From the NCBI RefSeq assembly GCF_002563715.1, contig NZ_PDJJ01000001.1:3038001-3102000 (forward strand): a DNA stretch of 64,000 nt, given 5' to 3'. This DNA is from Isoptericola jiangsuensis (GTDB lineage Bacteria; Actinomycetota; Actinomycetes; Actinomycetales; Cellulomonadaceae). The translations under genes and the position numbers were made by a program. How positions within the stretch are numbered: the stretch's first letter is position 1; each line of letters starts with the position of its first letter. The notes beneath the pieces are model-generated. The model worked only from the letters and a program-made list of their open reading frames with translations, searched no databases and had not been told where the DNA came from. Positions 1-64,000 of the stretch are shown one piece after another.

Positions 1-585
1 CTCACGCGCCGCCGACGCCGTCGTGAAGCACTCCTCGGGGTTGGTCACCTCGTACCAGCGGCCGCCGGGCACGTGGTAGATCCAGTCCGTGCTCCCCCGG
101 TTGCCCTTGATCGGCGCCCAGCCCGGGCAGTCCCATCCGTCGGGCGACGTGCTGGTCGGGCGCACGCCCGCCTTCACGACGAGGGTCTGGGTGCGGGTCT
201 TCGTCCTGACCTCGCCCCGCTTCTGCCGGGTCACGGAGTCGTACCGCTGGAAGCGCACCTTGGTCGTGACGCGGTACGTCCCCGGCGCCAGCCTCGCCTT
301 GCGCACGTTCTTCGCGACCGTCGCGCCCGTCGACGTCTTCTTCACGGTGATCGTCTTCTTCCGCACCGACACCACGCCGGTGGTCGCCACGCGCGGCTTC
401 ACCGTGGCCTTGCCGCCGTACGGGGCACGCTTCGTGGGAATCTTCCTGATCGTCAGCTTCGGGACGACCTTCGTCGCGGCCACCGTCGTACCGACGGGGG
501 CCGCGGTCGCGGCGGGGGTGGCGACGGCGAGCGAGCCGCCGGACAGCAGGGCGCCGATCGTGACGGCGGCGAGGAACGTGCGCAT
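1..585 (-). CDS. Secreted sunset-domain protein (C-terminus beyond window)
   Basis: The frame is open from an ATG at 585 to the window edge, giving 195 codons of a gene whose end lies outside. A GGAG sits 8 nt before the start. Residues 1-29 form a Sec signal peptide (MRTFLAAVTIGALLSG then TPAATAA). Residues about 35-140 are Lys/Arg/Thr-rich with no obvious enzyme motif and may be a beta domain. The visible end holds a Cys-containing module with CPGWAPIKGN, IYHVPGG, YEVTNPEECF and a following A-rich stretch, which matches the sunset domain seen at the C-terminus of actinobacterial nucleases and surface proteins. No nuclease motif is visible here. It lies downstream of another secreted protein on the same strand, separated by a strong terminator. 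The function is unknown; extracellular location is the safest call. Confidence 0.75.
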   Translation of the reverse strand, partial: MRTFLAAVTIGALLSGGSLAVATPAATAAPVGTTVAATKVVPKLTIRKIPTKRAPYGGKATVKPRVATTGVVSVRKKTITVKKTSTGATVAKNVRKARLAPGTYRVTTKVRFQRYDSVTRQKRGEVRTKTRTQTLVVKAGVRPTSTSPDGWDCPGWAPIKGNRGSTDWIYHVPGGRWYEVTNPEECFTTASAARE

Positions 586-630
586 GAGGGGTGCTCCGGG
601 TCGTGGCCGCGGCGCGGCCGGGTGGGATGG

Positions 631-672
631 CGCGGGGGCGGGTCGCGCCGCACGGCGCGGCCCGCCCCCGCG
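631..672 (-). terminator. Strong hairpin terminator after the Ig-repeat gene
   Basis: Arms 631-642 and 661-672 pair perfectly (CGCGGGGGCGGG with its complement). An inner CGCGCCG/CGGCGCG pair at 644-650 and 653-659 extends the stem to about 20 bp around a 2-nt CA turn. It follows the stop codon of the gene ending at 684. Confidence 0.75.
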
Positions 673-683
673 GGGACCGTCGG

Positions 684-1997
684 TCAGTTCAGACCGTCGA
701 CGTACTGCGTCGTGGGGCCGAACTCGGACTCGCCGCTCCAGTCGGTGATCGCCCAGATCCCGCCGCGCGCGGTCGCGGTCGGGACCGTGGCCTCGATCAC
801 GACCACTCCGCACCCGTCCTCATCGATCCCGTAGTCCGACTCCGTACCCGTGTACCACGCACCGTTCGACGTGCGGTAGCGGGAGTAGAGGTCCCAGTAC
901 GGCGTCGAGGAGACGTCGTCCGACAGCGCGCACGCGGCGACTCCGGCGACGAGCCAGGTGGTGCCGTCACCCATGTTGACGGCCTCGGTCGGGCTCACCA
1001 TCTGGAGCCAGTAGTTGCCTACGTAGGCGGTCTCCGCGGGGTACGGGTCCGACTCCGTGGAGTCGACGAGGAGCCCGGCGGCCTTGCTCGTGGCAGACCC
1101 GCCGGAGTTCTTCACGACCACGCGGTACTCGGCCAGGGTGTCGACAGCGCGCGCCGTGAACGACAGCGCGGACGTGGTGCGACCCGAGAGGTTCTTCCAC
1201 ACGTCTTCCCCGAAGGCGCGGCGCTGCCACTGGTAGGACAGACCCGAGCCGCTCGCCGTGACCGAGAATCGAACGGTGTCACCGGCCAGGACGTAGGTGT
1301 TGTCGGGCTGATCGGTGATCCGCGGGGCGACGCGGGTCACGGTGGCGGTGGCCGCGCTGGCGCGGGTCTTCGTGGTGTAGCCGGCGCGCTTGCCGGTGAC
1401 CTTGACCGTGATCTTGTCGCCGAGCTGGGCGGTGGTCACCTTGAACGAGGTGCCGGTGGCGCCGGAGATGGCGCGGCCGTCGGCGTACCAGCGGTACGCG
1501 AAGCTGCTCGGCGCGGGGGTCCAGGTGCCGCGGGTGACCTTGAGGGTGGAGCCGACCTTGGCGGTCCCGGAGATCTTGGGCGTGGCGGCGCTGAACGTGC
1601 CGGCGGCGACCGTCTTCTTGGCGCTCTTGCGGACGACCTTGGCGTGGCCGGGGCGCTTGCCGGTGACGACGAGCTGGAGGGTCTTGCCCCGGTGCGACGC
1701 CTTGGGCGTGAAGGTCTTGCGGGTGCCGACGGTGGTGCCGGCGACCTTCCAGGCGTAGGTGAGGGTGGTGCCGGACGGCCAGGTGCCGGGCTTCGCGGTG
1801 AGGCGGGAGCCGACCTTCACCGTGCCGGAGATGGTGGGGGTCGTCTTCGACGCGGCGACGACGTGGACGCTCGAGGCGACGGGGGCGACGGCAGCCGTGG
1901 CGGTGGCGCCGAGGCCGGTCGTGGCGAGGGTCGCGGCGGTGAGGGCCGCGACGAGGCCCGCGCGCACGCGCGCGCGAGGGGACAGCGTGATCTGCAA
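684..1997 (-). CDS. Secreted Ig-like repeat protein
   Basis: This 437-residue protein starts at a TTG (1997) preceded by GGAGG with 5 nt spacing. The frame is open further upstream, but that part has neither a ribosome site nor a signal peptide. From the TTG the N-terminus reads basic RARVRAG, then a hydrophobic stretch and ATATAAVA, a clear Sec signal. Two related repeats of about 85 residues follow: PTISGTVKVGSRL and PKISGTAKVGSTLKV, each with GTW, YAW or YRW, and VTGKRPGHAKV or VTGKRAGYTTK. This is the actinobacterial Ig-like fold of many surface proteins. A third Ig domain begins near RITDQPDNTYVLAGD and contains YQWQRR. The C-terminal 120 residues, with two Cys in ACALS and GCGVV, resemble no enzyme I know. 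A role as a surface adhesin or matrix protein is inferred. Confidence 0.75.
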   Translation of the reverse strand: MQITLSPRARVRAGLVAALTAATLATTGLGATATAAVAPVASSVHVVAASKTTPTISGTVKVGSRLTAKPGTWPSGTTLTYAWKVAGTTVGTRKTFTPKASHRGKTLQLVVTGKRPGHAKVVRKSAKKTVAAGTFSAATPKISGTAKVGSTLKVTRGTWTPAPSSFAYRWYADGRAISGATGTSFKVTTAQLGDKITVKVTGKRAGYTTKTRASAATATVTRVAPRITDQPDNTYVLAGDTVRFSVTASGSGLSYQWQRRAFGEDVWKNLSGRTTSALSFTARAVDTLAEYRVVVKNSGGSATSKAAGLLVDSTESDPYPAETAYVGNYWLQMVSPTEAVNMGDGTTWLVAGVAACALSDDVSSTPYWDLYSRYRTSNGAWYTGTESDYGIDEDGCGVVVIEATVPTATARGGIWAITDWSGESEFGPTTQYVDGLN

Positions 1998-2263
1998 CAG
2001 ATCCTCCGGTGGGAGGGGGCGGGAGGCCCGGATGTGGGGGTTGACATCGCGCGGCAGGAAGCGCCTTCCGGAGCTGCGGTCGTCGCAGGCTCCGTGCGGG
2101 GTCGGGAGAATGCTAGGCGCGCCGTGCGACGCCCCTCGCCGCCCTGCGGCCCTCAGCGGGAAGTTCACCCGGCACCGTGGGCAACCTCACCCGCAGGGCG
2201 CGGTGACGTGGGAGCTTCGCGCGGTACGTCCCCCTCCGTCGCGACCGTTATCAATCCGTGATC

Positions 2264-2269
2264 TATGGT
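2264..2269 (+). promoter_or_regulatory. TATGGT -10 box, near-leaderless start
   Basis: TATGGT lies 8 nt before the ATG at 2278, so transcription would begin at or just before the start codon. The 280-bp gap 1998-2277 is a divergent promoter region with no other feature that I can support. Confidence 0.4.
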
Positions 2270-2277
2270 GGATCGGG

Positions 2278-3534
2278 ATGCCGACGACGAGAACACCGAC
2301 CACGAGCCCGCAGACCTCCGCCGCACCGCCGCGGCTGCACCTGCTCGACCTGCTGCGCTTCGGCGCGGCGGCGGCCGTGCTGGTCTACCACTTCACCGCG
2401 ACCCCGACCGCCTCCCACTACTGGGGCCAGGACGTCCCGACGCTGTTCGGCGGCCTCAACGAGGTCACGCGGTACGGGTGGCTCGCCGTCGAGGCGTTCT
2501 TCGTCATCAGCGGCTTCGCGATCCTGTGGAGCACGCAGGGGCGCGGCGTCGCGCAGTTCGTCGGCTCGCGGGTCGGCCGCCTGTACCCGGCGCTGTGGGC
2601 CTGCGTCCTCGCGACCGCCGTGCTGCAGGCCTTCTGGACCGACGGACGCCGGCTCGGCTGGGGCGAGACCCTCGCCAACCTCACGATGGCGCCCGACCTG
2701 TTCGGCGCCCAGCTCTCCCAGGTCGTCTACTGGACCCTGCTCGTGGAGCTGAAGTTCTACGTCCTGGTGGGCCTGCTGCTCGCGCTGGGTCCGATCACGC
2801 GGGGCCGCGCCCTGACGCTGGCGCTGGGCTGGCCCGCAGCCGGGATCGCGCTGCGCGCCCTCGGGTACCCGGAGGTGGCGGAGCACTTCGTCGTGCGGCA
2901 CGCCGTGTACTTCGGCATCGGCATGGTGCTGTTCCTGCTGTGGCAGGACTCGCGCGACCGGGCCGCGGGTGCCGGACCGGACCGTCGCGCAGCCCTCACG
3001 ACCGCCGCTGCGCTGGGACTGCTGCTCGCCCTCGCCGCCGCTCGCGTCGTCGAGTCCGCCGACGCGGCGTCGTCGCTGCAGGGCGTGCCCGTCAGCCCGG
3101 TGGTGGCGGTCGGTGTGTTCGCGGCGTCGGTCGCAGCGGTCTGGGCCTCGACCCGCCCGTGGGCACAGGTACGGCACCCGCGCCTCGCGGCGGCCGCCGT
3201 GACGGCCGGCGCGCTCACCTACCCCGTCTACCTGGTCCACACCCAGTTCGGGTGGGCGGTGACGCAGTGGCTGACCGGGCTCGGCGTCGGCACGGCCCTC
3301 ACCCTGGCGGCGGCCTCCGCGGTCAGCCTGCTGCTGGCGGCGGCGATCCACCACGGCGTCGAGCGGCCTGCGCACCGGCCGCTGCGCCGCGCGACGACGG
3401 CGGCCTGCACGCGGCTCGCCGAGCGGTACCGGCGCCGGGTCGCCCCCGCTCCGGCATCGCCGAGGGTGACATCGGACACACACTTTCTTGGTGCAGATGT
3501 GACGCCGACCACGCCTCAGGTCACGCTACGGTAA
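2278..3534 (+). CDS. Acyltransferase 3 family membrane protein (OafA/YrhL type)
   Basis: The protein has 418 residues and is highly hydrophobic, with about ten membrane segments. It begins LHLLDLLRFGAAAAVLVYHF, the family signature in which the His of the first helix is catalytic, followed by WLAVEAFFVISGFAIL, another hallmark. SRVGRLYPALW supplies the conserved Arg of the next block. Family members move acetyl or other acyl groups from the cytoplasm to extracytoplasmic sugars or cell-wall polymers. The exact acceptor cannot be read from sequence; a wall glycopolymer is plausible given the rest of the window. The ATG at 2278 is chosen because the family-conserved region begins 20 residues later; upstream sequence in frame is promoter-like. 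A short polar tail ends the protein. Confidence 0.85.
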   Translation: MPTTRTPTTSPQTSAAPPRLHLLDLLRFGAAAAVLVYHFTATPTASHYWGQDVPTLFGGLNEVTRYGWLAVEAFFVISGFAILWSTQGRGVAQFVGSRVGRLYPALWACVLATAVLQAFWTDGRRLGWGETLANLTMAPDLFGAQLSQVVYWTLLVELKFYVLVGLLLALGPITRGRALTLALGWPAAGIALRALGYPEVAEHFVVRHAVYFGIGMVLFLLWQDSRDRAAGAGPDRRAALTTAAALGLLLALAAARVVESADAASSLQGVPVSPVVAVGVFAASVAAVWASTRPWAQVRHPRLAAAAVTAGALTYPVYLVHTQFGWAVTQWLTGLGVGTALTLAAASAVSLLLAAAIHHGVERPAHRPLRRATTAACTRLAERYRRRVAPAPASPRVTSDTHFLGADVTPTTPQVTLR

Positions 3535-3769
3535 CGATTCTGTCGCCCGGATCAAGGGTCAAAATGTCGCAAAGCCCCAGCGTACAGCGCCGCAGAGGCC
3601 CCTGACCTGCCCTGACGCAGGGGTGGCGCTCCTCCACCCGGACGTTGCAGGGTAAAAGGGCTCCCTCGACGCGCCTCTGCCACTCGACGGCGCACGGCGC
3701 ACCCCGCGCCGTACCGCGCGACAGGTGAGCGCCCTGTCACCGACACGGAAGGCGGCGAGTCCTGCCCAC
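3535..3769. other. Intergenic region before the betaine operon
   Basis: This 235-bp gap holds a small inverted repeat (CCCTG-ACG-CAGGG near 3612-3624) that could end the acyltransferase transcript. I see no riboswitch or convincing promoter hexamers, although the opu promoter must lie here. Confidence 0.35.
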
Positions 3770-4924
3770 ATGGCAGCCGACCCCAGCACCACCGTTCCCC
3801 CCACCACCACCCGAGCCACGACCTCCTCGACGCCACCCGCGGTCTCCGTCCGCGACGTCTACAAGGTCTTCGGCCCCCGCCCCGCCCAGGCCGTCGAGCG
3901 CCTGCGCGCCGGCGCCCACCGCGACGAGCTGAAGAAGCTCGGCACCGCCGCGGTCATCGACGCGAGCTTCGACGTCGCCCCCGGCGAGATCTTCGTCGTC
4001 ATGGGCCTGTCCGGCTCCGGCAAGTCCACCCTCATCCGCATGCTCAACGGCCTGTGGACCCCGACAGCCGGCACCGTGCACGTCGGCGACGCCGACCTCG
4101 GCGGCGTCGGCAGGGCACGGCTGCGCGCCGTGCGCCGCGAGCGCGTCTCCATGGTGTTCCAGCACTTCGCGCTCCTGCCGCACCGCACCGTGCTCGACAA
4201 CGCGGCCTACCCCCTGGAGATCCAGGGCGTCCGCCCCGCCGAGCGGCGCGAGCGGGCCCGGGAGGCGCTCGACCTCGTCGGGCTCTCCGGCTGGCAGGAC
4301 TCCGTGCCCGGTCAGCTCTCCGGCGGGATGCAGCAGCGCGTGGGCCTGGCCCGCGCGCTGGCCGCCGACACCGACGTCCTGCTCATGGACGAGGCGTTCA
4401 GCGCGCTCGACCCGCTGATCCGCACCGAGATGCAGGACCAGCTCCTCGACCTCCAGGCGCGGCTCGGCAAGACGGTCGTGTTCATCACCCACGACCTCAA
4501 CGAGGCCATGCACCTGGGTGACCGCATCGCGATCATGCGTGACGGCCGCATCGACCAGATCGGCACGCCGACGCAGATCCTCGACGCACCCGCCAACGAG
4601 TACGTGGCGCAGTTCGTCGCCGACGTCGACCGCTCCCGCGTCATCACGGCGGCCGCCGCCATGACCGCGCTGGACGACGTGCCTGGCGGCGCCGTCGGCA
4701 TGGCCGACGGCCCGTCCGTCACCGAGGGCACCACCCTCGCCGACGCGCTGGCGCCCCTCGCCGACGCCGACGGCCCGCTGCGGGTCGTCGGCGACGACGG
4801 CGCCACGCTCGGCACGCTCGACGCCGACGACGTCGTGTCCGCGATGGCCAACCCGGCCGCGTCCTCGCCCGCCGAGGCCCCCGCCGCCGACCTCCAGACC
4901 ACCACGGAAGGAGGCCGCGCATGA
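3770..4924 (+). CDS. opuAA: Glycine betaine/proline ABC transporter ATPase
   Basis: This 384-residue ATPase energises import of osmoprotectants such as glycine betaine. Visible motifs are Walker [11 protein letters not shown]-loop FQHFALLP, signature LSGGMQQRVG, Walker B LLMDEAFSALD and switch FITHDLNEA. The N-terminal insertion around KVFGPRPAQAVERL is typical of the ProV/OpuAA group. After residue about 280 the tail carries only one CBS-like segment (LRVVGDDGATLGTLDADDVV), fewer than the tandem CBS pair of classic OpuAA. The ATG at 3770 is preferred; a GTG 45 nt upstream is in frame but has no ribosome site. The stop overlaps the permease start by 4 nt (ATGA), so the three opu genes form one operon. 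Confidence 0.9.
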   Translation: MAADPSTTVPPTTTRATTSSTPPAVSVRDVYKVFGPRPAQAVERLRAGAHRDELKKLGTAAVIDASFDVAPGEIFVVMGLSGSGKSTLIRMLNGLWTPTAGTVHVGDADLGGVGRARLRAVRRERVSMVFQHFALLPHRTVLDNAAYPLEIQGVRPAERRERAREALDLVGLSGWQDSVPGQLSGGMQQRVGLARALAADTDVLLMDEAFSALDPLIRTEMQDQLLDLQARLGKTVVFITHDLNEAMHLGDRIAIMRDGRIDQIGTPTQILDAPANEYVAQFVADVDRSRVITAAAAMTALDDVPGGAVGMADGPSVTEGTTLADALAPLADADGPLRVVGDDGATLGTLDADDVVSAMANPAASSPAEAPAADLQTTTEGGRA

Positions 4925-5805
4925 TCCGCGCCGTCGCCGACACCGGCACGTTCGTCCCCCGCATCCCGCTCGGCGAGTGGGTCGACACGGCGGTCGACTG
5001 GGTCACCGCGACCTTCGACCCCGTCTTCGACGCGATCCGCGCCGTGTTCGAGGCCCTGTACGACAGCCTCGAGTGGGTGCTCGCCACCCCGCCGTTCATC
5101 GTCGTCGCGCTCGTCCTCGCCGCCCTCGCCTTCTGGGCCAAGGGCTGGAAGCTCGGGCTCGGCACCCTGGTCGGGTTCGGTGTCATCGCCGGCGTCGACC
5201 AGTGGGACAACGCGATGGACACCCTCGCGCTCGTGCTGCTGGCGACCCTCGTGGCGCTGGTGCTCGGCATCCCGCTGGGCATCTGGGCCGCGCGGGACGA
5301 CCGGGTCTCCCGCATCGTCCGGCCCGTCCTCGACTTCATGCAGACGATGCCGGCGTTCGTGTACCTCATCCCGACCGTCGTCATCTTCCTCACCGGGCCC
5401 GTCGCGGGCCTCGTCGCGACGGTCGCGTTCGCCATCGCGCCCGGCGTCCGGCTCACCGAGCTGGGCATCCGTCAGGTCGACGCCGAGGTGGTCGAGGCCG
5501 GTCGCGCGTTCGGCGCCACGGACGGCCGCATCCTGCGGCAGATCCAGGTCCCGCTCGCGCTGCCGACCATCATGGCCGGCATCAACCAGGTCATCCTGCT
5601 GTCCCTGTCGATGGTGGTCGTCGCCGGCCTCGTCGGCGCACCGGGCCTGGGCGCCGAGGTCGTCGCGAGCTTCCAGCGCATCGACGTCGCGCTCGGCGCG
5701 GAGGCGGGCCTCGCCGTGGTCCTCCTGGCGATCTACCTCGACCGCGTCAGCTCCGCCCTGGCCGACCGGGCCCCCGTGGCCCGCGCCCTGGCCGCCACCC
5801 GCTGA
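4921..5805 (+). CDS. opuAB: Glycine betaine/proline ABC transporter permease
   Basis: The 294-residue membrane protein is the ProW/OpuAB permease. After an N-terminal region with a segment near FIVVALVLAALAF there are about six membrane helices. The cytoplasmic loop contacting the ATPase reads EAGRAFGATDGRILRQIQVP, the expected EAA motif with its conserved G. LPTIMAGINQVILLSLSMVV and GAPGLGAEV are typical of the family. Its ATG overlaps the ATPase stop, and a ribosome site (GAAGGAGG) lies within the end of opuAA. It is followed after about 100 nt by the binding protein. Confidence 0.92.
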   Translation: MIRAVADTGTFVPRIPLGEWVDTAVDWVTATFDPVFDAIRAVFEALYDSLEWVLATPPFIVVALVLAALAFWAKGWKLGLGTLVGFGVIAGVDQWDNAMDTLALVLLATLVALVLGIPLGIWAARDDRVSRIVRPVLDFMQTMPAFVYLIPTVVIFLTGPVAGLVATVAFAIAPGVRLTELGIRQVDAEVVEAGRAFGATDGRILRQIQVPLALPTIMAGINQVILLSLSMVVVAGLVGAPGLGAEVVASFQRIDVALGAEAGLAVVLLAIYLDRVSSALADRAPVARALAATR

Positions 5806-5903
5806 CCCCGCCCGGACCTGCGCACCCGGCACCCGCCGACGTGCGTCGCTCCGGTGCACCCCGACATCACCACCGCACCACCCCGACCCGGAAGGAACTC
5901 CCT

Positions 5904-6830
5904 GTGAACACCCGTCGACGCACCATGCGCCGCACCCTCGCCCTCGGCTCCGCCGTCGCGCTCACCGCCACCCTGGCGGCCTGCGCCACGGACGAGCCGG
6001 AGGACGCCGCCGCCGACGCCACCGGTCAGGACGAGACCGAGGTCTCGATCGGCATCCCGTCCGGCTGGGACGAGGGCATCGCCGTCTCCCACCTGTGGAC
6101 CTCGCTCCTGGAGGACGCCGGCTACGAGGTGGAGACCCAGACCGCCGACGTCGGCGTCGTCTACACCGGCCTCGCCGGCGGCCAGTTCGACGTCACGTTC
6201 GACGTCTGGCTGCCCTACACCCACGCCTCCTACGAGGAGGAGTACGGCGACCAGGTGAGCGACCTCGGGGTCTGGTACGACCAGGCCAAGCTGACCATCG
6301 CGGTCAACGAGGACTCCCCCGCCCAGTCGCTCGCCGACCTCGCCGACATGGCCGACGAGTACGGCAACAAGCTCGTGGGCATCGAGGCCGGCGCGGGCCT
6401 GACCAAGATCACCCAGGAGCAGGTCGTCCCGACCTACGGCCTGGAGGGCATGGACTACGCCGTCTCCTCCACCCCGGCGATGCTCGCCGAGCTGAAGTCC
6501 GCGACGGACGCCGGCGAGAACGTCGCCGTCACCCTGTGGCGCCCGCACTGGGCCTACGACGAGTTCCCGGTCCGCGACCTGGAGGACCCGGAGGGCACCC
6601 TCGGTGAGGCCGAGGAGATCCACATGTGGGGCACCGACGACTTCGCGGACCGCTACCCGCAGCTCGCGGGCTGGCTCGCCGACTTCACGCTGACCGACGA
6701 GCAGCTGTTCTCGCTGGAGAACATGATGTTCAACGACGACGCGTACGCCGACGACCCCGAGGCCGCCGTCGACGCGTGGCTCGACGCGAACCCCGACTTC
6801 GCGAGCGAGGTCACGGGCGGCACGCTCTGA
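5904..6830 (+). CDS. opuAC: Glycine betaine-binding lipoprotein
   Basis: This 308-residue substrate-binding protein of the OpuAC/ProX class delivers betaine-type ligands to the permease. The start is GTG 5904, preceded by GAAGGA at 7 nt. The signal peptide ends in the lipobox LAAC, so the mature protein is a lipoprotein anchored by its Cys. IGIPSGWDEGIAVSHLW opens the periplasmic-binding fold, and the Trp residues in DVWLPYTHA, WRPHWAYDEF and HMWGT are candidates for the aromatic cage that holds quaternary ammonium groups. It is the last gene of the opu operon and is followed by a strong hairpin. Confidence 0.9.
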   Translation: MNTRRRTMRRTLALGSAVALTATLAACATDEPEDAAADATGQDETEVSIGIPSGWDEGIAVSHLWTSLLEDAGYEVETQTADVGVVYTGLAGGQFDVTFDVWLPYTHASYEEEYGDQVSDLGVWYDQAKLTIAVNEDSPAQSLADLADMADEYGNKLVGIEAGAGLTKITQEQVVPTYGLEGMDYAVSSTPAMLAELKSATDAGENVAVTLWRPHWAYDEFPVRDLEDPEGTLGEAEEIHMWGTDDFADRYPQLAGWLADFTLTDEQLFSLENMMFNDDAYADDPEAAVDAWLDANPDFASEVTGGTL

Positions 6831-6842
6831 CGTCCCCCGCCT

Positions 6843-6880
6843 CGACGGGCGGTCGACCGGTGACGGTCGGCCGCCCGTCG
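6843..6880 (+). terminator. Terminator of the opu operon
   Basis: CGACGGGCGG (6843-6852) pairs with CCGCCCGTCG (6871-6880), and an inner CGACCG/CGGTCG pair (6854-6859, 6864-6869) closes a GTGA loop. It begins 12 nt after the opuAC stop. Confidence 0.75.
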
Positions 6881-6916
6881 GCGTCCCCGGTGCCCGGCCG
6901 GGGAGCCACGAGACCG

Positions 6917-6944
6917 TTGCGTCGGGCGACAGGCACGGTACGGT
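6917..6944 (+). promoter_or_regulatory. Candidate promoter of ggt
   Basis: TTGCGT (6917-6922) and TACGGT (6939-6944) are separated by 16 nt, leaving a leader of about 35 nt that carries the ribosome site GAAGGAG. Confidence 0.45.
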
Positions 6945-6986
6945 GATCGGTGCCCGGGCCCCGACCCCGTCCGAAGGAGTGCGACC

Positions 6987-8855
6987 GTGGCGTTCAGCCC
7001 ACCCCCCGCCCACCTGACCCGCCCCGACCTGCAGGGCGCGCACGGCATGGCCGCCGCCACGCACTGGCTCGCCGCGGCGAGCGCGCAGTCGGTCCTGGAG
7101 CGCGGCGGCAACGCGTTCGACGCCGCGACGGCGGGCGCCTTCGTGCTGCACGTGGTGGAGCCGCACCTCAACGGGCCGGGCGGCGACGTCGTCGCGATCT
7201 TCGCCACCGCCGCCGACCCCGGCCGCCCCGTCGTGCTCGACGGCCAGGGGCCCGCCCCCGCCGCCGCCACGATCGAGCACTACCGCGACGTCGAGGGGCT
7301 CGACCTCGTCCCCGGCTCCGGCGCGCTGGCCGCCGCCGTCCCCGGCGCCGTCGACGCCTGGCTCACCCTGCTGCGCGACCACGGCACCTGGACCCTCGCC
7401 GACGTCCTCGCCCCCGCGATCGGGTACGCCCGCGACGGGCACCCCGTGCTCGCCGCCGTCTGCCGCACCGTCGCCGGCGTCGCCGACCTCTTCACCGAGC
7501 ACTGGCCCACCTCCGCCGCCCGCTGGCTCCCCGACGGGCGGCCACCACGGCCCGGCGACGTCGTCACGAACCCCGAGCTCGCCGCCGTGCTCACCGGGCT
7601 GGTCGACGCCGAGCACGCCGCCCGCGCGGCCGGCGACCCGCGGGACACCGCGATCGACGCCGCCCGCGACCGCTGGCGCGACGTCGTCGGCCACGCCGTC
7701 ACCGAGTTCGTCGCGACGCCCCACCGGCACAGCGACGGCCGCGACCACGCCGGTGTCCTCGCCGCCGACGACGTCGCCTCCTACGCGGCCCGCTACGAGG
7801 ACGCCGTCACCGTCGAGTTCCGCGGGCACACCGTCGCCAAGCCCGGCGCGTGGAGCCAGGGACCCGCGCTGCTCCAGGCCCTGCGCATGCTCGACGGCCT
7901 CGACGACGAGCACCTCGACCCCTCCACCGTCGCCGGGGCGCACACCGTGCTGGAGACCCTCAAGCTCGTGCTCGCCGACCGGGACGTCTGGTACGGCGAC
8001 GACGACGTGCCCCTCGACCACCTGCTGTCCCCCGGCTACGCGCGCGAGCGTCGCGCCCTCCTCGGCGAGGTCGCGTCGCACACGATCCGCCCCGGCGACG
8101 TCCCCGGCCGCACCACCCCGCCGACGCCGCCGCTGCGGACCACCTACCCGGTCGACGCCCCCGCGGGCTCCCTGCCCGGCGCGTCCGCGGGTGTCGGCGA
8201 GCCGACCGTCCCGGTGACGCCCGTCGTCGCGGGCGACGGTCTCGAGACCGACGCGACCGGCCGCACCCGCGGGGACACCTGCCACCTCGACGTCGTCGAC
8301 CGGTGGGGCAACATGATCAGCGCGACCCCGTCCGGCGGGTGGCTGCAGTCCTCCCCCACGGTGCCCGGACTCGGGTTCTGCCTCGGCACCCGCCTGCAGA
8401 TGACCTGGCTCGACGAGAGCTCCCCGTCCCGCCTCGCGCCCGGAAGCCGCCCCCGCACCACCCTCACGCCCACCCTCGTGCTCCGCGACGGCCACCCCGT
8501 GCTCGCCTGCGGGTCCCCCGGCGGCGACCAGCAGGACCAGTGGCAGCTCCCGTTCCTGCTGCGCGTCCTCGCGGGCGGCTACACGCCCCAGCAGGCGATC
8601 GACGCCCCCACCCTGCACACGACGTCCGCCGTCGGGTCCTTCTGGCCCCGCACCTGGACGCCCGGCGGCGCCGTCGTCGAGGACCGCCTCGGCGCCGACG
8701 TCCTCACCGGGCTCGCCGAGCGCGGGCACCGCCTCACCCTCGCCGGGGACTGGGCGCTCGGCCGGCTGTCCGCCGTCACCCGCGACCCCGCCACCGGGGT
8801 GCTCGGCGCCGCCGCCAACCCGCGCGGCGAGCAGGGGTACGCCACCGGCCGCTGA
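6987..8855 (+). CDS. ggt: Gamma-glutamyltransferase family protein
   Basis: The 622-residue protein belongs to the Ntn-hydrolase gamma-glutamyltransferase family, which cleaves or transfers the gamma-glutamyl group of glutathione-like substrates. GTG 6987 follows GAAGGAG. The N-terminal part has ERGGNAFDAATAGAF and PHLNGPGGD. The autoprocessing site is the Thr in RGDTCHLDVVD, after which the small subunit begins; WGNMISATPSGGW and the CGSPGGD glycines belong to the active site. No signal peptide is visible, so a cytoplasmic location is likely, unlike the secreted enterobacterial GGT. Actinobacteria usually use mycothiol, so the true substrate may be another gamma-glutamyl compound. Confidence 0.88.
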   Translation: MAFSPPPAHLTRPDLQGAHGMAAATHWLAAASAQSVLERGGNAFDAATAGAFVLHVVEPHLNGPGGDVVAIFATAADPGRPVVLDGQGPAPAAATIEHYRDVEGLDLVPGSGALAAAVPGAVDAWLTLLRDHGTWTLADVLAPAIGYARDGHPVLAAVCRTVAGVADLFTEHWPTSAARWLPDGRPPRPGDVVTNPELAAVLTGLVDAEHAARAAGDPRDTAIDAARDRWRDVVGHAVTEFVATPHRHSDGRDHAGVLAADDVASYAARYEDAVTVEFRGHTVAKPGAWSQGPALLQALRMLDGLDDEHLDPSTVAGAHTVLETLKLVLADRDVWYGDDDVPLDHLLSPGYARERRALLGEVASHTIRPGDVPGRTTPPTPPLRTTYPVDAPAGSLPGASAGVGEPTVPVTPVVAGDGLETDATGRTRGDTCHLDVVDRWGNMISATPSGGWLQSSPTVPGLGFCLGTRLQMTWLDESSPSRLAPGSRPRTTLTPTLVLRDGHPVLACGSPGGDQQDQWQLPFLLRVLAGGYTPQQAIDAPTLHTTSAVGSFWPRTWTPGGAVVEDRLGADVLTGLAERGHRLTLAGDWALGRLSAVTRDPATGVLGAAANPRGEQGYATGR

Positions 8856-8870
8856 CACCACCGGTAGCAT

Positions 8871-8885
8871 GGCGGGGTCCCCGCC
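8871..8885 (+). terminator. Small hairpin after ggt
   Basis: GGCGGG (8871-8876) pairs with CCCGCC (8880-8885) around a 3-nt loop, 15 nt after the ggt stop. A TAGCAT box (8865-8870) directly before it may instead be the -10 of the next gene. Confidence 0.35.
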
Positions 8886-8912
8886 ACACGCCTCAGAAAG
8901 CGCCATCGAAGC

Positions 8913-10133
8913 ATGCCGTTGCTCCGCGACATCAAGACATTCTCCGGGATCGTCACCTCCGCTTTCGACCGCCGTCGCAACCAGTCCGAGTGGGACCGGT
9001 TCGCCGAACAGCGTGGCCCGGTCGAAGAGAACTTCGGTGCGGCGATCTTCTTCCCCGACGGGCCTGTGAACGTCTACCAGCTTCGGCAGTGGTACGAGCC
9101 GATGCGGCACCTGGCCGAGCGACGCCCCGTCGCTGTGCTCGTGCGCAACGTCAGCACGGCGAACCTCCTCAAGGACGAGTGTCCGCTGCCGGTGCTGCTC
9201 CAGCCGCAGATCGGCCTGACGGAGCAGTGGCTCGCCGAGCACTCCGTCGGGGCGGTGTTCTACGTGAACCAGAACATCGTCAACTTCCGGATGATGCGGT
9301 TCCGCGACCCCGCCCACATCTTCATCAGCCACGGGGAGTCCGACAAGGACTACATGGCGTCGAACCAGCTCAAGGCCTACGACCACACGTTCATCGCGGG
9401 TCAGGCGGCCTACGACCGCATCGGCCGCCGCCTGGTGGACTTCGACCGCGAGGCCCACCTCCGGCGGATCGGTCGCCCGCAGGTCGACGTGAAGCACTCC
9501 GGCCCGGCCTTGCCCGACGACCACCGCACGGTCGTGCTCTACGCACCGACCTGGGAGGGCGACCGTCCCTCGATGCAGTACTCGTCGCTCGGTTCGCACG
9601 CCCCGGGAATGCTGGACGTACTGCTCACGACCGGTCAGCACCGGGTCGTGTACCGTCCCCATCCGCGCACCGGGGCGTTCGACCCGTCGTTCCGCGAGCT
9701 GCACGACGAGGTTGTCCGCAAGATCGAGGCCGCCAACGAGGCCGACCCCGACGCGAGCCACGTCGTCGACACCGACTCGGTGTTCGGCTGGCACCTCGCA
9801 GCCGCCGACGTCTGCGTCTGCGACATCTCCGCCGTGGCGTTCGACTTCCTCGCGACGGGCAAGCCACTTCTCCTGACCGAACCCGCGGCAGCAGCAGCCG
9901 AAGTGGATCGGGACGGTCTGCCCGGTCTGCTGCGGACCTTCCGTGCCGAGGACGCCTCGGACGTCCTCACGGTGATCGAAGCGGTCCGTGACGGCGGCGA
10001 CCGCGAGCGCTACGGACAGATCGTCGAGCACTACTTCGGCGACACGACACCCGGGGTCTCGCTCCGAACGTTCCTCGACGTCTCGTCCGAGATCATCGAC
10101 CGGCGTCAGAAGCTGGCCACCGAGGCGATCTGA
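8913..10133 (+). CDS. CDP-glycerol glycerophosphotransferase-family protein (short form 1)
   Basis: This 406-residue protein is a GT-B enzyme related to TagB/TagF, which transfer polyol phosphate from CDP-polyol to wall teichoic acid. It opens with a block shared by two paralogues in the window (VYQLRQWYEPMRHLAERRPVA), then VVLYAPTWEGD, the basic-His motif RPHPRT and VCDISAVAFDF. Where TagF has HGTPLK this protein has ISHGESDKDYM, so the acceptor or nucleotide site may differ. No membrane segment is present; a peripheral cytoplasmic enzyme is likely. The ribosome site before ATG 8913 is weak. It faces the LicD gene across an insertion element. The donor could be CDP-glycerol, CDP-ribitol or another CDP-polyol. 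Confidence 0.8.
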   Translation: MPLLRDIKTFSGIVTSAFDRRRNQSEWDRFAEQRGPVEENFGAAIFFPDGPVNVYQLRQWYEPMRHLAERRPVAVLVRNVSTANLLKDECPLPVLLQPQIGLTEQWLAEHSVGAVFYVNQNIVNFRMMRFRDPAHIFISHGESDKDYMASNQLKAYDHTFIAGQAAYDRIGRRLVDFDREAHLRRIGRPQVDVKHSGPALPDDHRTVVLYAPTWEGDRPSMQYSSLGSHAPGMLDVLLTTGQHRVVYRPHPRTGAFDPSFRELHDEVVRKIEAANEADPDASHVVDTDSVFGWHLAAADVCVCDISAVAFDFLATGKPLLLTEPAAAAAEVDRDGLPGLLRTFRAEDASDVLTVIEAVRDGGDRERYGQIVEHYFGDTTPGVSLRTFLDVSSEIIDRRQKLATEAI

Positions 10134-10137
10134 ACGG

Positions 10138-10157
10138 GACGACGAAGGCCCGGACCG
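10138..10157 (+). terminator. Left arm of a terminator split by the IS element
   Basis: The 20 nt at 10138-10157 are the exact reverse complement of 11640-11659. Both arms lie directly after the stop codons of the two convergent genes (10133 and 11679). Together they would form a bidirectional terminator whose loop now contains the insertion sequence. Confidence 0.75.
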
Positions 10158-10174
10158 GGGCGTCCCGGCGGTTT

Positions 10175-11627
10175 CCAGGGGTCCTCGCAACACCTGATGG
10201 TTATGTGGCCGTCAGTAGACCACGCAGACGCTCGGCTGGGGTATCCCAGTCGAGCGTCTTGCGTGGTCGGCCGTTGAGTTCCTGGGCGACGTGTTCGAGG
10301 TCTTCGGGCCCGTAGGCCCGCAGGTCGGTGCCCTTGGGGAAGTACTGACGCAGCAGACCGTTGGTGTTCTCGTTCGATCCGCGCTGCCAGGGCGAGTGCG
10401 GGTCGCAGAAGTAGACCGGCACGTTCGTGGCGATCGTGAACTGGCGATGGGCGGCCATCTCGCTGCCCTGGTCCCAGGTCAGCGAGCCACGCAGGTGCGC
10501 GGGCAGGGTCCCGATCAGCGGGACCAGAACGTCGCGGACCTCCTCGGCGGTGTGTCCACCGGGCAGATGTCCGAGGAGCACGTAGCGGGTGGTGCGTTCC
10601 ACCAGGGTCACGATCGCGGACTGCGAGGCGGTACCCACGATCAGGTCACCTTCCCAGTGGCCGGGCACGGCCCGGTCGGCGACCTCGGCCGGTCGTTCGG
10701 AGATCATCACCATCTCGTCGGCGAACCGGGGCGTGCGCTGCTCCGCGCTACGGCGCGGCTTGCGGCGGGTGCGTCCGGTGCGCAGCGCGGCCGCGACCTC
10801 ACGACGCAGCCCGCCGCGGGCCTAGACGTAGAGCGCCTGGTAGATCGTCTCGGTACTCACCCGCATGCTCTCGTCGTTCGGATACTCCTTGACCAGAGCG
10901 TGACAGATCTGTTCGGGCGACCACCGCACCGCGAGCTTGGCGGTCACGTACTGGCGCAGCGGACCATTCACGGCGAGCTTGGCCCGCTTGGGGCGCGCCC
11001 GAGACGCCACCCAGGACCGCTGGGCCGCATGGGGTCGGTAGACCCCGCCGGCCGACCGGGCGTCGATCTCACGCTTGATCGTCGAGGCCGGGCGCCCCAA
11101 CGCCCGCCCGATCGCCCGCAACGAGGCGCCCTCACGGCGCAGGTCAGCGATCTGCTCCCGCTCCGCCAACGTCAAGAACCGTGGATCCAGCTCGGCCTCC
11201 AGCGCAGCGAGCGAGGGCGTGATGGCCACTTCCACATGAGTCGTCACGCCCGTGGTGTAGTCCACCCGGCGACCATCCGGGTAGATGCGAGCCCCGCGAG
11301 CCTTCCGTACCCCGGCGTCCCAGTCCAGCGCGGTACGCACGTTGACCCCGACCTGCTGCGCGGCCCGCCGCCGGGACAAACCCGTGCGGCGAAGCTGTTC
11401 GTACTCGACCCTGCGCGGATGCGGGCCACGCCCACCCTGCCCCTCAGAACGCCGACCAGCCTTCCGCACCCACCCGGCAGCCGTATGCCTGTTCACCCCG
11501 ACCACGCGCGCCGCGATCGTCGCACTCGCTACCTCGTCGAAGACCTCGAAGAACCGCGCCCTGAGCTCTGGTGAAACCACGATCCCCGCAACCCCCTGAA
11601 ATCCAGGGTGTTGCGGGGATCGCTAGA
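10175..11627 (-). mobile_element. IS30-family insertion sequence, about 1.44 kb
   Basis: The element carries one transposase frame on the minus strand, bounded by imperfect inverted repeats: GTCCTCGCAACACC at 10181-10194 and the complement of GATCCCCGCAACACC at 11607-11621. The outer ends are uncertain by several bases because no clear target duplication could be identified. The right end also forms its own hairpin (11581-11621, arms GATCCCCGCAAC and GTTGCGGGGATC) just upstream of the transposase start. The insertion lies between the arms of a 20-bp inverted repeat between convergent genes, so no coding sequence was broken. Confidence 0.85.
10201..11580 (-). pseudogene. IS30-family transposase interrupted by one amber codon
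   Basis: The frame runs from GTG 11580 to a TAA at 10201, about 459 codons, and would be a complete IS30 transposase except for an in-frame TAG at 10822-10824. The codon lies in LYV-stop-ARGGLRREV, where relatives usually have Gln, so a single CAG to TAG change is the simplest cause. N-terminal helix-turn-helix segments (LREGASLRAIGRALGR region) are intact. The DDE residues all lie downstream of the stop: GHWEGDLIVG, WDQGSE and SNENTNGLLRQYFP. Without readthrough the 252-residue product would keep DNA binding but lack the whole catalytic core. A restart at ATG 10713 would give only the catalytic half. Confidence 0.85.
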
Positions 11628-11639
11628 ACCGGCCCCCGG

Positions 11640-11659
11640 CGGTCCGGGCCTTCGTCGTC
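11640..11659 (-). terminator. Right arm of the split terminator
   Basis: This is the exact complement of 10138-10157 and sits 20 nt after the stop of the LicD gene. In the uninterrupted state it would close a strong bidirectional hairpin. Confidence 0.75.
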
Positions 11660-11678
11660 GCGGGGAGCCCGAGGCGGA

Positions 11679-13217
11679 TCAGCCGTCGAGGCGCCAGGGC
11701 CAGTCGTAGTACGGGTCCGCCACGGACCAGCCGTCGCCGTAGCGCTCGGCCAGGAACGCCTCGGGGTCCGCCGGGCCCAGCAGGTCACGCCCCTTGAACT
11801 CCAGCGGCGTCGGCGGCATCACCACGGACGCCGGGATGGTGCGCAGCTTCATGCCCTCCATGTGGAGCGTCAGGCGTTCACCGTCCACGAACAGCGGAAA
11901 CACGTCCACGTGCAGGCCGGTCGACGGGTCGTGCAGATGAAAGTTGGTGTACGAGTTCGGCCGGGACACCTTCCAGCCGGCCTCACGCAGGTCCGAGCGC
12001 AGCTTCTCCAGCACCGGCTCCGCCGCCGCGCGGTCGGGCACCTCCAACGGGACCATGAGGTCCACGTCGTCGTCGTGGGCGAGGAAGTCCCGCTCGCGCA
12101 CCGCACCCAGCAGCGTCCCGTACGCCAGCATGGTCGGGTAGCCCAGCCCACCGAGCAGCGCCGACGCCCTCTCGATCGTGTCGAGGTATCGAGCGGACTC
12201 CTGGCGGAGGCCGCTCTGGTCGACGATGCCGTGGCGCGACAGAATGGCCACCGGCGACCCCAGCACGGCACCGGCCCGGTTGACCTCGTCGGTGAGCCGT
12301 TCGAGACGGGCCCGGGTGCGCAGCTGGAGATGGAACGTGCGGATCGACGTCGCCGTGGACGGAAGCCGATGCCGCTCCGCGGCGAGCACATGGCCCAGCA
12401 GCGCCCAGTCGTCGTCGTCGAGGTCCTGCTCCACGGGCTCCAGCGGCACCAGGGACACCAGCAGCCGCTCCTCGACGGGATCGGTGGTGAGCAGACCCTC
12501 CTGGGCACGGGCGGCGAGGGCCGCGACGACCCGCCGACGTGCCGTCGCCGCCGACGCGACAGCGTCGAGATCAGACTCCGGGACCCTGATGCCCGTCAGG
12601 CGCTCGACGAGATCGAGCGTCCGACGTACGACCCGGTCGGAGTCCACCGTGACGACCGCACCGTGGCGTCCTGCGCCGTCCGCGACACCGACGGTCAGGC
12701 GCCGGTTGCGGTGGCCGAAACCGTCGAGCCGATTGAACACCCTCACCTCGTCGACAGCGACCGGGGCCTCGAACGAGACGCTCCACCAGGGGCCGATCTC
12801 CTTGGCGGTGCGGATCCCCCCGAGTGCGAACGGTGACCGGTCGTCCTTCGTCGTGTCCGAGCTCTGCTCCACCCGTGCCCCGGCCTTCGTCGGATCGACC
12901 CGACGACCGCGGCGGTACAGCTCGATGCCGCGCAGGTCGATCTGGCCCGGCTCGTCGGACGGCAGGAAGAGCCGCACCGCACCGACAGTGCCGGAGACCG
13001 GGACAGCGAGGTGGTTGGCAGCGATCCCGCCGAAGTATCCGAGCGACGGCAGCAGCGTCGCCGTCCCCGGCCGGTCGACGAGACTGCTGCGCTCGCGGCC
13101 CAGAGGCTCCGGACCGCTCGTCGCCTCGACCTCCACCTGCCCCTCCCCGGGGAGTTCCCCGGTCCGCAGCACGTGGACCGCCACGGAGATCCGTGACCTC
13201 AGGTTCCGAGGTGTCAT
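11679..13217 (-). CDS. LicD-family phosphotransferase with N-terminal discoidin-like domain
   Basis: The 512-residue protein ends in a LicD domain, the nucleotidyltransferase-fold family that attaches phosphocholine or similar phospho-groups to teichoic acids and glycans. Key residues are in AYGTLLGAVRERDF, the acidic run AHDDDVDLMV and the second acidic site HVDVFPLF. The first 200 residues look like an F5/8-type (discoidin) beta sandwich: FGGIAANHLAVPV, GAVRLFLPS, LRGIELYRRGR and WWSVSFEAPVAVDEVRVFNR. Such a domain could hold the glycan acceptor. The start ATG 13217 lies 1 nt after the stop of the upstream GT2-TagF gene, so the two are co-translated and probably act on the same polymer. The transferred group is unknown. 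Confidence 0.82.
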   Translation of the reverse strand: MTPRNLRSRISVAVHVLRTGELPGEGQVEVEATSGPEPLGRERSSLVDRPGTATLLPSLGYFGGIAANHLAVPVSGTVGAVRLFLPSDEPGQIDLRGIELYRRGRRVDPTKAGARVEQSSDTTKDDRSPFALGGIRTAKEIGPWWSVSFEAPVAVDEVRVFNRLDGFGHRNRRLTVGVADGAGRHGAVVTVDSDRVVRRTLDLVERLTGIRVPESDLDAVASAATARRRVVAALAARAQEGLLTTDPVEERLLVSLVPLEPVEQDLDDDDWALLGHVLAAERHRLPSTATSIRTFHLQLRTRARLERLTDEVNRAGAVLGSPVAILSRHGIVDQSGLRQESARYLDTIERASALLGGLGYPTMLAYGTLLGAVRERDFLAHDDDVDLMVPLEVPDRAAAEPVLEKLRSDLREAGWKVSRPNSYTNFHLHDPSTGLHVDVFPLFVDGERLTLHMEGMKLRTIPASVVMPPTPLEFKGRDLLGPADPEAFLAERYGDGWSVADPYYDWPWRLDG

Positions 13218-13218
13218 G

Positions 13219-16200
13219 TCAGGACTCCGTCGTGAAGAGGTGCGCGAGGACTCGGGACGCCGCGGCGCCGTCGTCGTGGGGGACGAACTCCGCGACGAAG
13301 GCGTCGTAGTCGCCCCCGTGCGCGGCCCAGTAGTCGGCGCTCAGCGCCTCCACCAGGTGCGGTGTGCTGTCGCACAGCGGACCCGGCGCGAGGTCGGCCA
13401 GGTCGCGGTAGAAGCCGCGCGTCGTCCCCGAGTACAGCTCGAGGTCGGGCACGAGGAAGTAGATCGGACGACGCAGCACCGCGTAGTCGAACATGATCGA
13501 CGAGTAGTCGGTGACGAGGGCGTCGGAGGCGAGCATGAGCTCGTTGACGTCCGGGTGGCGGGTCACGTCGATGACGGTGCCGGGCAGGGTGGTCGTCGCG
13601 CCCGCGGTGTTCGCGTGACCCCGGTACAGCACGACCGTCCCGGCCGGGAGCTGTTCGGCGTCCAGGTAGGAGACCCGTCCGTAGCCCTGCGACGCCGTGC
13701 GCAGGTTGTCCCGCCACGTCGGCGCGTACAGCACCACGTGGGTGTCGGGCGCCAGGCCGAGCTGCTCGCGCACGCGGTGTCGCGTGTCCTCCGCGTCCGC
13801 CCCGACGAGGCTGTCGTTGCGCGGGTAGCCCGCGACGACGACGTCCCCGGCGAAACCGAACGCCTCCGGGAAGATCTTCGCCGAGTAGTCGTTCTGCGCG
13901 AGCAGGAGGTCCCACCACGCGGCCTCGCGCTCCATGAGGCGTCGGTACGTGATCGACAGGTTCGCGTCCGGCACGTGGTTGCCGATGCGCTTGAGGGGCG
14001 TGCCGTGCCACGTCTGCACGTACACCTGCCCGGGGCGCTTGGTGAAGTACCACGGCCAGTTGTTGTTGTTGACGAGCAGCCGCGACCCGCCGAGCGCCTC
14101 GAACCAGGGGCGCGAGTACCGCAGCACCGGGGTGGCCCACTCCGGGACCGACGTCCGCAGGTCCGCGACCGACCAGTACTGCACCACCTCGGGGTGCGTG
14201 CGGTGCAGCTCGCGGCTCAGCGCGAGCGGTGAGTCACCGACGGTCCGCCCGCCGAACGCCTCGAACAGCGCGGCGTCCTGCAGCGGGCCCCCCGTCGCCC
14301 GGTAGGCGTCGATGAGAAGCTGCTGGTGGCGCCGGCCACGGGCGTCGTCCTCGAACGGCGGCCGCAGGGCGACCGCGAGGGCCGCACGGGGCGACGCCGT
14401 GACCTCGGCCCGGAGGTCGGCCACGTCCCGCTCGACGGGGAGCCGGCTCCACAGAGCCGTCGCGATGCGCACCGGGCAGGTGACGTCGTCGACGACCATG
14501 CTGAGCGCGAGCTGCGGACCGCTGGGCATCGGGATGCCGTGCCGGTCGACCAGGGGGATCACCACGCGGAACGCACCGCCCTCGGACACCTCCACCGGCA
14601 CCGGGGCGGTCTCCGTGCCGCCGCCCACGAGGACGGCGCTCACGGCGCCCGTGCCGGGGCCGGTCGTGCACCAGCCGGTGACCTCCAGCCCGCCGTCGGT
14701 GAGCAGCACCTCGTCGGCCTGGGACACCACCGGGCCGGTCTCCAGCGTGACGTTGCCGTACTGCGACGTGGAGGTCGCGCCGAGCGTCCCGCGGGGCAGG
14801 ACGAGGCTCGCGGACGCCTCCGCCCACGACAGCCGCACGGACTGCGTCGAACGGGCGCGGCGCATCGCGAACACCCACGAGCGCTCCTCGCCGACCCACG
14901 GCCCCAGGTCGAGCTCCGCGACCGTGGACGTGCCGTCGGCCGTGACGGTCGCCTCGACGGAGGCGTCGGTCGACGTCGCCAGGACGGTGGCCCCGGCGGG
15001 CAGCGCGTCCAGGGTGAGGCGCACCCGCGTGCCGTCGAGCTCCGCGGCACGCACCGGCACGCGGTTCGCCGTCAGCCGGCGCAGCACGAGCCCGGTGTCC
15101 GACTGCCGCTCCAGGCACCAGCGGCCGTCCCCGCCGAGGGCGTCGAAGACGGGCATGCGGCCCCGGCCGCGGTAGTCGGGCTTGGGGAGGGAACCGGTCG
15201 CCGACCAGCCGTCGACGGTGACCTCCACCTCCAGGGTGCAGCTGCGCCGCTCCAGCAGACCCAGGTCGAGCGTCGCCGTGAAGCCCGCCTGGGCGTGCTC
15301 GTTCCACGGGTCCTTCGCGAACGCGTCGACGGCGGGGTCGTCGCGCAGCTCGACCGCGGCCTCCACCCGCCCGCCGGCGTCGTCCACGGCGAACAGCCGC
15401 AGCGACACGTCCGAGCCCGCCGTGGTCGTGACGTTGGCGAGGTGGGCGCTGCCCTCCACCACCAGCGTGCGGTCCTCGATGCGCACCAGGTCGGTGCGGC
15501 CCCGCACCTCGGCGTCGCGCTCCAGCGACGCGACGACCTCGTCCGGAGCCAGCGCCAGCTCGTCGAAGAAGCGGTCCTGGACCACCGGCCTGCCGTCGAC
15601 CACGTGGCCCGGCAGCTTCCAGGTCTGCGACTCCTTGCGCTGCACCAGGACCGCCAGGTCGTCCCGGTGGCCGTGATAGGTCGCGGCCGCCAGCAGACGG
15701 TCCGACACCGGGACCTCGGCCAGCACGTCGTAGCCGACCTCGTCCACGAAGTGGCGCACCCGGCCCTGCAGGAACTCCCAGTACTCGGCCGGGGTCCGGG
15801 GCACCTGCTCGTAGTACGGGCGCATGTCGAACCCGACCGTCTTGACCTGCCAGGCGCGCAGCAGGTCCGCCGGCGCGTCCTTCATCTCCTCGGCGAGCTC
15901 GTCCAGCATCGTCCACCGGCCGACGAGGTCCTTCATCGTCGACTTCTGCTGGGTGATGGACGTGCCGTCGTCACGGATGCGCCAGTAGCACACGACGTCG
16001 CTCAGCACGTCGAACGTGCCGTGCAGGTAGGCGCGGGCCGCCGGGACCTGGTCCTCGTAGAGACCGTCCGGGAACTCGCGCACGACCCGCCGGAAGAACT
16101 CGGTGCGGTACAGCTTGGTCCACGCGAAGACGTTCTTCAGCACCTCGGGGTCGTCCGAGAAGCGCAGCCCCTGCCGCGTCGTCGCGTGCAGCTTGCGCGC

Positions 16201-16689
16201 CCACGGCGGCATGAACCGGCCGTCCGACGTGTCCCGCACCAGCGAGCCGACGGCGAAGTCCGACCCGCTGCTCACCAGCGAGCGCAGCATCGTCTCGATC
16301 GACGTCGGGGGGATCGTGTCGTCCGAGTCGACGAAGCAGATCATCTGGCCGCGGGCGTGCCGGGCACCGGTGTTGCGGGCCGCGCCGAGGCCCGCGTTGG
16401 CCTGGCGGACGATCCGGACGCGATTGTCCTGGTCGGCGAACCGCCGAGCGACGTCGATCGAGCGGTCGGGCGAGCCGTCGTCGACCACCACGACCTCGAG
16501 GCGGCGGTGCGTCTGGGAGAGGATCGACTCCAGGCACTCCGCGAGGTACTCCTCGACGTTGTACACCGGCACCACGACCGACACGAGCATGGACCGGCCG
16601 GCGGCCCGGTGCTCCTTGACGGCCTCGCGGAGCCGGGTCGGCACGATCCGGGTCGCACGTCGGGCGGCCTTGCTGATGATCTCTTGCAC
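13219..16689 (-). CDS. Bifunctional GT2 glycosyltransferase / TagF-type polyol-phosphate polymerase
   Basis: This 1156-residue protein starts at GTG 16689, with GAGGA 8 nt upstream. Residues about 35-270 are a family 2 glycosyltransferase: VSVVVPVYNVEEYL, LEVVVVDDGSPD, AGLGAARNTG and the metal motif FVDSDD. Residues about 400-780 are beta-rich, with no recognised fold. The last 370 residues are a TagF-like CDP-polyol phosphotransferase with VYVQTWHGTPLKRIG, VVLYAPTWRDN, YRGHAN, DALVTDYSSIMFDYA and RPIYFLVPD. The pairing suggests a polymer whose repeat contains both a sugar and a polyol phosphate, as in poly(glycosyl-polyol phosphate) teichoic acids. It shares an operon with the LicD gene. The polyol could be glycerol, ribitol or mannitol. 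Confidence 0.85.
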   Translation of the reverse strand: MQEIISKAARRATRIVPTRLREAVKEHRAAGRSMLVSVVVPVYNVEEYLAECLESILSQTHRRLEVVVVDDGSPDRSIDVARRFADQDNRVRIVRQANAGLGAARNTGARHARGQMICFVDSDDTIPPTSIETMLRSLVSSGSDFAVGSLVRDTSDGRFMPPWARKLHATTRQGLRFSDDPEVLKNVFAWTKLYRTEFFRRVVREFPDGLYEDQVPAARAYLHGTFDVLSDVVCYWRIRDDGTSITQQKSTMKDLVGRWTMLDELAEEMKDAPADLLRAWQVKTVGFDMRPYYEQVPRTPAEYWEFLQGRVRHFVDEVGYDVLAEVPVSDRLLAAATYHGHRDDLAVLVQRKESQTWKLPGHVVDGRPVVQDRFFDELALAPDEVVASLERDAEVRGRTDLVRIEDRTLVVEGSAHLANVTTTAGSDVSLRLFAVDDAGGRVEAAVELRDDPAVDAFAKDPWNEHAQAGFTATLDLGLLERRSCTLEVEVTVDGWSATGSLPKPDYRGRGRMPVFDALGGDGRWCLERQSDTGLVLRRLTANRVPVRAAELDGTRVRLTLDALPAGATVLATSTDASVEATVTADGTSTVAELDLGPWVGEERSWVFAMRRARSTQSVRLSWAEASASLVLPRGTLGATSTSQYGNVTLETGPVVSQADEVLLTDGGLEVTGWCTTGPGTGAVSAVLVGGGTETAPVPVEVSEGGAFRVVIPLVDRHGIPMPSGPQLALSMVVDDVTCPVRIATALWSRLPVERDVADLRAEVTASPRAALAVALRPPFEDDARGRRHQQLLIDAYRATGGPLQDAALFEAFGGRTVGDSPLALSRELHRTHPEVVQYWSVADLRTSVPEWATPVLRYSRPWFEALGGSRLLVNNNNWPWYFTKRPGQVYVQTWHGTPLKRIGNHVPDANLSITYRRLMEREAAWWDLLLAQNDYSAKIFPEAFGFAGDVVVAGYPRNDSLVGADAEDTRHRVREQLGLAPDTHVVLYAPTWRDNLRTASQGYGRVSYLDAEQLPAGTVVLYRGHANTAGATTTLPGTVIDVTRHPDVNELMLASDALVTDYSSIMFDYAVLRRPIYFLVPDLELYSGTTRGFYRDLADLAPGPLCDSTPHLVEALSADYWAAHGGDYDAFVAEFVPHDDGAAASRVLAHLFTTES

Positions 16690-16800
16690 CGTGTCGCGTC
16701 CTCGATGTCCTCGGCGGGCGGTGGCGCACCGGTCGTCGCGGCCCCTCGCCGCGCGTGCGCGCACCGGCGGACAGGCTACCGGAGCGCCCCCGCGCGTCAC

Positions 16801-16824
16801 GACCGGCCGGCGCGGCGGCCGGTC
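16801..16824 (-). terminator. Hairpin after short CDP-glycerol transferase 2
   Basis: GACCGGCCG (16801-16809) pairs perfectly with CGGCCGGTC (16816-16824) around 6 nt, 15 nt beyond the stop at 16839. Confidence 0.6.
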
Positions 16825-16838
16825 GGCCGGCGACGGCC

Positions 16839-18095
16839 TCAGGCCAGGTCGTCGAGCCGCGCGAGCTCCGCGACGTGGGCCTCCCAGGCCTCCTCGCAGG
16901 CCCGCACGAACCGAGCCGTCGACGACCCCGGCGTGACGTCGCCCAGGTAGTACTCGACCAGCCGCTCCCGGGCGGCGCGACCGGGGTCCTCGCCGGCCTC
17001 GCGGGCGAGCAGGTCCGTCAGGCCGGGCAGGTCCGCGACGCCCAGGCGCGGGGTGATCTCCAGCAGGGGCGTGGCCGCCACCCGGGCCCAGGGGGCGGAC
17101 ACGTCGGTGACCACCAGGGGCCGCAGCGTCGGCAGCCACTCCGTGGACGCGGCCGAGATGTCGCACACCAGGACGTCGGCCTCGCCGAACGTGGCCGCGA
17201 GCTCGCCGTCCGTACGCACGCCGTGCCCCGCGGCGGGGTCCGCCGCGACGGCCCGCGCCACGATCTCACGGACCTCGGCGTCGGCGTCCGCATAGGCCCC
17301 CGAGCGCACGCCGCTCAGCGGGTGCGGGCGGTACAACAGGCGCAACCGAGGGTCCGCGATCACCGCGCGCGCCAGGTCGGGACCGAGCACGTCGAGCGAG
17401 CCGTACGCCACCGACGGGTTCGCACCCTCCCAGGTGGGCGCGTACAGGACCGTCGCCCGGCCCTCCGGGCGCGGCCGGGCTGCCAGGGGCAAGGCGTCGA
17501 GCTGGGGACGGCCGACCGGCACGCAACGGCCCTCCGCGTCGAAGTAGGGCAGGTTCCGCGAGAAGCGGTCGACCGCGGCCCGACCGGCGACGAACACCAG
17601 GTCGTACGCCTTGTGCTGGTTGGACACCGACACGGTCTTGTCGGAGTCGCCGTGCAGCAGGGACACGTGCACCACCTGCGCGAAGCTCAGCATCGTGAAG
17701 TTCTGCTGGCTGTGGTTGACGTACAGCGCCAGGCGCACGTCGCTGCCCGCGAGAATCTCGTCGAGCGTCGCGTGCCGGGCCACGACCACGACCCGCAGGG
17801 ACGTCTCCGCGCGGAGCAGCCGCGCCGTGCGCGAGTCACCCGCGACGACGACGAGCGGCATGCGGCGGTCGAGCGCCTCGAACGCGCCGTACCACTGGCG
17901 GATCTGGTACATGCTCTGCGGCGGGTCGCCGAAGAACACGACCGCGCGGGCGTCCAGCGTCGTGCCCTGCAGCGCGTCGTCATCACCCAGCCCGTCGGGA
18001 ACACCGCCGGGCAGCAGGCCGAGCCGACGGATGATCCGACCGCCGGACGAGCGGACCGCCCGGCGCAGTCCCGCGCCTCGTGCCGCGTCAGTCAT
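16839..18095 (-). CDS. CDP-glycerol glycerophosphotransferase-family protein (short form 2)
   Basis: This 418-residue relative of TagB/TagF starts at ATG 18095, with GGAAGGTGG upstream. It shares with short forms 1 and 3 the block MYQIRQWYGAFEALDRRMPL, then LLHGDSDKTVSVSNQHKAYD in place of the TagF HGTPLK motif, TVLYAPTWEG, LYRPHPLSG and LVCDISAAST. Both expected His residues (in HGD and PHP) are kept. No signal or membrane segment is visible. It is transcribed separately from the downstream GT2-TagF gene, with a hairpin between them. A role as a primase or chain-start enzyme, rather than a polymerase, would fit its small size, but this is inference. Confidence 0.8.
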   Translation of the reverse strand: MTDAARGAGLRRAVRSSGGRIIRRLGLLPGGVPDGLGDDDALQGTTLDARAVVFFGDPPQSMYQIRQWYGAFEALDRRMPLVVVAGDSRTARLLRAETSLRVVVVARHATLDEILAGSDVRLALYVNHSQQNFTMLSFAQVVHVSLLHGDSDKTVSVSNQHKAYDLVFVAGRAAVDRFSRNLPYFDAEGRCVPVGRPQLDALPLAARPRPEGRATVLYAPTWEGANPSVAYGSLDVLGPDLARAVIADPRLRLLYRPHPLSGVRSGAYADADAEVREIVARAVAADPAAGHGVRTDGELAATFGEADVLVCDISAASTEWLPTLRPLVVTDVSAPWARVAATPLLEITPRLGVADLPGLTDLLAREAGEDPGRAARERLVEYYLGDVTPGSSTARFVRACEEAWEAHVAELARLDDLA

Positions 18096-18143
18096 GCGTC
18101 CACCTTCCCAGACGTGCCCGACCAGGTCGGGCGGGGTCGTCAC

Positions 18144-18149
18144 ATCATA
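18144..18149 (-). promoter_or_regulatory. TATGAT -10 box for short form 2
   Basis: The minus strand reads TATGAT about 49 nt before the ATG at 18095. No clear -35 is seen. On the plus strand of the same 246-bp divergent gap, TACAGT near 18229 may serve the sulfotransferase-like gene. Confidence 0.4.
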
Positions 18150-18341
18150 GGAGCCCTGCACACGCCGCCGACGGCTCGTTTCCCCAGCCATGCGTCCGAA
18201 CTTCGGACGTGCCCGCGAGCGTGGTCAACTACAGTCGGTCCTGGCACCTCGGGGTGCCGACCCGAGGTCCATGCCTGGCACGAGGCGAGCCGAAGGGTGC
18301 CGCACGGCCCCTGGCCCGTCCGTGATGCACGGAGGAGAAAG

Positions 18342-19589
18342 ATGAGCAGCGCCGAAGCGGCCCGACCGACCCCCCTGCCCAACCGGGCGGTGTTGTTCCA
18401 CATCGGCCTGATGAAGACCGGGACGACAGGCCTGCAGAACGCCGCCACCGCACTCCGCCCCGAGCTGCTCGCCCAGGGGGTGCGCTACCCCGGGCGTTCC
18501 GTCAATCATCGCAGCGCCGTCAACGACTTCATGGGGCATTCCTGGGGCTGGGGCACCACACCCGTCGCAGGCGCCTGGGCCAAGCTCCGGCAGGAGATCG
18601 ACCGGGACACCGAGAACAAGATCTGGATCTGCCACGAGTTCGGTGCGAACGCCGACGACGCCACCGCGGCGCGGTGGCACGAAGAGCTCGGCGAGCGCGC
18701 GCACGTCGTCGTCACGCTGCGCGGCTACGGCTCCCTCCTGCCCTCGGTCTGGCAGCAGACCACCAAGGAGGGCGACCGCTGGCCCTTCGAGACCTGGCTC
18801 ACCGAGATGCTGTCGGACGAGCCGTCCGAGGACCTGCGACCCTTCACCGACCGCCACGACCAGGGCGCCGTCGTGACCCGCTGGGCGAAGGCGTTCGGGC
18901 CCGAGAACGTCACCGTCGTCGTCGTCGACAAGTCCACGCCGACCCTGCTGTTCGACGCCTTCGAGGCGATGCTTGGCCTCGAGCCCGGTCTGCTGGGCAC
19001 GGCAGAGCTCGACGCCAAGGCGTCGAACCGCGGCATGTCGGTCGAGGAGGCGGAGTTCCACCGCGTCCTCAACCTCAGGCTTCGCGACCAGCTCACGTGG
19101 CTCGAGTACTGCAAGTGGTTCCGCGACTCCGCCTCGACGTCCCTGCTGCGCCGTCGACGGCCCGGCCCTCACGACACGCGCCTCGTGCTGCCCCGGTGGG
19201 CGGCGGAACGCGCCGACGAGCGGGCCTACCGCTACGCCGAGCAGATCTCCGCCGCCGGCGTGCGGGTGGTCGGCGACCTCGAGTTGCTCACGGCCCCGGC
19301 ACCGTCCGTCGAGGACCCCGTGATGACCGCCGACGTGGTCCCCATCGACGCCGCGGTCGAGGCGCTGCTGGGCGTGATGCGCCAGGGTCGCCGCGACGAG
19401 GCCCGACTCGACGCCGCACGGACCGAGCTCGAGCAGGTGCGGGCAGACCTCACGCGCACCCGGGCCGAGCTGAAGAAGGCACGAAGCGGGCGGGAAGCGG
19501 CCTCGTCGCGCTCGCTCGACGAGGCGAGCGGTCGAGAGCTCGCGCACGAGCTGCGCGCCCGCGTGGGACGCCGACTTCACCGCGGCTGA
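18342..19589 (+). CDS. Sulfotransferase-like protein 1
   Basis: The 415-residue protein starts at ATG 18342 after GGAGGAG. Near the N-terminus HIGLMKTGTTGLQNA is a P-loop of the kind that binds the 5'-phosphate of PAPS in sulfotransferases (K, T and G conserved). VVVTLRGYGSLLPSVWQQT supplies the Arg/Ser region corresponding to the 3'-phosphate site, and VTVVVVDKST is a core strand. The last 60 residues are a charged probable coiled coil (ARTELEQVRADL onward). A close paralogue lies at 48008-49243. The sulfate-activation genes begin 1.1 kb away on the other strand, and wall-polymer genes flank it on both sides, so a sugar or polymer acceptor is likely. The acceptor is unknown. Confidence 0.72.
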   Translation: MSSAEAARPTPLPNRAVLFHIGLMKTGTTGLQNAATALRPELLAQGVRYPGRSVNHRSAVNDFMGHSWGWGTTPVAGAWAKLRQEIDRDTENKIWICHEFGANADDATAARWHEELGERAHVVVTLRGYGSLLPSVWQQTTKEGDRWPFETWLTEMLSDEPSEDLRPFTDRHDQGAVVTRWAKAFGPENVTVVVVDKSTPTLLFDAFEAMLGLEPGLLGTAELDAKASNRGMSVEEAEFHRVLNLRLRDQLTWLEYCKWFRDSASTSLLRRRRPGPHDTRLVLPRWAAERADERAYRYAEQISAAGVRVVGDLELLTAPAPSVEDPVMTADVVPIDAAVEALLGVMRQGRRDEARLDAARTELEQVRADLTRTRAELKKARSGREAASSRSLDEASGRELAHELRARVGRRLHRG

Positions 19590-19607
19590 CTCCAGGCGCC
19601 ACGAGAG

Positions 19608-20618
19608 CTAGCGGGGCGGAGCCGTGGCGTCGCGGACCGCAGGCGTCTTCTCCGGCTCGGGCTGCCCCTCGTTCACGTGCAGGTAGCTGCTCGAGATGTG
19701 ACCCACGTCGATCGCCCACACCCCGGCTCGGGCCAGCCGGCTCGCGAGGATGGTCCCCGCCGGGCCCAGCGCGATGAGGACGAGCTCGTCCGACGCGCGG
19801 GCGACGATCTCCTTCTCCAGGCGATCGATCTCCTCGAAGGCGTGCCGAGGAGCCGCCCAGAGGTGCTCCGCACCGGCGATGTTGTCGAAGAGGCCCGGGA
19901 CCAGGTCGAACCTCGACCCCTCGCCCGTCACGACCAGGACGTGCTCGCCGTCCCACACCTCCCGCCACAGCCGAACGGCGTCCTCGCCGAGCTCGCTGAA
20001 GCAGGCCGGACGCGACACGTGGCTGTTGCCGAACTGCTGGCCCTCGGGAACCATCCGCCGCACGTCCTCCCAGACGAGCTCCCAGACGGCGCTGTTGTGC
20101 GCCGTGCGGAAGCTCTGGGGCCATCCGAGGAGCAGGGCGTCGGGCGCAGGTGTGCTGAGGGTCTCCCGCAGCGCGGCACGGAGCTCCGCGCTGTTCCGCT
20201 GGAACCCGAGGTGGTAGAGCGGGTCGACCATCAGGCGGAACTCGCCGTCGCCGAACCGTGCGAAGCTGACTCGCTTGCGCGCCAGCAGCTCGAGAGTCTG
20301 GCGGAGGGTCATCTGCCGACGCGCGCTGAAGTCGAGGACGTCGCTCATCGTCGCCGCCGTCGACGACACGCGGAGCGTCCTGAGCTCCTTCCTGCTGGCC
20401 TCGACGTCGGCTCGAATCGTCCCGATCTCGCCGTTCAGACGATCCATGCGGGACGAGAGCGCGGTCGTCAGCTCGGCGACCTGCTTCTCCAGCTGTCCGG
20501 CGCGGCGTGCCGTCCGCCGGGAGGCGGCGAGCTGTTTCTCACCCACGGACCGGATGCGGCGCAGCTCCTTCAGCACGTCGCTCGCCACCCGTGCGCCGGG
20601 AAGTCGGAAAGTACCCAT
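19608..20618 (-). CDS. GT-D fold glycosyltransferase with N-terminal coiled coil
   Basis: The 336-residue protein has about 90 N-terminal residues of heptad-like charged sequence (GQLEKQVAELTTALSS, MDRLNGEIGTI) and then a GT-D domain (former DUF1792). FARFGDGEFRLM carries the Gly-Asp-Gly-Glu motif that replaces the DXD motif in this fold; GNSHVSRPACFSELG, DLVPGLFDNIAGAEHLW and LIALGPAGTILASRLARAG follow the family pattern. Known GT-D enzymes extend glycans on serine-rich adhesins or polysaccharides. Its stop faces the stop of the sulfotransferase-like gene 18 nt away. The ATG at 20618 is preceded by AAGG. The donor sugar is unknown; the coiled coil may tether it to another enzyme. Confidence 0.72.
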   Translation of the reverse strand: MGTFRLPGARVASDVLKELRRIRSVGEKQLAASRRTARRAGQLEKQVAELTTALSSRMDRLNGEIGTIRADVEASRKELRTLRVSSTAATMSDVLDFSARRQMTLRQTLELLARKRVSFARFGDGEFRLMVDPLYHLGFQRNSAELRAALRETLSTPAPDALLLGWPQSFRTAHNSAVWELVWEDVRRMVPEGQQFGNSHVSRPACFSELGEDAVRLWREVWDGEHVLVVTGEGSRFDLVPGLFDNIAGAEHLWAAPRHAFEEIDRLEKEIVARASDELVLIALGPAGTILASRLARAGVWAIDVGHISSSYLHVNEGQPEPEKTPAVRDATAPPR

Positions 20619-20672
20619 CGATCAACCTTCACTTCGGTGTGGTGCGGCGTGGACCGCACCGGGACATGCAGA

Positions 20673-20702
20673 AGGCCGGGCCGTCCGAGGACGGCCCGGC
20701 CT
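20673..20702 (-). terminator. Terminator of the cysQDN operon
   Basis: A perfect 12-bp stem (AGGCCGGGCCGT, 20673-20684, with 20691-20702) closes a 6-nt loop, 11 nt beyond the cysN stop. A second smaller hairpin lies at 20641-20660. Confidence 0.75.
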
Positions 20703-20713
20703 GGCCACGGCTG

Positions 20714-22024
20714 TCAGGCCGAGCGGGGCAGGCCGCCGACCATGCCGGCCGCGACCGTCTTGTTGGTCGCCTCGTCCACGAGGATGAACGAGCCGGTCTG
20801 ACGGTTCTGCGTGTACGGGTCGACGAACAGCGGGACCGTGACGCGGAGCTGGATGCGGCCGATCTCGTTGAGCCGGATCTCGGTCGCCTCCTCGTCGCGG
20901 TGCAGCGTGTTGACGTCGACGCGGTAGTTGATGTCCTTGACCATGGCCCGCGCCCACCGGGACGTGTGCTTGATCGCGTACTTCTTGCCCTTGACCAGCG
21001 GGGCGGACTCGTCCATCCAGCAGATCTGGGCGTCGATCTCCTGCAGCGCCGCCGGCTTGTTGTTCGGCCGGGCGATCATGTCGCCGCGCGAGATGTCGAT
21101 CTCGTCGGCGAGCCGCACGGTCACGGACATCGGGGGGTACGCCTCCTCGACGGGCCCGTCCGCGGTGTCGATCGACTCGATGGTCGTCTCGAGACCCGCG
21201 GGCAGCGCCACGACGCGGTCGCCCGCCTTCATGACGCCCGACGCCACGGTGCCCGCGTAGCCGCGGTAGTCGCGCGCGTCGTGGGACTGCGGGCGGATGA
21301 CGTACTGGACCGGGAAGCGGACGTCCACCAGGTTGCGGTCCGAGGCCACGTGCAGGCGCTCGAGGTGGCTCAGCAGCGGCGAGCCGTCGTACCACGGCGT
21401 GTTCTCGGACCGGTTGACGACGTTGTCGCCCACCAGCGCCGAGATCGGGATGAACGTCAGGTCCGGGACGCGCAGGCGCGAGGCGAACTCCGTGAACTCG
21501 CGGCGGATGTTCTCGAAGACCTCCTCGGAGTAGTCCACGAGGTCCATCTTGTTGACGCAGACCACGATGTGCGGGACGCCCAGCAGCGTCGCGAGGAACG
21601 TGTGCCGCCGCGACTGCTCGATGACGCCCTTGCGCGCGTCCACGAGGATGAGCGCGACGTCGGCCGTCGAGGCACCGGTCACCATGTTGCGGGTGTACTG
21701 GATGTGCCCCGGGGTGTCCGCGATGATGAACTTGCGCTTCGGCGTCGTGAAGTAGCGGTACGCGACGTCGATCGTGATGCCCTGCTCGCGCTCGGCGCGC
21801 AGGCCGTCCGTGAGGAGCGCCAGGTCGGTGTAGTCGTTCCCGCGGTCCTGGGAGACCTTCTCGACGGAGTCGAGCTGGTCCTCGAAGATCGTCTTGGAGT
21901 CGAACAGCAGACGCCCGATGAGGGTCGACTTGCCGTCGTCGACGGAGCCGGCGGTCGCGAACCGCAGGAGGTCCACCGAGCCGTCGGTGAGGGCCTCGGC
22001 GGTGGTGTCGGTCGTGGTGGTCAT
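20714..22024 (-). CDS. cysN: Sulfate adenylyltransferase subunit 1 (GTPase)
   Basis: This 436-residue GTPase couples GTP hydrolysis to ATP sulfurylase, which makes APS from sulfate. G1 is GSVDDGKST, G3 is DTPGHIQY and G4 is NKMD, followed by the EF-Tu-like beta domains (VIRPQSHDARDYRGYAGTV, ISRGDMIARPNNKPA). There is no C-terminal APS-kinase domain, so this is CysN rather than a CysNC fusion; the kinase is encoded separately at 24966. ATG 22024 follows the cysD stop within 4 nt. The operon cysQ-cysD-cysN ends here at a strong hairpin. Confidence 0.95.
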   Translation of the reverse strand: MTTTTDTTAEALTDGSVDLLRFATAGSVDDGKSTLIGRLLFDSKTIFEDQLDSVEKVSQDRGNDYTDLALLTDGLRAEREQGITIDVAYRYFTTPKRKFIIADTPGHIQYTRNMVTGASTADVALILVDARKGVIEQSRRHTFLATLLGVPHIVVCVNKMDLVDYSEEVFENIRREFTEFASRLRVPDLTFIPISALVGDNVVNRSENTPWYDGSPLLSHLERLHVASDRNLVDVRFPVQYVIRPQSHDARDYRGYAGTVASGVMKAGDRVVALPAGLETTIESIDTADGPVEEAYPPMSVTVRLADEIDISRGDMIARPNNKPAALQEIDAQICWMDESAPLVKGKKYAIKHTSRWARAMVKDINYRVDVNTLHRDEEATEIRLNEIGRIQLRVTVPLFVDPYTQNRQTGSFILVDEATNKTVAAGMVGGLPRSA

Positions 22025-22027
22025 GGC

Positions 22028-22930
22028 TTAGAAGTAGCCCTCTCGCTTCCGGTCCTCCATGGCGGCCTCGCTCACCTTGTCGTCGCCACGCGTGGCGCCG
22101 CGCTCGGTGATGCGCACCGCCGCGATCTCCTCGACGATCTCGTGCAGCGTCGCGGCCTCTGACGCGACCGCGGCCGTGAGGTTCGCGTCGCCGACGGTGC
22201 GGTAGCGCACCGAACGGACCTCGGACGTCTCACCGTCCTTGAGGGGGGTGAACTCGTTCACGGCGAACAGCATGCCGCCGCGGTCCACGACCTCGCGCTC
22301 CTGGGCGAGGTAGAGGTCGGGCAGGTCGATGTCCTCGGCCGCGATGTACGACCAGATGTCCAGCTCGGTCCAGTTGGACAGCGGGAACACGCGGATCGAC
22401 TCGCCCTGGTGGACCCGGCCGTTGTACAGGCTCCAGATCTCGGGGCGCTGGTTCTTCGGGTCCCACTGGCCGAAGTCGTCGCGGAAGGAGAACACGCGCT
22501 CCTTGGCGCGGGCCTTCTCCTCGTCGCGGCGGCCTCCGCCGAACGCGGCGTCGAAGCCGTTCTTCTCCATCGCCTCGAGCAGGACGGGCGTCTGGATGCG
22601 GTTGCGCGACCCGTTCGGCTCCTCCTGGACGAGACCGCGGTCGATCGCGTCCGGCACGGACGCGACGACCAGCTGGATGCCGAGACGCTCGACCCAGCGG
22701 TCACGGCAGTCGAGCACGGTCTGGAAGTTCAGGCCGGTGTCGACGTGCATGATCGGGAACGGGATCCGCGCAGGTGCGAACGCCTTGGCCGCGAGGTGCA
22801 GCATGACGATCGAGTCCTTGCCGCCGGAGAACAGCAGCACGGGCCGCTGCATCTCGGCGACGACCTCACGGATGATGTGGATGCTCTCCGCCTCGAGGCT
22901 GCGGAGCTGGCTCAGGACGTGGGACGTCAC
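22028..22930 (-). CDS. cysD: Sulfate adenylyltransferase subunit 2
   Basis: The 300-residue catalytic subunit forms APS from ATP and sulfate together with CysN. Its PP-loop is LLFSGGKDSIVMLHL, followed by MHVDTGLNF, GGGRRDEEKARAKERVFSFRD and WTELDIWSYI, all standard for CysD. The GTG start at 22930 has GGAAGGTG upstream and overlaps the cysQ stop by 4 nt. The C-terminus (TRGDDKVSEAAMEDRKREGYF region) is also characteristic. CysD enzymes belong either to assimilation or to PAPS supply for sulfotransferases; here the neighbours favour the second role. Confidence 0.95.
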   Translation of the reverse strand: MTSHVLSQLRSLEAESIHIIREVVAEMQRPVLLFSGGKDSIVMLHLAAKAFAPARIPFPIMHVDTGLNFQTVLDCRDRWVERLGIQLVVASVPDAIDRGLVQEEPNGSRNRIQTPVLLEAMEKNGFDAAFGGGRRDEEKARAKERVFSFRDDFGQWDPKNQRPEIWSLYNGRVHQGESIRVFPLSNWTELDIWSYIAAEDIDLPDLYLAQEREVVDRGGMLFAVNEFTPLKDGETSEVRSVRYRTVGDANLTAAVASEAATLHEIVEEIAAVRITERGATRGDDKVSEAAMEDRKREGYF

Positions 22931-23823
22931 GACTGGGCACCTTCCTTGATCTCCACGCCGACCTCGCTGAGCGCCGCGCGCAGGTGCGCGGCCAGGGCCG
23001 GGTGGCAGACGAACAGATCGGGGAGCCAGGGATCCTGGCGGTTGTACTCGAGCGGCGTGCCGTCGAGGCGCGTGCACTCGTGGCCGGCGGCGAGGGCGAC
23101 CGCGACGGGCGCGGCCGAGTCCCACTCGTACTGGCCGCCGCCGTGGACGTACGCGTCGACGGTGCCGTCGACGACGGACACCACCTTGACGCCGGCGGAG
23201 CCCATCGGGACGAGCTCGACGTCGTCGCGCTCGGCGAGCGCGGCGACGAAGGCGGGCGGGCGGGAACGGCTCGCCGCGATCCGCAGCGGACGGTCGCCGG
23301 CCAGCACCGCGGCGACCGCGGCGTCCAGGTCGGCGGCCGACGACGGCTCGTGCGTCGTGTGAACAAGGTCACGGGCCGGCAGCGCGACCGCGCCGGCGGC
23401 GAGACCGCCGGGGCCGCCGGTCGCGTCGTCGGTCCCGCGGACCCACAGCGCCACGTGGACGGCGAAGTCGTCGCGCCAGGGGTCGGTCGGCGCGCCGTGA
23501 CCGGCGCGCTCGGCGAACTCGCGGGTGCCGTCGAGGGGATCGATGATCCAGACCCGGTCGGCGCCCGTGCGCGCGGCGTCGTCCTTGGCCTCCTCGGAGA
23601 GCACCGCGTCACCCGGTCGGGCCTGGGCGACGGCAGCCGCCAGCCAGGCCTGGGCCGCGGCGTCACCGGCGTCCTTGAGGGTCTTGGCGTCGAACGCGCC
23701 GCCGGCGGCGTCGACGTCGGAACGGAGACCGAGCAGCACCTCACCCGCGCCCCGTGCGAGGGCGGTCGCCAGCGGGCCGTCCCCCAGGGCGGGGTCCGGG
23801 AATGCCGGTTGTGGCGTGGACAT
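22927..23823 (-). CDS. cysQ: 3'(2'),5'-bisphosphate nucleotidase
   Basis: This 298-residue inositol-monophosphatase-fold enzyme hydrolyses PAP (and often PAPS) to AMP or APS, removing the product that inhibits sulfotransferases. Metal-binding motifs are visible: LSEEAKDD, the WIIDPLDGTREF signature and the late YEWDSAAPVAVALAAG. ATG 23823 is preceded by GAGGAG. An open frame continues upstream without a ribosome site. It is the first gene of cysQ-cysD-cysN. CysQ next to PAPS-forming genes and a locus full of sulfotransferase-like genes suits a PAPS/PAP cycle. Confidence 0.9.
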   Translation of the reverse strand: MSTPQPAFPDPALGDGPLATALARGAGEVLLGLRSDVDAAGGAFDAKTLKDAGDAAAQAWLAAAVAQARPGDAVLSEEAKDDAARTGADRVWIIDPLDGTREFAERAGHGAPTDPWRDDFAVHVALWVRGTDDATGGPGGLAAGAVALPARDLVHTTHEPSSAADLDAAVAAVLAGDRPLRIAASRSRPPAFVAALAERDDVELVPMGSAGVKVVSVVDGTVDAYVHGGGQYEWDSAAPVAVALAAGHECTRLDGTPLEYNRQDPWLPDLFVCHPALAAHLRAALSEVGVEIKEGAQS

Positions 23824-23880
23824 CGAGCTCCTCAAAGTCTCGGGCGTCGGCACAGGGATCTCCTGGAACCCGGCCGAGGT

Positions 23881-23886
23881 TACCAT
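23881..23886 (+). promoter_or_regulatory. TACCAT -10 box of the leader ORF
   Basis: TACCAT lies exactly 7 nt before an ATG at 23894, which predicts a leaderless transcript. The same bases on the minus strand read GGTAACCT, a possible -10 for cysQ, so the two sulfate operons may share overlapping promoters. Confidence 0.45.
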
Positions 23887-23893
23887 TCCGACC

Positions 23894-24013
23894 ATGCGTG
23901 CCTGCGTGCTGAACCGCCGTCCGAGACCGGGCGCCGAGCCCTCCCGGGGCACCCTCCGCGGACCGGGTCGCGCCGCCGGCGCGAACCCCGCGGCGACCGG
24001 TGCCGACGCATGA
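23894..24013 (+). CDS. Candidate leaderless leader peptide (39 aa) before the sulfate permease gene
   Basis: An ATG 7 nt after TACCAT opens a 39-codon frame beginning [13 protein letters not shown]. Its TGA overlaps the permease ATG as ATGA. The permease itself has no ribosome site, so its translation probably depends on ribosomes finishing this small frame. Cysteine-containing leaderless ORFs that sense cysteine are known upstream of sulfur genes in mycobacteria. This one has a single Cys codon at position 4 rather than a run, so regulation by cysteine is only a hypothesis. The rest is Arg/Pro/Ala-rich with no known motif. It could also be an untranslated leader. Confidence 0.4.
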
Positions 24014-24969
24014 TCGACATCGACCCGGGACTCGTCCTCGGCGGCCTCGCCGTCGGCTTCGTCGTGGGGCTGACGGGCATGGGCGGCGGCGCCCTCATGA
24101 CGCCGATGCTCGTCTTCGTGTTCCGCGTCGACCCGCTCGTGGCGGTGTCGAGCGACATCGTCGCGAGCCTGTTCATGAAGCCCGCGGGCGCGATCGTGCA
24201 CCTGCGCCGCCGCACGGTGAACCTGCAGCTCGTCCTGTGGCTGTGCCTCGGGTCCGTCCCCGCCGCGTTCTGCGGCGTGTTCCTCATCCGGGCGCTGCCG
24301 TTCGGGGACTCGCTCGAGGAGGGCCTCCTCGTCGTCCTCGGCTGCGCCCTGCTGCTGGCGTCCGCCGGGCTCGTGCTGCGCGCCGTCCTCGGCGCGCTCC
24401 AGCACCGCCGCGCCCTCGGGGAGGGACCGGCGGTGCCGACCGCTCCCGACGTCGTCGTGCGCAAGGTGCCCACGCTCCTGCTCGGCGCGGTGGCCGGGCT
24501 GCTCGTCGGCATGACGTCGGTCGGCTCCGGCTCGATCGTCATCGTCGTGCTCCTGCTCCTGTACCCCGCGCTCAAGGCCTCGCAGCTCGTCGGCACGGAC
24601 CTGGTCCAGGCCGTGCCGCTGGTCGCGGCCGCCTCGCTCGGGCACCTGCTGTACGGCGAGTTCTCCCTCGCCCTGACGACGTCCCTGCTCATCGGTGCGA
24701 TCCCCGGCGCCTGGTTCGGCGCCCAGGTGTCGAGCCGCGCACCCGGCGGCCTGATCCGCCGCGCGCTGGCCGTCCTCCTGCTCGCCTCCGGTCTCAAGCT
24801 GCTCGGCGCGTCGGTGGAGGTCGTCGTGGGCGCCACGCTCGCCGCGCTGGTCGGCGGCAACATCGCCTGGGTGCTCGTGCGCGACCGCCTCAAGAAGCTC
24901 CCGCCCCGGGCGCCGGCCGCGGACGCGGCCGTGCCCTCCACCCCGACGAAGGACCCCGACACCCCGTGA
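24010..24969 (+). CDS. TauE/SafE-family membrane permease (putative sulfate transporter)
   Basis: The 319-residue protein has about eight membrane helices in two related halves. Each half begins with the family motif: [20 protein letters not shown] near the N-terminus and [17 protein letters not shown] in the second half. TauE/SafE proteins carry sulfite, sulfonates or other sulfur anions. Here the gene overlaps cysC by 4 nt (GTGA) and diverges from cysQDN, so uptake of sulfate for activation is the most economical inference. The start at 24010 has no Shine-Dalgarno sequence and overlaps the stop of a small upstream frame. The cytoplasmic tail is Ala/Pro-rich. Confidence 0.8.
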
Positions 24970-26177
24970 ACCTGCCTGCGACCACCCACGTCCTGACCGA
25001 CGACGAGCTCGACGCGCTCGAGCTCCACCTCGGCGGCGGCTCCCCCGCCCTGGAGACGGGCGCCGAGGCGAGCCCCGTGACCCTCACGGACGCCGAGAAC
25101 ACCCCGCTGGCCGTCCTGGACGGCGCCGTCGCGACGCCGGTCAAGCCGATCGCGCGCGCGGCCGGGCCGCACTGGGACGCCGCGCTGCGGCGCCCGGCCC
25201 GCGACGTCGCCGCCGACGTCCGCCGCGCCGTCGGCCCCGACGGCGACGTCCTCGCGGTCGTCGTCGACGAGGCACCGACGACGGCCGAGCTGGCGGCGCT
25301 GCCCGGGCTCGTCGCCGGTGCCGCGGCCGTGCTCGTCCTCGCGCCGGTGGCCCGCCGCTCCCCCGCGCCCGGCGCCCTCGGCGGTCCCGGGCTGACCCGG
25401 GTCGCGCTGGCCGTGCGCGACGCCGCCCGGGCGGCCGGCGCCCCGCGCACCGACGTCGTCGTGGTGCCCTGGGCCCACGGGCCGCTGGCCGATGCCGTCG
25501 CCTGCGCGCACGGCGCCGACCGGGCGGTCCGCCTGGCGGACTCGCGTCCCGCGACCGTCCAGGACGAGGTGGACGCCCTCGCCACCGTGCGGAGCCGCGC
25601 CGTCGAGGCCCTCTACCCGCCGGCGGTCGCCCGCGAGGTCGAGGACGCCGCGACGCACGCCCGCCGCACCGGCACCGTCGTGTTCTTCACCGGGCTGTCC
25701 GGCTCCGGCAAGTCGACCGTCGCCCGGGCGCTGGCCGCCGAGCTCGACGACGAGGGCGTCCGCACGACCCTGCTCGACGGCGACGAGGTGCGCCAGCACC
25801 TGTCCAAGGGCCTCGGGTTCGACAAGGAGTCGCGTGAGCTCAACGTCGAGCGCATCGGCTACGTCGCCTCGCTCGTCGCGCAGCACGGCGGCGTGGCCGT
25901 CGCGGCCCCCATCGCGCCGTTCGCCTCGGGGCGCGCCCGCGTGCGCGCGCTGGCCGAGGCCGCCGGGCGCTTCGTGCTGGTGCACGTCTCCACGCCGCTG
26001 GAGGTCTGCGAGGCCCGCGACCGCAAGGGCTTCTACGCGAAGGCACGCGCCGGGGAGATCGCCGAGTTCACCGGCATCTCCTCCCCCTACGAGACCCCCG
26101 ACGACGCCGACCTCGTCATCGACACCTCGCAGGTGTCCGTGGAGGAGGCCGTCGCACTGGTTCGCGCCGTGGTGTAG
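24966..26177 (+). CDS. cysC: Adenylylsulfate kinase with N-terminal ATP-sulfurylase-like domain
   Basis: This 403-residue protein phosphorylates APS to PAPS, the sulfate donor. The C-terminal kinase begins near residue 235: Walker [30 protein letters not shown], the [12 protein letters not shown] block and the [16 protein letters not shown] substrate loop. The first 200 residues ([15 protein letters not shown], then an Ala-rich alpha/beta region with [10 protein letters not shown]) resemble the PUA-like and catalytic parts of single-chain ATP sulfurylase but lack a clear HXGH-type active site, so this part may be degenerate or regulatory. GTG 24966 overlaps the permease stop. A kinase separate from CysN, together with no reductase nearby, favours PAPS use in sulfation. 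Confidence 0.9.
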
Positions 26178-26186
26178 CCGCCGCGC

Positions 26187-26230
26187 ACGGGTGTGACGCG
26201 CCGGTCCTCGGACCGGCGCGTCGCACCCGT
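26187..26230. terminator. Bidirectional terminator between cysC and tagH
   Basis: Two 21-nt arms (26187-26207 and 26210-26230) pair with one wobble around a 2-nt loop. They lie between convergent genes, and the last base touches the tagH stop codon. Confidence 0.85.
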
Positions 26231-27243
26231 CAGGCCGAGCGGCGAGCGACGTCCTTGCGGGCTGCCTTCCCGCGACCCGCCCCCGCGCGCTGGGGCTTGT
26301 CGGTGCCGCGTACCCGCCGCTGGCCACCGGCACCACCGCCGGTGCGCGCCTCACGGTTCGCTCGCACGAACTGCTTGTAGGCGCTCGCGACCTCGTCCAC
26401 GTGACCGTCCATGACGAGTCGGCCCTGGTGCATCCACAGCACGCGGGTGCACATCGCCTCGATCGTCGAGATCGAGTGGCTCACGAGGAACACCGTGCCC
26501 GCCTGCCGACGCACCTCGTCGATCCGCGCCTTCGACCGCGCCTTGAAGGCTGCGTCGCCGGTGGCCAGCGCCTCGTCGACCATGAGGATGTCCGGGATGG
26601 CGGCAGAACTGATGGCGAACCGCAGGCGCGCGGCCATGCCTGACGAGTAGGTCTTCATCGGCAGGTCGACGAACTCGCCGATGTCGGCGAACTCCACGAC
26701 CTCGTCGAACTTGTCGTCGATCTCCTTCGGGGTCATACCGAGCGCGAGACCACCGATCTCGATGTTCTTCGCGCCGGTCATCTGGGGCATCAGTGCCGCG
26801 TTGACACCGAGCAGCGCGGGCTCTCCGTCCACCCACACCGAGCCCTCGTGCGGCGGGATGAGCCCCGTGATCGCCCGGAGCAGGGTCGACTTGCCGGAAC
26901 CGTTGATGCCGACGATGCCGATGGACTCGCCGTGCCGCGCCACGAAGGACACTCCGCGGACGGCGTGCACCTCGCTCACGGCCCCGACGTGCTGGCGGCC
27001 GGCGCCGAGGATCCGCTGGACGAGCTTGCGCCGCGGCGGCTTGACGTCCTGAACATGCACGCCGGACTGCTTCGCGCTGTCCCGCTGCTTGCCGCCGAAG
27101 ACGCGGAAGACGACGTGCAGGTCGTCGACGACCAGGCAGGGGTCGCCGAGCGGGATCTCGACCGCGTGCTGACCGCGGTCGTCGTCCTCGTCCTCCATGT
27201 CGAAGTCCAGGTGCGCGTCGGCCTCGACCACGTCGTCAGTCAC
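26230..27243 (-). CDS. tagH: Teichoic-acid/polysaccharide ABC exporter ATPase
   Basis: The 337-residue ATPase drives export of a wall polymer across the membrane. Walker A is GINGSGKST, signature YSSGMAARLRFA, Walker B ILMVDEALATGD and switch LVSHSIST; the block GLIPPHEGSVWVDGEPALLGV is typical of the TagH/Wzt group. A 30-residue acidic leader and a basic Gly/Arg-rich tail flank the core, and there is no carbohydrate-binding Wzt domain, which resembles TagH more than Wzt. GTG 27243 follows GAGGAGAGG and overlaps the permease stop by 8 nt. The exported substrate is presumably one of the polymers made by the surrounding genes. Confidence 0.88.
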   Translation of the reverse strand: MTDDVVEADAHLDFDMEDEDDDRGQHAVEIPLGDPCLVVDDLHVVFRVFGGKQRDSAKQSGVHVQDVKPPRRKLVQRILGAGRQHVGAVSEVHAVRGVSFVARHGESIGIVGINGSGKSTLLRAITGLIPPHEGSVWVDGEPALLGVNAALMPQMTGAKNIEIGGLALGMTPKEIDDKFDEVVEFADIGEFVDLPMKTYSSGMAARLRFAISSAAIPDILMVDEALATGDAAFKARSKARIDEVRRQAGTVFLVSHSISTIEAMCTRVLWMHQGRLVMDGHVDEVASAYKQFVRANREARTGGGAGGQRRVRGTDKPQRAGAGRGKAARKDVARRSA

Positions 27244-28222
27244 GTCCGTACCTCTCCTCGCCACGCCAGAACACGATGAAGCCGACGACGAAGAAGACGA
27301 TCGCCCACACGACGCCCAGCACCCACATGAGGGGGTCCTGGGCGAAAGCCTCTTCCGCCATGAGGGACGACCGCCCCAGGTACAGGTACACGGCGACCGG
27401 CTGGTACTCCAGCACGGGTCCGAGCCATGCCTGGACGGTCTGGGGCAGGTCGTCCACGTAACGCACCACCGGGAAGATGACACCGGAGGCGTACATCGTG
27501 AGACGCAGGACGAAGCTGATCACGTTGTCCAGGTCCGGCGTGATAGCGACGAGCCGCGCCATCACGAAGGCCACACCCATGTTGAAGACCCAGAGCAGGG
27601 CGACGGCCGGGATCAGCAGCAGCCACTCCCAGGTCACCGGTTCCGGTGCGTTGCTCCCGACGTAGCCGGAGGCGAGCACGATCCCGCACATGACCACGAT
27701 CGCGGGGACGAGCGTCGTCAGGTGCGACAGCACGTTGGACAGCGGGAGCACCGCACGAGGGAAGTGCATCGACCGGATGAGGTTGACGCTCTTGCCCGTG
27801 AGGGCCCTGGCCCCACCGTGCACGCTCTGCTCGAGGAACCGGAAGAGGAACACCCCGATGACGATGAACGCGATGGTGTTGTCGACGCCTCGGCTCACGT
27901 CCAGGAGCAGCCCGAAGATGAGGACGTAGACGATCGCGTTGAGCACCGGGTTCAGGACGGCCCAGAGCTGTCCCAGGTAGGTGTTCTGGTTGCGCGCGTA
28001 GGCGGCCGAGGTGCCGAGGACACGGATGAACGGGCCGCGTGCCACGACCTCCTTCACGTACGTCCACAGCGGAGGGCGCACGCCCATGCGCGTGAGGCCG
28101 TAGCGCTCGGCGATCGCGATGCGCTCGGCGGAAGTGGTGGCGGGGACGACGGGGTCCGGCGGCCGGGGCGGCGCAGGCCGCTGGGCGCCGGGGGTGTCTC
28201 CCGCGGTGGTCTGGGTGGTCAC
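27236..28222 (-). CDS. tagG: Teichoic-acid/polysaccharide ABC exporter permease
   Basis: This 328-residue permease of the ABC-2 (TagG/Wzm) type has a 100-residue cytoplasmic N-terminus, including WTYVKEVVARGPFIRVLG, then six membrane helices. Typical segments are YLGQLWAVLNPVLNAIVYVLIFG, GVFLFRFLEQSV and LPLSNVLSHLTTLVPAIVV. The last loop (PDLDNVISFVLRLTMYASGVIFP) and a Trp-rich end match the family. GTG 28222 is selected because the conserved body follows; its ribosome site is weak. A TAGGAT box lies about 44 nt upstream. It is co-translated with tagH. Confidence 0.88.
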   Translation of the reverse strand: MTTQTTAGDTPGAQRPAPPRPPDPVVPATTSAERIAIAERYGLTRMGVRPPLWTYVKEVVARGPFIRVLGTSAAYARNQNTYLGQLWAVLNPVLNAIVYVLIFGLLLDVSRGVDNTIAFIVIGVFLFRFLEQSVHGGARALTGKSVNLIRSMHFPRAVLPLSNVLSHLTTLVPAIVVMCGIVLASGYVGSNAPEPVTWEWLLLIPAVALLWVFNMGVAFVMARLVAITPDLDNVISFVLRLTMYASGVIFPVVRYVDDLPQTVQAWLGPVLEYQPVAVYLYLGRSSLMAEEAFAQDPLMWVLGVVWAIVFFVVGFIVFWRGEERYGRD

Positions 28223-28265
28223 GTCGTGTTCGAACCTGTCCTTCGAAGGGGGACCCGACCGCTCG

Positions 28266-28287
28266 ATCCTACCCACAGTGGGATACT
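28266..28287. promoter_or_regulatory. Divergent -10 boxes around a CCCACAGTGGG palindrome
   Basis: On the minus strand TAGGAT (28271-28266) points to tagG, and on the plus strand GATACT (28282-28287) points to the next gene. Between them is the palindrome CCCACAGTGGG (28272-28282). One regulator bound there could control both directions. Confidence 0.4.
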
Positions 28288-28325
28288 CGGAGATCGCCAC
28301 CTCGTCTCCTGGCAGAGAGGCTCCG

Positions 28326-29615
28326 ATGCCGAGCACCAGCAGCCCCGCCCCCCGTCCACGGACCGGGGGCGGTACCGTCGACCGAGCTGTCCGGACGACG
28401 GCGACCACGGTCCTGAGACTCGGGTCCCGCGCGAAGTCGGCCCTGCACCGCGCCGCGGCCCGCGGGCCGGCGGTCGACCCGCCCCTGGCGGAGATCGACC
28501 CGGCACCCGTCGTGGCCTACTTCGGTGACACCCCGGTCACCCTCTACCAGGTCCGCCAGTGGCTGCCGGTGCTGGAGCGGCTGTCGGAGCAGCTACCCGT
28601 GGTCGTCGTGGCCCGGCAGCACGACACGGCCGAGGCGCTCCGCCGGCACACCTCGCTCCTGGTGGCGACCGCCGTCGAGATCGACGACCTCCTCGGCCTC
28701 TACGACCACCTGGGCGCCAAGGTCGTCATCTACGTCAACAACGGGATGCGCAACTTCCAGTCGCTCATCTACCAGCGCGCGCTCCACGTCCACGTCAACC
28801 ACGGCGAGTCCGACAAGATGTCCATGGTGTCCAACCAGGCCAAGGCGTACGACCGGGTCGTCGTCGCCGGTCAGGCGGCCGTCGAGCGGCATCGTCGGGT
28901 GCTCCTCGGCCTGCCGGACGACCACCTCGCCGTGTGCGGGCGTCCCCAGCTCGACGTCGACCCGGGCCCCGCGCTGCCTGCCCCCCCGACGGGTCGCCGG
29001 ACCGTGCTCTACGCCCCCACCTGGTCCGGGGAGAACGACGCGAACAACTACACGTCGGTCGACGTCTACGGGCCTGCGATCGTCCGGGCCGTCCTGGCGA
29101 GGGACGATCTGCGGCTCGTCTACAAGCCGCACCCGCGGACCGTGAGCGGGACAGATCCCGCGAACCGGCACGCCCATGCCGAGATCGTCCGGCTGATCGA
29201 GGCGGAGGATGTCGACGCGGGACACCTCGCCCCGCTCGACATGGACCCCCTGTCCGTCTTCGCCGGCACCGACCTCCTCGTGACCGACGTCTCATCGGTC
29301 GGGCTCGACTTCCTCTACCTGCACCCCGGGGTCCCGATGCTGCTCACCGACCGGCGCACCGACCGCGCCCGGCTCCTGGCGGAGTCCCCGGTCGCCCGCG
29401 CCGTCGACGTCGTCGACGACGAGACCCTCGGTTCACTGCCGGAGATGCTCGACCGCAACCTCGGGACCGACCCCTGGCACGAACGACGTCTCGCCGCCCG
29501 CGACCACTACTTCGGGTTCCGGCACGGCGAGTCGACCCGACGGTTCGTCTCCCTGATCGGGGAGTGCGCGGACCGGCGCGACGCCCTGCTGGACCGGCAG
29601 CAGCCGTCGGCCTGA
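28326..29615 (+). CDS. CDP-glycerol glycerophosphotransferase-family protein (short form 3)
   Basis: The 429-residue protein has a basic Ala/Pro-rich N-terminal 60 residues and then the same fold as short forms 1 and 2: LYQVRQWLPVLERLSEQLPVV, VHVNHGESDKMSMVSNQAKAYD, TVLYAPTWSGEND, VYKPHPRTV and LVTDVSSVGLDF. As in its paralogues, HGESDK replaces HGTPLK. It diverges from the exporter genes and ends 4 nt from the convergent GT4 gene. ATG 28326 is preceded by GAGAGG. It probably adds a polyol phosphate to a lipid-linked glycan. The nature of the donor and the division of labour among the three short forms are unknown. Confidence 0.8.
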   Translation: MPSTSSPAPRPRTGGGTVDRAVRTTATTVLRLGSRAKSALHRAAARGPAVDPPLAEIDPAPVVAYFGDTPVTLYQVRQWLPVLERLSEQLPVVVVARQHDTAEALRRHTSLLVATAVEIDDLLGLYDHLGAKVVIYVNNGMRNFQSLIYQRALHVHVNHGESDKMSMVSNQAKAYDRVVVAGQAAVERHRRVLLGLPDDHLAVCGRPQLDVDPGPALPAPPTGRRTVLYAPTWSGENDANNYTSVDVYGPAIVRAVLARDDLRLVYKPHPRTVSGTDPANRHAHAEIVRLIEAEDVDAGHLAPLDMDPLSVFAGTDLLVTDVSSVGLDFLYLHPGVPMLLTDRRTDRARLLAESPVARAVDVVDDETLGSLPEMLDRNLGTDPWHERRLAARDHYFGFRHGESTRRFVSLIGECADRRDALLDRQQPSA

Positions 29616-29619
29616 GCCC

Positions 29620-31029
29620 TCATCGCGGCCTGTTCGCGATCTCGGCCGCGACCTCGGCCCACCGCTGCGCGACGCGGGCGTCGTCGAATCGCTGCGCGGA
29701 CCGGACCGCGGCCTGTCGCATCGGTACCAGCGTCGCCTCGTCGAGGCCCGTCACGTGCTCGATCGCCGCCGCGAGCGACTCGGTGTCGCCCGCAGGGACG
29801 AGGAAGCCGTCGACCCCGTGGGTGATGACGTCGGCCGGTCCGTACCGGATGTCGTACGCGATCGGGAGACAGCCGCGTGCCATGGCCTCGGCCAGCACCA
29901 GGGCCATCCCCTCGGAAGTGCTGGTCAGCAGCATGAACGAGGCGTCGGCGAAGCGGTCGGCGGCGCCCGGCACGTGCCCGCGCAGCCGCACGCCCGGGGC
30001 TCTCGCCGCCAGCGCCCTCAGCGCGGCCCGCTCGGGGCCGTCGCCGTACACGTCGAGACGCAGCGGTCGGCCCGTGCGCCGACGGACGGCGTCGACGGCC
30101 GCGATCGCGTGGTCGATCCGCTTGCGCGGGTGCAGGCCGGCCACCACGACGCCGCGGGCCGGGTCACGGCCGGTCAGCGCGGTGTTCACGCCGAGCTCGG
30201 TGCTGTTGGGCACGACGAACGTCCGCACGCCCGGGCCGAGCCGCTCGCTGAGCTCTCGCTCCTGGGTGGGGGTGAGCAGGACGACGCCGTCGTAGTCGGC
30301 CAGCACGCCGAGCATCCGGCTGCGGCGGCCGACGAGCTCGCCGTGCGCGTCCTGCGCGTCGGTCGACAGGTGGGCGCCGTGCACCAGGTGCAGCGTCCGC
30401 AGCGAGGGCACGTCCCTGAGCGACGCGAAGAACCGGATGAGGACCTTGCTGTCGACCACGACGAAGGTCGGGTCGTCCGGCAGCACCTGCGTGGTCCACT
30501 CCAGGTGGAAGGCGCGCCGGGACGGCCAGGTCCGGCCGGGGCGGCCCGTCCGGGTGAAGGTCGCCACCGTGCGCCGGGCGCCCTGGCGCTCCTCGACGGC
30601 GAGCAGGCTGCGGTCCCGGCGGAACACGAGGGTGCGCACGCCGCCGGTGCCGTCGGGCTCCTCGCGGGTGAGCTCGCCGCGGCGGCCTCGAGGGCGCCGA
30701 CCGGGTGCCTCGTCGCCGCGCGGGTCCAGCGCCTCGTCGGGCAGGTCGCGCAGGTCCTCCCACACGTTGTGCAGGGTGACGCCGTCGACCAGGTCCCCGC
30801 GGCGGGTCAGCCGTCGACGGGCCTCGTCGACGTCCAGCCCGGGCGAGTACGTGAGGATCCGCACGGGCGCGTCCAGGTGCGCGGCGAGGATCCGCGAGCG
30901 ACGCAGCAGCGCCGACGTCATCCCGCCGAAGTCGTGCGGGACCGACCACGTCGCCGTCGCGAGACCGCCGGCGGGCGGCGGGGCGTCGGGGAGGCCCGCG
31001 GGGCGGGGCAGGGCACCAGGAGCGGTCAC
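29620..31029 (-). CDS. GT4 glycosyltransferase, TagE-like
   Basis: The 469-residue GT-B enzyme has a late domain typical of poly(glycerol-phosphate) alpha-glucosyltransferases: VVAGLHPRKRIDHAI, LDVYGDGPERAALR, then TSTSEGMALVLAEAMARGC, with PIAYDIRYGPADVI as the signature that separates TagE/TarM/GtfA enzymes from other GT4 members. The N-terminal half has FGGMTSALLRRSRIL and a 60-residue Arg/Glu-rich insertion. It is likely to decorate a polyol-phosphate chain with hexose. The GTG start (31029) lies 6 nt after TAGGAT, so the transcript is probably leaderless. Confidence 0.8.
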   Translation of the reverse strand: MTAPGALPRPAGLPDAPPPAGGLATATWSVPHDFGGMTSALLRRSRILAAHLDAPVRILTYSPGLDVDEARRRLTRRGDLVDGVTLHNVWEDLRDLPDEALDPRGDEAPGRRPRGRRGELTREEPDGTGGVRTLVFRRDRSLLAVEERQGARRTVATFTRTGRPGRTWPSRRAFHLEWTTQVLPDDPTFVVVDSKVLIRFFASLRDVPSLRTLHLVHGAHLSTDAQDAHGELVGRRSRMLGVLADYDGVVLLTPTQERELSERLGPGVRTFVVPNSTELGVNTALTGRDPARGVVVAGLHPRKRIDHAIAAVDAVRRRTGRPLRLDVYGDGPERAALRALAARAPGVRLRGHVPGAADRFADASFMLLTSTSEGMALVLAEAMARGCLPIAYDIRYGPADVITHGVDGFLVPAGDTESLAAAIEHVTGLDEATLVPMRQAAVRSAQRFDDARVAQRWAEVAAEIANRPR

Positions 31030-31035
31030 TCCCGG

Positions 31036-31041
31036 ATCCTA
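31036..31041 (-). promoter_or_regulatory. TAGGAT -10 box, leaderless start of the GT4 gene
   Basis: The minus strand reads TAGGAT, six bases, then the GTG at 31029, which places the transcription start on the start codon. Confidence 0.5.
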
Positions 31042-31137
31042 GAGGCCGGGCGCGCCGGGACGTCCGGGCACCGGGCGTTCACCGACAGGTCATGCGCCGT
31101 CCCCCGGCGCGTCGCACGGCGGTGCGACGCTGACCGC

Positions 31138-32142
31138 GTGAGTGCGCTCGTCGAGTCCCCGCTGCAGCTGTTGTGCGTCGTCGAGGCGCACGCCGCCGGT
31201 CTGACCGGCTTCCCGACACGGGTCGTGGCCCGCGCGGACGTCCCGACGATGCGGGCCGCGGTGGACGCGGTGCGTGCCGTAGGCCCGCCGGACGGCCTGC
31301 ACGTCGAGGTGGGTCCGGCGCGCGACGCGCTGGGACCCGCGGACGTGCGCGTCGTCGGGGACCCGTTCTCGGGGGCGTTCCAGTCGTCGCTGGTGCGGGG
31401 CGGGGGCGCGGACCGGTTCGTGGTGGTCGACGACGGCCTGGCGACGGTGGACGTGGCCCGCCGCCTCGTCGCGGGCGAGCCGATGGTGCGGCTCGCGGCG
31501 CCGGGCGGCCCGCTCCGCTCGGCGCTCGGCACGGTCGCGACGCGGCGCCTCCTGCGGGCCGCGCGGCAGGACCGGCTGACGCTGTGCACGATGCTGCCGC
31601 CGGACGCGGTGCGGGCGGACGCCCTGCGCGGTCTCGGCGTGGACGTGCAGGAGCACTCCTTCGAGTGGCTGGCGTCGCGGCCGGCGGACACCGACCCGGC
31701 GCTGCGGGTGGACGAGCCGACGGTGGTCGTGGGCTCGGGTCTCGTCGGCGACCGGCTGGTGCACGCCGACGCGTACGCCGCGTGGCTGCGCGGGCTGGCG
31801 GCCGACGGCCCGGTGCGCTACCTGCCGCACCGTCGCCACGACCCGCTCGTCACGGCGCTGTTCGAGCAGATCCCGGGCGTCCGGGTGGACGCCCCCGGCG
31901 CGCCGGTGGAGCTGCGCCTGCGTGACCTGCCGGCGGGACGGCGCGTCGTGTCGCTGCCGTCGACGTCGGCGATCACCCTGACGCGCCTGCTCGCCCCGCG
32001 AGGCGTCGAGGTGGTCGGGCAGCACGTGCCGGACGCCTGGTGGACGGACCGCGCGGGCCCGCGCCTGCGGGAGCACCTGGGCCTGGCGGCCGACCTCGCG
32101 GCGCAGGCGGCGGGCCGGACCCGGGCGCGCCGCGTCGCATGA
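31138..32142 (+). CDS. Predicted GT-B transferase with sialyltransferase-like motifs
   Basis: I do not recognise a named family with certainty. The 334-residue protein begins SALVESPLQLLCVVEAH, the start seen in several bacterial sialyltransferase-like proteins. RFVVVDDGLATVDVA contains an acidic-acidic-Gly triad, YLPHRRHD is close to the His-Pro motif, and LPSTSAITL gives a Ser-Thr motif. These three sites, in this order, are the hallmarks of bacterial sialyl- and polysialyltransferases (GT38/42/52/80), although HP is changed to HR. It overlaps the next gene by 4 nt. Given the CMP-nonulosonate gene at 36927-39032, transfer of a nonulosonic acid is a reasonable inference. The start is GTG 31138. 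Confidence 0.55.
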   Translation: MSALVESPLQLLCVVEAHAAGLTGFPTRVVARADVPTMRAAVDAVRAVGPPDGLHVEVGPARDALGPADVRVVGDPFSGAFQSSLVRGGGADRFVVVDDGLATVDVARRLVAGEPMVRLAAPGGPLRSALGTVATRRLLRAARQDRLTLCTMLPPDAVRADALRGLGVDVQEHSFEWLASRPADTDPALRVDEPTVVVGSGLVGDRLVHADAYAAWLRGLAADGPVRYLPHRRHDPLVTALFEQIPGVRVDAPGAPVELRLRDLPAGRRVVSLPSTSAITLTRLLAPRGVEVVGQHVPDAWWTDRAGPRLREHLGLAADLAAQAAGRTRARRVA

Positions 32143-33368
32143 GCGGCCCGTCCGTCCTCGCCGTCGCCGACTCGGACTCCTACCTCAAGTGGGCCGCGTG
32201 GACCCTGGCCCGGCTGCGGTCCGGCGCGGGGGCGCGCGGCACCGCGGTGGTGGTGCGCTCGCCGCTGGCGCCGACGCCCGAGCAGGCGCGGTCCGCGGTG
32301 ACCGGCACGGGCGTGGCGCCGCCGGCGGTGCTCGGCCCGGCGGCGCTGGCCCGCCGGGTGCGGGACGAGCGGCCGGACGTGCTGCTGGTCGCGGCCACCG
32401 GACCCGTGGCCGAGCTGGTGGCGCGCGCGGTGGTGCGGGCCGGGGGTGACCGGCGTCCCGCGCTGGTCACCGGGCTGCCCGGCATGGCGCTGCCCGCCAC
32501 CGTGCACGGCACGGGCTGGCGGCGCTGGGCGGACGCGTTCGTCGTGCACGCCCCGGGCGAGGTCGCGCCGTACCGGTCGGCGTTCGCCGGGCACGACCGG
32601 CGTCCGGCCCTACCCGTGACCCGGCTGCCGTTCCTCGACGCCGCCACCCCCCTGCCCGGCACCGTCCGCTCCGGCACCGTCCGCTCCGGCACGACCACCG
32701 CCGCAGGGTCCCGCCCGGTGCCGCCCCACCGGGTGGTCGTGGCGGCCCAGGCGAAGGTGCCCGCGACGCGTGCGGAGCGCCTCGGCCTGCTGGACGGCCT
32801 GGCCCGGCTCGCCGACGACGGGTTCGAGGTCGTGGTGAAGCTCCGGGCCCGCGGGGGCGAGCGGCAGACCCACAACGAGCCGTACCCCTTGGACGTGCTG
32901 TGGGCGGCCGAGGCCGCGGCACGGGGGCACCGCGCCGACGCGGTGACGTTCGCCGTCGGGCCGATGGCGGACCACCTCGGGCCGGGCACGGCCCTGCTCA
33001 CCGTGAGCTCGACGGCCGCCCTGGAGTCGCTGGCCCGCGGTCTGCCGACGGTGTTCCTCGACGACTTCGGGGTGGGGCCGGAGCAGCTCAACGTGCCGTT
33101 CGCCGCCTCGGGGTGCCTGGTCGGCCTCGCCGACGTGGCCGCGGTGCTGCGGTCCGGCGGGCCGGTGCCCGACCCGCAGTGGTGCGCCGCCGGCTACCTG
33201 CACGACCGCGACGAGCTCGGCGCGGTCGTCACGGACCTCGCCGCGGCGGCCCGGGCCGGTGCCCTGCCGCCCCTCGGCCCGGTGCGGCCGTTCTCCCGCC
33301 CACGCCACGGCTGGTCCCGGGTGCGCTCGGCGCTGCCCGTCGCGGTGTCCGCCCGCCTGACGCGCTGA
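32139..33368 (+). CDS. DUF6716-type putative glycosyltransferase
   Basis: The 409-residue protein begins VLAVADSDSYLKWAAWTL, the opening I associate with DUF6716 putative glycosyltransferases. The body is GT-B like: VVVAAQAKVPATRAERLGLL, VVVKLRARGGERQTHNEPYP and LLTVSSTAALESLARGLP, the last providing a Ser-Ser-Thr site before FLDDFGV. It is co-translated with the upstream gene through an ATGA overlap, so the pair probably acts on one glycan. A duplicated 15-nt unit in the middle adds GTVRSGTVRS to a linker. Donor and acceptor are unknown. Confidence 0.65.
   Translation: MSGPSVLAVADSDSYLKWAAWTLARLRSGAGARGTAVVVRSPLAPTPEQARSAVTGTGVAPPAVLGPAALARRVRDERPDVLLVAATGPVAELVARAVVRAGGDRRPALVTGLPGMALPATVHGTGWRRWADAFVVHAPGEVAPYRSAFAGHDRRPALPVTRLPFLDAATPLPGTVRSGTVRSGTTTAAGSRPVPPHRVVVAAQAKVPATRAERLGLLDGLARLADDGFEVVVKLRARGGERQTHNEPYPLDVLWAAEAAARGHRADAVTFAVGPMADHLGPGTALLTVSSTAALESLARGLPTVFLDDFGVGPEQLNVPFAASGCLVGLADVAAVLRSGGPVPDPQWCAAGYLHDRDELGAVVTDLAAAARAGALPPLGPVRPFSRPRHGWSRVRSALPVAVSARLTR
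32658..32687 (+). repeat. Two tandem 15-nt repeats
   Basis: GGCACCGTCCGCTCC occurs twice in a row, in frame, encoding GTVRS twice in a variable linker. It may vary in copy number between strains. Confidence 0.6.
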
Positions 33369-33397
33369 GCCCTCCCCGCCCGGAGGCGGGGAGGGCT
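33368..33397. terminator. Bidirectional terminator, perfect 13-bp stem
   Basis: AGCCCTCCCCGCC (33368-33380) and its complement (33385-33397) enclose CGGA between the convergent DUF6716 and GT2 genes. Confidence 0.85.
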
Positions 33398-33422
33398 CGC
33401 TGCCGGCGGGTGCGCCCGCGCG

Positions 33423-34502
33423 TCAGGCGCGGTGGTCGGCGGCGGCCCGCGCGGTGAGGCCGCGCACGAACCCCGCCCCCCACGTCAGGTGCATGACCAC
33501 GAGGACGACGGGCAGCGCGAGCGCCGCCCGCGCGCGCAGCCGGGGCGACCGCGCGGCCGCGACCGCCGACGCGCCGACGACCCCCAGCAGGTAGGTGACG
33601 GGGAGCGCGAACCCGGCGGCGGCCAGGCCGGCGGTGCCGGCGGCGAGCCCGACGGCGCCCGCGGCGACGGCGAGGCCGAGCAGCAGCACGAGGGCGGGCG
33701 GCGCCAGGTACCGCCACGACACGGTGGACGCGTCCCGGCGCACCACCTCCCGCCGCCACATGCCGGTGCGCCAGAACTGCTTCGCGACGGCACGCAGGGT
33801 GCGTCGCGGCCGGTACTCCACGACGAGCGCGGGGTCGAACCAGAGCAGGCCCCCCGCCCGGCGCAGGCGCAGGCACAGCTCCCAGTCCTCGGCGCGGAAC
33901 AGGGACGGGTCGTACCCGCCGACGGCCTCGACGGCCGCCCGCCGGAACGCGCCCAGGTACACGGTCTCGGCGGGGCCGGCCCGCCCCCCGGTGTGGAACG
34001 CCGCGGGGCCGATCCCCACGGGGTGGCTCATGGCCCGCGCCGCCGCCTCCTGGACGGCGCCGTCACCCCGGGGGGACATGACGCCGCCCACGCCGACCGC
34101 GTCGTGCGCCCGCAGCAGGGCGACGCAGCGGCGCACGTAGTCGGGGGGCAGCACGGTGTGCCCGTCGACGCGCAGGACGACGTCGCCCGCCGGGCCGTCG
34201 TCCCGGTGCCCCACGGCGAGGTTGAGGCCGATGGACCGCGAGCCGGTCGGGTTGTCGAGCACGGTGACCCGCGGGTCGGCCGCCGCGAGGTCCGCCGCGA
34301 TCTCGGCGGTGCGGTCGTGCGACGGCCCGACCGCGAGGACCACGTGCAGGTCGCCGTCGTGCTCCTGGGCCAGGACGGAGCCGACGGCGGCGGCGAGGTG
34401 GTCCTCCTCGTCGCGCACGCACGCGACGACGCGCACGTCGCAGCGGCCGAGGCGGCCGGGGGTGCGGACGTCGTCGAGCTCGCGCAGGCCGTCAGCCGTC
34501 AC
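33423..34502 (-). CDS. ExoA-like family 2 glycosyltransferase with C-terminal membrane helices
   Basis: The 359-residue protein resembles succinoglycan ExoA. GT2 motifs are VRVVACVRDEEDHLAAAV, VLAVGPSHDRT, the metal-binding VLRVDGHTVL and FRAEDWELCLRLRRAG. After residue 250 there are about three hydrophobic helices (LVLLLGLAVAAGAVG, FALPVTYLLGVVGA, LALPVVLVVMHL) that would hold it at the membrane. GTG 34502 has GAGGAAGG upstream and lies inside the end of the preceding polysialyltransferase-like gene (11-nt overlap), making it the last gene of that operon. Confidence 0.8.
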   Translation of the reverse strand: MTADGLRELDDVRTPGRLGRCDVRVVACVRDEEDHLAAAVGSVLAQEHDGDLHVVLAVGPSHDRTAEIAADLAAADPRVTVLDNPTGSRSIGLNLAVGHRDDGPAGDVVLRVDGHTVLPPDYVRRCVALLRAHDAVGVGGVMSPRGDGAVQEAAARAMSHPVGIGPAAFHTGGRAGPAETVYLGAFRRAAVEAVGGYDPSLFRAEDWELCLRLRRAGGLLWFDPALVVEYRPRRTLRAVAKQFWRTGMWRREVVRRDASTVSWRYLAPPALVLLLGLAVAAGAVGLAAGTAGLAAAGFALPVTYLLGVVGASAVAAARSPRLRARAALALPVVLVVMHLTWGAGFVRGLTARAAADHRA

Positions 34503-35943
34503 CGTCGAGCCTTCCTCGCATCGCCCCGACGGCGGCACGCAGGTCGTCGCCGCCCACGGCGTACCGGGCGCGCACGACCCGCCGCAGACGACCGCCGAGC
34601 AGGCGGCGGTCGACGACGTCGCCCAGGTGCACGATCCGCGAGGACCGCCACCACGGCACGGGCAGCCCGCCGGGCAGCCCGAGGGCGGTGAGGCGCTTGC
34701 GCCGGAACCAGCGCCGCAGACGGTCGTCGTCCAGGCCCGTCAGCAGGTCGGCGGCGTCGTCGCGCAGCCCGGGCAGGAGGCCGGGCTGCTGGCAGTACGA
34801 GACGGCGCGGACGAGCCGCTGGAGGTCGGCGACGTCACCCGCCCACGGGTCGGCGGACCAGAGGGCGTCGACGACGACGGCGGGCACCCGGTTGGAGTTC
34901 GGGTACGGCTCGAGGCGGTCGAGGAGCAGGTCGGTGCCGACGGCGGCGACCTCGACGTCGTAGAGGGCCCGGGCGGTGGCGAGCGCGGTGGAGAAGCAGG
35001 ACACGACGAGGCCCGGCGCGGACTCGCCGAGCAGGGCCTCGGCGAGGACGGCGGCGGGCGCCACCTCCAGCTCGACGCCGAGGGTGCGCGCGTGCGCGGC
35101 GAGCTCCTCGGTGCCCTGCCGCGGCGCGGACGGGTGCGGCTTGAGCAGCACGTGCCGGTAGCCCCGCTCCGCGGCGTGCGCCACCATGCGCCGGTGCAGC
35201 GCCGCCTCCTCGGCGACGTCGATCAGCCCGATGGCGGCCATGTACTGCCCGAGCACGAGGGCGTACGTGCCGGGTGCGGGCAGGTGGTCGGCGAGCCGGA
35301 CGCCGGTGCGCTCCTGGCCGGCGGACCCGGCCGGTCCGGTCACGGCGTGCTCGGTGAGGGCGGCGACGACCTTGCGGAACGACTCCGCGGGCACGACGAC
35401 GCCCGGGACGTCCCACTCGGCGAGCAGGGTGGGGCGGACGCCGGGCAGCAGGTCGAGGTGCAGGAGCCGCTCGACGCGCCCCCCGGTCTCGTACCGCAGG
35501 GCGAACCGCGTGGGCCCGTAGACCATGAGGCCGTCGGCGTACACGGTGACGGCGGCGGACGCGAAGATCGCGACGAGCGCGCCGGTGGGCGACGTCGCCA
35601 CCGACTCCCCCACGAGCTCGACCGGCCCGTCGCCGAGGTCCCAGCGCTCCCGCAGGAGCCGCTCCCACAGCGGCGCGTCCTCGGGGCGGGGCCGCCACTG
35701 CTTGGGGTGGTAGGGCGCGACGACGTCGTTCCACGCGACGACCTCGTCGAACCGGTCCGCGAGCGCCGCGAAGGCGGGGCCCGCGGTGAGGTCACCGCTC
35801 GCCTCGGGCGCGGGGACGTTGTGCTGGACCACGAGCACGGTGCGCTCGCGGCGCGGCAGGACGCCCGCGTCCCAGGCCGCGACGACGGTGGCGGCGCCGA
35901 ACAGCGTGGACGCCGTGACGACCTGGGTGCTCACCTCGGTCAT
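34492..35943 (-). CDS. Alpha-2,8-polysialyltransferase family protein 1
   Basis: The 483-residue GT-B protein matches the bacterial polysialyltransferase group. The nucleotide and acceptor sites are visible as VTVYADGLMVYGPT (acidic-Gly site, here ADG), HVLLKPHPSAP (the His-Pro motif that binds CMP) and VVSCFSTALATARAL (Ser-Thr site). It begins TQVVTASTLFGAATVVAAWDAG, like its paralogue at 50680-52071. Its ATG overlaps the stop of a GT2 gene by 4 nt, and two genes upstream lies the CMP-nonulosonate gene, so the donor is likely CMP-Kdn or a related CMP-sugar and the product a nonulosonate chain. Linkage cannot be read. Confidence 0.78.
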   Translation of the reverse strand: MTEVSTQVVTASTLFGAATVVAAWDAGVLPRRERTVLVVQHNVPAPEASGDLTAGPAFAALADRFDEVVAWNDVVAPYHPKQWRPRPEDAPLWERLLRERWDLGDGPVELVGESVATSPTGALVAIFASAAVTVYADGLMVYGPTRFALRYETGGRVERLLHLDLLPGVRPTLLAEWDVPGVVVPAESFRKVVAALTEHAVTGPAGSAGQERTGVRLADHLPAPGTYALVLGQYMAAIGLIDVAEEAALHRRMVAHAAERGYRHVLLKPHPSAPRQGTEELAAHARTLGVELEVAPAAVLAEALLGESAPGLVVSCFSTALATARALYDVEVAAVGTDLLLDRLEPYPNSNRVPAVVVDALWSADPWAGDVADLQRLVRAVSYCQQPGLLPGLRDDAADLLTGLDDDRLRRWFRRKRLTALGLPGGLPVPWWRSSRIVHLGDVVDRRLLGGRLRRVVRARYAVGGDDLRAAVGAMRGRLDGDG

Positions 35944-36914
35944 ACGTGGACCCCCTGCCTGCGGAGGTCGTGCGCACGCTCCGCGTCCATGGCGGACCGC
36001 TGGTCGGCCCGCACCGTCGCGTCGAACCGGTCGACGAGCCGCTGGGTGCTCTGCGTCATGCGTGCCCACACGTCGTCGGGGTAGGCGTCGCGCCGCTTCA
36101 CGTGGTGGTGCAGGACGGCGAGGGTGTCGCGCAGCGCCTTCGGCTCGTAGCGGGCCAGCGCGTCGTCCTCGCGGAGCAGGTCCAGGACGCCGTCGTAGGC
36201 GGTGACGAAGCCGAGCTGGCGGGCGTCGCCGATGGCGGTGAGCGAGTTCGCGACCTGCCGCCGGTAGACGTAGCCGGGGGCGTCCACGACGGCGTAGCGG
36301 CGGGTCCCGAGCAGGAGCCGCCAGGCCCACTCGCGGTCCTCCGCGGTGGGGAGGTCCTCGTCGAACACGGCGAGACCCTCGTCGACGACGCGGCGGGACA
36401 GGAACCGCGAGGACACCTGCACGTAGTTGACCATCGTGGAGCGGTTCGTGGGCAGGATGCCGGTGCGGGGGTCGAGGGCGACGTGGCGGCGGACCTCGGG
36501 GGCGCGGACGCGCTTGCGGTTCTCGCCGTAGGCCTGCACCTGGTCGCACACGAGGAAGTCGACGTCGAGCGTCCCGGCCGCGGCGACCATGCGGGCGAGG
36601 TGCCCGGGGTAGAACCAGTCGTCGGGGTCGAGGAACGTCACCCAGCGGCCGCGGGACTCCCGCACGCCGCGGTTGCGCGCGGCGGACACGCCGCGAGGGG
36701 TGCGGTGGTGGACCCAGCGCAGCCCGGGCAGGCGCGTGGAGGCCTCCTCGAGCACCTCCTGGGTGTCGTCGGTGGAGCCGTCGTCGACCACGACGACCTC
36801 GAGGTCGACCGGGTCGATCCCCTGCCGGCCGAGGCTGCCGAGGGCGTCGGGCAGGTGCCCGCCGGCGTCCCGCGCGGGGACGACGACGGACACCTGGGGT
36901 CGTGCGTGCGTCAT
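35940..36914 (-). CDS. Family 2 glycosyltransferase (cassette 1)
   Basis: This 324-residue GT-A enzyme has VSVVVPARDAGGHLPDAL, LEVVVVDDGSTDDT, GVSAARNRGVRES and the metal site WVTFLDPDDWFYP. The C-terminal half, with LDPRTGILPTNRSTM, AEDREWAWRLLLGTRRYAVVD and HHHVKRRDAYP, is shared with the GT2 at 52068-53096. Both are followed, with the same 4-nt ATGA overlap, by a polysialyltransferase-family gene, so the pair is a repeated unit. It could add a linker sugar between nonulosonic acids or prime the chain. It starts 12 nt after the nonulosonate fusion stop. Confidence 0.82.
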   Translation of the reverse strand: MTHARPQVSVVVPARDAGGHLPDALGSLGRQGIDPVDLEVVVVDDGSTDDTQEVLEEASTRLPGLRWVHHRTPRGVSAARNRGVRESRGRWVTFLDPDDWFYPGHLARMVAAAGTLDVDFLVCDQVQAYGENRKRVRAPEVRRHVALDPRTGILPTNRSTMVNYVQVSSRFLSRRVVDEGLAVFDEDLPTAEDREWAWRLLLGTRRYAVVDAPGYVYRRQVANSLTAIGDARQLGFVTAYDGVLDLLREDDALARYEPKALRDTLAVLHHHVKRRDAYPDDVWARMTQSTQRLVDRFDATVRADQRSAMDAERAHDLRRQGVHV

Positions 36915-36926
36915 CGGGCGTCCGGG

Positions 36927-39032
36927 TCAGCCGACGCGGCGCAGGCGCGACATGGGGGCGAGCTCGCCCGGCATGACCTTCTTGACGCCGTCGCCGAGCG
37001 CGTCCTGGAGGATGCGGATGTCGCGCACGAGGTTGCTCAGGCCCTTGGGCTCGAGGGAGGCGGCGTGGTCGGAGCCCCACATGGCGCGGTCGAGGGTGAT
37101 GTGCCGCTCGACGGCGACGGCGCCGAGCGCGACGGCGGCCAGGGAGATCTGCAGGCCGGTCTCGTGGCCGGAGTACCCGACGGGGACGCCGTAGCGCTCG
37201 GCCAGGGTCTCGATCGTGCGCAGGTTCGCCTCCTCGGGGGGCAGCGGGTAGGTGGAGGTGGCGTGCAGCAGCACGAGCCGGTCCGTGCCGAGGATCTCGA
37301 CGGCCTCGTCGATCTGCTCCACCGTCGACATGCCGGTGGACAGGATGAGCGGCTTGCCGGTGTCGGCGAGCGCGCGGAGCAGGTCGTGGTCCGTCACGGA
37401 GGCGGACGCGATCTTGTGCGTGGGGACCCCGAACTCCTCGAGGAACGCCACCGAGGGGACGTCCCACGGGGAGGCGAACCACTGGACGCCCTGCGCCTTG
37501 GCGTACTGGTCGATCTCGGAGTACTGCTCGTGCTCGAACTCGACCCGGTACTTGTACTCCAGGTACGTCATCTCGCCCCAGGGGGTCTGGCGGATCTTGT
37601 CCCGCTGGTCCTTCGGGGTGCTGATCTCCGGGGTCCGCTTCTGGAACTTCACGGCCTGGCAGCCCGCGGCGACGGCGACGTCGATCAGCTGCTTCGCGAT
37701 CTCGACGTCACCGTTGTGGTTGATGCCGATCTCTCCGATGACGTAGACGGGCTCGCCGGCGCCGACGACGTGCTCGCCGATCTGCACCGGGCTCGGGGCG
37801 GTCGGGGTGGCGGTCATGGCGGGTTCCTTCCGATGGGTGGTGGTGATGCGGTCGCAGACCTCGCGGACGGCACCGTGGCCGCCGCGGGCTGACGTGACGA
37901 CCCGCGCGGCGGCGAGGACGTCGGGGTGGGCGTCGGCGACGGCCACGGGCCAGCCGACGACGCGCAGGGCGGGCAGGTCGTTGACGTCGTTGCCGACGTA
38001 GGCGACGCGGGCCGGGTCGATCCGGCGCACGGCGAGCCAGTCGCGCAGGGCGCGGGCCTTGTCGTCGACGCCCTGGAGGACGTCGACGCCGAGCTTGCGG
38101 GCGCGGGCGGTGACGACGGGGTTGCGCTCCTTGGACAGGACGAGCATCGGCAGGCCGGCGTCGCGCAGACGGGCGACGCCGAGGCCGTCGCCGCGGTGGA
38201 CGCGCACGCTCTCCGTGCCGTCCTGGTCGACGTACACGGCGTCGTCGGTGTGGACGCCGTCGAAGTCGGTGACGAGCGCGTCCACGTCGAGCGGCTCGGC
38301 GGCCGCGGGCTCGTGCGCCGGGGCCGGCGGTGCGGCGCTCGGGGTGCCGCCCGGCTGGTCCAGCAGGGTGCGGGCGAGCCACAGGTCGCGCGGCTCGTCG
38401 ATCTCGACGGCCCACTCGGGGGCCACGGGCCGCAGCCCGACGGACCCGAAGAACCGGGAGCCGTGCTCGCGCAGCCCGGCGGTGCGCATGGCGTAGAACG
38501 CGCCGGTCTCGCGGAAGTGCGGGGCGCGGTCCTGGCGGCGGGGCCGGTGGTCGGTCGTGTGCCCGACGGGCACGGGGCCGTCGGCGTCGAGCCGCCACTG
38601 GAAGTCGTGGGTGGGGGCGACGGCCACGACGACGTCGTGGGTGCCGTCGAGCACCTGCCGCACGGCGTCGTCCAGGTCGCCGGGGTCGACGAACGGGCTG
38701 GTGGCCTGGAGCAGCACGGTGACGGCGGGGTCCGCGGCGCCGGACCCGGCCGCGAGGACGTCGAGGGCGTGCAGCACCGCGGACTCGGAGCTCGCGGCGG
38801 CGCCGGCGAGGTCCGCGGGCCGTCGCACGACCCGGGCACCGTGCCGCTCGGCCTCGGCCGCGATCTCCGCGTGGTCGGTCGACACGACGACGTCGGTCAC
38901 CGAGGGTGCGGCGAGCGCGGAGCGGACGGCACGGGCCACGAGGGAGCCGCCGCCGACCTGCTGGAGGTTCTTCAGCGGCACGCCGACGGACCCTCCACGG
39001 GCCGGCACCACGACGAGCACGGATTCGTTCAT
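36927..39032 (-). CDS. neuA-neuB: Trifunctional CMP-nonulosonate synthetase / HAD phosphatase / nonulosonate synthase in one frame
   Basis: One uninterrupted frame of 701 residues. Residues 1-235 are a NeuA-type cytidylyltransferase (VVVPARGGSVGVPLKN, LLQATSPFVDP, APHFRETGAFYAM). Residues 250-400 are a KdsC-like HAD phosphatase (VTDFDGVHTDD, VLSKERN, YVGNDVNDLPAL). Residues 406-701 are a NeuB-type TIM-barrel synthase (IGEIGINHNGD, KFQKRTPE, ILSTGMSTVEQ, VGYSGHETG, ITLDRAMWGSDHAASLEP) without the usual antifreeze-like SAF domain. Residue 406 is a Met with GGAAGG 8 nt upstream, so a separate synthase could also be made. No stop separates the parts. The HAD domain suggests a 9-phosphate intermediate, as in Kdn synthesis from mannose-6-P. 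ATG 39032 follows TAGTCT at 7 nt. Confidence 0.85.
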   Translation of the reverse strand: MNESVLVVVPARGGSVGVPLKNLQQVGGGSLVARAVRSALAAPSVTDVVVSTDHAEIAAEAERHGARVVRRPADLAGAAASSESAVLHALDVLAAGSGAADPAVTVLLQATSPFVDPGDLDDAVRQVLDGTHDVVVAVAPTHDFQWRLDADGPVPVGHTTDHRPRRQDRAPHFRETGAFYAMRTAGLREHGSRFFGSVGLRPVAPEWAVEIDEPRDLWLARTLLDQPGGTPSAAPPAPAHEPAAAEPLDVDALVTDFDGVHTDDAVYVDQDGTESVRVHRGDGLGVARLRDAGLPMLVLSKERNPVVTARARKLGVDVLQGVDDKARALRDWLAVRRIDPARVAYVGNDVNDLPALRVVGWPVAVADAHPDVLAAARVVTSARGGHGAVREVCDRITTTHRKEPAMTATPTAPSPVQIGEHVVGAGEPVYVIGEIGINHNGDVEIAKQLIDVAVAAGCQAVKFQKRTPEISTPKDQRDKIRQTPWGEMTYLEYKYRVEFEHEQYSEIDQYAKAQGVQWFASPWDVPSVAFLEEFGVPTHKIASASVTDHDLLRALADTGKPLILSTGMSTVEQIDEAVEILGTDRLVLLHATSTYPLPPEEANLRTIETLAERYGVPVGYSGHETGLQISLAAVALGAVAVERHITLDRAMWGSDHAASLEPKGLSNLVRDIRILQDALGDGVKKVMPGELAPMSRLRRVG
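37815..37831 (-). promoter_or_regulatory. Internal ribosome site and ATG for the synthase domain
   Basis: GGAAGG (37831-37826) lies 8 nt before an in-frame ATG at 37817, exactly where the synthase homology begins. It would allow a free 296-residue NeuB-like protein in addition to the fusion. Confidence 0.55.
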
Positions 39033-39228
39033 GGCGGCGAGACTAGGAGGCCTGTGCGGCGAGATCGGCCACTTCTCGATAACTGTCACCGAACATTGCG
39101 TGGACCGTCGATGAACATTTGTCGACCTCGCCATCGAACAGCAGAATCCGGCCACGCGGACGTCATTTGCGCAAAGGTCCGTGCATTAACGTCTCGACCG
39201 AGCCGATCCCTATCCGCAAGGAGCCACC
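39033..39228. promoter_or_regulatory. AT-rich divergent promoter region
   Basis: This 196-bp gap is visibly poorer in GC than its surroundings (GATAACTGTCACCG, GAACATTTGTCG, CATTTGCGCAAAGG, GCATTAACG). TAGTCT at 39045-39040 serves the nonulosonate gene. For the plus-strand gene the ribosome site AAGGAG is clear but the promoter is not. Repeated GAACATT (39098-39123 area) may be a regulator site. Confidence 0.4.
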
Positions 39229-40110
39229 ATGACCACAGCGACCGCCCGCAGCACCGCGTGCGCCGTCGCGGTCCACCTGTCCGCCCACCGGGCGAGCGGG
39301 GCGACGGTCCACCGCTGGTGCGAGACGCACCCCGGCCCGCTCGCGGGGGCGGGGGTCGCCGTGCGCACGTCCGACGCCGCCCTGCGCGAGGCCGTGCCCG
39401 GGCTGGAGTGGCGGTCGGACCGGGGCCGCCGGCGCCTGCACGCCCACCTCACGCCCGGGTCGGCCACCCTCGTCTCGACCGCCGCCGTGCTCGGCCCCGC
39501 CTACCGGCACACGGGCGGGCACCTCCACCCCGACGCCCGCGCCGGCGTCGCGGCGCTCGCCGCCGCCCTGCACGACGTGCCGTGGCGGGTCCACCTGACC
39601 GTCGGCGACCACGCGAGCACGGTGGTGCAGGCCTGGGTGGACGCCGTCCGTGCCGGGCACCGCGTGCCGTTCGACGACTTCGCGGCCACGCTGGACGAGC
39701 CGTCGTGGGTCCCGCTCGTGCACCGCCTCGTCAGGACGGTCGGGGCCGACCGCGTCGTCGTGCACGACGCCACCCGCGCCCGCCCCGACGACCAGGCCGC
39801 CGTGGCCGCCGTCGCGCGGGACGTCCTCGGCGCCCTGCTCGGCGCGCTCGACGCGACCGCGCCCGTCCACGACCTCGAGGTGCCGCCCGACCCGGCGCGC
39901 TGGTCCGCACGGCAGGTGGACGTCGCGCTCGCGATGCTGCCGCACCTGCGGTCCTGGGAGGACCGTGGCGCGATGCGCCGCTTCGTCGACGACGAGGTCG
40001 ACGTCGGCGGCGGCCCGGCGTGGCCCGTCCCGCCCGCCCTCGCGGACCGCCTCGCGGCCTGCGACGCCGCCGACCTGACCCGCCTCACCGAGCTCGTGGA
40101 GGTCCGATGA
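39229..40110 (+). CDS. Degenerate sulfotransferase-like protein lacking the PAPS loop
   Basis: The 293-residue protein aligns along its length with the next gene: the HRWCETHPGPLAGAGVAVRT segment matches QAWCRDHAADLARGGVAART, DHASTVVQAWVDAVRAGH matches the 3'-phosphate region, and both end in LVEVR. The PAPS loop, SQKTGTT in the neighbour, is here AHRASGAT, which loses the Lys and the Thr pair. It is therefore probably not an active sulfotransferase; it could be a regulatory partner forming a heterodimer with the next gene product, or a decaying copy. AAGGAG precedes ATG 39229, and its stop overlaps the next start (ATGA), so translation is kept. Confidence 0.6.
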   Translation: MTTATARSTACAVAVHLSAHRASGATVHRWCETHPGPLAGAGVAVRTSDAALREAVPGLEWRSDRGRRRLHAHLTPGSATLVSTAAVLGPAYRHTGGHLHPDARAGVAALAAALHDVPWRVHLTVGDHASTVVQAWVDAVRAGHRVPFDDFAATLDEPSWVPLVHRLVRTVGADRVVVHDATRARPDDQAAVAAVARDVLGALLGALDATAPVHDLEVPPDPARWSARQVDVALAMLPHLRSWEDRGAMRRFVDDEVDVGGGPAWPVPPALADRLAACDAADLTRLTELVEVR

Positions 40111-41066
40111 GCCCCCTGCCCACCCCGCGCCGGCTGGCCGGCCGCACCGCCCGCGCGCTCGGCCTGCGCCGGCCCGACCGCCGGGAGCGGCGGGTCGTGC
40201 TGCACCTGGGATCGCAGAAGACCGGTACGACCGCCGTGCAGGCGTGGTGCCGCGACCACGCCGCCGACCTGGCCCGCGGCGGGGTCGCCGCGCGCACCCG
40301 GCAGCCCGACATCCGCGAGGCGCTCGGCGGGTGGTACGAGACGTCGCGCGACGGCGCGGACGATCTCCTGGCGGCCTACCTCGCGGCGCCGTGGCGCGAC
40401 CGGCAGGTGCGGGGCGTCCTGTACTCGTGCGAGTCGAACGTCGGGGCCGCGTTCCGCGACGACTCCCGGGACCTCTACCCGCGGCTCGGCCCCAACCTCG
40501 AGGCGATCGAGCGCGCCACCGCGGGCAGCTCGCGGCACGTGCAGTTCACGGTGCGCAGCTACGGCCCGTTCCTGGAGTCCGCCTACCAGCAGCAGCTCAA
40601 GCACGGCCACCCCTCGTCGTTCGACGCGCTCGCCGACCGGGTCGCCCCGACGCTGTCCTGGCGGCCGGTCGTGACCCGGCTGGTCGAGGTGTTCGGCGCC
40701 GAGAACGTCACCGTCTACGACTACGACCGGGCGCGCGAGGCCGACGTCCCGCTGGTGCGCCAGGTCCTGCTCGACGCGCTGCACCGGCTCGGCGCGGGCG
40801 ACCTCGACGTCGTCGTCGACGACGGTCACCGCCCCAACACGCGGTACACGCAGCGGATGGCGGACCTCAGCCTCGCCACCCTTCCCCTGCTGGAGGGCCG
40901 CGAGGAGCGCGAGGCCCTGCACCGGTTCTCCGTGGCGACCCTCGGCCGCCGGCCCGCCCCCGACGACGCGCCGGCCCGGTTCCTGGCCGACGACGCCGCC
41001 GCGGGGCTGGCGGACCGCTACGCGGCCGACGTCGCGTGGCTATCCCGGCTGGTGGAGGTCAGGTGA
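40107..41066 (+). CDS. Sulfotransferase-like protein 2
   Basis: The 319-residue protein has a basic N-terminus and then VVLHLGSQKTGTTAVQAW, the PAPS 5'-phosphate loop. HVQFTVRSYGPFLESAYQQQ supplies the Arg and Ser expected near the 3'-phosphate, and ENVTVYDYDRAREADVPLV is the following core strand and loop. It is translated with its degenerate paralogue just upstream. Its last 49 nt overlap the end of the convergent sulfotransferase-like gene. A glycan acceptor is likely from context, but none can be named. Confidence 0.7.
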   Translation: MSPLPTPRRLAGRTARALGLRRPDRRERRVVLHLGSQKTGTTAVQAWCRDHAADLARGGVAARTRQPDIREALGGWYETSRDGADDLLAAYLAAPWRDRQVRGVLYSCESNVGAAFRDDSRDLYPRLGPNLEAIERATAGSSRHVQFTVRSYGPFLESAYQQQLKHGHPSSFDALADRVAPTLSWRPVVTRLVEVFGAENVTVYDYDRAREADVPLVRQVLLDALHRLGAGDLDVVVDDGHRPNTRYTQRMADLSLATLPLLEGREEREALHRFSVATLGRRPAPDDAPARFLADDAAAGLADRYAADVAWLSRLVEVR

Positions 41067-41791
41067 GCCCCGTAGCCGAACACCTCGGTGAGCAGCCGCT
41101 CGCGGGCCGCGACCCGCTCCCACGCGTCGGCGGGGACGGCGAACCCGGCGTCCGCGTCCAGGCGGGAGCTCGTGTTGAGGCGGGCCTGCGCGGCCAGGGC
41201 CGCGAGGGCCGCGTCCCGGGACGGCCGCCACGCCAGGTCGTCGCGCCGCACCAGCGCGGCGAGGTCCTGCGTCATCGACTCGTTGCGCAGCACCACGTCG
41301 ACGACGGAGAGCTCCCGGTAGCCGGCGACGAGCTCCTCGGACGACCCGACGCGGCGCAGCCAGCGCAGCGCGCGCGGCACCGTCAGCCGGGCCACGCGGA
41401 ACGACAGCAGCCCGGTGTGCGGCGCCACCCCGGTGCGGGCGTACGAGCGCGGGTTGAGCGCGTCGGCCGAGGCCGGGTCCAGCACGACGTCGAGCCAGCG
41501 GTCGAACCCGGCGGCCGTCCCGTCGTACAGGTGGCCCAGCCCCGCGTCACGCATCGTGCCGCTGAGCCCTCCCTTACCCTGACACCCGTAGGAGTACAGC
41601 GACAGGTACGAGTCGAGCGGGTCACGGACGGAGACGACGTGGAGACGACCTGCAGGGGGACGGTCCTCGACCTCGACGTGCTTGCGGAACGACACCTCGT
41701 CGTCGTCGAGGAAGTCGCGCAGGAACTGCGACACGTACGTGGAACCGGACTTCTCGACGTCGAGGTAGGCGAGAGAATGAAAGGCGTGCAC
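41018..41791 (-). CDS. Sulfotransferase-like protein 3
   Basis: This 257-residue protein is shorter and belongs to a different subgroup from the others. LAYLDVEKSGSTYVSQFLRD is the PAPS loop and LHVVSVRDPLDSYLSLYSYG is the classic 3'-phosphate site with Arg, Asp and Ser. GTG 41791 has GGAG 5 nt upstream and is preferred over a TTG 15 nt further out. The gene diverges from manA across an 82-bp region that contains a 24-bp palindrome. Its end overlaps the end of sulfotransferase-like gene 2 by 49 nt on the opposite strand. Confidence 0.7.
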   Translation of the reverse strand: MHAFHSLAYLDVEKSGSTYVSQFLRDFLDDDEVSFRKHVEVEDRPPAGRLHVVSVRDPLDSYLSLYSYGCQGKGGLSGTMRDAGLGHLYDGTAAGFDRWLDVVLDPASADALNPRSYARTGVAPHTGLLSFRVARLTVPRALRWLRRVGSSEELVAGYRELSVVDVVLRNESMTQDLAALVRRDDLAWRPSRDAALAALAAQARLNTSSRLDADAGFAVPADAWERVAARERLLTEVFGYGAHLTSTSRDSHATSAA

Positions 41792-41815
41792 AGGTGCTCC
41801 GAACAATCACGGTGG

Positions 41816-41839
41816 ACGACGCTCGAATTCGATCGTCGT
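41816..41839. promoter_or_regulatory. 24-bp imperfect palindrome between divergent genes
   Basis: ACGACG, TCGAATTCGA and CGTCGT form a palindrome with one mismatched pair, midway between the sulfotransferase-like gene 3 start and manA. It has the size and position of a dimeric repressor operator. Confidence 0.4.
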
Positions 41840-41873
41840 GGCGAATCACGCCAGCATCGGGAAGGTCGATGAC

Positions 41874-43109
41874 ATGACGATGAACTCTCACCGAACGTCG
41901 GATGTCGGAACGGTGGCGCTCGCCCACCTGGACAACACCGTGCAGCGTTACGACTGGGGCGGTCTCGAGGCCATCCAGGACCTCGTCGGCCTGCCGTCGG
42001 ACGGCAGCCCGGCGGCGGAGCTCTGGCTCGGCGCGCACCCGTCCGCCCCCTCGCGCCTCGCCGGCGGGACCTCGCTGGCGGACGTCGTCGCCGCCGACCC
42101 GGACGCCGTGCTCGGCCGCCGGGTCGCGGACCGGTTCGGTCCCCGCCTGCCCTACCTGCTCAAGGTCCTGGCGGCCCGCCGCGCGCTGTCCCTCCAGGTG
42201 CACCCGCGTCCCCACGCCGCCCGCGCCGGGTTCCAGCGGGAGAACCGCGCCGGGCTGTCGCTCGACGCGGCCGACCGGTCGTTCCACGACGAGCAGCACA
42301 AGCCGGAGATGCTCGTCGCGCTGACCCCGTTCGAGGGCCTTGCCGGGTTCCGCAGCCCGCGCGCCGTGCTCACCCTGCTCGACGGGCTCGACGGCAAGCT
42401 GGTCGAGCAGGTCCGCGAGGCCCTGGGACGCGCCCGGTCCGCCGTCGGCCTGCGAGCCGCCCTGGAGGTGCTCGTCGCGGCCCGCGGCTCCGCCTGGTGC
42501 GCCGCCGACGTCGAGGCGACCGTGGCCGGGGTCCGCGCCCGTGCCGGGGCGTCGCCCTCGCAGCGCGCCGACGCGACCGTGCTCCAGCTCGCCGAGCAGC
42601 ACCCCGGCGACCCGGGCGCCCTCGTGTCGCTCCTGCTCAACCGGGTCTCCCTCGAACCGGGCGAGGCGATGTTCGTCCCCGCCGGGGAGGTCCACGCCTA
42701 CCTGTCGGGGCTCGGCGTGGAGATCATGGCGTCGTCGGACAACGTCCTGCGCGCCGGGCTGACCACCAAGCACGTCGACGCCGACGCCCTGGTGGAGTGC
42801 GCCGCGTTCGCGCCCCGCCCGCCGGTCCGGCCGGACGCCGAGGTCGTCGGGACGCACAGCCTCGTGACGACCTACCGTGCGCCCGTGGAGGAGTTCGCGC
42901 TCACCACGTTCGACCTCGACCCGGCCGAGCCCGCGGCGCTCGCGCCCGACGGCCCGCGCATCGTGCTCGCGCTCGACGGTGCGGCGCAGGTGCGGACCGA
43001 GGCGGGGTCGATCGACCTGGCGCGCGGCGAGTCCTGCCTGGTGCCGCACGCCGCCGGCGCGACCACCGTCGCCGGCGACGGGCACCTCGTGTGCGCGTGG
43101 GTGCCGTGA
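41874..43109 (+). CDS. manA: Mannose-6-phosphate isomerase, type I
   Basis: The 411-residue zinc enzyme interconverts fructose-6-P and mannose-6-P. The metal and active-site regions are ALSLQVHPRPHAAR (Gln and His ligands), DEQHKPEMLVAL (Glu) and AGEVHAYLSGLGVEIM (His), followed by SSDNVLRAGLTTKHVD. ATG 41874 has GGGAAGG 8 nt upstream. It ends 42 nt from the convergent glf stop. In many actinobacteria manA sits beside manB; here it lies 10 kb away inside the glycopolymer genes, so its mannose-6-P may feed GDP-mannose or, as I propose, Kdn-9-P synthesis. Confidence 0.92.
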   Translation: MTMNSHRTSDVGTVALAHLDNTVQRYDWGGLEAIQDLVGLPSDGSPAAELWLGAHPSAPSRLAGGTSLADVVAADPDAVLGRRVADRFGPRLPYLLKVLAARRALSLQVHPRPHAARAGFQRENRAGLSLDAADRSFHDEQHKPEMLVALTPFEGLAGFRSPRAVLTLLDGLDGKLVEQVREALGRARSAVGLRAALEVLVAARGSAWCAADVEATVAGVRARAGASPSQRADATVLQLAEQHPGDPGALVSLLLNRVSLEPGEAMFVPAGEVHAYLSGLGVEIMASSDNVLRAGLTTKHVDADALVECAAFAPRPPVRPDAEVVGTHSLVTTYRAPVEEFALTTFDLDPAEPAALAPDGPRIVLALDGAAQVRTEAGSIDLARGESCLVPHAAGATTVAGDGHLVCAWVP

Positions 43110-43151
43110 CCCCGGCGGGACGCCCGCACGGACGGCCCGCCAGGACCGGCG

Positions 43152-44303
<1,152 letters not shown>

Positions 44304-46172
44304 CTAGAGGTCGTCAGGCACGTAGCCGCCGCGACGGCGGACGAAGGACTGGTAGCCGGCCCGGCGCAGCCGCTGCGGCACCAGCCGGTAGCCGGCGCGC
44401 ACCACCACGTTGCGCACCATCTGCGGCGTCGAGACGAAGCCCTCGGTGTGCAGGGTGCGCTGCAGGGCGAGCTCGGAGGCGAGGAGGCGACGGCCACCGC
44501 GGCGCGCGTACGCGCCGGCGCCGACCCGGTACAGCACCAGCGGCTCGGTGACGTTCTCCGCGTGGGCGCCCGCGGCGATCATCCGCGCGAACAGCAGGTA
44601 GTCCTCCATGAGGTCCAGGTGCTCGTAGCCGCCCACGGCCGCGACGGCGGACCGCCGGTACACGACCGACGGGTGGTTGAACGGGTCGCGGAACCGCGCC
44701 GACTCGGCGATCGCGGCGCCCGTCGGCGGGACGCGCACCATGCCGCGCTCGTGCTCGTCGTCCTCGAACTCGCAGATCGCGGAGCCGACGAGGTCGAACC
44801 CGGACGCCACCAGGGGGACCTGGGTCGCGAACCGGTCGGGCAGCGAGATGTCGTCGGCGTCGGCGCGCGCGACGATCTCGTGGGTGCAGGCCGCCAGGCC
44901 CTCCTCCAGCGCGCGGGCCAGGCCGAGGTTGTGCGGCAGCCGCACCACCTTCACGGGGACGTCCGTGATCTCGTCCAGCCGGTCGAGCACCGCGGCGATC
45001 TCGGCGCCCACGGGCCCGTCGCGCACCACGACGATCTCGTCGGGCGGCAGCGTCTGGTCGACGCTCACCGACCGGAAGCCGCGCTCCAGGTGCGCGGCGT
45101 CGTCGCCGCGGTACACGGGCAGCAGCACGGAGAACCGGGCGTCGGTCAGGGGCTCGCCGGAGACGAACGTCCCCGGAGCGGCCGCGATCCGGTTGACGTG
45201 CACGGGCGCGGGCAGCGCCGCACCGGCGCCGAGCCGGGCCACGGTGAGCGCGGCCGGTCCGACGCCGGACAGCACCTCGGTGTCGGGGCGGGGGTGCTTG
45301 GTCAGGCCGTGCCACAGCCCGCGACCGCCCGCCCGCCAGAGGGTGCGACGGTCGGCGGAACGGACGAACGTGCGCACCCAGCGGCGCACCGTGGACCCGC
45401 CGTACAGGACCCGCTCGCCGAACGACAGCGCGGGCGACCGCGAGAACATCCAGATCTTGTTGCGCACCTCGTAGTAGAACCGCGGGCCGGGGTCGGCGTC
45501 CGTCGCCCCGAGCTTCTTCGTGCGGTGCTCGACCACCGAGCCCGGGACGTACAGCCCCACCCGGCCGCGCAGCAGGCGCGTCGAGTACTCGAAGTCGTCG
45601 TTCCAGATGAAGTAGTCGGTGACGGGCAGGCCGGACCGGCGGATCGCCACCGCGTCGATGAGCATCGACACGAACGACATCGACCGCACCGGCATCGCGC
45701 CGGCGGCCCGCGCCCGGGACACGTCCGCGGCCGAGGCGCGCGGGTGCTGCCGCGGCGTGTTCATCGGGTGGTCCGACCCGTCGGTCCACACGACCCGGCT
45801 CGCGAGCGCCGTGACGTCGCCGTCGTAGGCGTCCCGCGCGGCGAGGAGCTCGCCCAGCGCGGTCGGCGTGGGGATCGTGTCGTCGTCCATGACCCACACG
45901 AGGTCGGCGCCGAGGTCGGCGACGGCCGTCGCGATGCCCGCGGCGAAGCCGCCGGCGCCGCCGGTGTTCCGGGCGAGCGCCACGACGTGGGGCACGCTCG
46001 GGTGGTTGCGGGCGACCTGGAGGGCGTCGTCGGTGGACGCGTTGTCGACGACGACCACTCGGTCGACGGGACGCTTCTGGTCGGCGAGGGCGTCGAGCGC
46101 GGCACCGAGCAGCTCGGCCCGGTTGTAGGACACGACGACGGCGACCACTACGGGGGCGGACATCCCCGACAT
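44304..46172 (-). CDS. Two-domain glycosyltransferase: GlfT1-like plus second GT2
   Basis: The 622-residue protein joins two GT-A domains. Residues 1-300 resemble GlfT1-type galactofuranosyltransferases (VVVAVVVSYNRAELL, NTGGAGGFAAGI, WVMDDDTIPTPTAL, DYFIWNDDFEYSTRL). Residues 345-600 are another GT2 domain related to AmsE/capsule enzymes (SVLLPVYRGDDAAHL, ARADADDISLPDRF, FNHPSVVYRRSAVAAVGGY). The first part probably starts a galactofuran chain on a lipid-linked acceptor; the second may add the preceding sugar. It starts 1 nt after the GlfT2-like stop; a second ATG 9 nt in is an alternative start. It lies between glfT2 and glf. Confidence 0.8.
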   Translation of the reverse strand: MSGMSAPVVVAVVVSYNRAELLGAALDALADQKRPVDRVVVVDNASTDDALQVARNHPSVPHVVALARNTGGAGGFAAGIATAVADLGADLVWVMDDDTIPTPTALGELLAARDAYDGDVTALASRVVWTDGSDHPMNTPRQHPRASAADVSRARAAGAMPVRSMSFVSMLIDAVAIRRSGLPVTDYFIWNDDFEYSTRLLRGRVGLYVPGSVVEHRTKKLGATDADPGPRFYYEVRNKIWMFSRSPALSFGERVLYGGSTVRRWVRTFVRSADRRTLWRAGGRGLWHGLTKHPRPDTEVLSGVGPAALTVARLGAGAALPAPVHVNRIAAAPGTFVSGEPLTDARFSVLLPVYRGDDAAHLERGFRSVSVDQTLPPDEIVVVRDGPVGAEIAAVLDRLDEITDVPVKVVRLPHNLGLARALEEGLAACTHEIVARADADDISLPDRFATQVPLVASGFDLVGSAICEFEDDEHERGMVRVPPTGAAIAESARFRDPFNHPSVVYRRSAVAAVGGYEHLDLMEDYLLFARMIAAGAHAENVTEPLVLYRVGAGAYARRGGRRLLASELALQRTLHTEGFVSTPQMVRNVVVRAGYRLVPQRLRRAGYQSFVRRRGGYVPDDL

Positions 46173-46173
46173 C

Positions 46174-47997
46174 CTAGTGGCCGCCGGTCGGGCCGAAGGA
46201 CGCCCGCCAGGTCTCCGGGTCCACCAGGCCGGGCGCGGCGGCCCGCCAGGTGCGGGCCAGCGACCGCCAGCGCAGCGCGAGGCGCAGGTGCGCCCCGACC
46301 GTCGCGGCGGCCAGGCGCCAGAACGTGCGGGCGTCGCGGCGCAGCCACACCCCGGTGGTCCCGGCGGCGTCGAGCACGAGCACGGAGTCGTGGGCGGGCA
46401 CCTGCCACCACCCGGCGGCGTCGCGGGTCAGCACGGCCGCCGGGGTGCGCCGGGCGGCGGCGGGCACGGGCCGCAGGGTGCGCAGCACGCCGCGGGCCAC
46501 GAACCCGGCCAGCGCGGCCGCGCCCCCCGGCTTGGCGGACCCGTCGGTCGCGGGCAGCGGTGCGCCCGGACGCACGACCGCGTCGAACACGGGGTCGCCG
46601 GCGGTGTGCCGCACCGTCTCCGGGTGGCGGGCGCCCACGCCGCGTACGGACCCCACCAGCGTGCCGAGCTCGCGGTGCAGGCGGCCCGGACCGCCGAGCA
46701 CCTCGCGCAGCGCCCGCACGTGCAGGTCCACCGGGTAGTAGCGCATGGCCAGGAGGAGCTTGAGATCGGTGGCGAGCAGCGCCGCGGGCAGCAGGTGCGG
46801 GCCGTCGGCGTGCAGCAGCGCCGTGATCACGCGGTTGCGGACGTGCAGGTACGCCTGCCACTCCACGGAGTCGTCCTTCTCGGTCCACGCGACGTGCCAC
46901 AGGCAGAACCCGGGCAGCGACACCGTGGGCACGCCCGCGGCGGCGGCGCGCAGCCCGAACTCGGCGTCGTCCCACTTGAGGAACAGCGGCAGGCTGAGGC
47001 CGACCTCGCGCAGCACGGCCGCGGGGATCAGGCACATCCACCAGCCGTTGAACTCGGACTCGCCGCGACGGTGCAGCCACGGCGTGGCCGTCAGCCCGCC
47101 CGCCAGGTCGTGCCACTGCTGGTCCATCGCGGGCGGGCCCCAGTTGAAGGTGCGCCGGTGCACCACCTCGGCCCAGGAGTTCAGCACCGTCGGGCGCGCC
47201 AGGTCGAGCATGTGCCCCCCGACCACCACCGGGTCGACGGCCGCCCGGTGCAGCCGCACGGCCCGCAGCATCGACTCCGGCTCCACCTCGACGTCGTCGT
47301 CGCAGATGAGCACGGCGTCCGCCCCCGCGGCGAGCGTGTCCGCCATGCCGCGGGAGAACCCGCCCGAGCCGCCCAGGTTGGCCTGCTCGACGACGCGCAG
47401 CCGGTCCCCGAGCGCGGCGGCGACCGCAGCGAAGCCCTCGTGCTCCCGGACCGTGCGGCCGCCCTGGTCGACCACCTGCACGGTGACGTCCGACGCCGCG
47501 AGCTCCGCCGACCCGGCGAGCACGGCCAGCGTCGCCACGCAGTACTCCGGCTTGTCCATCGTCGTGATCGACACCACCACGGTGCCCTCGCGCCGGGGCG
47601 CCACGTCGACGTCCCAGTCGCCGCCCGTGACGACGACGTCGTCGTGCGCCTCCACGCGGGCCCACAACCAGCCGCCGTCCCGCATCCCGGTGAGGTCCGC
47701 GTCGACCGGCTCGCCGAGCGGGGCGCTGCCCACCTCGACCGTGCTGCCGTGGACGCCGGAGCGCAGCACCCGCACGGTCGCGCCACCCGTCCCGGTCACG
47801 GTCAGCCGGGCGCGGGTCGCGCCGGTCCAGCGCGCCCAGTAGGCGGCCGGGAAGCCGTTGAGGTACGTCCCGAGGCCCTGCTCGGTGCCCGCGGGCAGGT
47901 CCAGGCGCCCCTCGGTGAGCACCCCGGCGCCGTCCTCGACGCACAGGGCACGGCGCTCGGACCGGCCGGACAGGATCAGACGTTGGGCGAGGTGCAC
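46174..47997 (-). CDS. glfT2: Galactofuranosyltransferase, GlfT2 type
   Basis: The 607-residue protein has the three-part build of mycobacterial GlfT2 (637 residues): an N-terminal beta sandwich with GTYLNGFPAAYWARWTG, a GT-A core and a helical C-terminus. Catalytic residues are in ILICDDDVEVEPESML (DXD), FLKWDDAEFGLRA (catalytic Asp pair) and FCLWHVAWTEKDDS (metal His). GFSRGMADTL and EFNGWWMCLIP are also conserved. GlfT2 polymerises UDP-galactofuranose into a chain with alternating linkages. GTG 47997 lies 7 nt after TAGGCT, whose first bases are the stop codon of the upstream gene, so it may have its own leaderless promoter. Confidence 0.88.
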   Translation of the reverse strand: MHLAQRLILSGRSERRALCVEDGAGVLTEGRLDLPAGTEQGLGTYLNGFPAAYWARWTGATRARLTVTGTGGATVRVLRSGVHGSTVEVGSAPLGEPVDADLTGMRDGGWLWARVEAHDDVVVTGGDWDVDVAPRREGTVVVSITTMDKPEYCVATLAVLAGSAELAASDVTVQVVDQGGRTVREHEGFAAVAAALGDRLRVVEQANLGGSGGFSRGMADTLAAGADAVLICDDDVEVEPESMLRAVRLHRAAVDPVVVGGHMLDLARPTVLNSWAEVVHRRTFNWGPPAMDQQWHDLAGGLTATPWLHRRGESEFNGWWMCLIPAAVLREVGLSLPLFLKWDDAEFGLRAAAAGVPTVSLPGFCLWHVAWTEKDDSVEWQAYLHVRNRVITALLHADGPHLLPAALLATDLKLLLAMRYYPVDLHVRALREVLGGPGRLHRELGTLVGSVRGVGARHPETVRHTAGDPVFDAVVRPGAPLPATDGSAKPGGAAALAGFVARGVLRTLRPVPAAARRTPAAVLTRDAAGWWQVPAHDSVLVLDAAGTTGVWLRRDARTFWRLAAATVGAHLRLALRWRSLARTWRAAAPGLVDPETWRASFGPTGGH

Positions 47998-48007
47998 GCG
48001 CGAGAGC

Positions 48008-49243
48008 CTACGCGGAGTTGTCCTCCGTCGAGGTCGCCCCGTGACGTCCGACCAGGCCACCGGCCCGCGACCGCAACTTGCGGGTCAGCGCGGCGACCAG
48101 GTCCTGGGTCGACGCACCGTCCAGCATGTCCCGGGTGTCGACGGGCTCGACGTGCGGGACACCGTGACGCCCTGCGCGCTCGACGCCGAGGCGGCCCTGG
48201 GCGATCGCCCCGAGCACGGCCCTCGCGGCCGCGTCGACGGGAACCGTCGGGGAGTCGAGCACGGGACGCTCCTCGTGCGGCACCGGCCGGTCGAGGAGGT
48301 CGAGGTCGCCGACGACACGCGCCCCCGACGACGAGATCTGCTCCACGAAGCGCGCCGAGCGCTTCGCGGCCTTCTCCGCGGCCCAGGTCGGCAGCACGAT
48401 CCGCGTGTCGTGCTCACCGGGCGAACGCTCGCCGAGCATGTGCCCGGCGACACCGAGCCGCAGCCACCACCGGTACTCGGTCCACGACAGCTGCCCGCGC
48501 AGCTCGTGGTTGACGGCGCGGAGCAGCTCGGCCTCCTCCACGCTCATCGACCGGTTCGAGGCGTAGCCGTCGAGCTCTGCCTGCGACAGCATCCCGCGGT
48601 CGAGGCCGAGCATCGACTCGAACGCGTCGAAGAGCAGCTCGGGGGTGGACTTGTCCACGACGACGACCGTCACCTTGTCGGGTCCGAAGACGGACGCCCA
48701 CCGCTGCACGATGGCGCCCTGGTCGAGCCGCTCCTGCGCGCGCCGCGTGCTCTCCAGCTTCGGGGCGTCGGACAGGACGCCCTTGAGCCAGCTCTCGAAC
48801 GGCCTGGTCCGACCGCCCTTCATCGTCTGCTGCCAAGCCGAGGGGAGGACGGCGGCGTAGTTACGCAGCGTCACGACGACGTGCGTCCGGTCGCCGAGCT
48901 CGTCGCGGAACCGACGAGCGAGGTCGTCGTCGCACTCGGACACGAACTCGTGCCCGACCCACACGCGGCGAGACTCCTCCGCCTCGATCTCGGCCTTGAG
49001 GTCGCGCCAGGCCTCGGGCTGGGGCGTGCTGTTCCAGCCCCAGCCGCGCCCCATGACGGCGGTCAGGGCGGTGCGGTGGTTGAGCCCGTTCCCCGGGTAG
49101 CGCACGCCGGCGGCGAGAAGGGGCTCACGCAGGGAGGACGCGGCGTTCTGGAGGCCGGTGGTCCCCGTCTTCATCAGCCCGATATGGAGCAGCCGTGCCC
49201 GCGGTGGCAGCAGCAGTCCGTCGGTGGAGGCGTTCGCGGACAT
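48008..49243 (-). CDS. Sulfotransferase-like protein 4
   Basis: The 411-residue protein is a close paralogue of the one at 18342-19589: both have HIGLMKTGTTGLQNAA, GVRYPG, THVVVTLRNY or VVVTLRGY, LPSAWQQT, VTVVVVDKSTP, LLFDAFESMLGL, SNRSMSVEEAE and DTRIVLPTWAAEKA. The PAPS loop Lys and Thr residues are intact. ATG 49243 follows GGAG at 6-7 nt, and TATCGT 36 nt upstream may be its -10. It heads the galactofuran operon, so galactofuran or its linker is a candidate acceptor. The C-terminal 50 residues are basic and lack the coiled coil of its paralogue. Confidence 0.72.
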   Translation of the reverse strand: MSANASTDGLLLPPRARLLHIGLMKTGTTGLQNAASSLREPLLAAGVRYPGNGLNHRTALTAVMGRGWGWNSTPQPEAWRDLKAEIEAEESRRVWVGHEFVSECDDDLARRFRDELGDRTHVVVTLRNYAAVLPSAWQQTMKGGRTRPFESWLKGVLSDAPKLESTRRAQERLDQGAIVQRWASVFGPDKVTVVVVDKSTPELLFDAFESMLGLDRGMLSQAELDGYASNRSMSVEEAELLRAVNHELRGQLSWTEYRWWLRLGVAGHMLGERSPGEHDTRIVLPTWAAEKAAKRSARFVEQISSSGARVVGDLDLLDRPVPHEERPVLDSPTVPVDAAARAVLGAIAQGRLGVERAGRHGVPHVEPVDTRDMLDGASTQDLVAALTRKLRSRAGGLVGRHGATSTEDNSA

Positions 49244-49371
49244 GTCTCTCCTGGTCTGGCGGGTCACGGCAGCCGTCACGATACCGCGACGACCGGAAGG
49301 AGCAGGTTCCCGGCAGCGGATGCCGTCGACGGGTGCCTGGGGCACAGTGGATCGCAAAGGGGGGATTCACC

Positions 49372-50676
49372 GTGGAACACCGAAGACTGCACCGAGCCCT
49401 CGCGGGCGCCGTCGCCCTGCTGGTCGCGGCCGCCGGAGGGCTCGCCGTCGCGGCCCCGGCGTCCGCGGCCGTGCCGGACGACTTCACCGTCACCGGGTCC
49501 GGCTACGGGCACGGCGTGGGGATGAGCCAGTTCGGCGCCTACGAGCTCGCGCGGGAGGGTCGTTCCGCCGTGAAGATCCTCCGGCACTACTACTCCGGCT
49601 CGAAGGTGCCTTACACCTCGACCCCGAAGCGAGTCCGGGTACAGGTGTACGGGCCCGACCCGTACGGATACTCCGGCTACGGCGACTCGGGACGCACGAC
49701 GATCACGGTGAGCGGGGGCGACTGGCGGGTCCGGGTCCCCGGGAAGGGGACCGTCGCGCAGGGCAGCGGGACCAAGACCCTCAAGGTGCGGATCGGCGCG
49801 AAGGGCAACGTCCGGGTCCGGGTGGACGACAGGACCCACGTCGCCCCGAAGGTGCGGATCCAGTGGTCCGGCACGACGTACTGGCGCCCGTCGGGCCGCA
49901 CGGCGGTGGCCACCGTCGTGGGAACCCACGGCTCGTACAAGAACGGCCGCCTGACGATCCAGGGACGGTCCGGCACCCCGAACATCACCAACGACGTCCT
50001 CCTCAACACCGAGTACCTGTACGGCATCGCGGAGATGCCGTCCTCCTGGGGCCTGAACGGCGGGGACCGCGCACTGCGCGCGCAGGCCGTCACGGCCCGG
50101 TCGTACGCGCTGTCGAAGATCGCGTCCGTGCGCACGGCCTGCGACTGCCACGTCGTCGACGACGTCCGCGACCAGAACTACGCGGGCTGGCGCAAGGAGG
50201 CCGAGGGCACGGGCGGTCGCTACGGTGCCGCGTGGAAGAAGGCGGTGGACGCCACGACCCGGGACACGACCACGGCGCGGGTCCTTCAGGTCGGCGGACG
50301 ACCCGTGGCCGCGCACTACTTCTCGTCCAGCGGCGGCCGCACCGCGAACTCCGAGGACGTGTGGTCGTCCGCGCTGTCCTACGAGCGCAGCGTCGCCGAC
50401 CCGTACAGCCTGCGGGCGCCCGGCAACTCGTACCGGTCGTGGACCCGGACGATCACGCAGGCGAAGGCGCGCCAGCTCTTCGGCCTGCAGAACGTCGCGT
50501 CGATCAAGGTCACCCGCACGTGGTCGAGCGGTCAGATGCGCACCCTGACGGCCACGCAGCCCGACGGGACGACGGCGACGCTCACCGGCAAGGCGGACCA
50601 GATGCGCGCCTGGGTGGGGCGGGCGACCACCCGCGGCAGCCTGCCCGCGGCGTGGGTGTCGCGCATCAGTGGGTGA
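49372..50676 (+). CDS. Secreted SpoIID/LytB-domain protein
   Basis: The 434-residue protein starts at GTG 49372 after a GGGGGG ribosome site. Residues 1-32 are a signal peptide (LHRALAGAVALLVAAAGG then APASAAV). The SpoIID/LytB domain follows: GSGYGHGVGMSQFGAYELAREG, LLNTEYLYGIAEMPSSWG, LRAQAVTARSYAL and YFSSSGGRTANSED, with the conserved Ser-Ser and Gly residues. SpoIID is a peptidoglycan lytic transglycosylase in spore formers; in non-sporulating actinobacteria such proteins are thought to act on the wall. Its position among wall-polymer genes agrees. No sporulation genes are in the window. Confidence 0.88.
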   Translation: MEHRRLHRALAGAVALLVAAAGGLAVAAPASAAVPDDFTVTGSGYGHGVGMSQFGAYELAREGRSAVKILRHYYSGSKVPYTSTPKRVRVQVYGPDPYGYSGYGDSGRTTITVSGGDWRVRVPGKGTVAQGSGTKTLKVRIGAKGNVRVRVDDRTHVAPKVRIQWSGTTYWRPSGRTAVATVVGTHGSYKNGRLTIQGRSGTPNITNDVLLNTEYLYGIAEMPSSWGLNGGDRALRAQAVTARSYALSKIASVRTACDCHVVDDVRDQNYAGWRKEAEGTGGRYGAAWKKAVDATTRDTTTARVLQVGGRPVAAHYFSSSGGRTANSEDVWSSALSYERSVADPYSLRAPGNSYRSWTRTITQAKARQLFGLQNVASIKVTRTWSSGQMRTLTATQPDGTTATLTGKADQMRAWVGRATTRGSLPAAWVSRISG

Positions 50677-50679
50677 GCC

Positions 50680-52071
50680 TCAGGTCCGCGGTGGCGCGGG
50701 TCGTCGGCCGCTCGGCTCGACGGCGATCCGACGTCGCAGCCGGGCGAGGCGGCGGCGCGCGCGGCTGATCGCGGTGGGCGGAGGTGACGGCGGCGGTTCC
50801 GTGGCGGTCCTGTCCGGTGCGGCACGCCAGGGCAGTCCCAGCTCTTGTACGCGCCACCTTCGGTGGTAGCGCACCATCTCCGACCGGGGCATGTCGGCGA
50901 AGACCTCCGCGGTACGGTCGCGAAGGTGCTCCACGAGTTCCGGCTGCATGGCGTACGCGAGCGCGTCGACGAGACCTTGCAGCCGTTCGACCGTCGTGTA
51001 CGGCGTGTCCGGACGCGTCAGCGCATCCATGATCGCCACCGGGATCCGGTTGCTGTTGGCCCATGGCGCGAGCCGCTTCAGGACCCGGTGCGTGCCGACG
51101 GAGCGCACCGGGATCCCGAAGATCTCCCGGGCGGTCAGCAGCGCCGTCGAGAAGCAGCCGAGGACGAGGCCCGGACGTTGCTCGACATAGAGCACCTCCA
51201 CGGGGCGGTCGTCCCGCAGCACGTCGATCGCGACCCCGCGCAGCTGTGCGACCTGACGCATCGCCGCCACGTACCCGGGCGGCGACGACGGATGGGGCTT
51301 GAACACGACCCGCGCCATCCCGGCGTCGGCTGCTTCGCCGACCATCCTGGCGTACAGCTTCCCCTCCTCCGTCGGAGACATGAGTCCGAGCGCCGACAGG
51401 TACTGGCCGACCACGACGGCCGTCCGCGCGGGCGTGATGGTGCCCGCCTCGACGTCGGCGACCGCCGCCTCGACGGGCGTCGACGCTGCCGCGATCTCGG
51501 TGAACACCTTGCGCGCCACGTCGAAGGGGATGGTGCGGGTTCCGACGCCGTGCTCGGAAAGCAGGACCGGGCTCAGGCCGGCGACGAGGTCGAGGTGGAC
51601 GAGCCCGCGGACGCGGCGCGCCGTGCGCAGGGGAACCTTCGTCCGTGTCGGCCCGTAGGTCATCAGCCCGTCCGAGAGGACCGTCACCGGTGCGTCGTCG
51701 AACACCTGGGCGAGGGTCGACGCCGGGGGTAGCGCGACCGACTCGAGCACCAGCTCGACCTCGTCGTCGTCGACTCCCCACGCCCTGCGCAGCAGGCGAC
51801 GGACCATCGGCTGATCCGCAGCCCGCAGGGACCAGGAGTGCGGGTGCAAGGGTTCGACCAGCTCAGTGAGGTGTTCGACGCGGTCGAACCGCGCCAGCAC
51901 GGGCCGGGCGCCGGGAATCTCGTCGAGGGCGGGCGTGAGTTCCGGCTTCGGCGCGCTGTTGACGACCAGCAGGATGCGGCGGTCCGGCGTGCCCAGCAGC
52001 CCGCTGTCCACGGCGGCCGCAGCGCAGGCACCCGCGAAGAGCGTGCTCGCCATGACGATCTGCGTGGTCAT
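50680..52071 (-). CDS. Alpha-2,8-polysialyltransferase family protein 2
   Basis: This 463-residue paralogue of the protein at 34492-35943 has the same order of motifs: TQIVMASTLFAGACAAAAVDSG, VTVLSDGLMTYGPT (SDG site), VVFKPHPSSPPGY (His-Pro) and LVLGCFSTALLTAREI (Ser-Thr), then LAPWANSNRIPVAIMDAL. The C-terminal tail after residue 400 is Arg/Pro-rich. ATG 52071 overlaps the stop of its partner GT2 by 4 nt, as in cassette 1. Two such enzymes with separate GT2 partners suggest two nonulosonate-containing chains or two steps of one chain. Confidence 0.76.
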   Translation of the reverse strand: MTTQIVMASTLFAGACAAAAVDSGLLGTPDRRILLVVNSAPKPELTPALDEIPGARPVLARFDRVEHLTELVEPLHPHSWSLRAADQPMVRRLLRRAWGVDDDEVELVLESVALPPASTLAQVFDDAPVTVLSDGLMTYGPTRTKVPLRTARRVRGLVHLDLVAGLSPVLLSEHGVGTRTIPFDVARKVFTEIAAASTPVEAAVADVEAGTITPARTAVVVGQYLSALGLMSPTEEGKLYARMVGEAADAGMARVVFKPHPSSPPGYVAAMRQVAQLRGVAIDVLRDDRPVEVLYVEQRPGLVLGCFSTALLTAREIFGIPVRSVGTHRVLKRLAPWANSNRIPVAIMDALTRPDTPYTTVERLQGLVDALAYAMQPELVEHLRDRTAEVFADMPRSEMVRYHRRWRVQELGLPWRAAPDRTATEPPPSPPPTAISRARRRLARLRRRIAVEPSGRRPAPPRT

Positions 52072-53096
52072 GCGGCCGAACCCGTCGCCTCGAGATCGTC
52101 GAGCGTGGGCACGGGGAGCGCGGCCCAGTCGGGCCCGAGCAAGCCGTCCACGAGCGCTGTCCGTTCCGGTGGCCCGGAAGCCGCCTGGCGCACGACGAGA
52201 TCGACGGGCAACGACTTCAACAGTGCGCTCGACACGGCGAGGAAGTCCGCGTAGACACCCGGCGCCATCCGCGACGAGTTGCGGTAGTGGTGCATGGTCA
52301 CGGCCACGATCGTGCGGACCAGCTTGGGCAGGAATCTGGCGGACTCGGCATCGTCCATCAGGACGTCGCGCGCAACGCCGAACGCTCGGGCGAAGTCCAG
52401 CTGCCGGGAGTCGTAGACCTGGGTGAGGGACGTGCTCACCCCCCGTCGGTAGCAGATGCTCGGCGCATCGACCACGGCGTAGCGGGGGCCGTTGAGGTGC
52501 AGGTTCCAGATCCAGGGTCGGTCCTCGGCCGTGTGCAGACCGTCGACGAAGTCGAGCAGCCCGTCGGTCTTCAGCGCACGGTCGAAGATCCCGGCCCAGG
52601 CGTAGGGATAGTCCACCATCGTGATCTCCGCCGCCGGCACGATCGAGTCGCGGGGGTCGAGAGCGACCCCGCGCAGCCCTTCCGGGGCCTGGCGCCGAAC
52701 ACGGTGACGACCGTTCACGGTCGTGTGGTCCGTCCGCACCCAGGCGCACCCCAGCCGTCGGCACGCGGCGACGAGGGCCGGGAGTCGGCGTGGCGCCATC
52801 CAGTCGTCGGCGTCGAGAAAGGTCAGCCAACGACCTGCCGCGGCGTCCGCCCCCTGGTTCCGAGCGGCCGCCAGGCCGTGCGGCCTGTCGTTACGCAGCA
52901 CCACGAGGTCGGCAAGTCGGTCGCGGAACGAGTCGACGATGTCCCCCGTGCCGTCGGTCGAGCCGTCGTCGACCACGACCACCTGCAGCTCGCGTGGTTC
53001 GTCGACCTGTCGGCCGAGGCTCGTCAGGGCGTCTGCCACGTAGTCGCTCGCGTCCTTGGCGGGGACGATCACGGAGATGAGGGGTCCGTCGGTCAC
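52068..53096 (-). CDS. Family 2 glycosyltransferase (cassette 2)
   Basis: The 342-residue GT-A enzyme has LISVIVPAKDASDYVADAL, LQVVVVDDGSTDGT, GLAAARNQGADAAAG and WLTFLDADDWMAP. Its second half mirrors the cassette 1 enzyme (VALDPRDSIVP, AEDRPWIWNLHLNGPRYAVVD, YDSRQLDFARAFG). The GTG start at 53096 has no ribosome site but lies 6 nt after TACGCT, so it is likely leaderless. A TTCGG-loop hairpin belonging to the upstream manB operon separates them. Confidence 0.82.
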   Translation of the reverse strand: MTDGPLISVIVPAKDASDYVADALTSLGRQVDEPRELQVVVVDDGSTDGTGDIVDSFRDRLADLVVLRNDRPHGLAAARNQGADAAAGRWLTFLDADDWMAPRRLPALVAACRRLGCAWVRTDHTTVNGRHRVRRQAPEGLRGVALDPRDSIVPAAEITMVDYPYAWAGIFDRALKTDGLLDFVDGLHTAEDRPWIWNLHLNGPRYAVVDAPSICYRRGVSTSLTQVYDSRQLDFARAFGVARDVLMDDAESARFLPKLVRTIVAVTMHHYRNSSRMAPGVYADFLAVSSALLKSLPVDLVVRQAASGPPERTALVDGLLGPDWAALPVPTLDDLEATGSAA

Positions 53097-53138
53097 CGAG
53101 GCAGCGTAGCCACGACGACGGGGACGGAATGGCCGATT

Positions 53139-53156
53139 CCCGGCTTCGGAGCCGGG
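53139..53156 (-). terminator. Terminator of the manB-Trm112 operon
   Basis: CCCGGCT (53139-53145) and AGCCGGG (53150-53156) enclose a TCGG tetraloop, 48 nt after the stop at 53204. Confidence 0.6.
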
Positions 53157-53203
53157 TGTTGTCCCGATCGTCGCCACGCGTTCACGCGGGTGTCATCCGA
53201 GGC

Positions 53204-53401
53204 TCAGAGCGGGCGGGCCTCGCTCTCCAGCAGGACGGGGATGCCGTCACGCACCGGGTAGGCCAGGGGTCGCTCGGGGTCCGTGGAGCGCAGCTCGGGC
53301 GCGCCGTCCGGGCCGGTGGCGTCGACGAGCTCGGCACCGGTGACGGGGCACCGCAGGACGGACCGGACCCACGGGTCGATCCAGGGGCTGTTCTCGGTCA
53401 T
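53204..53401 (-). CDS. Trm112-family small protein
   Basis: This 65-residue protein has SVLRCPVTGAEL, LAYPVRDGIPVLL and a short acidic end, the Trm112-like pattern found as a small partner or chaperone of methyltransferases. Only one Cys of the usual zinc knuckle is present, so it may not bind metal. ATG 53401 overlaps the manB stop by 4 nt. The same pairing with a phosphomannomutase occurs widely in actinobacteria. Confidence 0.8.
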   Translation of the reverse strand: MTENSPWIDPWVRSVLRCPVTGAELVDATGPDGAPELRSTDPERPLAYPVRDGIPVLLESEARPL

Positions 53402-54825
53402 GCGTCCTCTCCTCGGACCAGCGACAGCACGTCGTCGCGCAGCTTGGTCATGATGTCGGCGTCGGCGGCCTCGACGTTGAGCCGCAGCAGCGGCTCCGTG
53501 TTGGAGGCGCGCAGGTTGAACCACCACTGGGGGTGCTGGCCGTCCCAGTGGGCGACGGTGAGCCCGTCGAGGGTGTCGATCACGGCGTCGGGGTACGCCG
53601 CCGCGTAGGTGTCGCGCACGCGGGCGGTCGTGGCGGCGGCGTCCGCCACGGTCGAGTTGATCTCGCCGGACGCGACGTACGGCGTGTACATCTCGGCGAG
53701 CGCGGACGCGGGGTGCTGCTGCTCGCCGAGCGCCGCGAGCACGTGCAGCGCCGCGAGCATGCCGGTGTCGGCGAACCAGAAGTCGCGGAAGTAGTAGTGC
53801 GCGGAGTGCTCGCCGCCGAACACGGCGTCGTGGGACGCCATCTCGGCCTTGATGAACGAGTGGCCGACCCGGGTGCGCACGAGGGTCGCGTCGGTGGCGC
53901 CGAGCAGGTCCGGCACGGCCCGGGAGGTGATGAGGTTGTGGATCACCGTGGCGGGGCGGCCCGCGGCCTGCTCCTTGGCGATCTCGCGCAGCCCGACCAG
54001 GGCGGTGACGGCGGACGGGGACACGGCGGCCCCCCGCTCGTCGACGACGAAGCAGCGGTCGGCGTCGCCGTCGAACGCGAGCCCGAGGTCGGCCTCGTGC
54101 GCGACGACGGCGGCCTGCAGGTCGAGCAGGTTCGCGGGCTCCAGCGGGTTCGCCTCGTGGTTCGGGAAGGTCCCGTCGAGCTCGAAGTACAGCGGCACGA
54201 CCTCGAGCGGAAGGGCGGGCAGCCCGGCGGCGGTGCCGAGCACCGCCGGGGCGGTGAGGCCCGCCATGCCGTTGCCGGCGTCCACGACGACCTTCAGGGG
54301 GCGGATGCCGGACAGGTCGACCAGGCCGCGCAGGAACCCCGCGTAGTCGGCCAGCAGGTCGCGCTCGGTGAGCGAGCCGGGCTCGTCCGCGCTCGTCGAC
54401 GGCGCGCCGTCGAGGAGCTCCTCGGCGAGGCGTCGCACGTCGGCGAGGCCGGTGTCCTGCCCGACGGGGCGGGCACCCGCGCGGCACAGCTTGATCCCGT
54501 TGTAGACGGCCGGGTTGTGCGAGGCGGTGAACATCGCGCCGGGCGCGTCCAGGTGCCCGGAGGCGAAGTACAGGCCGTCGGTCGAGCACTGCCCGACGTC
54601 GACCACGTCGACGCCGGTGGCGCGGACGCCGTCGGAGAACGCCGCGACGAGCTCGGGGCCCGAGTCGCGCATGTCCCGCCCGACGACGACCCGGCGGGCG
54701 CCCTCGGGGAGCACGACCACGCGGGCGTACGCCTCGCCGAGCGCGCGGGCCACGGCCGGCGAGAGCTGGTCGGGGACGGTGCCCCGCACGTCGTAGGCCT
54801 TGACGAGGCCGGTCAGGTCGGTCAC
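53398..54825 (-). CDS. manB: Phosphomannomutase/phosphoglucomutase
   Basis: The 475-residue alpha-D-phosphohexomutase interconverts mannose-6-P and mannose-1-P (or the glucose forms). LVKAYDVRGTVPD is the N-terminal loop, AMFTASHNPAVYNGIK carries the phosphorylated Ser, LAFDGDADRCFVVD binds magnesium, FGGEHSAHYYF is the sugar loop and LRASNTEPLLRLNVEA binds the phosphate. GTG 54825 has GGGTGG 5-6 nt upstream; another GTG 9 nt earlier is in frame. It draws on the same mannose-6-P pool as manA, toward GDP-mannose. Confidence 0.92.
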   Translation of the reverse strand: MTDLTGLVKAYDVRGTVPDQLSPAVARALGEAYARVVVLPEGARRVVVGRDMRDSGPELVAAFSDGVRATGVDVVDVGQCSTDGLYFASGHLDAPGAMFTASHNPAVYNGIKLCRAGARPVGQDTGLADVRRLAEELLDGAPSTSADEPGSLTERDLLADYAGFLRGLVDLSGIRPLKVVVDAGNGMAGLTAPAVLGTAAGLPALPLEVVPLYFELDGTFPNHEANPLEPANLLDLQAAVVAHEADLGLAFDGDADRCFVVDERGAAVSPSAVTALVGLREIAKEQAAGRPATVIHNLITSRAVPDLLGATDATLVRTRVGHSFIKAEMASHDAVFGGEHSAHYYFRDFWFADTGMLAALHVLAALGEQQHPASALAEMYTPYVASGEINSTVADAAATTARVRDTYAAAYPDAVIDTLDGLTVAHWDGQHPQWWFNLRASNTEPLLRLNVEAADADIMTKLRDDVLSLVRGEDA

Positions 54826-54893
54826 GGTGCCCACCCTACGGCCCCGGGCCGGGGCAAGGTCCGGCCCGCGACGGACCTCACCCGGGCGACCGG

Positions 54894-55256
54894 TCAGTCG
54901 GGGTCGCCGCGCAGCACCCGCAGGTGGCCGCGGCGGGCCGTCTCGGTGACGCCGTCGGGCTCGGGGGCGGCGACCTGCCGCCCCCCGCGACCGGCCTCGC
55001 GCACGGCTTCCGCCAGCGCCGACAGGTCGTCCTTCGACGGGGGCGGGGTGTCGAACTCGGGCTGCAGGCGCACGACCTCCCAGCCCCGGGGCGCCGTGAG
55101 GCGTGCCGCATGGACGGAGCACAGGTCGTAGCTGTGCGGCTCGGCCCGTTGCGCCAGGGGGCCGAGCACCGCGGTGGAGTCCGCGTAGACGTAGGTGAGC
55201 GTCGCGACGGCTGCCTGGGTGCATGCCGTGCGCGAGCACTGCCGGACCGATCTCAC
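54894..55256 (-). CDS. DUF3499 family protein
   Basis: This 120-residue actinobacterial protein begins VRQCSRTACTQAAVATLTYVYADSTAVLGP and has EPHSYDLCSVHAARL, giving Cys and His residues that look like a small zinc site. Its function is unknown. The C-terminus holds DTPPPSKDDLSALAEAV and is otherwise variable. The GTG start (55256) lies 6 nt after TATCCT with no ribosome site, a leaderless start. It diverges from the metallopeptidase gene, as in other actinobacteria. Confidence 0.85.
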   Translation of the reverse strand: MRSVRQCSRTACTQAAVATLTYVYADSTAVLGPLAQRAEPHSYDLCSVHAARLTAPRGWEVVRLQPEFDTPPPSKDDLSALAEAVREAGRGGRQVAAPEPDGVTETARRGHLRVLRGDPD

Positions 55257-55323
55257 GCGGGGAGGATACGCCGCCCGGACCCGGCGGCGCTCCCCGGCGC
55301 GCCGCGCTGGATAGGCTCGGGGG
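55257..55323. promoter_or_regulatory. Divergent pair of leaderless promoters
   Basis: TATCCT (minus, 55268-55263) is 6 nt before GTG 55256, and TAGGCT (plus, 55312-55317) is 6 nt before ATG 55324. The whole 67-bp gap is promoter DNA. Confidence 0.6.
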
Positions 55324-55812
55324 ATGAGGAGCGAGGAGCCGGACGGCACCCCCGGTCACCTGGTGCCGCTCGGCGGGGGCCCGGCGGGCGGGCTGCCGCC
55401 CCGCGGGGTGCGGCGACGCGACCGTCGTGGCCGGGGCCTGCGCGGCACGCTGCTGCCGCCGGGAGCGCCCGCCCACCGCACGCGCGCGGAGAAGTTCGAC
55501 GACGCGGTCCTCGCCGCGGTGGACCGGATCGAGCGCCGCTGGCCCGCGGTCGGCGGCGTCGAGTTCGCCGTCGAGGACGTCCCGCCGTCGGACCCCGCGC
55601 CGTGGGAGCCGGGCGGCGTGGCCCTGGGGCGGTTGTTCCCGGCCGAGGCCGGTCAGCCCGCCCGGATCGTCGTCTACCGGCGCCCGGTGGAGACGCGCGC
55701 GCTGGACGCCGACGACCGGGACGACCTCGTGCACGAGGTCGTGGTCGAGCAGGTGGCGCACCTGCTGGCGCGCACCCCCGAGGAGATCGACCCGGAGTTC
55801 CGCGGTCGCTGA
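55324..55812 (+). CDS. Metallopeptidase-family (zincin-like) protein
   Basis: The 162-residue protein has an Arg/Gly/Pro-rich N-terminal 55 residues and then the small zincin-like fold: FDDAVLAAVDRIERRWP, VEFAVEDVPPSDP, RIVVYRRPVETRA and DLVHEVVVEQVAHLL. The usual HEXXH is here HEVVVEQ, so the second His is not in place and catalysis is doubtful, although the family is annotated as peptidases. Actinobacterial relatives commonly show the same change. It starts leaderless at ATG 55324 and ends 4 nt from the convergent DUF5719 gene. Confidence 0.8.
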   Translation: MRSEEPDGTPGHLVPLGGGPAGGLPPRGVRRRDRRGRGLRGTLLPPGAPAHRTRAEKFDDAVLAAVDRIERRWPAVGGVEFAVEDVPPSDPAPWEPGGVALGRLFPAEAGQPARIVVYRRPVETRALDADDRDDLVHEVVVEQVAHLLARTPEEIDPEFRGR

Positions 55813-55816
55813 CGGC

Positions 55817-57421
55817 TCAGGGGACGTCGTCGCGGCGCACGGCGACCTCGCCCGCCGCTCCCCCGGACGCCGTCGGCTCGAGCGTCGCGACCAGCGTGCC
55901 GGTGGTGTCCGTGCCGTCGGACGCGGTGAGGCGGACCGACCACGGGACGGACCCGGCGGCGGACGCGGGCACGTCGACCAGCACCGCGGAGACCGCGCCG
56001 ACGTCGGCGGCCGGGACCTCGACGGTGCCGCCCACGGGCACGGCGACCCGTCGCTCCCCGGCGACCGCGCCGTCGGCGTCGACGCCGCGCACCGTCACCT
56101 CGATCTCCCCCTCGGGCGCGGCGTCGGTGTCCCGGGCGGCGGGCACGCCGGCCAGGACGACGGTCGCGTCGGTGCCGGCGGGCAGCGCGACCTGGCCGGT
56201 CGCCGCACGCTCCGGGCCGGGCACGGCCGGCGCGGCGCTCCAGGCGACGTCGTAGGGCGTGCCGTCGACGACCGCGTCGTCGGGCAGCACGCCGGGCACG
56301 GCCGCGTGGGCACCGGCCACGACGGGCACGTCCGCGTCGACCACCACCGTGTACGTCCCGGCGTCGAGCCCGCCCAGGGGCACCGCCGTCACCTCGCCGG
56401 CCGTCAGCTCCGTGCTCTCGGCACCGCGCAGGGTGACGCGTCCGTCGGGTCCGTAGACGTGGACGGCGGCCCGGCCGTCCTCGTCGGGTGCGAGGAGCCA
56501 CAGCTCGGCGGCGTGCGGGTCCGCCGGCGCCTCCCCCCGGGACACGACGCCGGTGACGACGACGGCGTCGGTCGGTCCGGCGCCCGGGGTGACGACGTCG
56601 GTGCCCGCCGGGACCAGACCGTCGATGCCCTGGGTCTGCAGGGACGCGGTGACGCGGGCGCCGGTGGCGCGCACGTGCACGGCGAGCCGCTCCTGCTCGG
56701 GGGCGAGCGCGTCGAGGCGCACGACGGTCTCGGCGCCGGGTTCGAGGGCGAACGCGCCGCTGCCCCCGACGGGCAGCGGCCCGGTGGACCCGTACACGTC
56801 GAGGCGCACGCTCGCGGGGCCGTCGCTGGGGTTCTGCACCGCCAGCAGCGCGCTGGACCCCGTCGCGCTGTCGCCGCCGACGAGCCACCGGTCGGTCGCG
56901 GGCGCCGCGCAGGACGCGGCCGCGAGCCCCCGCAGGTCGCCCTGGGTCGTCACGGACGCGGTGGCCGCGGCCGCCCGCAGGGGCCGTTCGGGCACCGGCA
57001 CGACCGTGAGGGTGCGCGGGCCGTCCTGCGCGGTGGCGACGGCGGCGTCGGGGCCGGCGGTCAGCGGGTCCTCGTCGCCGCCGTCGAGGGCTCCGAGAGA
57101 CCCGTCGCCCGCGGCTCCCACGACGGCGGCGCGCAGGGTCGTGGCGGTGGCGACCGGCGTGGCGCCGAACTGGTCGTCGCCCACGTCGGCCCCCTCGGGC
57201 AGGGCCGCGGCGGGCGGGCAGACGAGCCGCACCGGGGCCGGCTCGACGGCGACCTGCCGGGTCGCGGCCTCCAGCGCGACGGCCTCCGCCCCGGTCCAGC
57301 GCTCGACCCCGACCTGGCCCCCGACGGCGACGGCCGCGAGCACGCCGACGACGACCACCCCGCTGACGGTGCGCAGGACGACGCGGACGGCCCGCGAGCG
57401 CGGGGACGGCAGCGGGCTCAT
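55817..57421 (-). CDS. DUF5719 family exported protein
   Basis: The 534-residue protein has a basic start, one membrane helix (VVVVGVLAAVAVGGQVG) and a long extracytoplasmic, Ala/Gly/Val-rich beta part. LVCPPAAALPEG early and LAAASCAAPATDRWLVGGDSA carry conserved Cys residues, followed by LLAVQNPSDGPASVRLDVYGSTG, the family core. Its function is unknown. ATG 57421 overlaps the stop of the large GT2 gene by 4 nt, a conserved pairing near whiB in actinobacteria, so it may help that membrane enzyme. Confidence 0.85.
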   Translation of the reverse strand: MSPLPSPRSRAVRVVLRTVSGVVVVGVLAAVAVGGQVGVERWTGAEAVALEAATRQVAVEPAPVRLVCPPAAALPEGADVGDDQFGATPVATATTLRAAVVGAAGDGSLGALDGGDEDPLTAGPDAAVATAQDGPRTLTVVPVPERPLRAAAATASVTTQGDLRGLAAASCAAPATDRWLVGGDSATGSSALLAVQNPSDGPASVRLDVYGSTGPLPVGGSGAFALEPGAETVVRLDALAPEQERLAVHVRATGARVTASLQTQGIDGLVPAGTDVVTPGAGPTDAVVVTGVVSRGEAPADPHAAELWLLAPDEDGRAAVHVYGPDGRVTLRGAESTELTAGEVTAVPLGGLDAGTYTVVVDADVPVVAGAHAAVPGVLPDDAVVDGTPYDVAWSAAPAVPGPERAATGQVALPAGTDATVVLAGVPAARDTDAAPEGEIEVTVRGVDADGAVAGERRVAVPVGGTVEVPAADVGAVSAVLVDVPASAAGSVPWSVRLTASDGTDTTGTLVATLEPTASGGAAGEVAVRRDDVP

Positions 57422-60400
57422 CGGGTCCTCCGGCGGCCGACGGGCAGGGCGAGCAGGGTGAAGACGACCAGCACGAGGGCGGTCAGGGCGAGCCACGGGG
57501 GCCGGGAGGCGGCGGCGTGCTCGACGACGAGGTGCCCTCCGGCGGCCCCGAGCTCGAAGGCCTGCCGTCCGTCGACGTCGAGCGCGGCGAGGCGGCGGCC
57601 GTCGAGGCTGGCGCGCCAGCCCTGGCCCGCGCTCTCGGCGAGGACGACGGTGCGGTCCGGCGCGCCGGGGCCGACGTCGGTGCTCACCCGGCGGCCGTCG
57701 GAGGCCAGCACCACGGCGGGGGTGGCGGGGTCGGCGTCGGCGGCGTCGAGGACGGTGGCCCACCCCGTGCCGGGGTCGGCGTCGCCGACCCGCCAGAGCA
57801 GCACGCCCTCCTCGGTGACCCGGTGCAGGCCGGGCACGAGGTCGAGGGAGGTGACGAGGTCGGCGTCGCCGTCGGCGGGGACCTGGACGGCCCCGACGCC
57901 GAGGGCGGCGAGGCGGTCGGCGAGGTCGGGGCTGCGCCCGGCGGCCACCTGCGCGACGAGCGCGTCGAGGGCGTCGACGTCGGGACGCGCGGGTCCGGGT
58001 GCCAGGCCCGCGTCGCGGGCGCGCACCACGACGGAGGAGTCGAGGAGGCTGCTGCCGTCGGCGTGCAGGACGGCGTACTCGACGACGTCGTCGACACGGT
58101 CGAGCTGCAGGACGCGGGCGGAGCGCGGCGGCGCCTGGAGCTGGCGGCCGACGGCCGGCACCGCGTGGTCGGCGTCGGCGGTGAGCGCCCCGACCCCGGC
58201 GGGGGTCACGGACTGCGCCCACCACACGGCGAGCCCGCCGGCGGGCACGGCGAGCGCGAGGGCGGCGACGAGCCCGACGGCGACGCGGCGGGCCGGGTGG
58301 CGGCCGGGGCGCGGCGTCGCGGCCAGCGCGGCGCACCCGAGGCCGAGCAGCAGCACGGACAGGCCGGCGCCGGGCCAGCCGTGCACGACGGCCGCGGACC
58401 CGTCGGGGGCGGCGCCGGACGCGACGGCGGTGCCGGCCGCCGTGAGGGCGACGACGAGGCCGAGGATGGCCAGCAGGAACCCGCCGCGCACGGCGGCGGT
58501 CCGTCGTCCGGGGAGCGCGGCCGCGGCGAGGACGAGCACGAGGCCGCCGAGCAGCCAGGGCCCGGCGCCGCCGGCGGCAGCGAGGGGGTCGGGCAGCGTG
58601 CCGGTGGGCCAGGCCTGCGGCGGGGCGGGCTGGCCGAGCAGCAGCGTGAGCCCGTCGGGGGCGGCGGACGGCAGCGGCACGCCCGGTTCGGCGAGGACGG
58701 CGCGCCAGCCCCCGTCGGCCCACGTCGCGGTGACGTGCCACCAGAACGGGAGCCCGACGACGACGGCGGGGACGAGCACGAGGAGCAGCCGACGCCAGGA
58801 CCGGCGGGCGACGACCAGCACGCCCGCGCACGCCAGGACGGCGACCGGGAGGAGGGCGGGGGCCCCGCTCACCGCGACGGCGAGCAGCAGGCCGGCGGCG
58901 GCGGCGGCCCCGAGGGACCCCGTGCGCGGGCGGGCGGGCCCGACGCCGTCGCGGGCCTGCGTCCCGACGGCCCGCACGGTGGCGACGAGCACCCACGGCA
59001 GGGCGAGGTGCGCGACGACGGCGCCGACCCGGCCGGACGCGAGCGAGGCGAGGAACGCCGGGGACGCGGTCCACACGAGCGCCGCGGCGGCGCGCGCCCA
59101 CACGGACCGGGTGACCACGCCGGCGCCGAACCACCCGGCGAGGGCCGCCAGCGGCAGGGCGCCGAGGACGAGCAGGTCGACGCCCTGCTGCACGGAGCCG
59201 GTGAGCGCGCCGAGCGCCGTCAGGAGGGTCAGCAGCGGGTCGGCGGGGGCTCCGGTGCTTAGGGCGTCGCGCACCCAGCCGGAGGTGGCGGCGGCGAACG
59301 CGTCGCCGAGCGAGCCGGGGGCGGGCAGCAGCGCGCCGCCGACGATGCGGCCGCCGTCGGCGAGCACGCCCTGCCAGGGCGCGAACGTGGCGGCCGTGAG
59401 CAGGAGGACCGGCACCACGACCAGGGTGAGCGCGGTGCGGCGGCGGCGGGCGAGGCGCCGCAGCTCGGCCCGTTCGAGGTCGGTGGGCCCGCGCCGGACG
59501 CGGTGCGCCTCGGCCCGGGTGAGGCGGGCGTCGCGCCGCTCGGCGGCCACGCGCCGCCAGCTCGCCCGCAGGGGGCGCAGCACGCGGCGCGGTCGGGTCC
59601 GTGTCGCGGCGGCACGGCGCCGGCCGCGCACCAGCGGGACGACGCGCAGCACGGTGACGACGGGGGCGAGGATCTCGTCGCGGGCGCGGGCGGGTCGCTT
59701 GAGGGCGAGCCGGTACGCCGCGGCGAACGGCGCCCAGACGAGCATCGCCACCATCGCGACGGGCACGAGGGGCAGGGGGACGCCGACGAGGCGGGCGTAG
59801 AGCTGGCTGCGGCGGCGTGCGTACGCCGACGCGTCGAGGCCGGCCCCGCGGCGGGCGCCCCGCAGCCCCCGCAGGGACGCCTGCGCGTGGTGCACCAGGG
59901 CGGCGGGCACGACGACGACGCGGTGCCCCGCGAGCCGGGCGCGACGGCTGAGGTCGAGGCCGTCGCCGTAGCGGCCGGCCTCGGGGTCGGTGCCGCGCAG
60001 CTGCTCCCAGACGCTGCGCCGCACGAGCGCGCCCGCCAGGCCGACGGCGAGCACGTCCTCGTTGGCGTCGTGCTGGCCCTGGTCGATCTCGGAGTCGTCG
60101 ATGCCGGTCATGCGCCGCCCGAGCGGCGAGACGGTGAACCCGACCTCGAGGAGGACGCCGGGGCGGGACCGGTCGGGGACGACGGGGGTGCCGTCGGCGT
60201 CGAGGTCCCAGCGCACCTGCTTGGGTCCCGCGACGGCCACGGCCGCGGAGTGCTCGACGGCGCGCAGGAGGTGGCCGAGGGCGTCGGGCGCGGGGGCGGA
60301 GTCGTCGTGCAGCACCCAGATCCACCCGGCGTCGCCGAGCGCGCCGACGGCGAGGGCGTGGTCGACGGCGTCACCGAGGGTGCGGGAGCCGGAGGCACCG

Positions 60401-60687
60401 ACGTAGCGGTGCCCGCCGAGGCTGAGGTCGGCGTGCGCGGCGGTCGAGGGCGCGGCGTCCACGTCGACCACGACGACGTCGTCGGGGGCGTGGCCCTGCG
60501 CGGCGAGCGCGTCGAGCGTCGCGGGCAGGTAGGCGGTGCGCCCCCGCGTGACGACGACGGCGGTGACGGCCACGGCCGTGCGCGACGGACGGCCCGCGGC
60601 GAGCGCGAGCCCCGGGGTCGCGCCAGGTGGTGCGACCCCGTCAGCGGGCGTCCGGGTCAGGTGCGGTGCAGTCATCCTGCCCGCCAT
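57418..60687 (-). CDS. Large membrane glycosyltransferase (GT2 plus multi-helix domain)
   Basis: The 1089-residue protein begins with a GT2 domain (residues 40-300: VTAVVVTRGRTAYLPATLDAL, VVVVDVDAAPS, WIWVLHDDSAPAPDAL, GRYGDGLDLSRRARLAG). About 12 hydrophobic segments follow, including TALTLVVVPVLLLTAATFAPW, LLVLGALPLAALAGWFGAG, LLLAVAVSGAPALLPVAVLA and LLLGLGCAALAA. A soluble C-terminal domain and a last helix (LALTALVLVVFTLLALPVG) complete it. Such proteins are conserved near whiB and are presumed to build a wall or lipid glycan. ATG 60687 is used; a second ATG lies 12 nt in. Confidence 0.85.
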   Translation of the reverse strand: MAGRMTAPHLTRTPADGVAPPGATPGLALAAGRPSRTAVAVTAVVVTRGRTAYLPATLDALAAQGHAPDDVVVVDVDAAPSTAAHADLSLGGHRYVGASGSRTLGDAVDHALAVGALGDAGWIWVLHDDSAPAPDALGHLLRAVEHSAAVAVAGPKQVRWDLDADGTPVVPDRSRPGVLLEVGFTVSPLGRRMTGIDDSEIDQGQHDANEDVLAVGLAGALVRRSVWEQLRGTDPEAGRYGDGLDLSRRARLAGHRVVVVPAALVHHAQASLRGLRGARRGAGLDASAYARRRSQLYARLVGVPLPLVPVAMVAMLVWAPFAAAYRLALKRPARARDEILAPVVTVLRVVPLVRGRRRAAATRTRPRRVLRPLRASWRRVAAERRDARLTRAEAHRVRRGPTDLERAELRRLARRRRTALTLVVVPVLLLTAATFAPWQGVLADGGRIVGGALLPAPGSLGDAFAAATSGWVRDALSTGAPADPLLTLLTALGALTGSVQQGVDLLVLGALPLAALAGWFGAGVVTRSVWARAAAALVWTASPAFLASLASGRVGAVVAHLALPWVLVATVRAVGTQARDGVGPARPRTGSLGAAAAAGLLLAVAVSGAPALLPVAVLACAGVLVVARRSWRRLLLVLVPAVVVGLPFWWHVTATWADGGWRAVLAEPGVPLPSAAPDGLTLLLGQPAPPQAWPTGTLPDPLAAAGGAGPWLLGGLVLVLAAAALPGRRTAAVRGGFLLAILGLVVALTAAGTAVASGAAPDGSAAVVHGWPGAGLSVLLLGLGCAALAATPRPGRHPARRVAVGLVAALALAVPAGGLAVWWAQSVTPAGVGALTADADHAVPAVGRQLQAPPRSARVLQLDRVDDVVEYAVLHADGSSLLDSSVVVRARDAGLAPGPARPDVDALDALVAQVAAGRSPDLADRLAALGVGAVQVPADGDADLVTSLDLVPGLHRVTEEGVLLWRVGDADPGTGWATVLDAADADPATPAVVLASDGRRVSTDVGPGAPDRTVVLAESAGQGWRASLDGRRLAALDVDGRQAFELGAAGGHLVVEHAAASRPPWLALTALVLVVFTLLALPVGRRRTR

Positions 60688-60695
60688 GATGCGTT

Positions 60696-60710
60696 CCCCG
60701 GGCGCCGGGG
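60696..60710 (-). terminator. Weak hairpin after whiB
   Basis: CCCCGG (60696-60701) and CCGGGG (60705-60710) enclose 3 nt, 14 nt after the whiB stop. Confidence 0.35.
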
Positions 60711-60723
60711 TGTGGGACCCGCG

Positions 60724-61062
60724 TCAGACGGCGCGCCGCTTGAGCTTGCGACGCTCCCGCTCGGACAGGCCGCCCCAGATCCCGAACCGCTCGTCGTGGG
60801 CCAGGGCGTAGTCGAGGCACTCGGCCCGGACCTCGCAGGACGCGCAGACCTTCTTGGCCTCGCGCGTGGACCCGCCCTTCTCCGGGAAGAAGGCCTCCGG
60901 GTCGGTCTGGGCGCACAGGGCTCGCTCCTGCCACCCGAGCAGCGTGTCGTCGTCCTCGACGACCGCCTGGCCGAAGAGCGGCAGGACCGGTGCGACCCGC
61001 TCCGTCCCGCTCTCGACGTCAGACGGGAAGACCCCCTGGTCCCCGTCGAACAAGTTCCACAT
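60724..61062 (-). CDS. WhiB-family iron-sulfur regulator (WhiB2-like)
   Basis: The 112-residue protein carries four Cys residues: ERALCAQTDPEAFFPE, then KKVCASCEVRAECLDYAL, which ligate a 4Fe-4S cluster. FGIWGGLSERERRKLKRR is the G-W-G turn and basic DNA-binding tail. Its position next to the large GT2 and DUF5719 genes and near manB matches WhiB2/WhmD, which controls division and septation with SigA. ATG 61062 has GGAGGGG 7 nt upstream; an ATG 15 nt further out overlaps that ribosome site and is less likely. A good sigma-70 type promoter lies upstream. Confidence 0.92.
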   Translation of the reverse strand: MWNLFDGDQGVFPSDVESGTERVAPVLPLFGQAVVEDDDTLLGWQERALCAQTDPEAFFPEKGGSTREAKKVCASCEVRAECLDYALAHDERFGIWGGLSERERRKLKRRAV

Positions 61063-61106
61063 GGCGTGCCCCTCCATGCCGTCCGCTAGGAAACTGCATA
61101 CCTGGA

Positions 61107-61135
61107 ATTACACGCGTGTCTTTCGGGGTCGTCAA
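61107..61135 (-). promoter_or_regulatory. whiB promoter with internal palindrome
   Basis: On the minus strand TTGACG (61135-61130) and TGTAAT (61112-61107) have a 17-nt spacer. The palindrome ACACGCGTGT (61110-61119) overlaps the -10 and the spacer and could be an operator, perhaps for WhiB itself. Confidence 0.65.
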
Positions 61136-61245
61136 GCCGAAATGTGCTAGGTCGGCCACCTGCACGGTCTGTTCACAACCACCTGAGGTCGAGTTGAGGT
61201 CCGACCACGAGACGTCGACCCAGGTCGGAGCCGTAGGGTTGGCCG

Positions 61246-61980
61246 GTGACCACCGAGCCCCGCACCGTGACCGCACTGCTCGACCGGCTCGCCGCCACCG
61301 GCGGACGCCCGGCCCTCACCTGGTACGGGGACGACGGCGAACGGGTCGAGCTGTCGGGGGCCGTCGTCGGCAACTGGGTCGCCAAGACCGTCAACCTGCT
61401 CGTCGAGGAGTTCGACGCCGGTCCCGGCACCGACGTCGTCGTCGACCTGCCCGTCGGCTGGCGCCAGACCGTCTGGGCGGTCGCCGCCGCCCGCTGCGGC
61501 GCCACGCTCACCCTGGTCGACCCCACGGCCGACGGCACCGGCCACGACGCGGACGTCGTCGTCACCTCGCGCCCCGGGCACTGGGGCGGGACCACGGCCG
61601 AGGTCGTCGCCGTGACGCTCGCGGCGCTGGCCCGCCGGTACGACGGCGACCTCCCGCCCGGGGCCGTCGACGCCGCGGCGGCCGTCATGACCTACGGCGA
61701 CGTCATCGGCTTCGACCCCGCCCCCGGCACCTCCGCCCCGCTGGCCACCCTGGTCGGCCCGGTGCCGGCGGAGCCCGCCGGGCGGGAGGTCGTGCGCGGC
61801 GACCGTCCCGTGGCGGACGTCCTCGCCACCACGATCGGGGTGTGGGCCCGCGGCGGGTCCGTGGTGCTGCTGTCCGCCGCGACCACCGCCACGCTCGACG
61901 CGGACCCCGCGCGCCGCGACGCCCTCGTCGCCACCGAGCGGGTCACGGGCGTCGCTCAGGACCTCCCGAGCGCCCGGTAG
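61246..61980 (+). CDS. TIGR03089 family protein
   Basis: The 244-residue actinobacterial protein resembles the N-terminal part of acyl-CoA-synthetase-like adenylating enzymes (LLDRLAATGGRPALTWYGDDGERVELSG, VVGNWVAKTVNLL, VAAARCGATLTLVDP), but it is too short for catalysis and lacks the AMP-binding Ser/Gly/Lys loop. Its function is unknown. The GTG start is 6 nt after TAGGGT, a leaderless start. Its last 25 nt overlap the end of the convergent ugd gene. It is often found near whiB2 and rhamnosyl/mannosyl genes in this phylum. Confidence 0.85.
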   Translation: MTTEPRTVTALLDRLAATGGRPALTWYGDDGERVELSGAVVGNWVAKTVNLLVEEFDAGPGTDVVVDLPVGWRQTVWAVAAARCGATLTLVDPTADGTGHDADVVVTSRPGHWGGTTAEVVAVTLAALARRYDGDLPPGAVDAAAAVMTYGDVIGFDPAPGTSAPLATLVGPVPAEPAGREVVRGDRPVADVLATTIGVWARGGSVVLLSAATTATLDADPARRDALVATERVTGVAQDLPSAR

Positions 61981-63263
61981 GTCCAGCCGGCCGCCTCCCA
62001 CGCGGACCGGTCGAGGGCGTTGCGGCCGTCCAGCACGGTGCGGCGCGCGACCAGCGAGCCGACCCACGCCGGGTCGAGCTCGCGGTACCGGCGCCACTCG
62101 GTGAGGACCAGCACCGCCTCGGCCCCGGTCAGGGCGTCGGCGAGATCGTGGGTGTAGACGAGGTGCGGGGCGCGCGCCCGCGCCGTGCCGAGCGCCTGCG
62201 GGTCCGTCACCACCACGTCCGCGCCGGCCGCGGCCAGCCGCTGAGCGACGTCCAGGGCGGGAGAGTCCCGCACGTCGTCGCTCTCGGGCTTGAAGGCCGC
62301 CCCCAGCACCGCCACCCGGCGTCCCTTCAGCTCGCCGCCCACGACCTCGGCGGCCAGCTCCACCATGCGGTGCCGGCGCCGGTTGTTGATCCCGTCGACC
62401 TCGGCGAGGAACGCCACCGCCTCCCCCGCCCCGAGCTCCTCGGCCCGCGCCATGAACGCGCGGATGTCCTTGGGCAGGCAGCCGCCGCCGAACCCGAGCC
62501 CGGCGTCGAGGAAGCGGCGCCCGATACGGACGTCGTGGCCGATCGCGTCGGCGAGCCGCGTGACGTCGCCGCCCGCGACCTCGCACAGCTCGGCCATCGC
62601 GTTGATGAACGAGATCTTGGTGGCGAGGAACGAGTTCGCGGCGACCTTCACCAGCTCGGCCGTGGGCAGGTCGGTGACGATGCGCGGGACGCCCTCGGCC
62701 AGCGGTGCCGCGTACACCTCGTCGAGCAGGGCGGCCGCACGCTCCCCCGCCGCGCCGGCCGGGACCCCGTAGACGATCCGGTCGGGGTGCAGGGTGTCGT
62801 CGACGGCGTGCCCCTCGCGCAGGAACTCCGGATTCCAGACGAGGGTCGCGCCGGTCGCGGCGACCTGCTCGGCCAGCCGCGCCGCCGTCCCGACCGGCAC
62901 CGTCGACTTCCCGACGACGACGTCCCCCGGCGCCAGGTGCGGGACCAGTCCGGACACCGCCGCGTCGACGAAGCGCAGGTCGGCGGCCAAGGAGTCGGGC
63001 CGTTGCGGGGTGCCCACGCACACGAAGTGCACCGCGCAGCCGGCTGCGTCCGCCACGTCCGGCGAGACCGTGAGCCCGCCGGAACCCTGCACGCGCGTGA
63101 GCAGCTCGTCGAAGCCCGGTTCGTAGAAGGGCGCCTTGCCGAGCGCCAGGGCCTCGACCCGGGACGGGTCGACCTCGACCCCCACGACGTCGTGACCGAG
63201 GCTCGCCATGCTCGCCGCGTGCACGGCGCCGAGATAGCCCAGACCCACCACGGAGATGCGCAT
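61956..63263 (-). CDS. ugd: UDP-glucose 6-dehydrogenase
   Basis: This 435-residue enzyme oxidises UDP-glucose to UDP-glucuronate with two NAD. ISVVGLGYLGAVHAASMASLGH is the Rossmann motif, GKSTVPVGTAARL and WNPEFLREGHAVDD belong to the active site, the catalytic Cys is in GLGFGGGCLPKDIRAF, and LGAAFKPESDDVRDSPAL marks the C-terminal domain. ATG 63263 follows TAGGAT at 6 nt, a leaderless start. UDP-glucuronate would allow uronic-acid sugars in the wall polymers. It diverges from the secreted protein at 63423. Confidence 0.93.
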   Translation of the reverse strand: MRISVVGLGYLGAVHAASMASLGHDVVGVEVDPSRVEALALGKAPFYEPGFDELLTRVQGSGGLTVSPDVADAAGCAVHFVCVGTPQRPDSLAADLRFVDAAVSGLVPHLAPGDVVVGKSTVPVGTAARLAEQVAATGATLVWNPEFLREGHAVDDTLHPDRIVYGVPAGAAGERAAALLDEVYAAPLAEGVPRIVTDLPTAELVKVAANSFLATKISFINAMAELCEVAGGDVTRLADAIGHDVRIGRRFLDAGLGFGGGCLPKDIRAFMARAEELGAGEAVAFLAEVDGINNRRRHRMVELAAEVVGGELKGRRVAVLGAAFKPESDDVRDSPALDVAQRLAAAGADVVVTDPQALGTARARAPHLVYTHDLADALTGAEAVLVLTEWRRYRELDPAWVGSLVARRTVLDGRNALDRSAWEAAGWTYRALGRS

Positions 63264-63422
63264 GCCGCGATCCTAGGTCGCGGCGTCGTACCGGTCACCG
63301 GTGCCTGCGGGTGACGCCCGGGTGAACTCTTCGCTCGTCCACGTCGTCGGACATGTCTCGCGTGGCGGGATAGGTCCGGGTCGATGCTGCGCGTGTGCCC
63401 CGGGCGACGTACTGTCCTGCGC
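63264..63422. promoter_or_regulatory. Divergent promoters of ugd and the amidase-like gene
   Basis: TAGGAT (minus, 63275-63270) lies 6 nt before the ugd ATG, and TACTGT (plus, 63410-63415) lies 7 nt before GTG 63423. Nothing else is evident in the 159 bp. Confidence 0.5.
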
Positions 63423-64000
63423 GTGATGCGCAACACCAGGCTCGGCCGCGTCGGCGCCGCCACCCTCGTCGCCCTGCTCTCGACCGCCCTCGCGGTCCCG
63501 GCGGGCGCCCAGGAGGCGCCCTCCCCCGGACCGGCCGACCGGGCGAGCGCGTCGCCCGACGCCACCGCCGGTCAGGAGCCCGTCGCGGTCACCGACACCG
63601 CGACCGAGGCCGTCACCGATGCGGTCACCGAGGTCGTGCCGGTCACGCCCCCCGCCGCGGAACCCGTCGAGCCCAGCACCGAGGAGGCCGGGTTCGTCCC
63701 GGACGACCTCGTCGCCGACGCGGTCGCCCCCACCCGCACCACGGCCGACGCACGCGCCGCCGCGGCCGCCGGGGAGCCCCTCGTCGCGACCGCCGACGTC
63801 ACCGGGTTCGGCGTCGTCGGGGTCACCTGGACCGGGGACGTCGACCCGACGGCGCTCGTCGTCGAGGTCCGCACGAGCGACGACCCCGCCGCCGACGCCG
63901 GCTGGAGCGCCTGGGAGGAGATCCAGCCCGAGCCCTCCCCCGACGGCACCCTCGACGGGACCGAGCCCGTCGTCGTCGGCGACGTCGCCCGCGTCCAGGC
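63423..64000 (+). CDS. Secreted protein, probable N-terminus of a wall amidase (cut by window edge)
   Basis: The frame opens with GTG-ATG (63423/63426) and runs past the window edge, with at least 192 residues visible. Residues 1-30 are a signal peptide (VGAATLVALLSTALAVPAGAQ). An acidic Ala/Thr/Val-rich linker follows, then GFGVVGVTWTGDVDPTALVVEVRTSDD with WSAWEEIQPEPSPDGT. That beta segment typically precedes the peptidoglycan-recognition amidase domain in large actinobacterial N-acetylmuramoyl-L-alanine amidases, but the catalytic part lies outside the window, so the enzyme assignment is provisional. Confidence 0.65.
   Translation, partial: MMRNTRLGRVGAATLVALLSTALAVPAGAQEAPSPGPADRASASPDATAGQEPVAVTDTATEAVTDAVTEVVPVTPPAAEPVEPSTEEAGFVPDDLVADAVAPTRTTADARAAAAAGEPLVATADVTGFGVVGVTWTGDVDPTALVVEVRTSDDPAADAGWSAWEEIQPEPSPDGTLDGTEPVVVGDVARVQ

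Follow-up and report, generated by a model that had tools for sequence, protein, structure and literature searches.

Within a cluster for wall sugar polymers, an Isoptericola-group actinobacterium from soil carries genes predicted to activate sulfate together with five that are sulfotransferase-like; comparison with related bacteria, of which one has a known sulfated wall polymer, indicates sulfation of the cell wall. We consider it likely that this locus both makes and sulfates cell-wall glycopolymers. It lies in a window of 64,000 nucleotides from Isoptericola jiangsuensis (contig NZ_PDJJ01000001.1, positions 3,038,001 to 3,102,000). An earlier note on this window had described cysQ-cysD-cysN, a TauE permease and cysC (20714-26177) and the five sulfotransferase-like genes, and each of them was found where it had been placed.

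The minus strand encodes the large and small subunits of ATP sulfurylase, CysN (20714..22024; TIGR02034, 3e-174) and CysD (22028..22930; TIGR02039, 2.5e-132), both over the cut-off, and a CysQ-like PAP phosphatase (22927..23823; TIGR01331, 1.2e-22, 81 bits compared with a curated cut-off of 229). On the plus strand are a TauE/SafE permease, presumably for sulfate uptake (24010..24969; PF01925, 3e-40), and the APS kinase CysC (24966..26177; PF01583, 1e-57; TIGR00455 over cut-off). The kinase match of CysC (apsK, 2.8e-58) spans residues 224-398, and an N-terminal extension of ~220 aa has no Pfam match.

The proposed embedding of these genes among teichoic-acid, nonulosonate and galactofuran genes was borne out by matches to Glyphos_transf, a NeuB fusion, Glf, GlfT2 and POLYST-like proteins. 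Pfam detected Glyphos_transf (TagF-type) proteins in the surroundings, one of them (at 16839) slightly under the cut-off, and a profile search found two POLYST-like proteins in the window, including the transferase at 34492..35943 (minus strand; PF07388, 5e-18). Also on the minus strand are an ABC exporter ATPase (26230..27243; PF00005, 9e-20), which recurs beside cysC and is of the wall-polymer type by position only, and its membrane protein (27236..28222; PF01061, 8.7e-5, below cut-off). A putative glycosyltransferase with DUF6716 (32139..33368, plus strand; PF20471, 2.5e-108) belongs to a conserved Kdn-export block, as does a family 2 glycosyltransferase (33423..34502, minus strand; PF13641, 2.8e-18). 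A fused CMP-nonulosonate cytidylyltransferase, HAD phosphatase and NeuB-type synthase is encoded on the minus strand from 36927 to 39032 or 39155 (PF02348, HAD and PF03102, the last at 1.5e-82); it matched the KDN-9-phosphatase model NF058599 at 5.7e-26, below cut-off, and we infer that the sugar made by this fusion is Kdn. UDP-galactopyranose mutase, Glf (43152..44291; PF03275, 1.5e-83), and a GlfT2-type galactofuranosyltransferase (46174..47997; PF19320, 5e-24; PF17994, 9e-19) follow on the minus strand, and two LytR-CpsA-Psr (wall ligase) genes begin 1.7 and 3.4 kb outside the window. Among the part of the window's ORFs that was scanned, none matched the pyruvyltransferase family PF04230.

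Sulfation of a capsule, exopolysaccharide, lipid or small molecule instead of a wall-anchored polymer has parallels in the putative sulfated exopolysaccharide cluster of Actinoplanes missouriensis with its adjacent APS-kinase-family gene (PMC13390465), and in the mycobacterial sulfotransferase Stf0, whose substrate is a glycolipid (PMC11625862). However, the Kdn-type, TagF-type, GlfT2 and ABC-export neighbours, the nearby ligase genes and the sulfate-bearing wall polymer of Promicromonospora citrea argue for the wall, and we regard a target outside it as improbable.

Wall sulfation would draw on sulfate activation that also concerns cysteine. In a genome-wide PF01507 search, CysD was a single-copy gene, located in the window, and no Sat-type ATP sulfurylase was found in the genome. 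The cysH-cysI (sulfite reductase) genes are at 1.03 Mb, 2 Mb from the window, and have no cysDN beside them. Within the window, CysD was the only PF01507 match and PF01077 had none, in agreement with the lack of CysH and sulfite reductase claimed for it. Since the only CysD is in the window, Sat was not found and cysH-cysI stands without cysDN, CysDN must also feed cysteine synthesis; judged from gene content, sulfation cannot be its sole task here. The CysH protein bears a CC pair and a CxxC motif, the mark of APS reductases. With TIGR02055 for APS reductase it reached 212 bits (cut-off 235), more than the 160 bits (cut-off 254) obtained with TIGR02057 for PAPS reductase; both scores are below cut-off. 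It passed the curated models NF002537 and TIGR00434, both named phosphoadenylyl-sulfate reductase. Because of the APS-reductase motifs in CysH, CysC and its product PAPS are probably dispensable for cysteine synthesis. The earlier note had suggested looking for a second CysD/CysN with CysH/CysI: the latter were present elsewhere in the genome, a second CysD was not. It had counted a sole CysDN with a distant CysH against wall sulfation; that is the arrangement here, and the sulfation idea survives it if CysH reduces APS.

We compared gene co-occurrence in 150 genomes of the family, 49 of which carry a strong cysC (PF01583, E below 1e-40). In this comparison, a kind that the earlier note had suggested, cysC and sulfotransferases track together: in searches other than that with ST41 (described below), a sulfotransferase over threshold occurred in 45/49 genomes with strong cysC and in 1/101 without. 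The exceptions were G010, G132 and G141, with cysC and no sulfotransferase found, and G024, with a below-cut-off match only; without strong cysC, G066 had a sulfotransferase over cut-off and G123 one below. The ST41-based search gave three weak matches (E 5e-4 to 9e-4), with G013 and G036 lacking strong cysC. In the Isoptericola genome itself, all sulfotransferase matches over threshold (family cut-off, or E 1e-3 for custom queries) fall inside the locus.

The genes are also linked. In 29 of the 30 genomes having both on one contig, cysC was less than 20 kb from the Kdn synthase (the distance in G010 is 1.5 Mb), and it was within 10 kb in 13/13 listed genomes of the Promicromonospora group. 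For named Kdn loci, a set assembled without P. citrea, cysC was in the examined flank in 12/19 Promicromonosporaceae compared with 0/61 others. In relatives, this block or its vicinity also contains sulfotransferases over cut-off of the families PF00685 and PF03567; for PF03567 the distance to cysC was 4.4-9.2 kb in 10 of the 11 genomes for which it was measured (the twelfth genome with a match, G149, has it on a contig other than that of cysC). The genes of the block keep their order across Isoptericola, Promicromonospora and Myceligenerans. In Promicromonospora sp. AC04, 21 kb hold the Kdn synthase, a KTGTT protein, CysC, TauE, CysQ and the start of CysD, together with three PF04230 (pyruvyltransferase) matches, one below cut-off. 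ST18-type genes of G117 and G122 are apart from the Kdn-cysC block, and other KTGTT genes are close to it. Several PF13469 genes lie elsewhere in Promicromonospora genomes, so PAPS has further uses there.

In a tree of CysD, an assimilatory lineage beside cysH was separated from a cysC-linked side with support of 100/100, and the window CysD falls on the cysC-linked side. Both lineages are present in five relatives (G010, G060, G121, G126 and G144), and relatives with a separate cysI-H-D-N operon retain the second set with cysC. In G001 and G033 the single PF01507 match is a CysD of the cysC-linked side, and CysH was not found.

Taken together, the APS-reductase motifs in CysH, the co-occurrence and the linkage to Kdn genes are best understood if CysC makes, and CysQ clears, the sulfation cofactor for wall polymers. 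The claim that the sulfate genes serve the wall rather than cysteine thus stands for CysC and CysQ and fails for CysDN, the sole CysD being in the locus. If the sulfur genes were an ordinary assimilation set placed in a wall region by chance, with KTGTT proteins doing something else, this sole CysD, the service of CysDN to cysteine and the distant cysH-cysI without cysDN would be accounted for, as would the PAPS reductase name of the curated models that CysH passes. Chance placement is nevertheless very improbable in view of the CysH motifs, the tracking of cysC with sulfotransferases, the repeated block order in three genera and the second set kept by relatives that have their own cysI-H-D-N operon.

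The five sulfotransferase-like genes, to which sulfation of the wall would fall, are all open reading frames. They comprise ST18 (18342..19589, plus strand; HIGLMKTGTT, KTGTT at residue 25), ST39 (39229..40110, plus strand), ST40 (40107..41066, plus strand; HLGSQKTGTT, KTGTT at residue 38), ST41 (41018..41806, minus strand; DVEKSGST ... VRDPLDSYLSLYSY) and ST48 (48008..49243, minus strand), which precedes GlfT2 by 10 bp on that strand. ST18 and ST48 are 57% identical over query residues 10-355. A KTGTT/KSGST loop, which we take to be the 5'-phosphosulfate loop of PAPS-dependent sulfotransferases, starts at residues 19-38 in 4/5 proteins and is absent from ST39. The description of ST39 as degenerate was correct in that the PAPS motifs are absent, yet the gene is conserved in relatives; its orthologues are 51-73% identical, its dN/dS (0.42-0.68) is close to the ST40 value, and ST39 is presumed to be a pseudoenzyme.

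None of the five proteins passed any cut-off in Pfam and NCBIfam searches. The best weak matches were those of ST41 with PF03567 (E 0.011; weak in 4/5 aligned members) and of ST48 with PF17784 (E 0.16-0.19), and PDB profile searches retrieved no sulfotransferase. Structure prediction, suggested for all five, was made for ST48 and ST41. The ST41 model was of low quality (pLDDT 50), and that of ST48 (pLDDT 75, pTM 0.76) matched sulfotransferases with low TM-scores (0.31-0.40 by query length, 0.21-0.56 by target). Its top four PDB matches in Foldseek were all sulfotransferases (3rnl, E 3.2e-5, alone below 1e-3; 8ccy and 9f6z, 1.5e-3; 4gbm, 2.9e-3), two of them human heparan sulfate N-deacetylase/N-sulfotransferase 1; unrelated ATPases appeared from E 3.5e-3 onward. 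That KTGTT proteins are P-loop proteins other than sulfotransferases would suit the unmatched curated families and the ATPases and kinases in the Foldseek list, but is most improbable in view of these top four matches, a genome distribution that follows cysC and the PF00685 and PF03567 sulfotransferases in the block of relatives.

For sulfation of wall polymers we propose a scheme in which enzyme activities, acceptor sugars, transport direction and wall attachment are predictions. TauE would import sulfate, CysDN would convert it to APS and CysC would convert APS to PAPS; KTGTT-type proteins would then act in the cytoplasm, moving sulfate onto wall-polymer intermediates, while PAP would be cleared by CysQ. 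The likeliest acceptor would be the Kdn-containing polymer (teichulosonic acid), exported by the adjacent ABC exporter. CysDN would be common to both branches, with APS also going to the distant CysH/CysI for cysteine. A step of primary metabolism seems here to have passed to a surface-decoration gene set. ST48, adjoining GlfT2, may have a galactofuran polymer as its target, which hints that a second polymer is sulfated. We hold it doubtful that the full extension of this scheme applies, in which a distinct polymer-sulfotransferase family with ST39 as dead partner would sulfate both the Kdn polymer (ST40/ST39/ST41) and galactofuran (ST48 with GlfT2), and a wall-sulfation ATP sulfurylase would have displaced the assimilatory one and left cysteine dependent on the locus.

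A sulfated wall polymer is chemically known in at least one actinobacterium of the family, and the Isoptericola locus supplies candidate genes. The chemistry was known from P. citrea; what this locus would add is an assignment of genes, the pattern seen for CysDN and the hint that a second polymer is sulfated. Our literature search, to which most subscription papers were inaccessible, found no paper assigning genes to a sulfated wall polymer. The presence of cysC and KTGTT-type genes near a Kdn synthase may serve as a marker for predicting strains with sulfated walls.

The following comparisons draw on the accessible parts of the papers cited. The earlier note knew of no described actinobacterial system of this kind, which did not hold: the sulfated Kdn-teichulosonic acid of P. 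citrea has been described (PMC6801904), and wall sulfation has been proposed for Pontimonas salivibrio (PMC6106888). The P. citrea polymer bears glucose 3-sulfate and 7,9-pyruvate (structure as cited in PMC6801904). Promicromonospora and Isoptericola loci both belong to Promicromonosporaceae, and a single block of Promicromonospora contains both the Kdn synthase and cysC; in P. citrea the polymer is known and no published gene assignment was found in those sources, whereas here the system is known from genes alone. In Pontimonas salivibrio the proposal likewise came from PAPS genes and sulfotransferases in an actinobacterial genome, but PAPS reductase and sulfite reductase were undetected there according to PMC6106888, whereas the Isoptericola genome has CysH and CysI; the accessible account of Pontimonas names neither the component that carries the sulfate nor a connection with Kdn. 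The teichulosonic acid cluster SCO4873-SCO4882 of Streptomyces coelicolor (PMC13011467) resembles, by description, our reading of the Isoptericola locus in having genes for a phosphate-free wall Kdn polymer; the accessible account of the polymer structure (PMC7831098) does not name sulfate. The wps-1 cluster of A. missouriensis, with a role in sporangium formation, similarly has, alongside polysaccharide genes, two genes for predicted sulfotransferases and a neighbouring gene of the sulfate adenylyltransferase/APS-kinase family, but it is a Wzx/Wzy exopolysaccharide system with putative sulfation (PMC13390465). In Mycobacterium tuberculosis, with CysDNC, CysQ and Stf0-3, which provides the precedent, reduction proceeds from APS and PAPS is used for sulfation (PMC3141025). 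CysN and CysC are fused there and separate in the Isoptericola locus, whose sulfotransferase-like proteins, unlike the mycobacterial ones, match no curated family and adjoin wall-polymer genes; the proposed division is the same, with reduction from APS, PAPS passing to sulfotransferases and CysQ removing PAP.

The sulfur genes of the window, cysQ-cysD-cysN on the reverse strand and TauE-cysC on the forward strand (20714-26177), are flanked by TagF-type, LicD, GT-D, ABC-export, NeuB-type, POLYST-like, Glf and GlfT2 genes, and a pair of LytR-CpsA-Psr genes starts just outside the window, 1.7 and 3.4 kb from its end (the genome is one contig of 4.04 Mb, the window being bases 3038001-3102000). 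The earlier note had rightly observed that these five genes and five sulfotransferase-like genes are situated among wall-polymer genes. In a Kdn-synthase scan the nearest named relatives, among the matches listed, were Isoptericola.

Other features of the cluster were recorded. An integrase-core (rve) frame adjoins a separate HTH_38 frame at 10201-11580 (reverse strand), which looks like an interrupted transposase, presumably of IS30 type. The longest LicD frame contains, at its upstream end, a tRNA-Ser (GCT) gene (13012-13089, reverse strand), and the true start of LicD is thus probably further in. CysC carries an N-terminal extension of ~220 residues (24966-25630, forward strand) without a Pfam match; judged by eye, this might be the remnant of an ATP-sulfurylase domain. 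The protein encoded upstream of DUF6716 (31138-32142, forward strand) has no Pfam match; it begins VSALVESPLQLLCVVEAHAAG, and proteins encoded next to DUF6716 in Promicromonospora and Myceligenerans blocks begin similarly.

None of the five sulfotransferase-like proteins, encoded at 18342 (ST18), 39229 (ST39), 40107 (ST40), 41018 (ST41) and 48008 (ST48), reached a Pfam or NCBIfam cut-off. PDB searches yielded nothing over threshold, either with the single sequences of ST48 and ST40 or with the profiles A1 (KTGTT-type sulfotransferase-like proteins including ST40) and A2. Four of the five proteins have a KTGTT/KSGST loop starting 19-38 residues from the protein start, and further along each of these four has an Arg-Ser stretch similar to the 3'-phosphate site (for example VRDPLDSYLS in ST41, TLRNYAAVLPS in ST48 and TVRSYGPFLES in ST40). 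Structure prediction, which the earlier note had proposed, covered two of the five, ST48 and ST41, and gave a usable model for ST48, whose best four PDB matches were all sulfotransferases (first E 3.2e-5, next three 1.5e-3 to 2.9e-3) with modest TM-scores; the predicted structure of ST41 was too poor for use. ST18 is 57% identical to ST48, and an ST18 query also matched ST40 (E 6e-6).

ST39 has no loop, yet its full frame is kept in relatives, and its dN/dS (0.42-0.68) is near that of ST40 (0.34-0.71), both taken from six pairs among the same four genomes; the values, calculated by YN00 or, failing that, NG86 from very GC-rich genes, are rough. From these sequence comparisons, ST39 looks like a maintained pseudoenzyme rather than a decaying gene. 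Two more distant relatives also have, next to intact sulfotransferase-like frames, ones whose KTGTT loop is degraded (L050:12327-14249 and L051:9930-12395), and an inactive partner may therefore recur.

The earlier note had also suggested comparing co-occurrence across related genomes, and there cysC tracked sulfotransferases. Strong cysC (PF01583, E < 1e-40; 43 genomes with weaker matches only were counted as without) was present in 49 of 150 family genomes. With A1, PF00685, PF13469 and PF03567 combined at E 1e-3 (matches in 33, 27, 33 and 12 genomes, respectively), a sulfotransferase was found in 46 of the 49 strong-cysC genomes versus 2 of the 101 others. When matches below cut-off were dropped, the counts were 45/49 versus 1/101, with a Fisher value of 2.1e-32 that overstates the evidence because the genomes are related. 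The exceptions were G010, G132 and G141, with strong cysC and no sulfotransferase found, G024 with a weak match only, and G066 and G123 (weak), with a sulfotransferase and without strong cysC. In genus group g21, a sulfotransferase was found in three genomes, the same three that have strong cysC. Since A1 was built from the window's own proteins and others of Isoptericola, Promicromonospora and Myceligenerans loci, its matches there follow in part from how it was made; the three Pfam models are independent of it. In the window's genome, all four A1 matches and the ST41 match lie inside the window, PF13469 and PF03567 had no match, and the one PF00685 match, below cut-off, lies outside it. The ST41 search, left out of the co-occurrence count, gave ten strong matches, all in cysC genomes, and three weak ones. 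Genome positions for this count and for the linkage count were transcribed by hand into scripts.

Strong Kdn synthase (E < 1e-120) was found in 48 genomes. This count leaves out eight with a NeuB-family match of 37-41% identity (E 9.5e-57 to 1.6e-45; G065, G008, G113, G109, G118, G140, G108 and G018); one of these, G108, has a strong cysC, located on a different contig from that match. Strong cysC and strong Kdn synthase coincide in 33 genomes, on the same contig in 30 and within 20 kb in 29 of these 30. Genus group g7 has all 13 of its listed genomes among the 29, each with < 10 kb from cysC to Kdn synthase; by contig position, seven of the 13 correspond to the named Promicromonospora loci, of which there are seven. 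Of the 80 named Kdn loci listed, 19 are from Promicromonosporaceae, and cysC lies in the flank of 12 of these versus 0 of the 61 others (tblastn with the window's CysC, threshold 1e-30; 52 of the 61 loci are > 20 kb). Where the flank was long enough, the common order was Kdn genes, family 2 glycosyltransferase, DUF6716, ABC exporter, CysC, TauE, CysQ, CysD and CysN, some members not being detected in single loci. The distance from cysC to a PF03567 gene over cut-off is 4.4-9.2 kb in 10 of the 11 genomes in which it was measured (12 had a match); in G116 the gene is located between cysN and the ST18 orthologue. In Myceligenerans indicum and Isoptericola halalbus, PF00685 genes are part of the block. 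Of the 13 listed g7 genomes, the ST18 query found 3 and the A1 profile 7; the block's sulfotransferase was thus not identified in the remainder.

CysD proteins form two lineages. A tree of 36 rows, 35 of them distinct, has a branch of 100/100 support with the 15 rows adjoining cysH on one side; on the other side are 19 rows adjoining cysC or a sulfotransferase gene, as well as the unassigned rows of G001 and G033 (the latter on a long branch and of unsure placement), and the window's CysD lies on this side. Both kinds occur in G010, G060, G121, G126 and G144. In G121, the cysI-H-D-N operon is 0.44 Mb away from the second CysD, which is clustered with cysC, cysQ, cysN and three sulfotransferase-like genes. 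CysH was not seen in G001 and G033 (97% and 99% complete), where the sole PF01507 match is a CysD; G033 (L165/L166) has genes for CysQ, CysD, CysN, CysC, TauE and sulfotransferases together on a single contig. Read most simply, these data point to two CysDN sets, one linked to sulfation and one assimilatory, of which the window's genome retains only the sulfation-linked one; the tree does not distinguish gain from loss.

That the sulfur genes are assimilation genes placed here by chance can be set aside as the main account, given the cysC-Kdn linkage in nearly all one-contig genomes, the window's CysD on the cysC-linked side of the tree, and the co-occurrence of cysC and sulfotransferases across the 150 genomes. 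For CysC, CysQ and the sulfotransferase-like proteins, the earlier note was probably right to propose a role in wall-polymer sulfation. For CysDN, which it had assigned to sulfation rather than cysteine synthesis, the proposal does not hold. The genome has two PF01507 matches (G116 has a third). One is the window's CysD; the other, at 1.03 Mb, is a CysH whose gene stands in a row with those for a sulfite-reductase-family protein and a CysG-like protein, with no cysDN beside them. A third PF01077 match of the genome is at 2.87 Mb. Because the sole CysD is in the window, cysDN is absent beside cysH and no Sat-type ATP sulfurylase was found in the genome, CysDN must supply both routes, and dedication of CysDN to sulfation was rejected. 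CysH has a CC pair and a CxxC, presumably the mark of APS reductases, and scored higher with the APS-reductase model (212 bits) than with the PAPS-reductase model (160 bits), neither score reaching the model's own cut-off; the general models that it passed, NF002537 and TIGR00434, are both named phosphoadenylyl-sulfate reductase. If CysH reduces APS, as in M. tuberculosis, where reduction starts from APS according to PMC3141025, CysC would have no role in cysteine synthesis.

The favoured predicted acceptor is the Kdn polymer, because ST39, ST40 and ST41 adjoin the Kdn synthase (36927-39032, reverse strand), a triad present in 5 of 10 named Isoptericola loci. A galactofuran polymer is a second possibility, as only 10 bp separate the end of ST48 from GlfT2, which follows on the same strand, and in G072 and G110 GlfT2 has ST18-type neighbours. 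We found no wall chemistry for Isoptericola in the literature searched, and nothing on sulfate in the passages of PMC13274773 consulted.

The earlier note had considered this kind of polymer undescribed in actinobacteria, which was mistaken. According to a review (PMC6801904), Promicromonospora citrea has as its wall polymer a Kdn-teichulosonic acid that contains glucose 3-sulfate and 7,9-pyruvylated Kdn. The kind of polymer is therefore known already, and what is new lies in assigning genes to it and in the evolutionary pattern. The P. citrea genome is outside the 80 named Kdn loci listed. The block of Promicromonospora sp. AC04 encodes Kdn synthase, a KTGTT protein, CysC, TauE, CysQ and the start of CysD, together with three PF04230 matches (one below cut-off) and a protein with GT8 and CST-I matches. 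This gene content of AC04 fits the structure of the P. citrea polymer, with its Kdn, pyruvate and sulfate.
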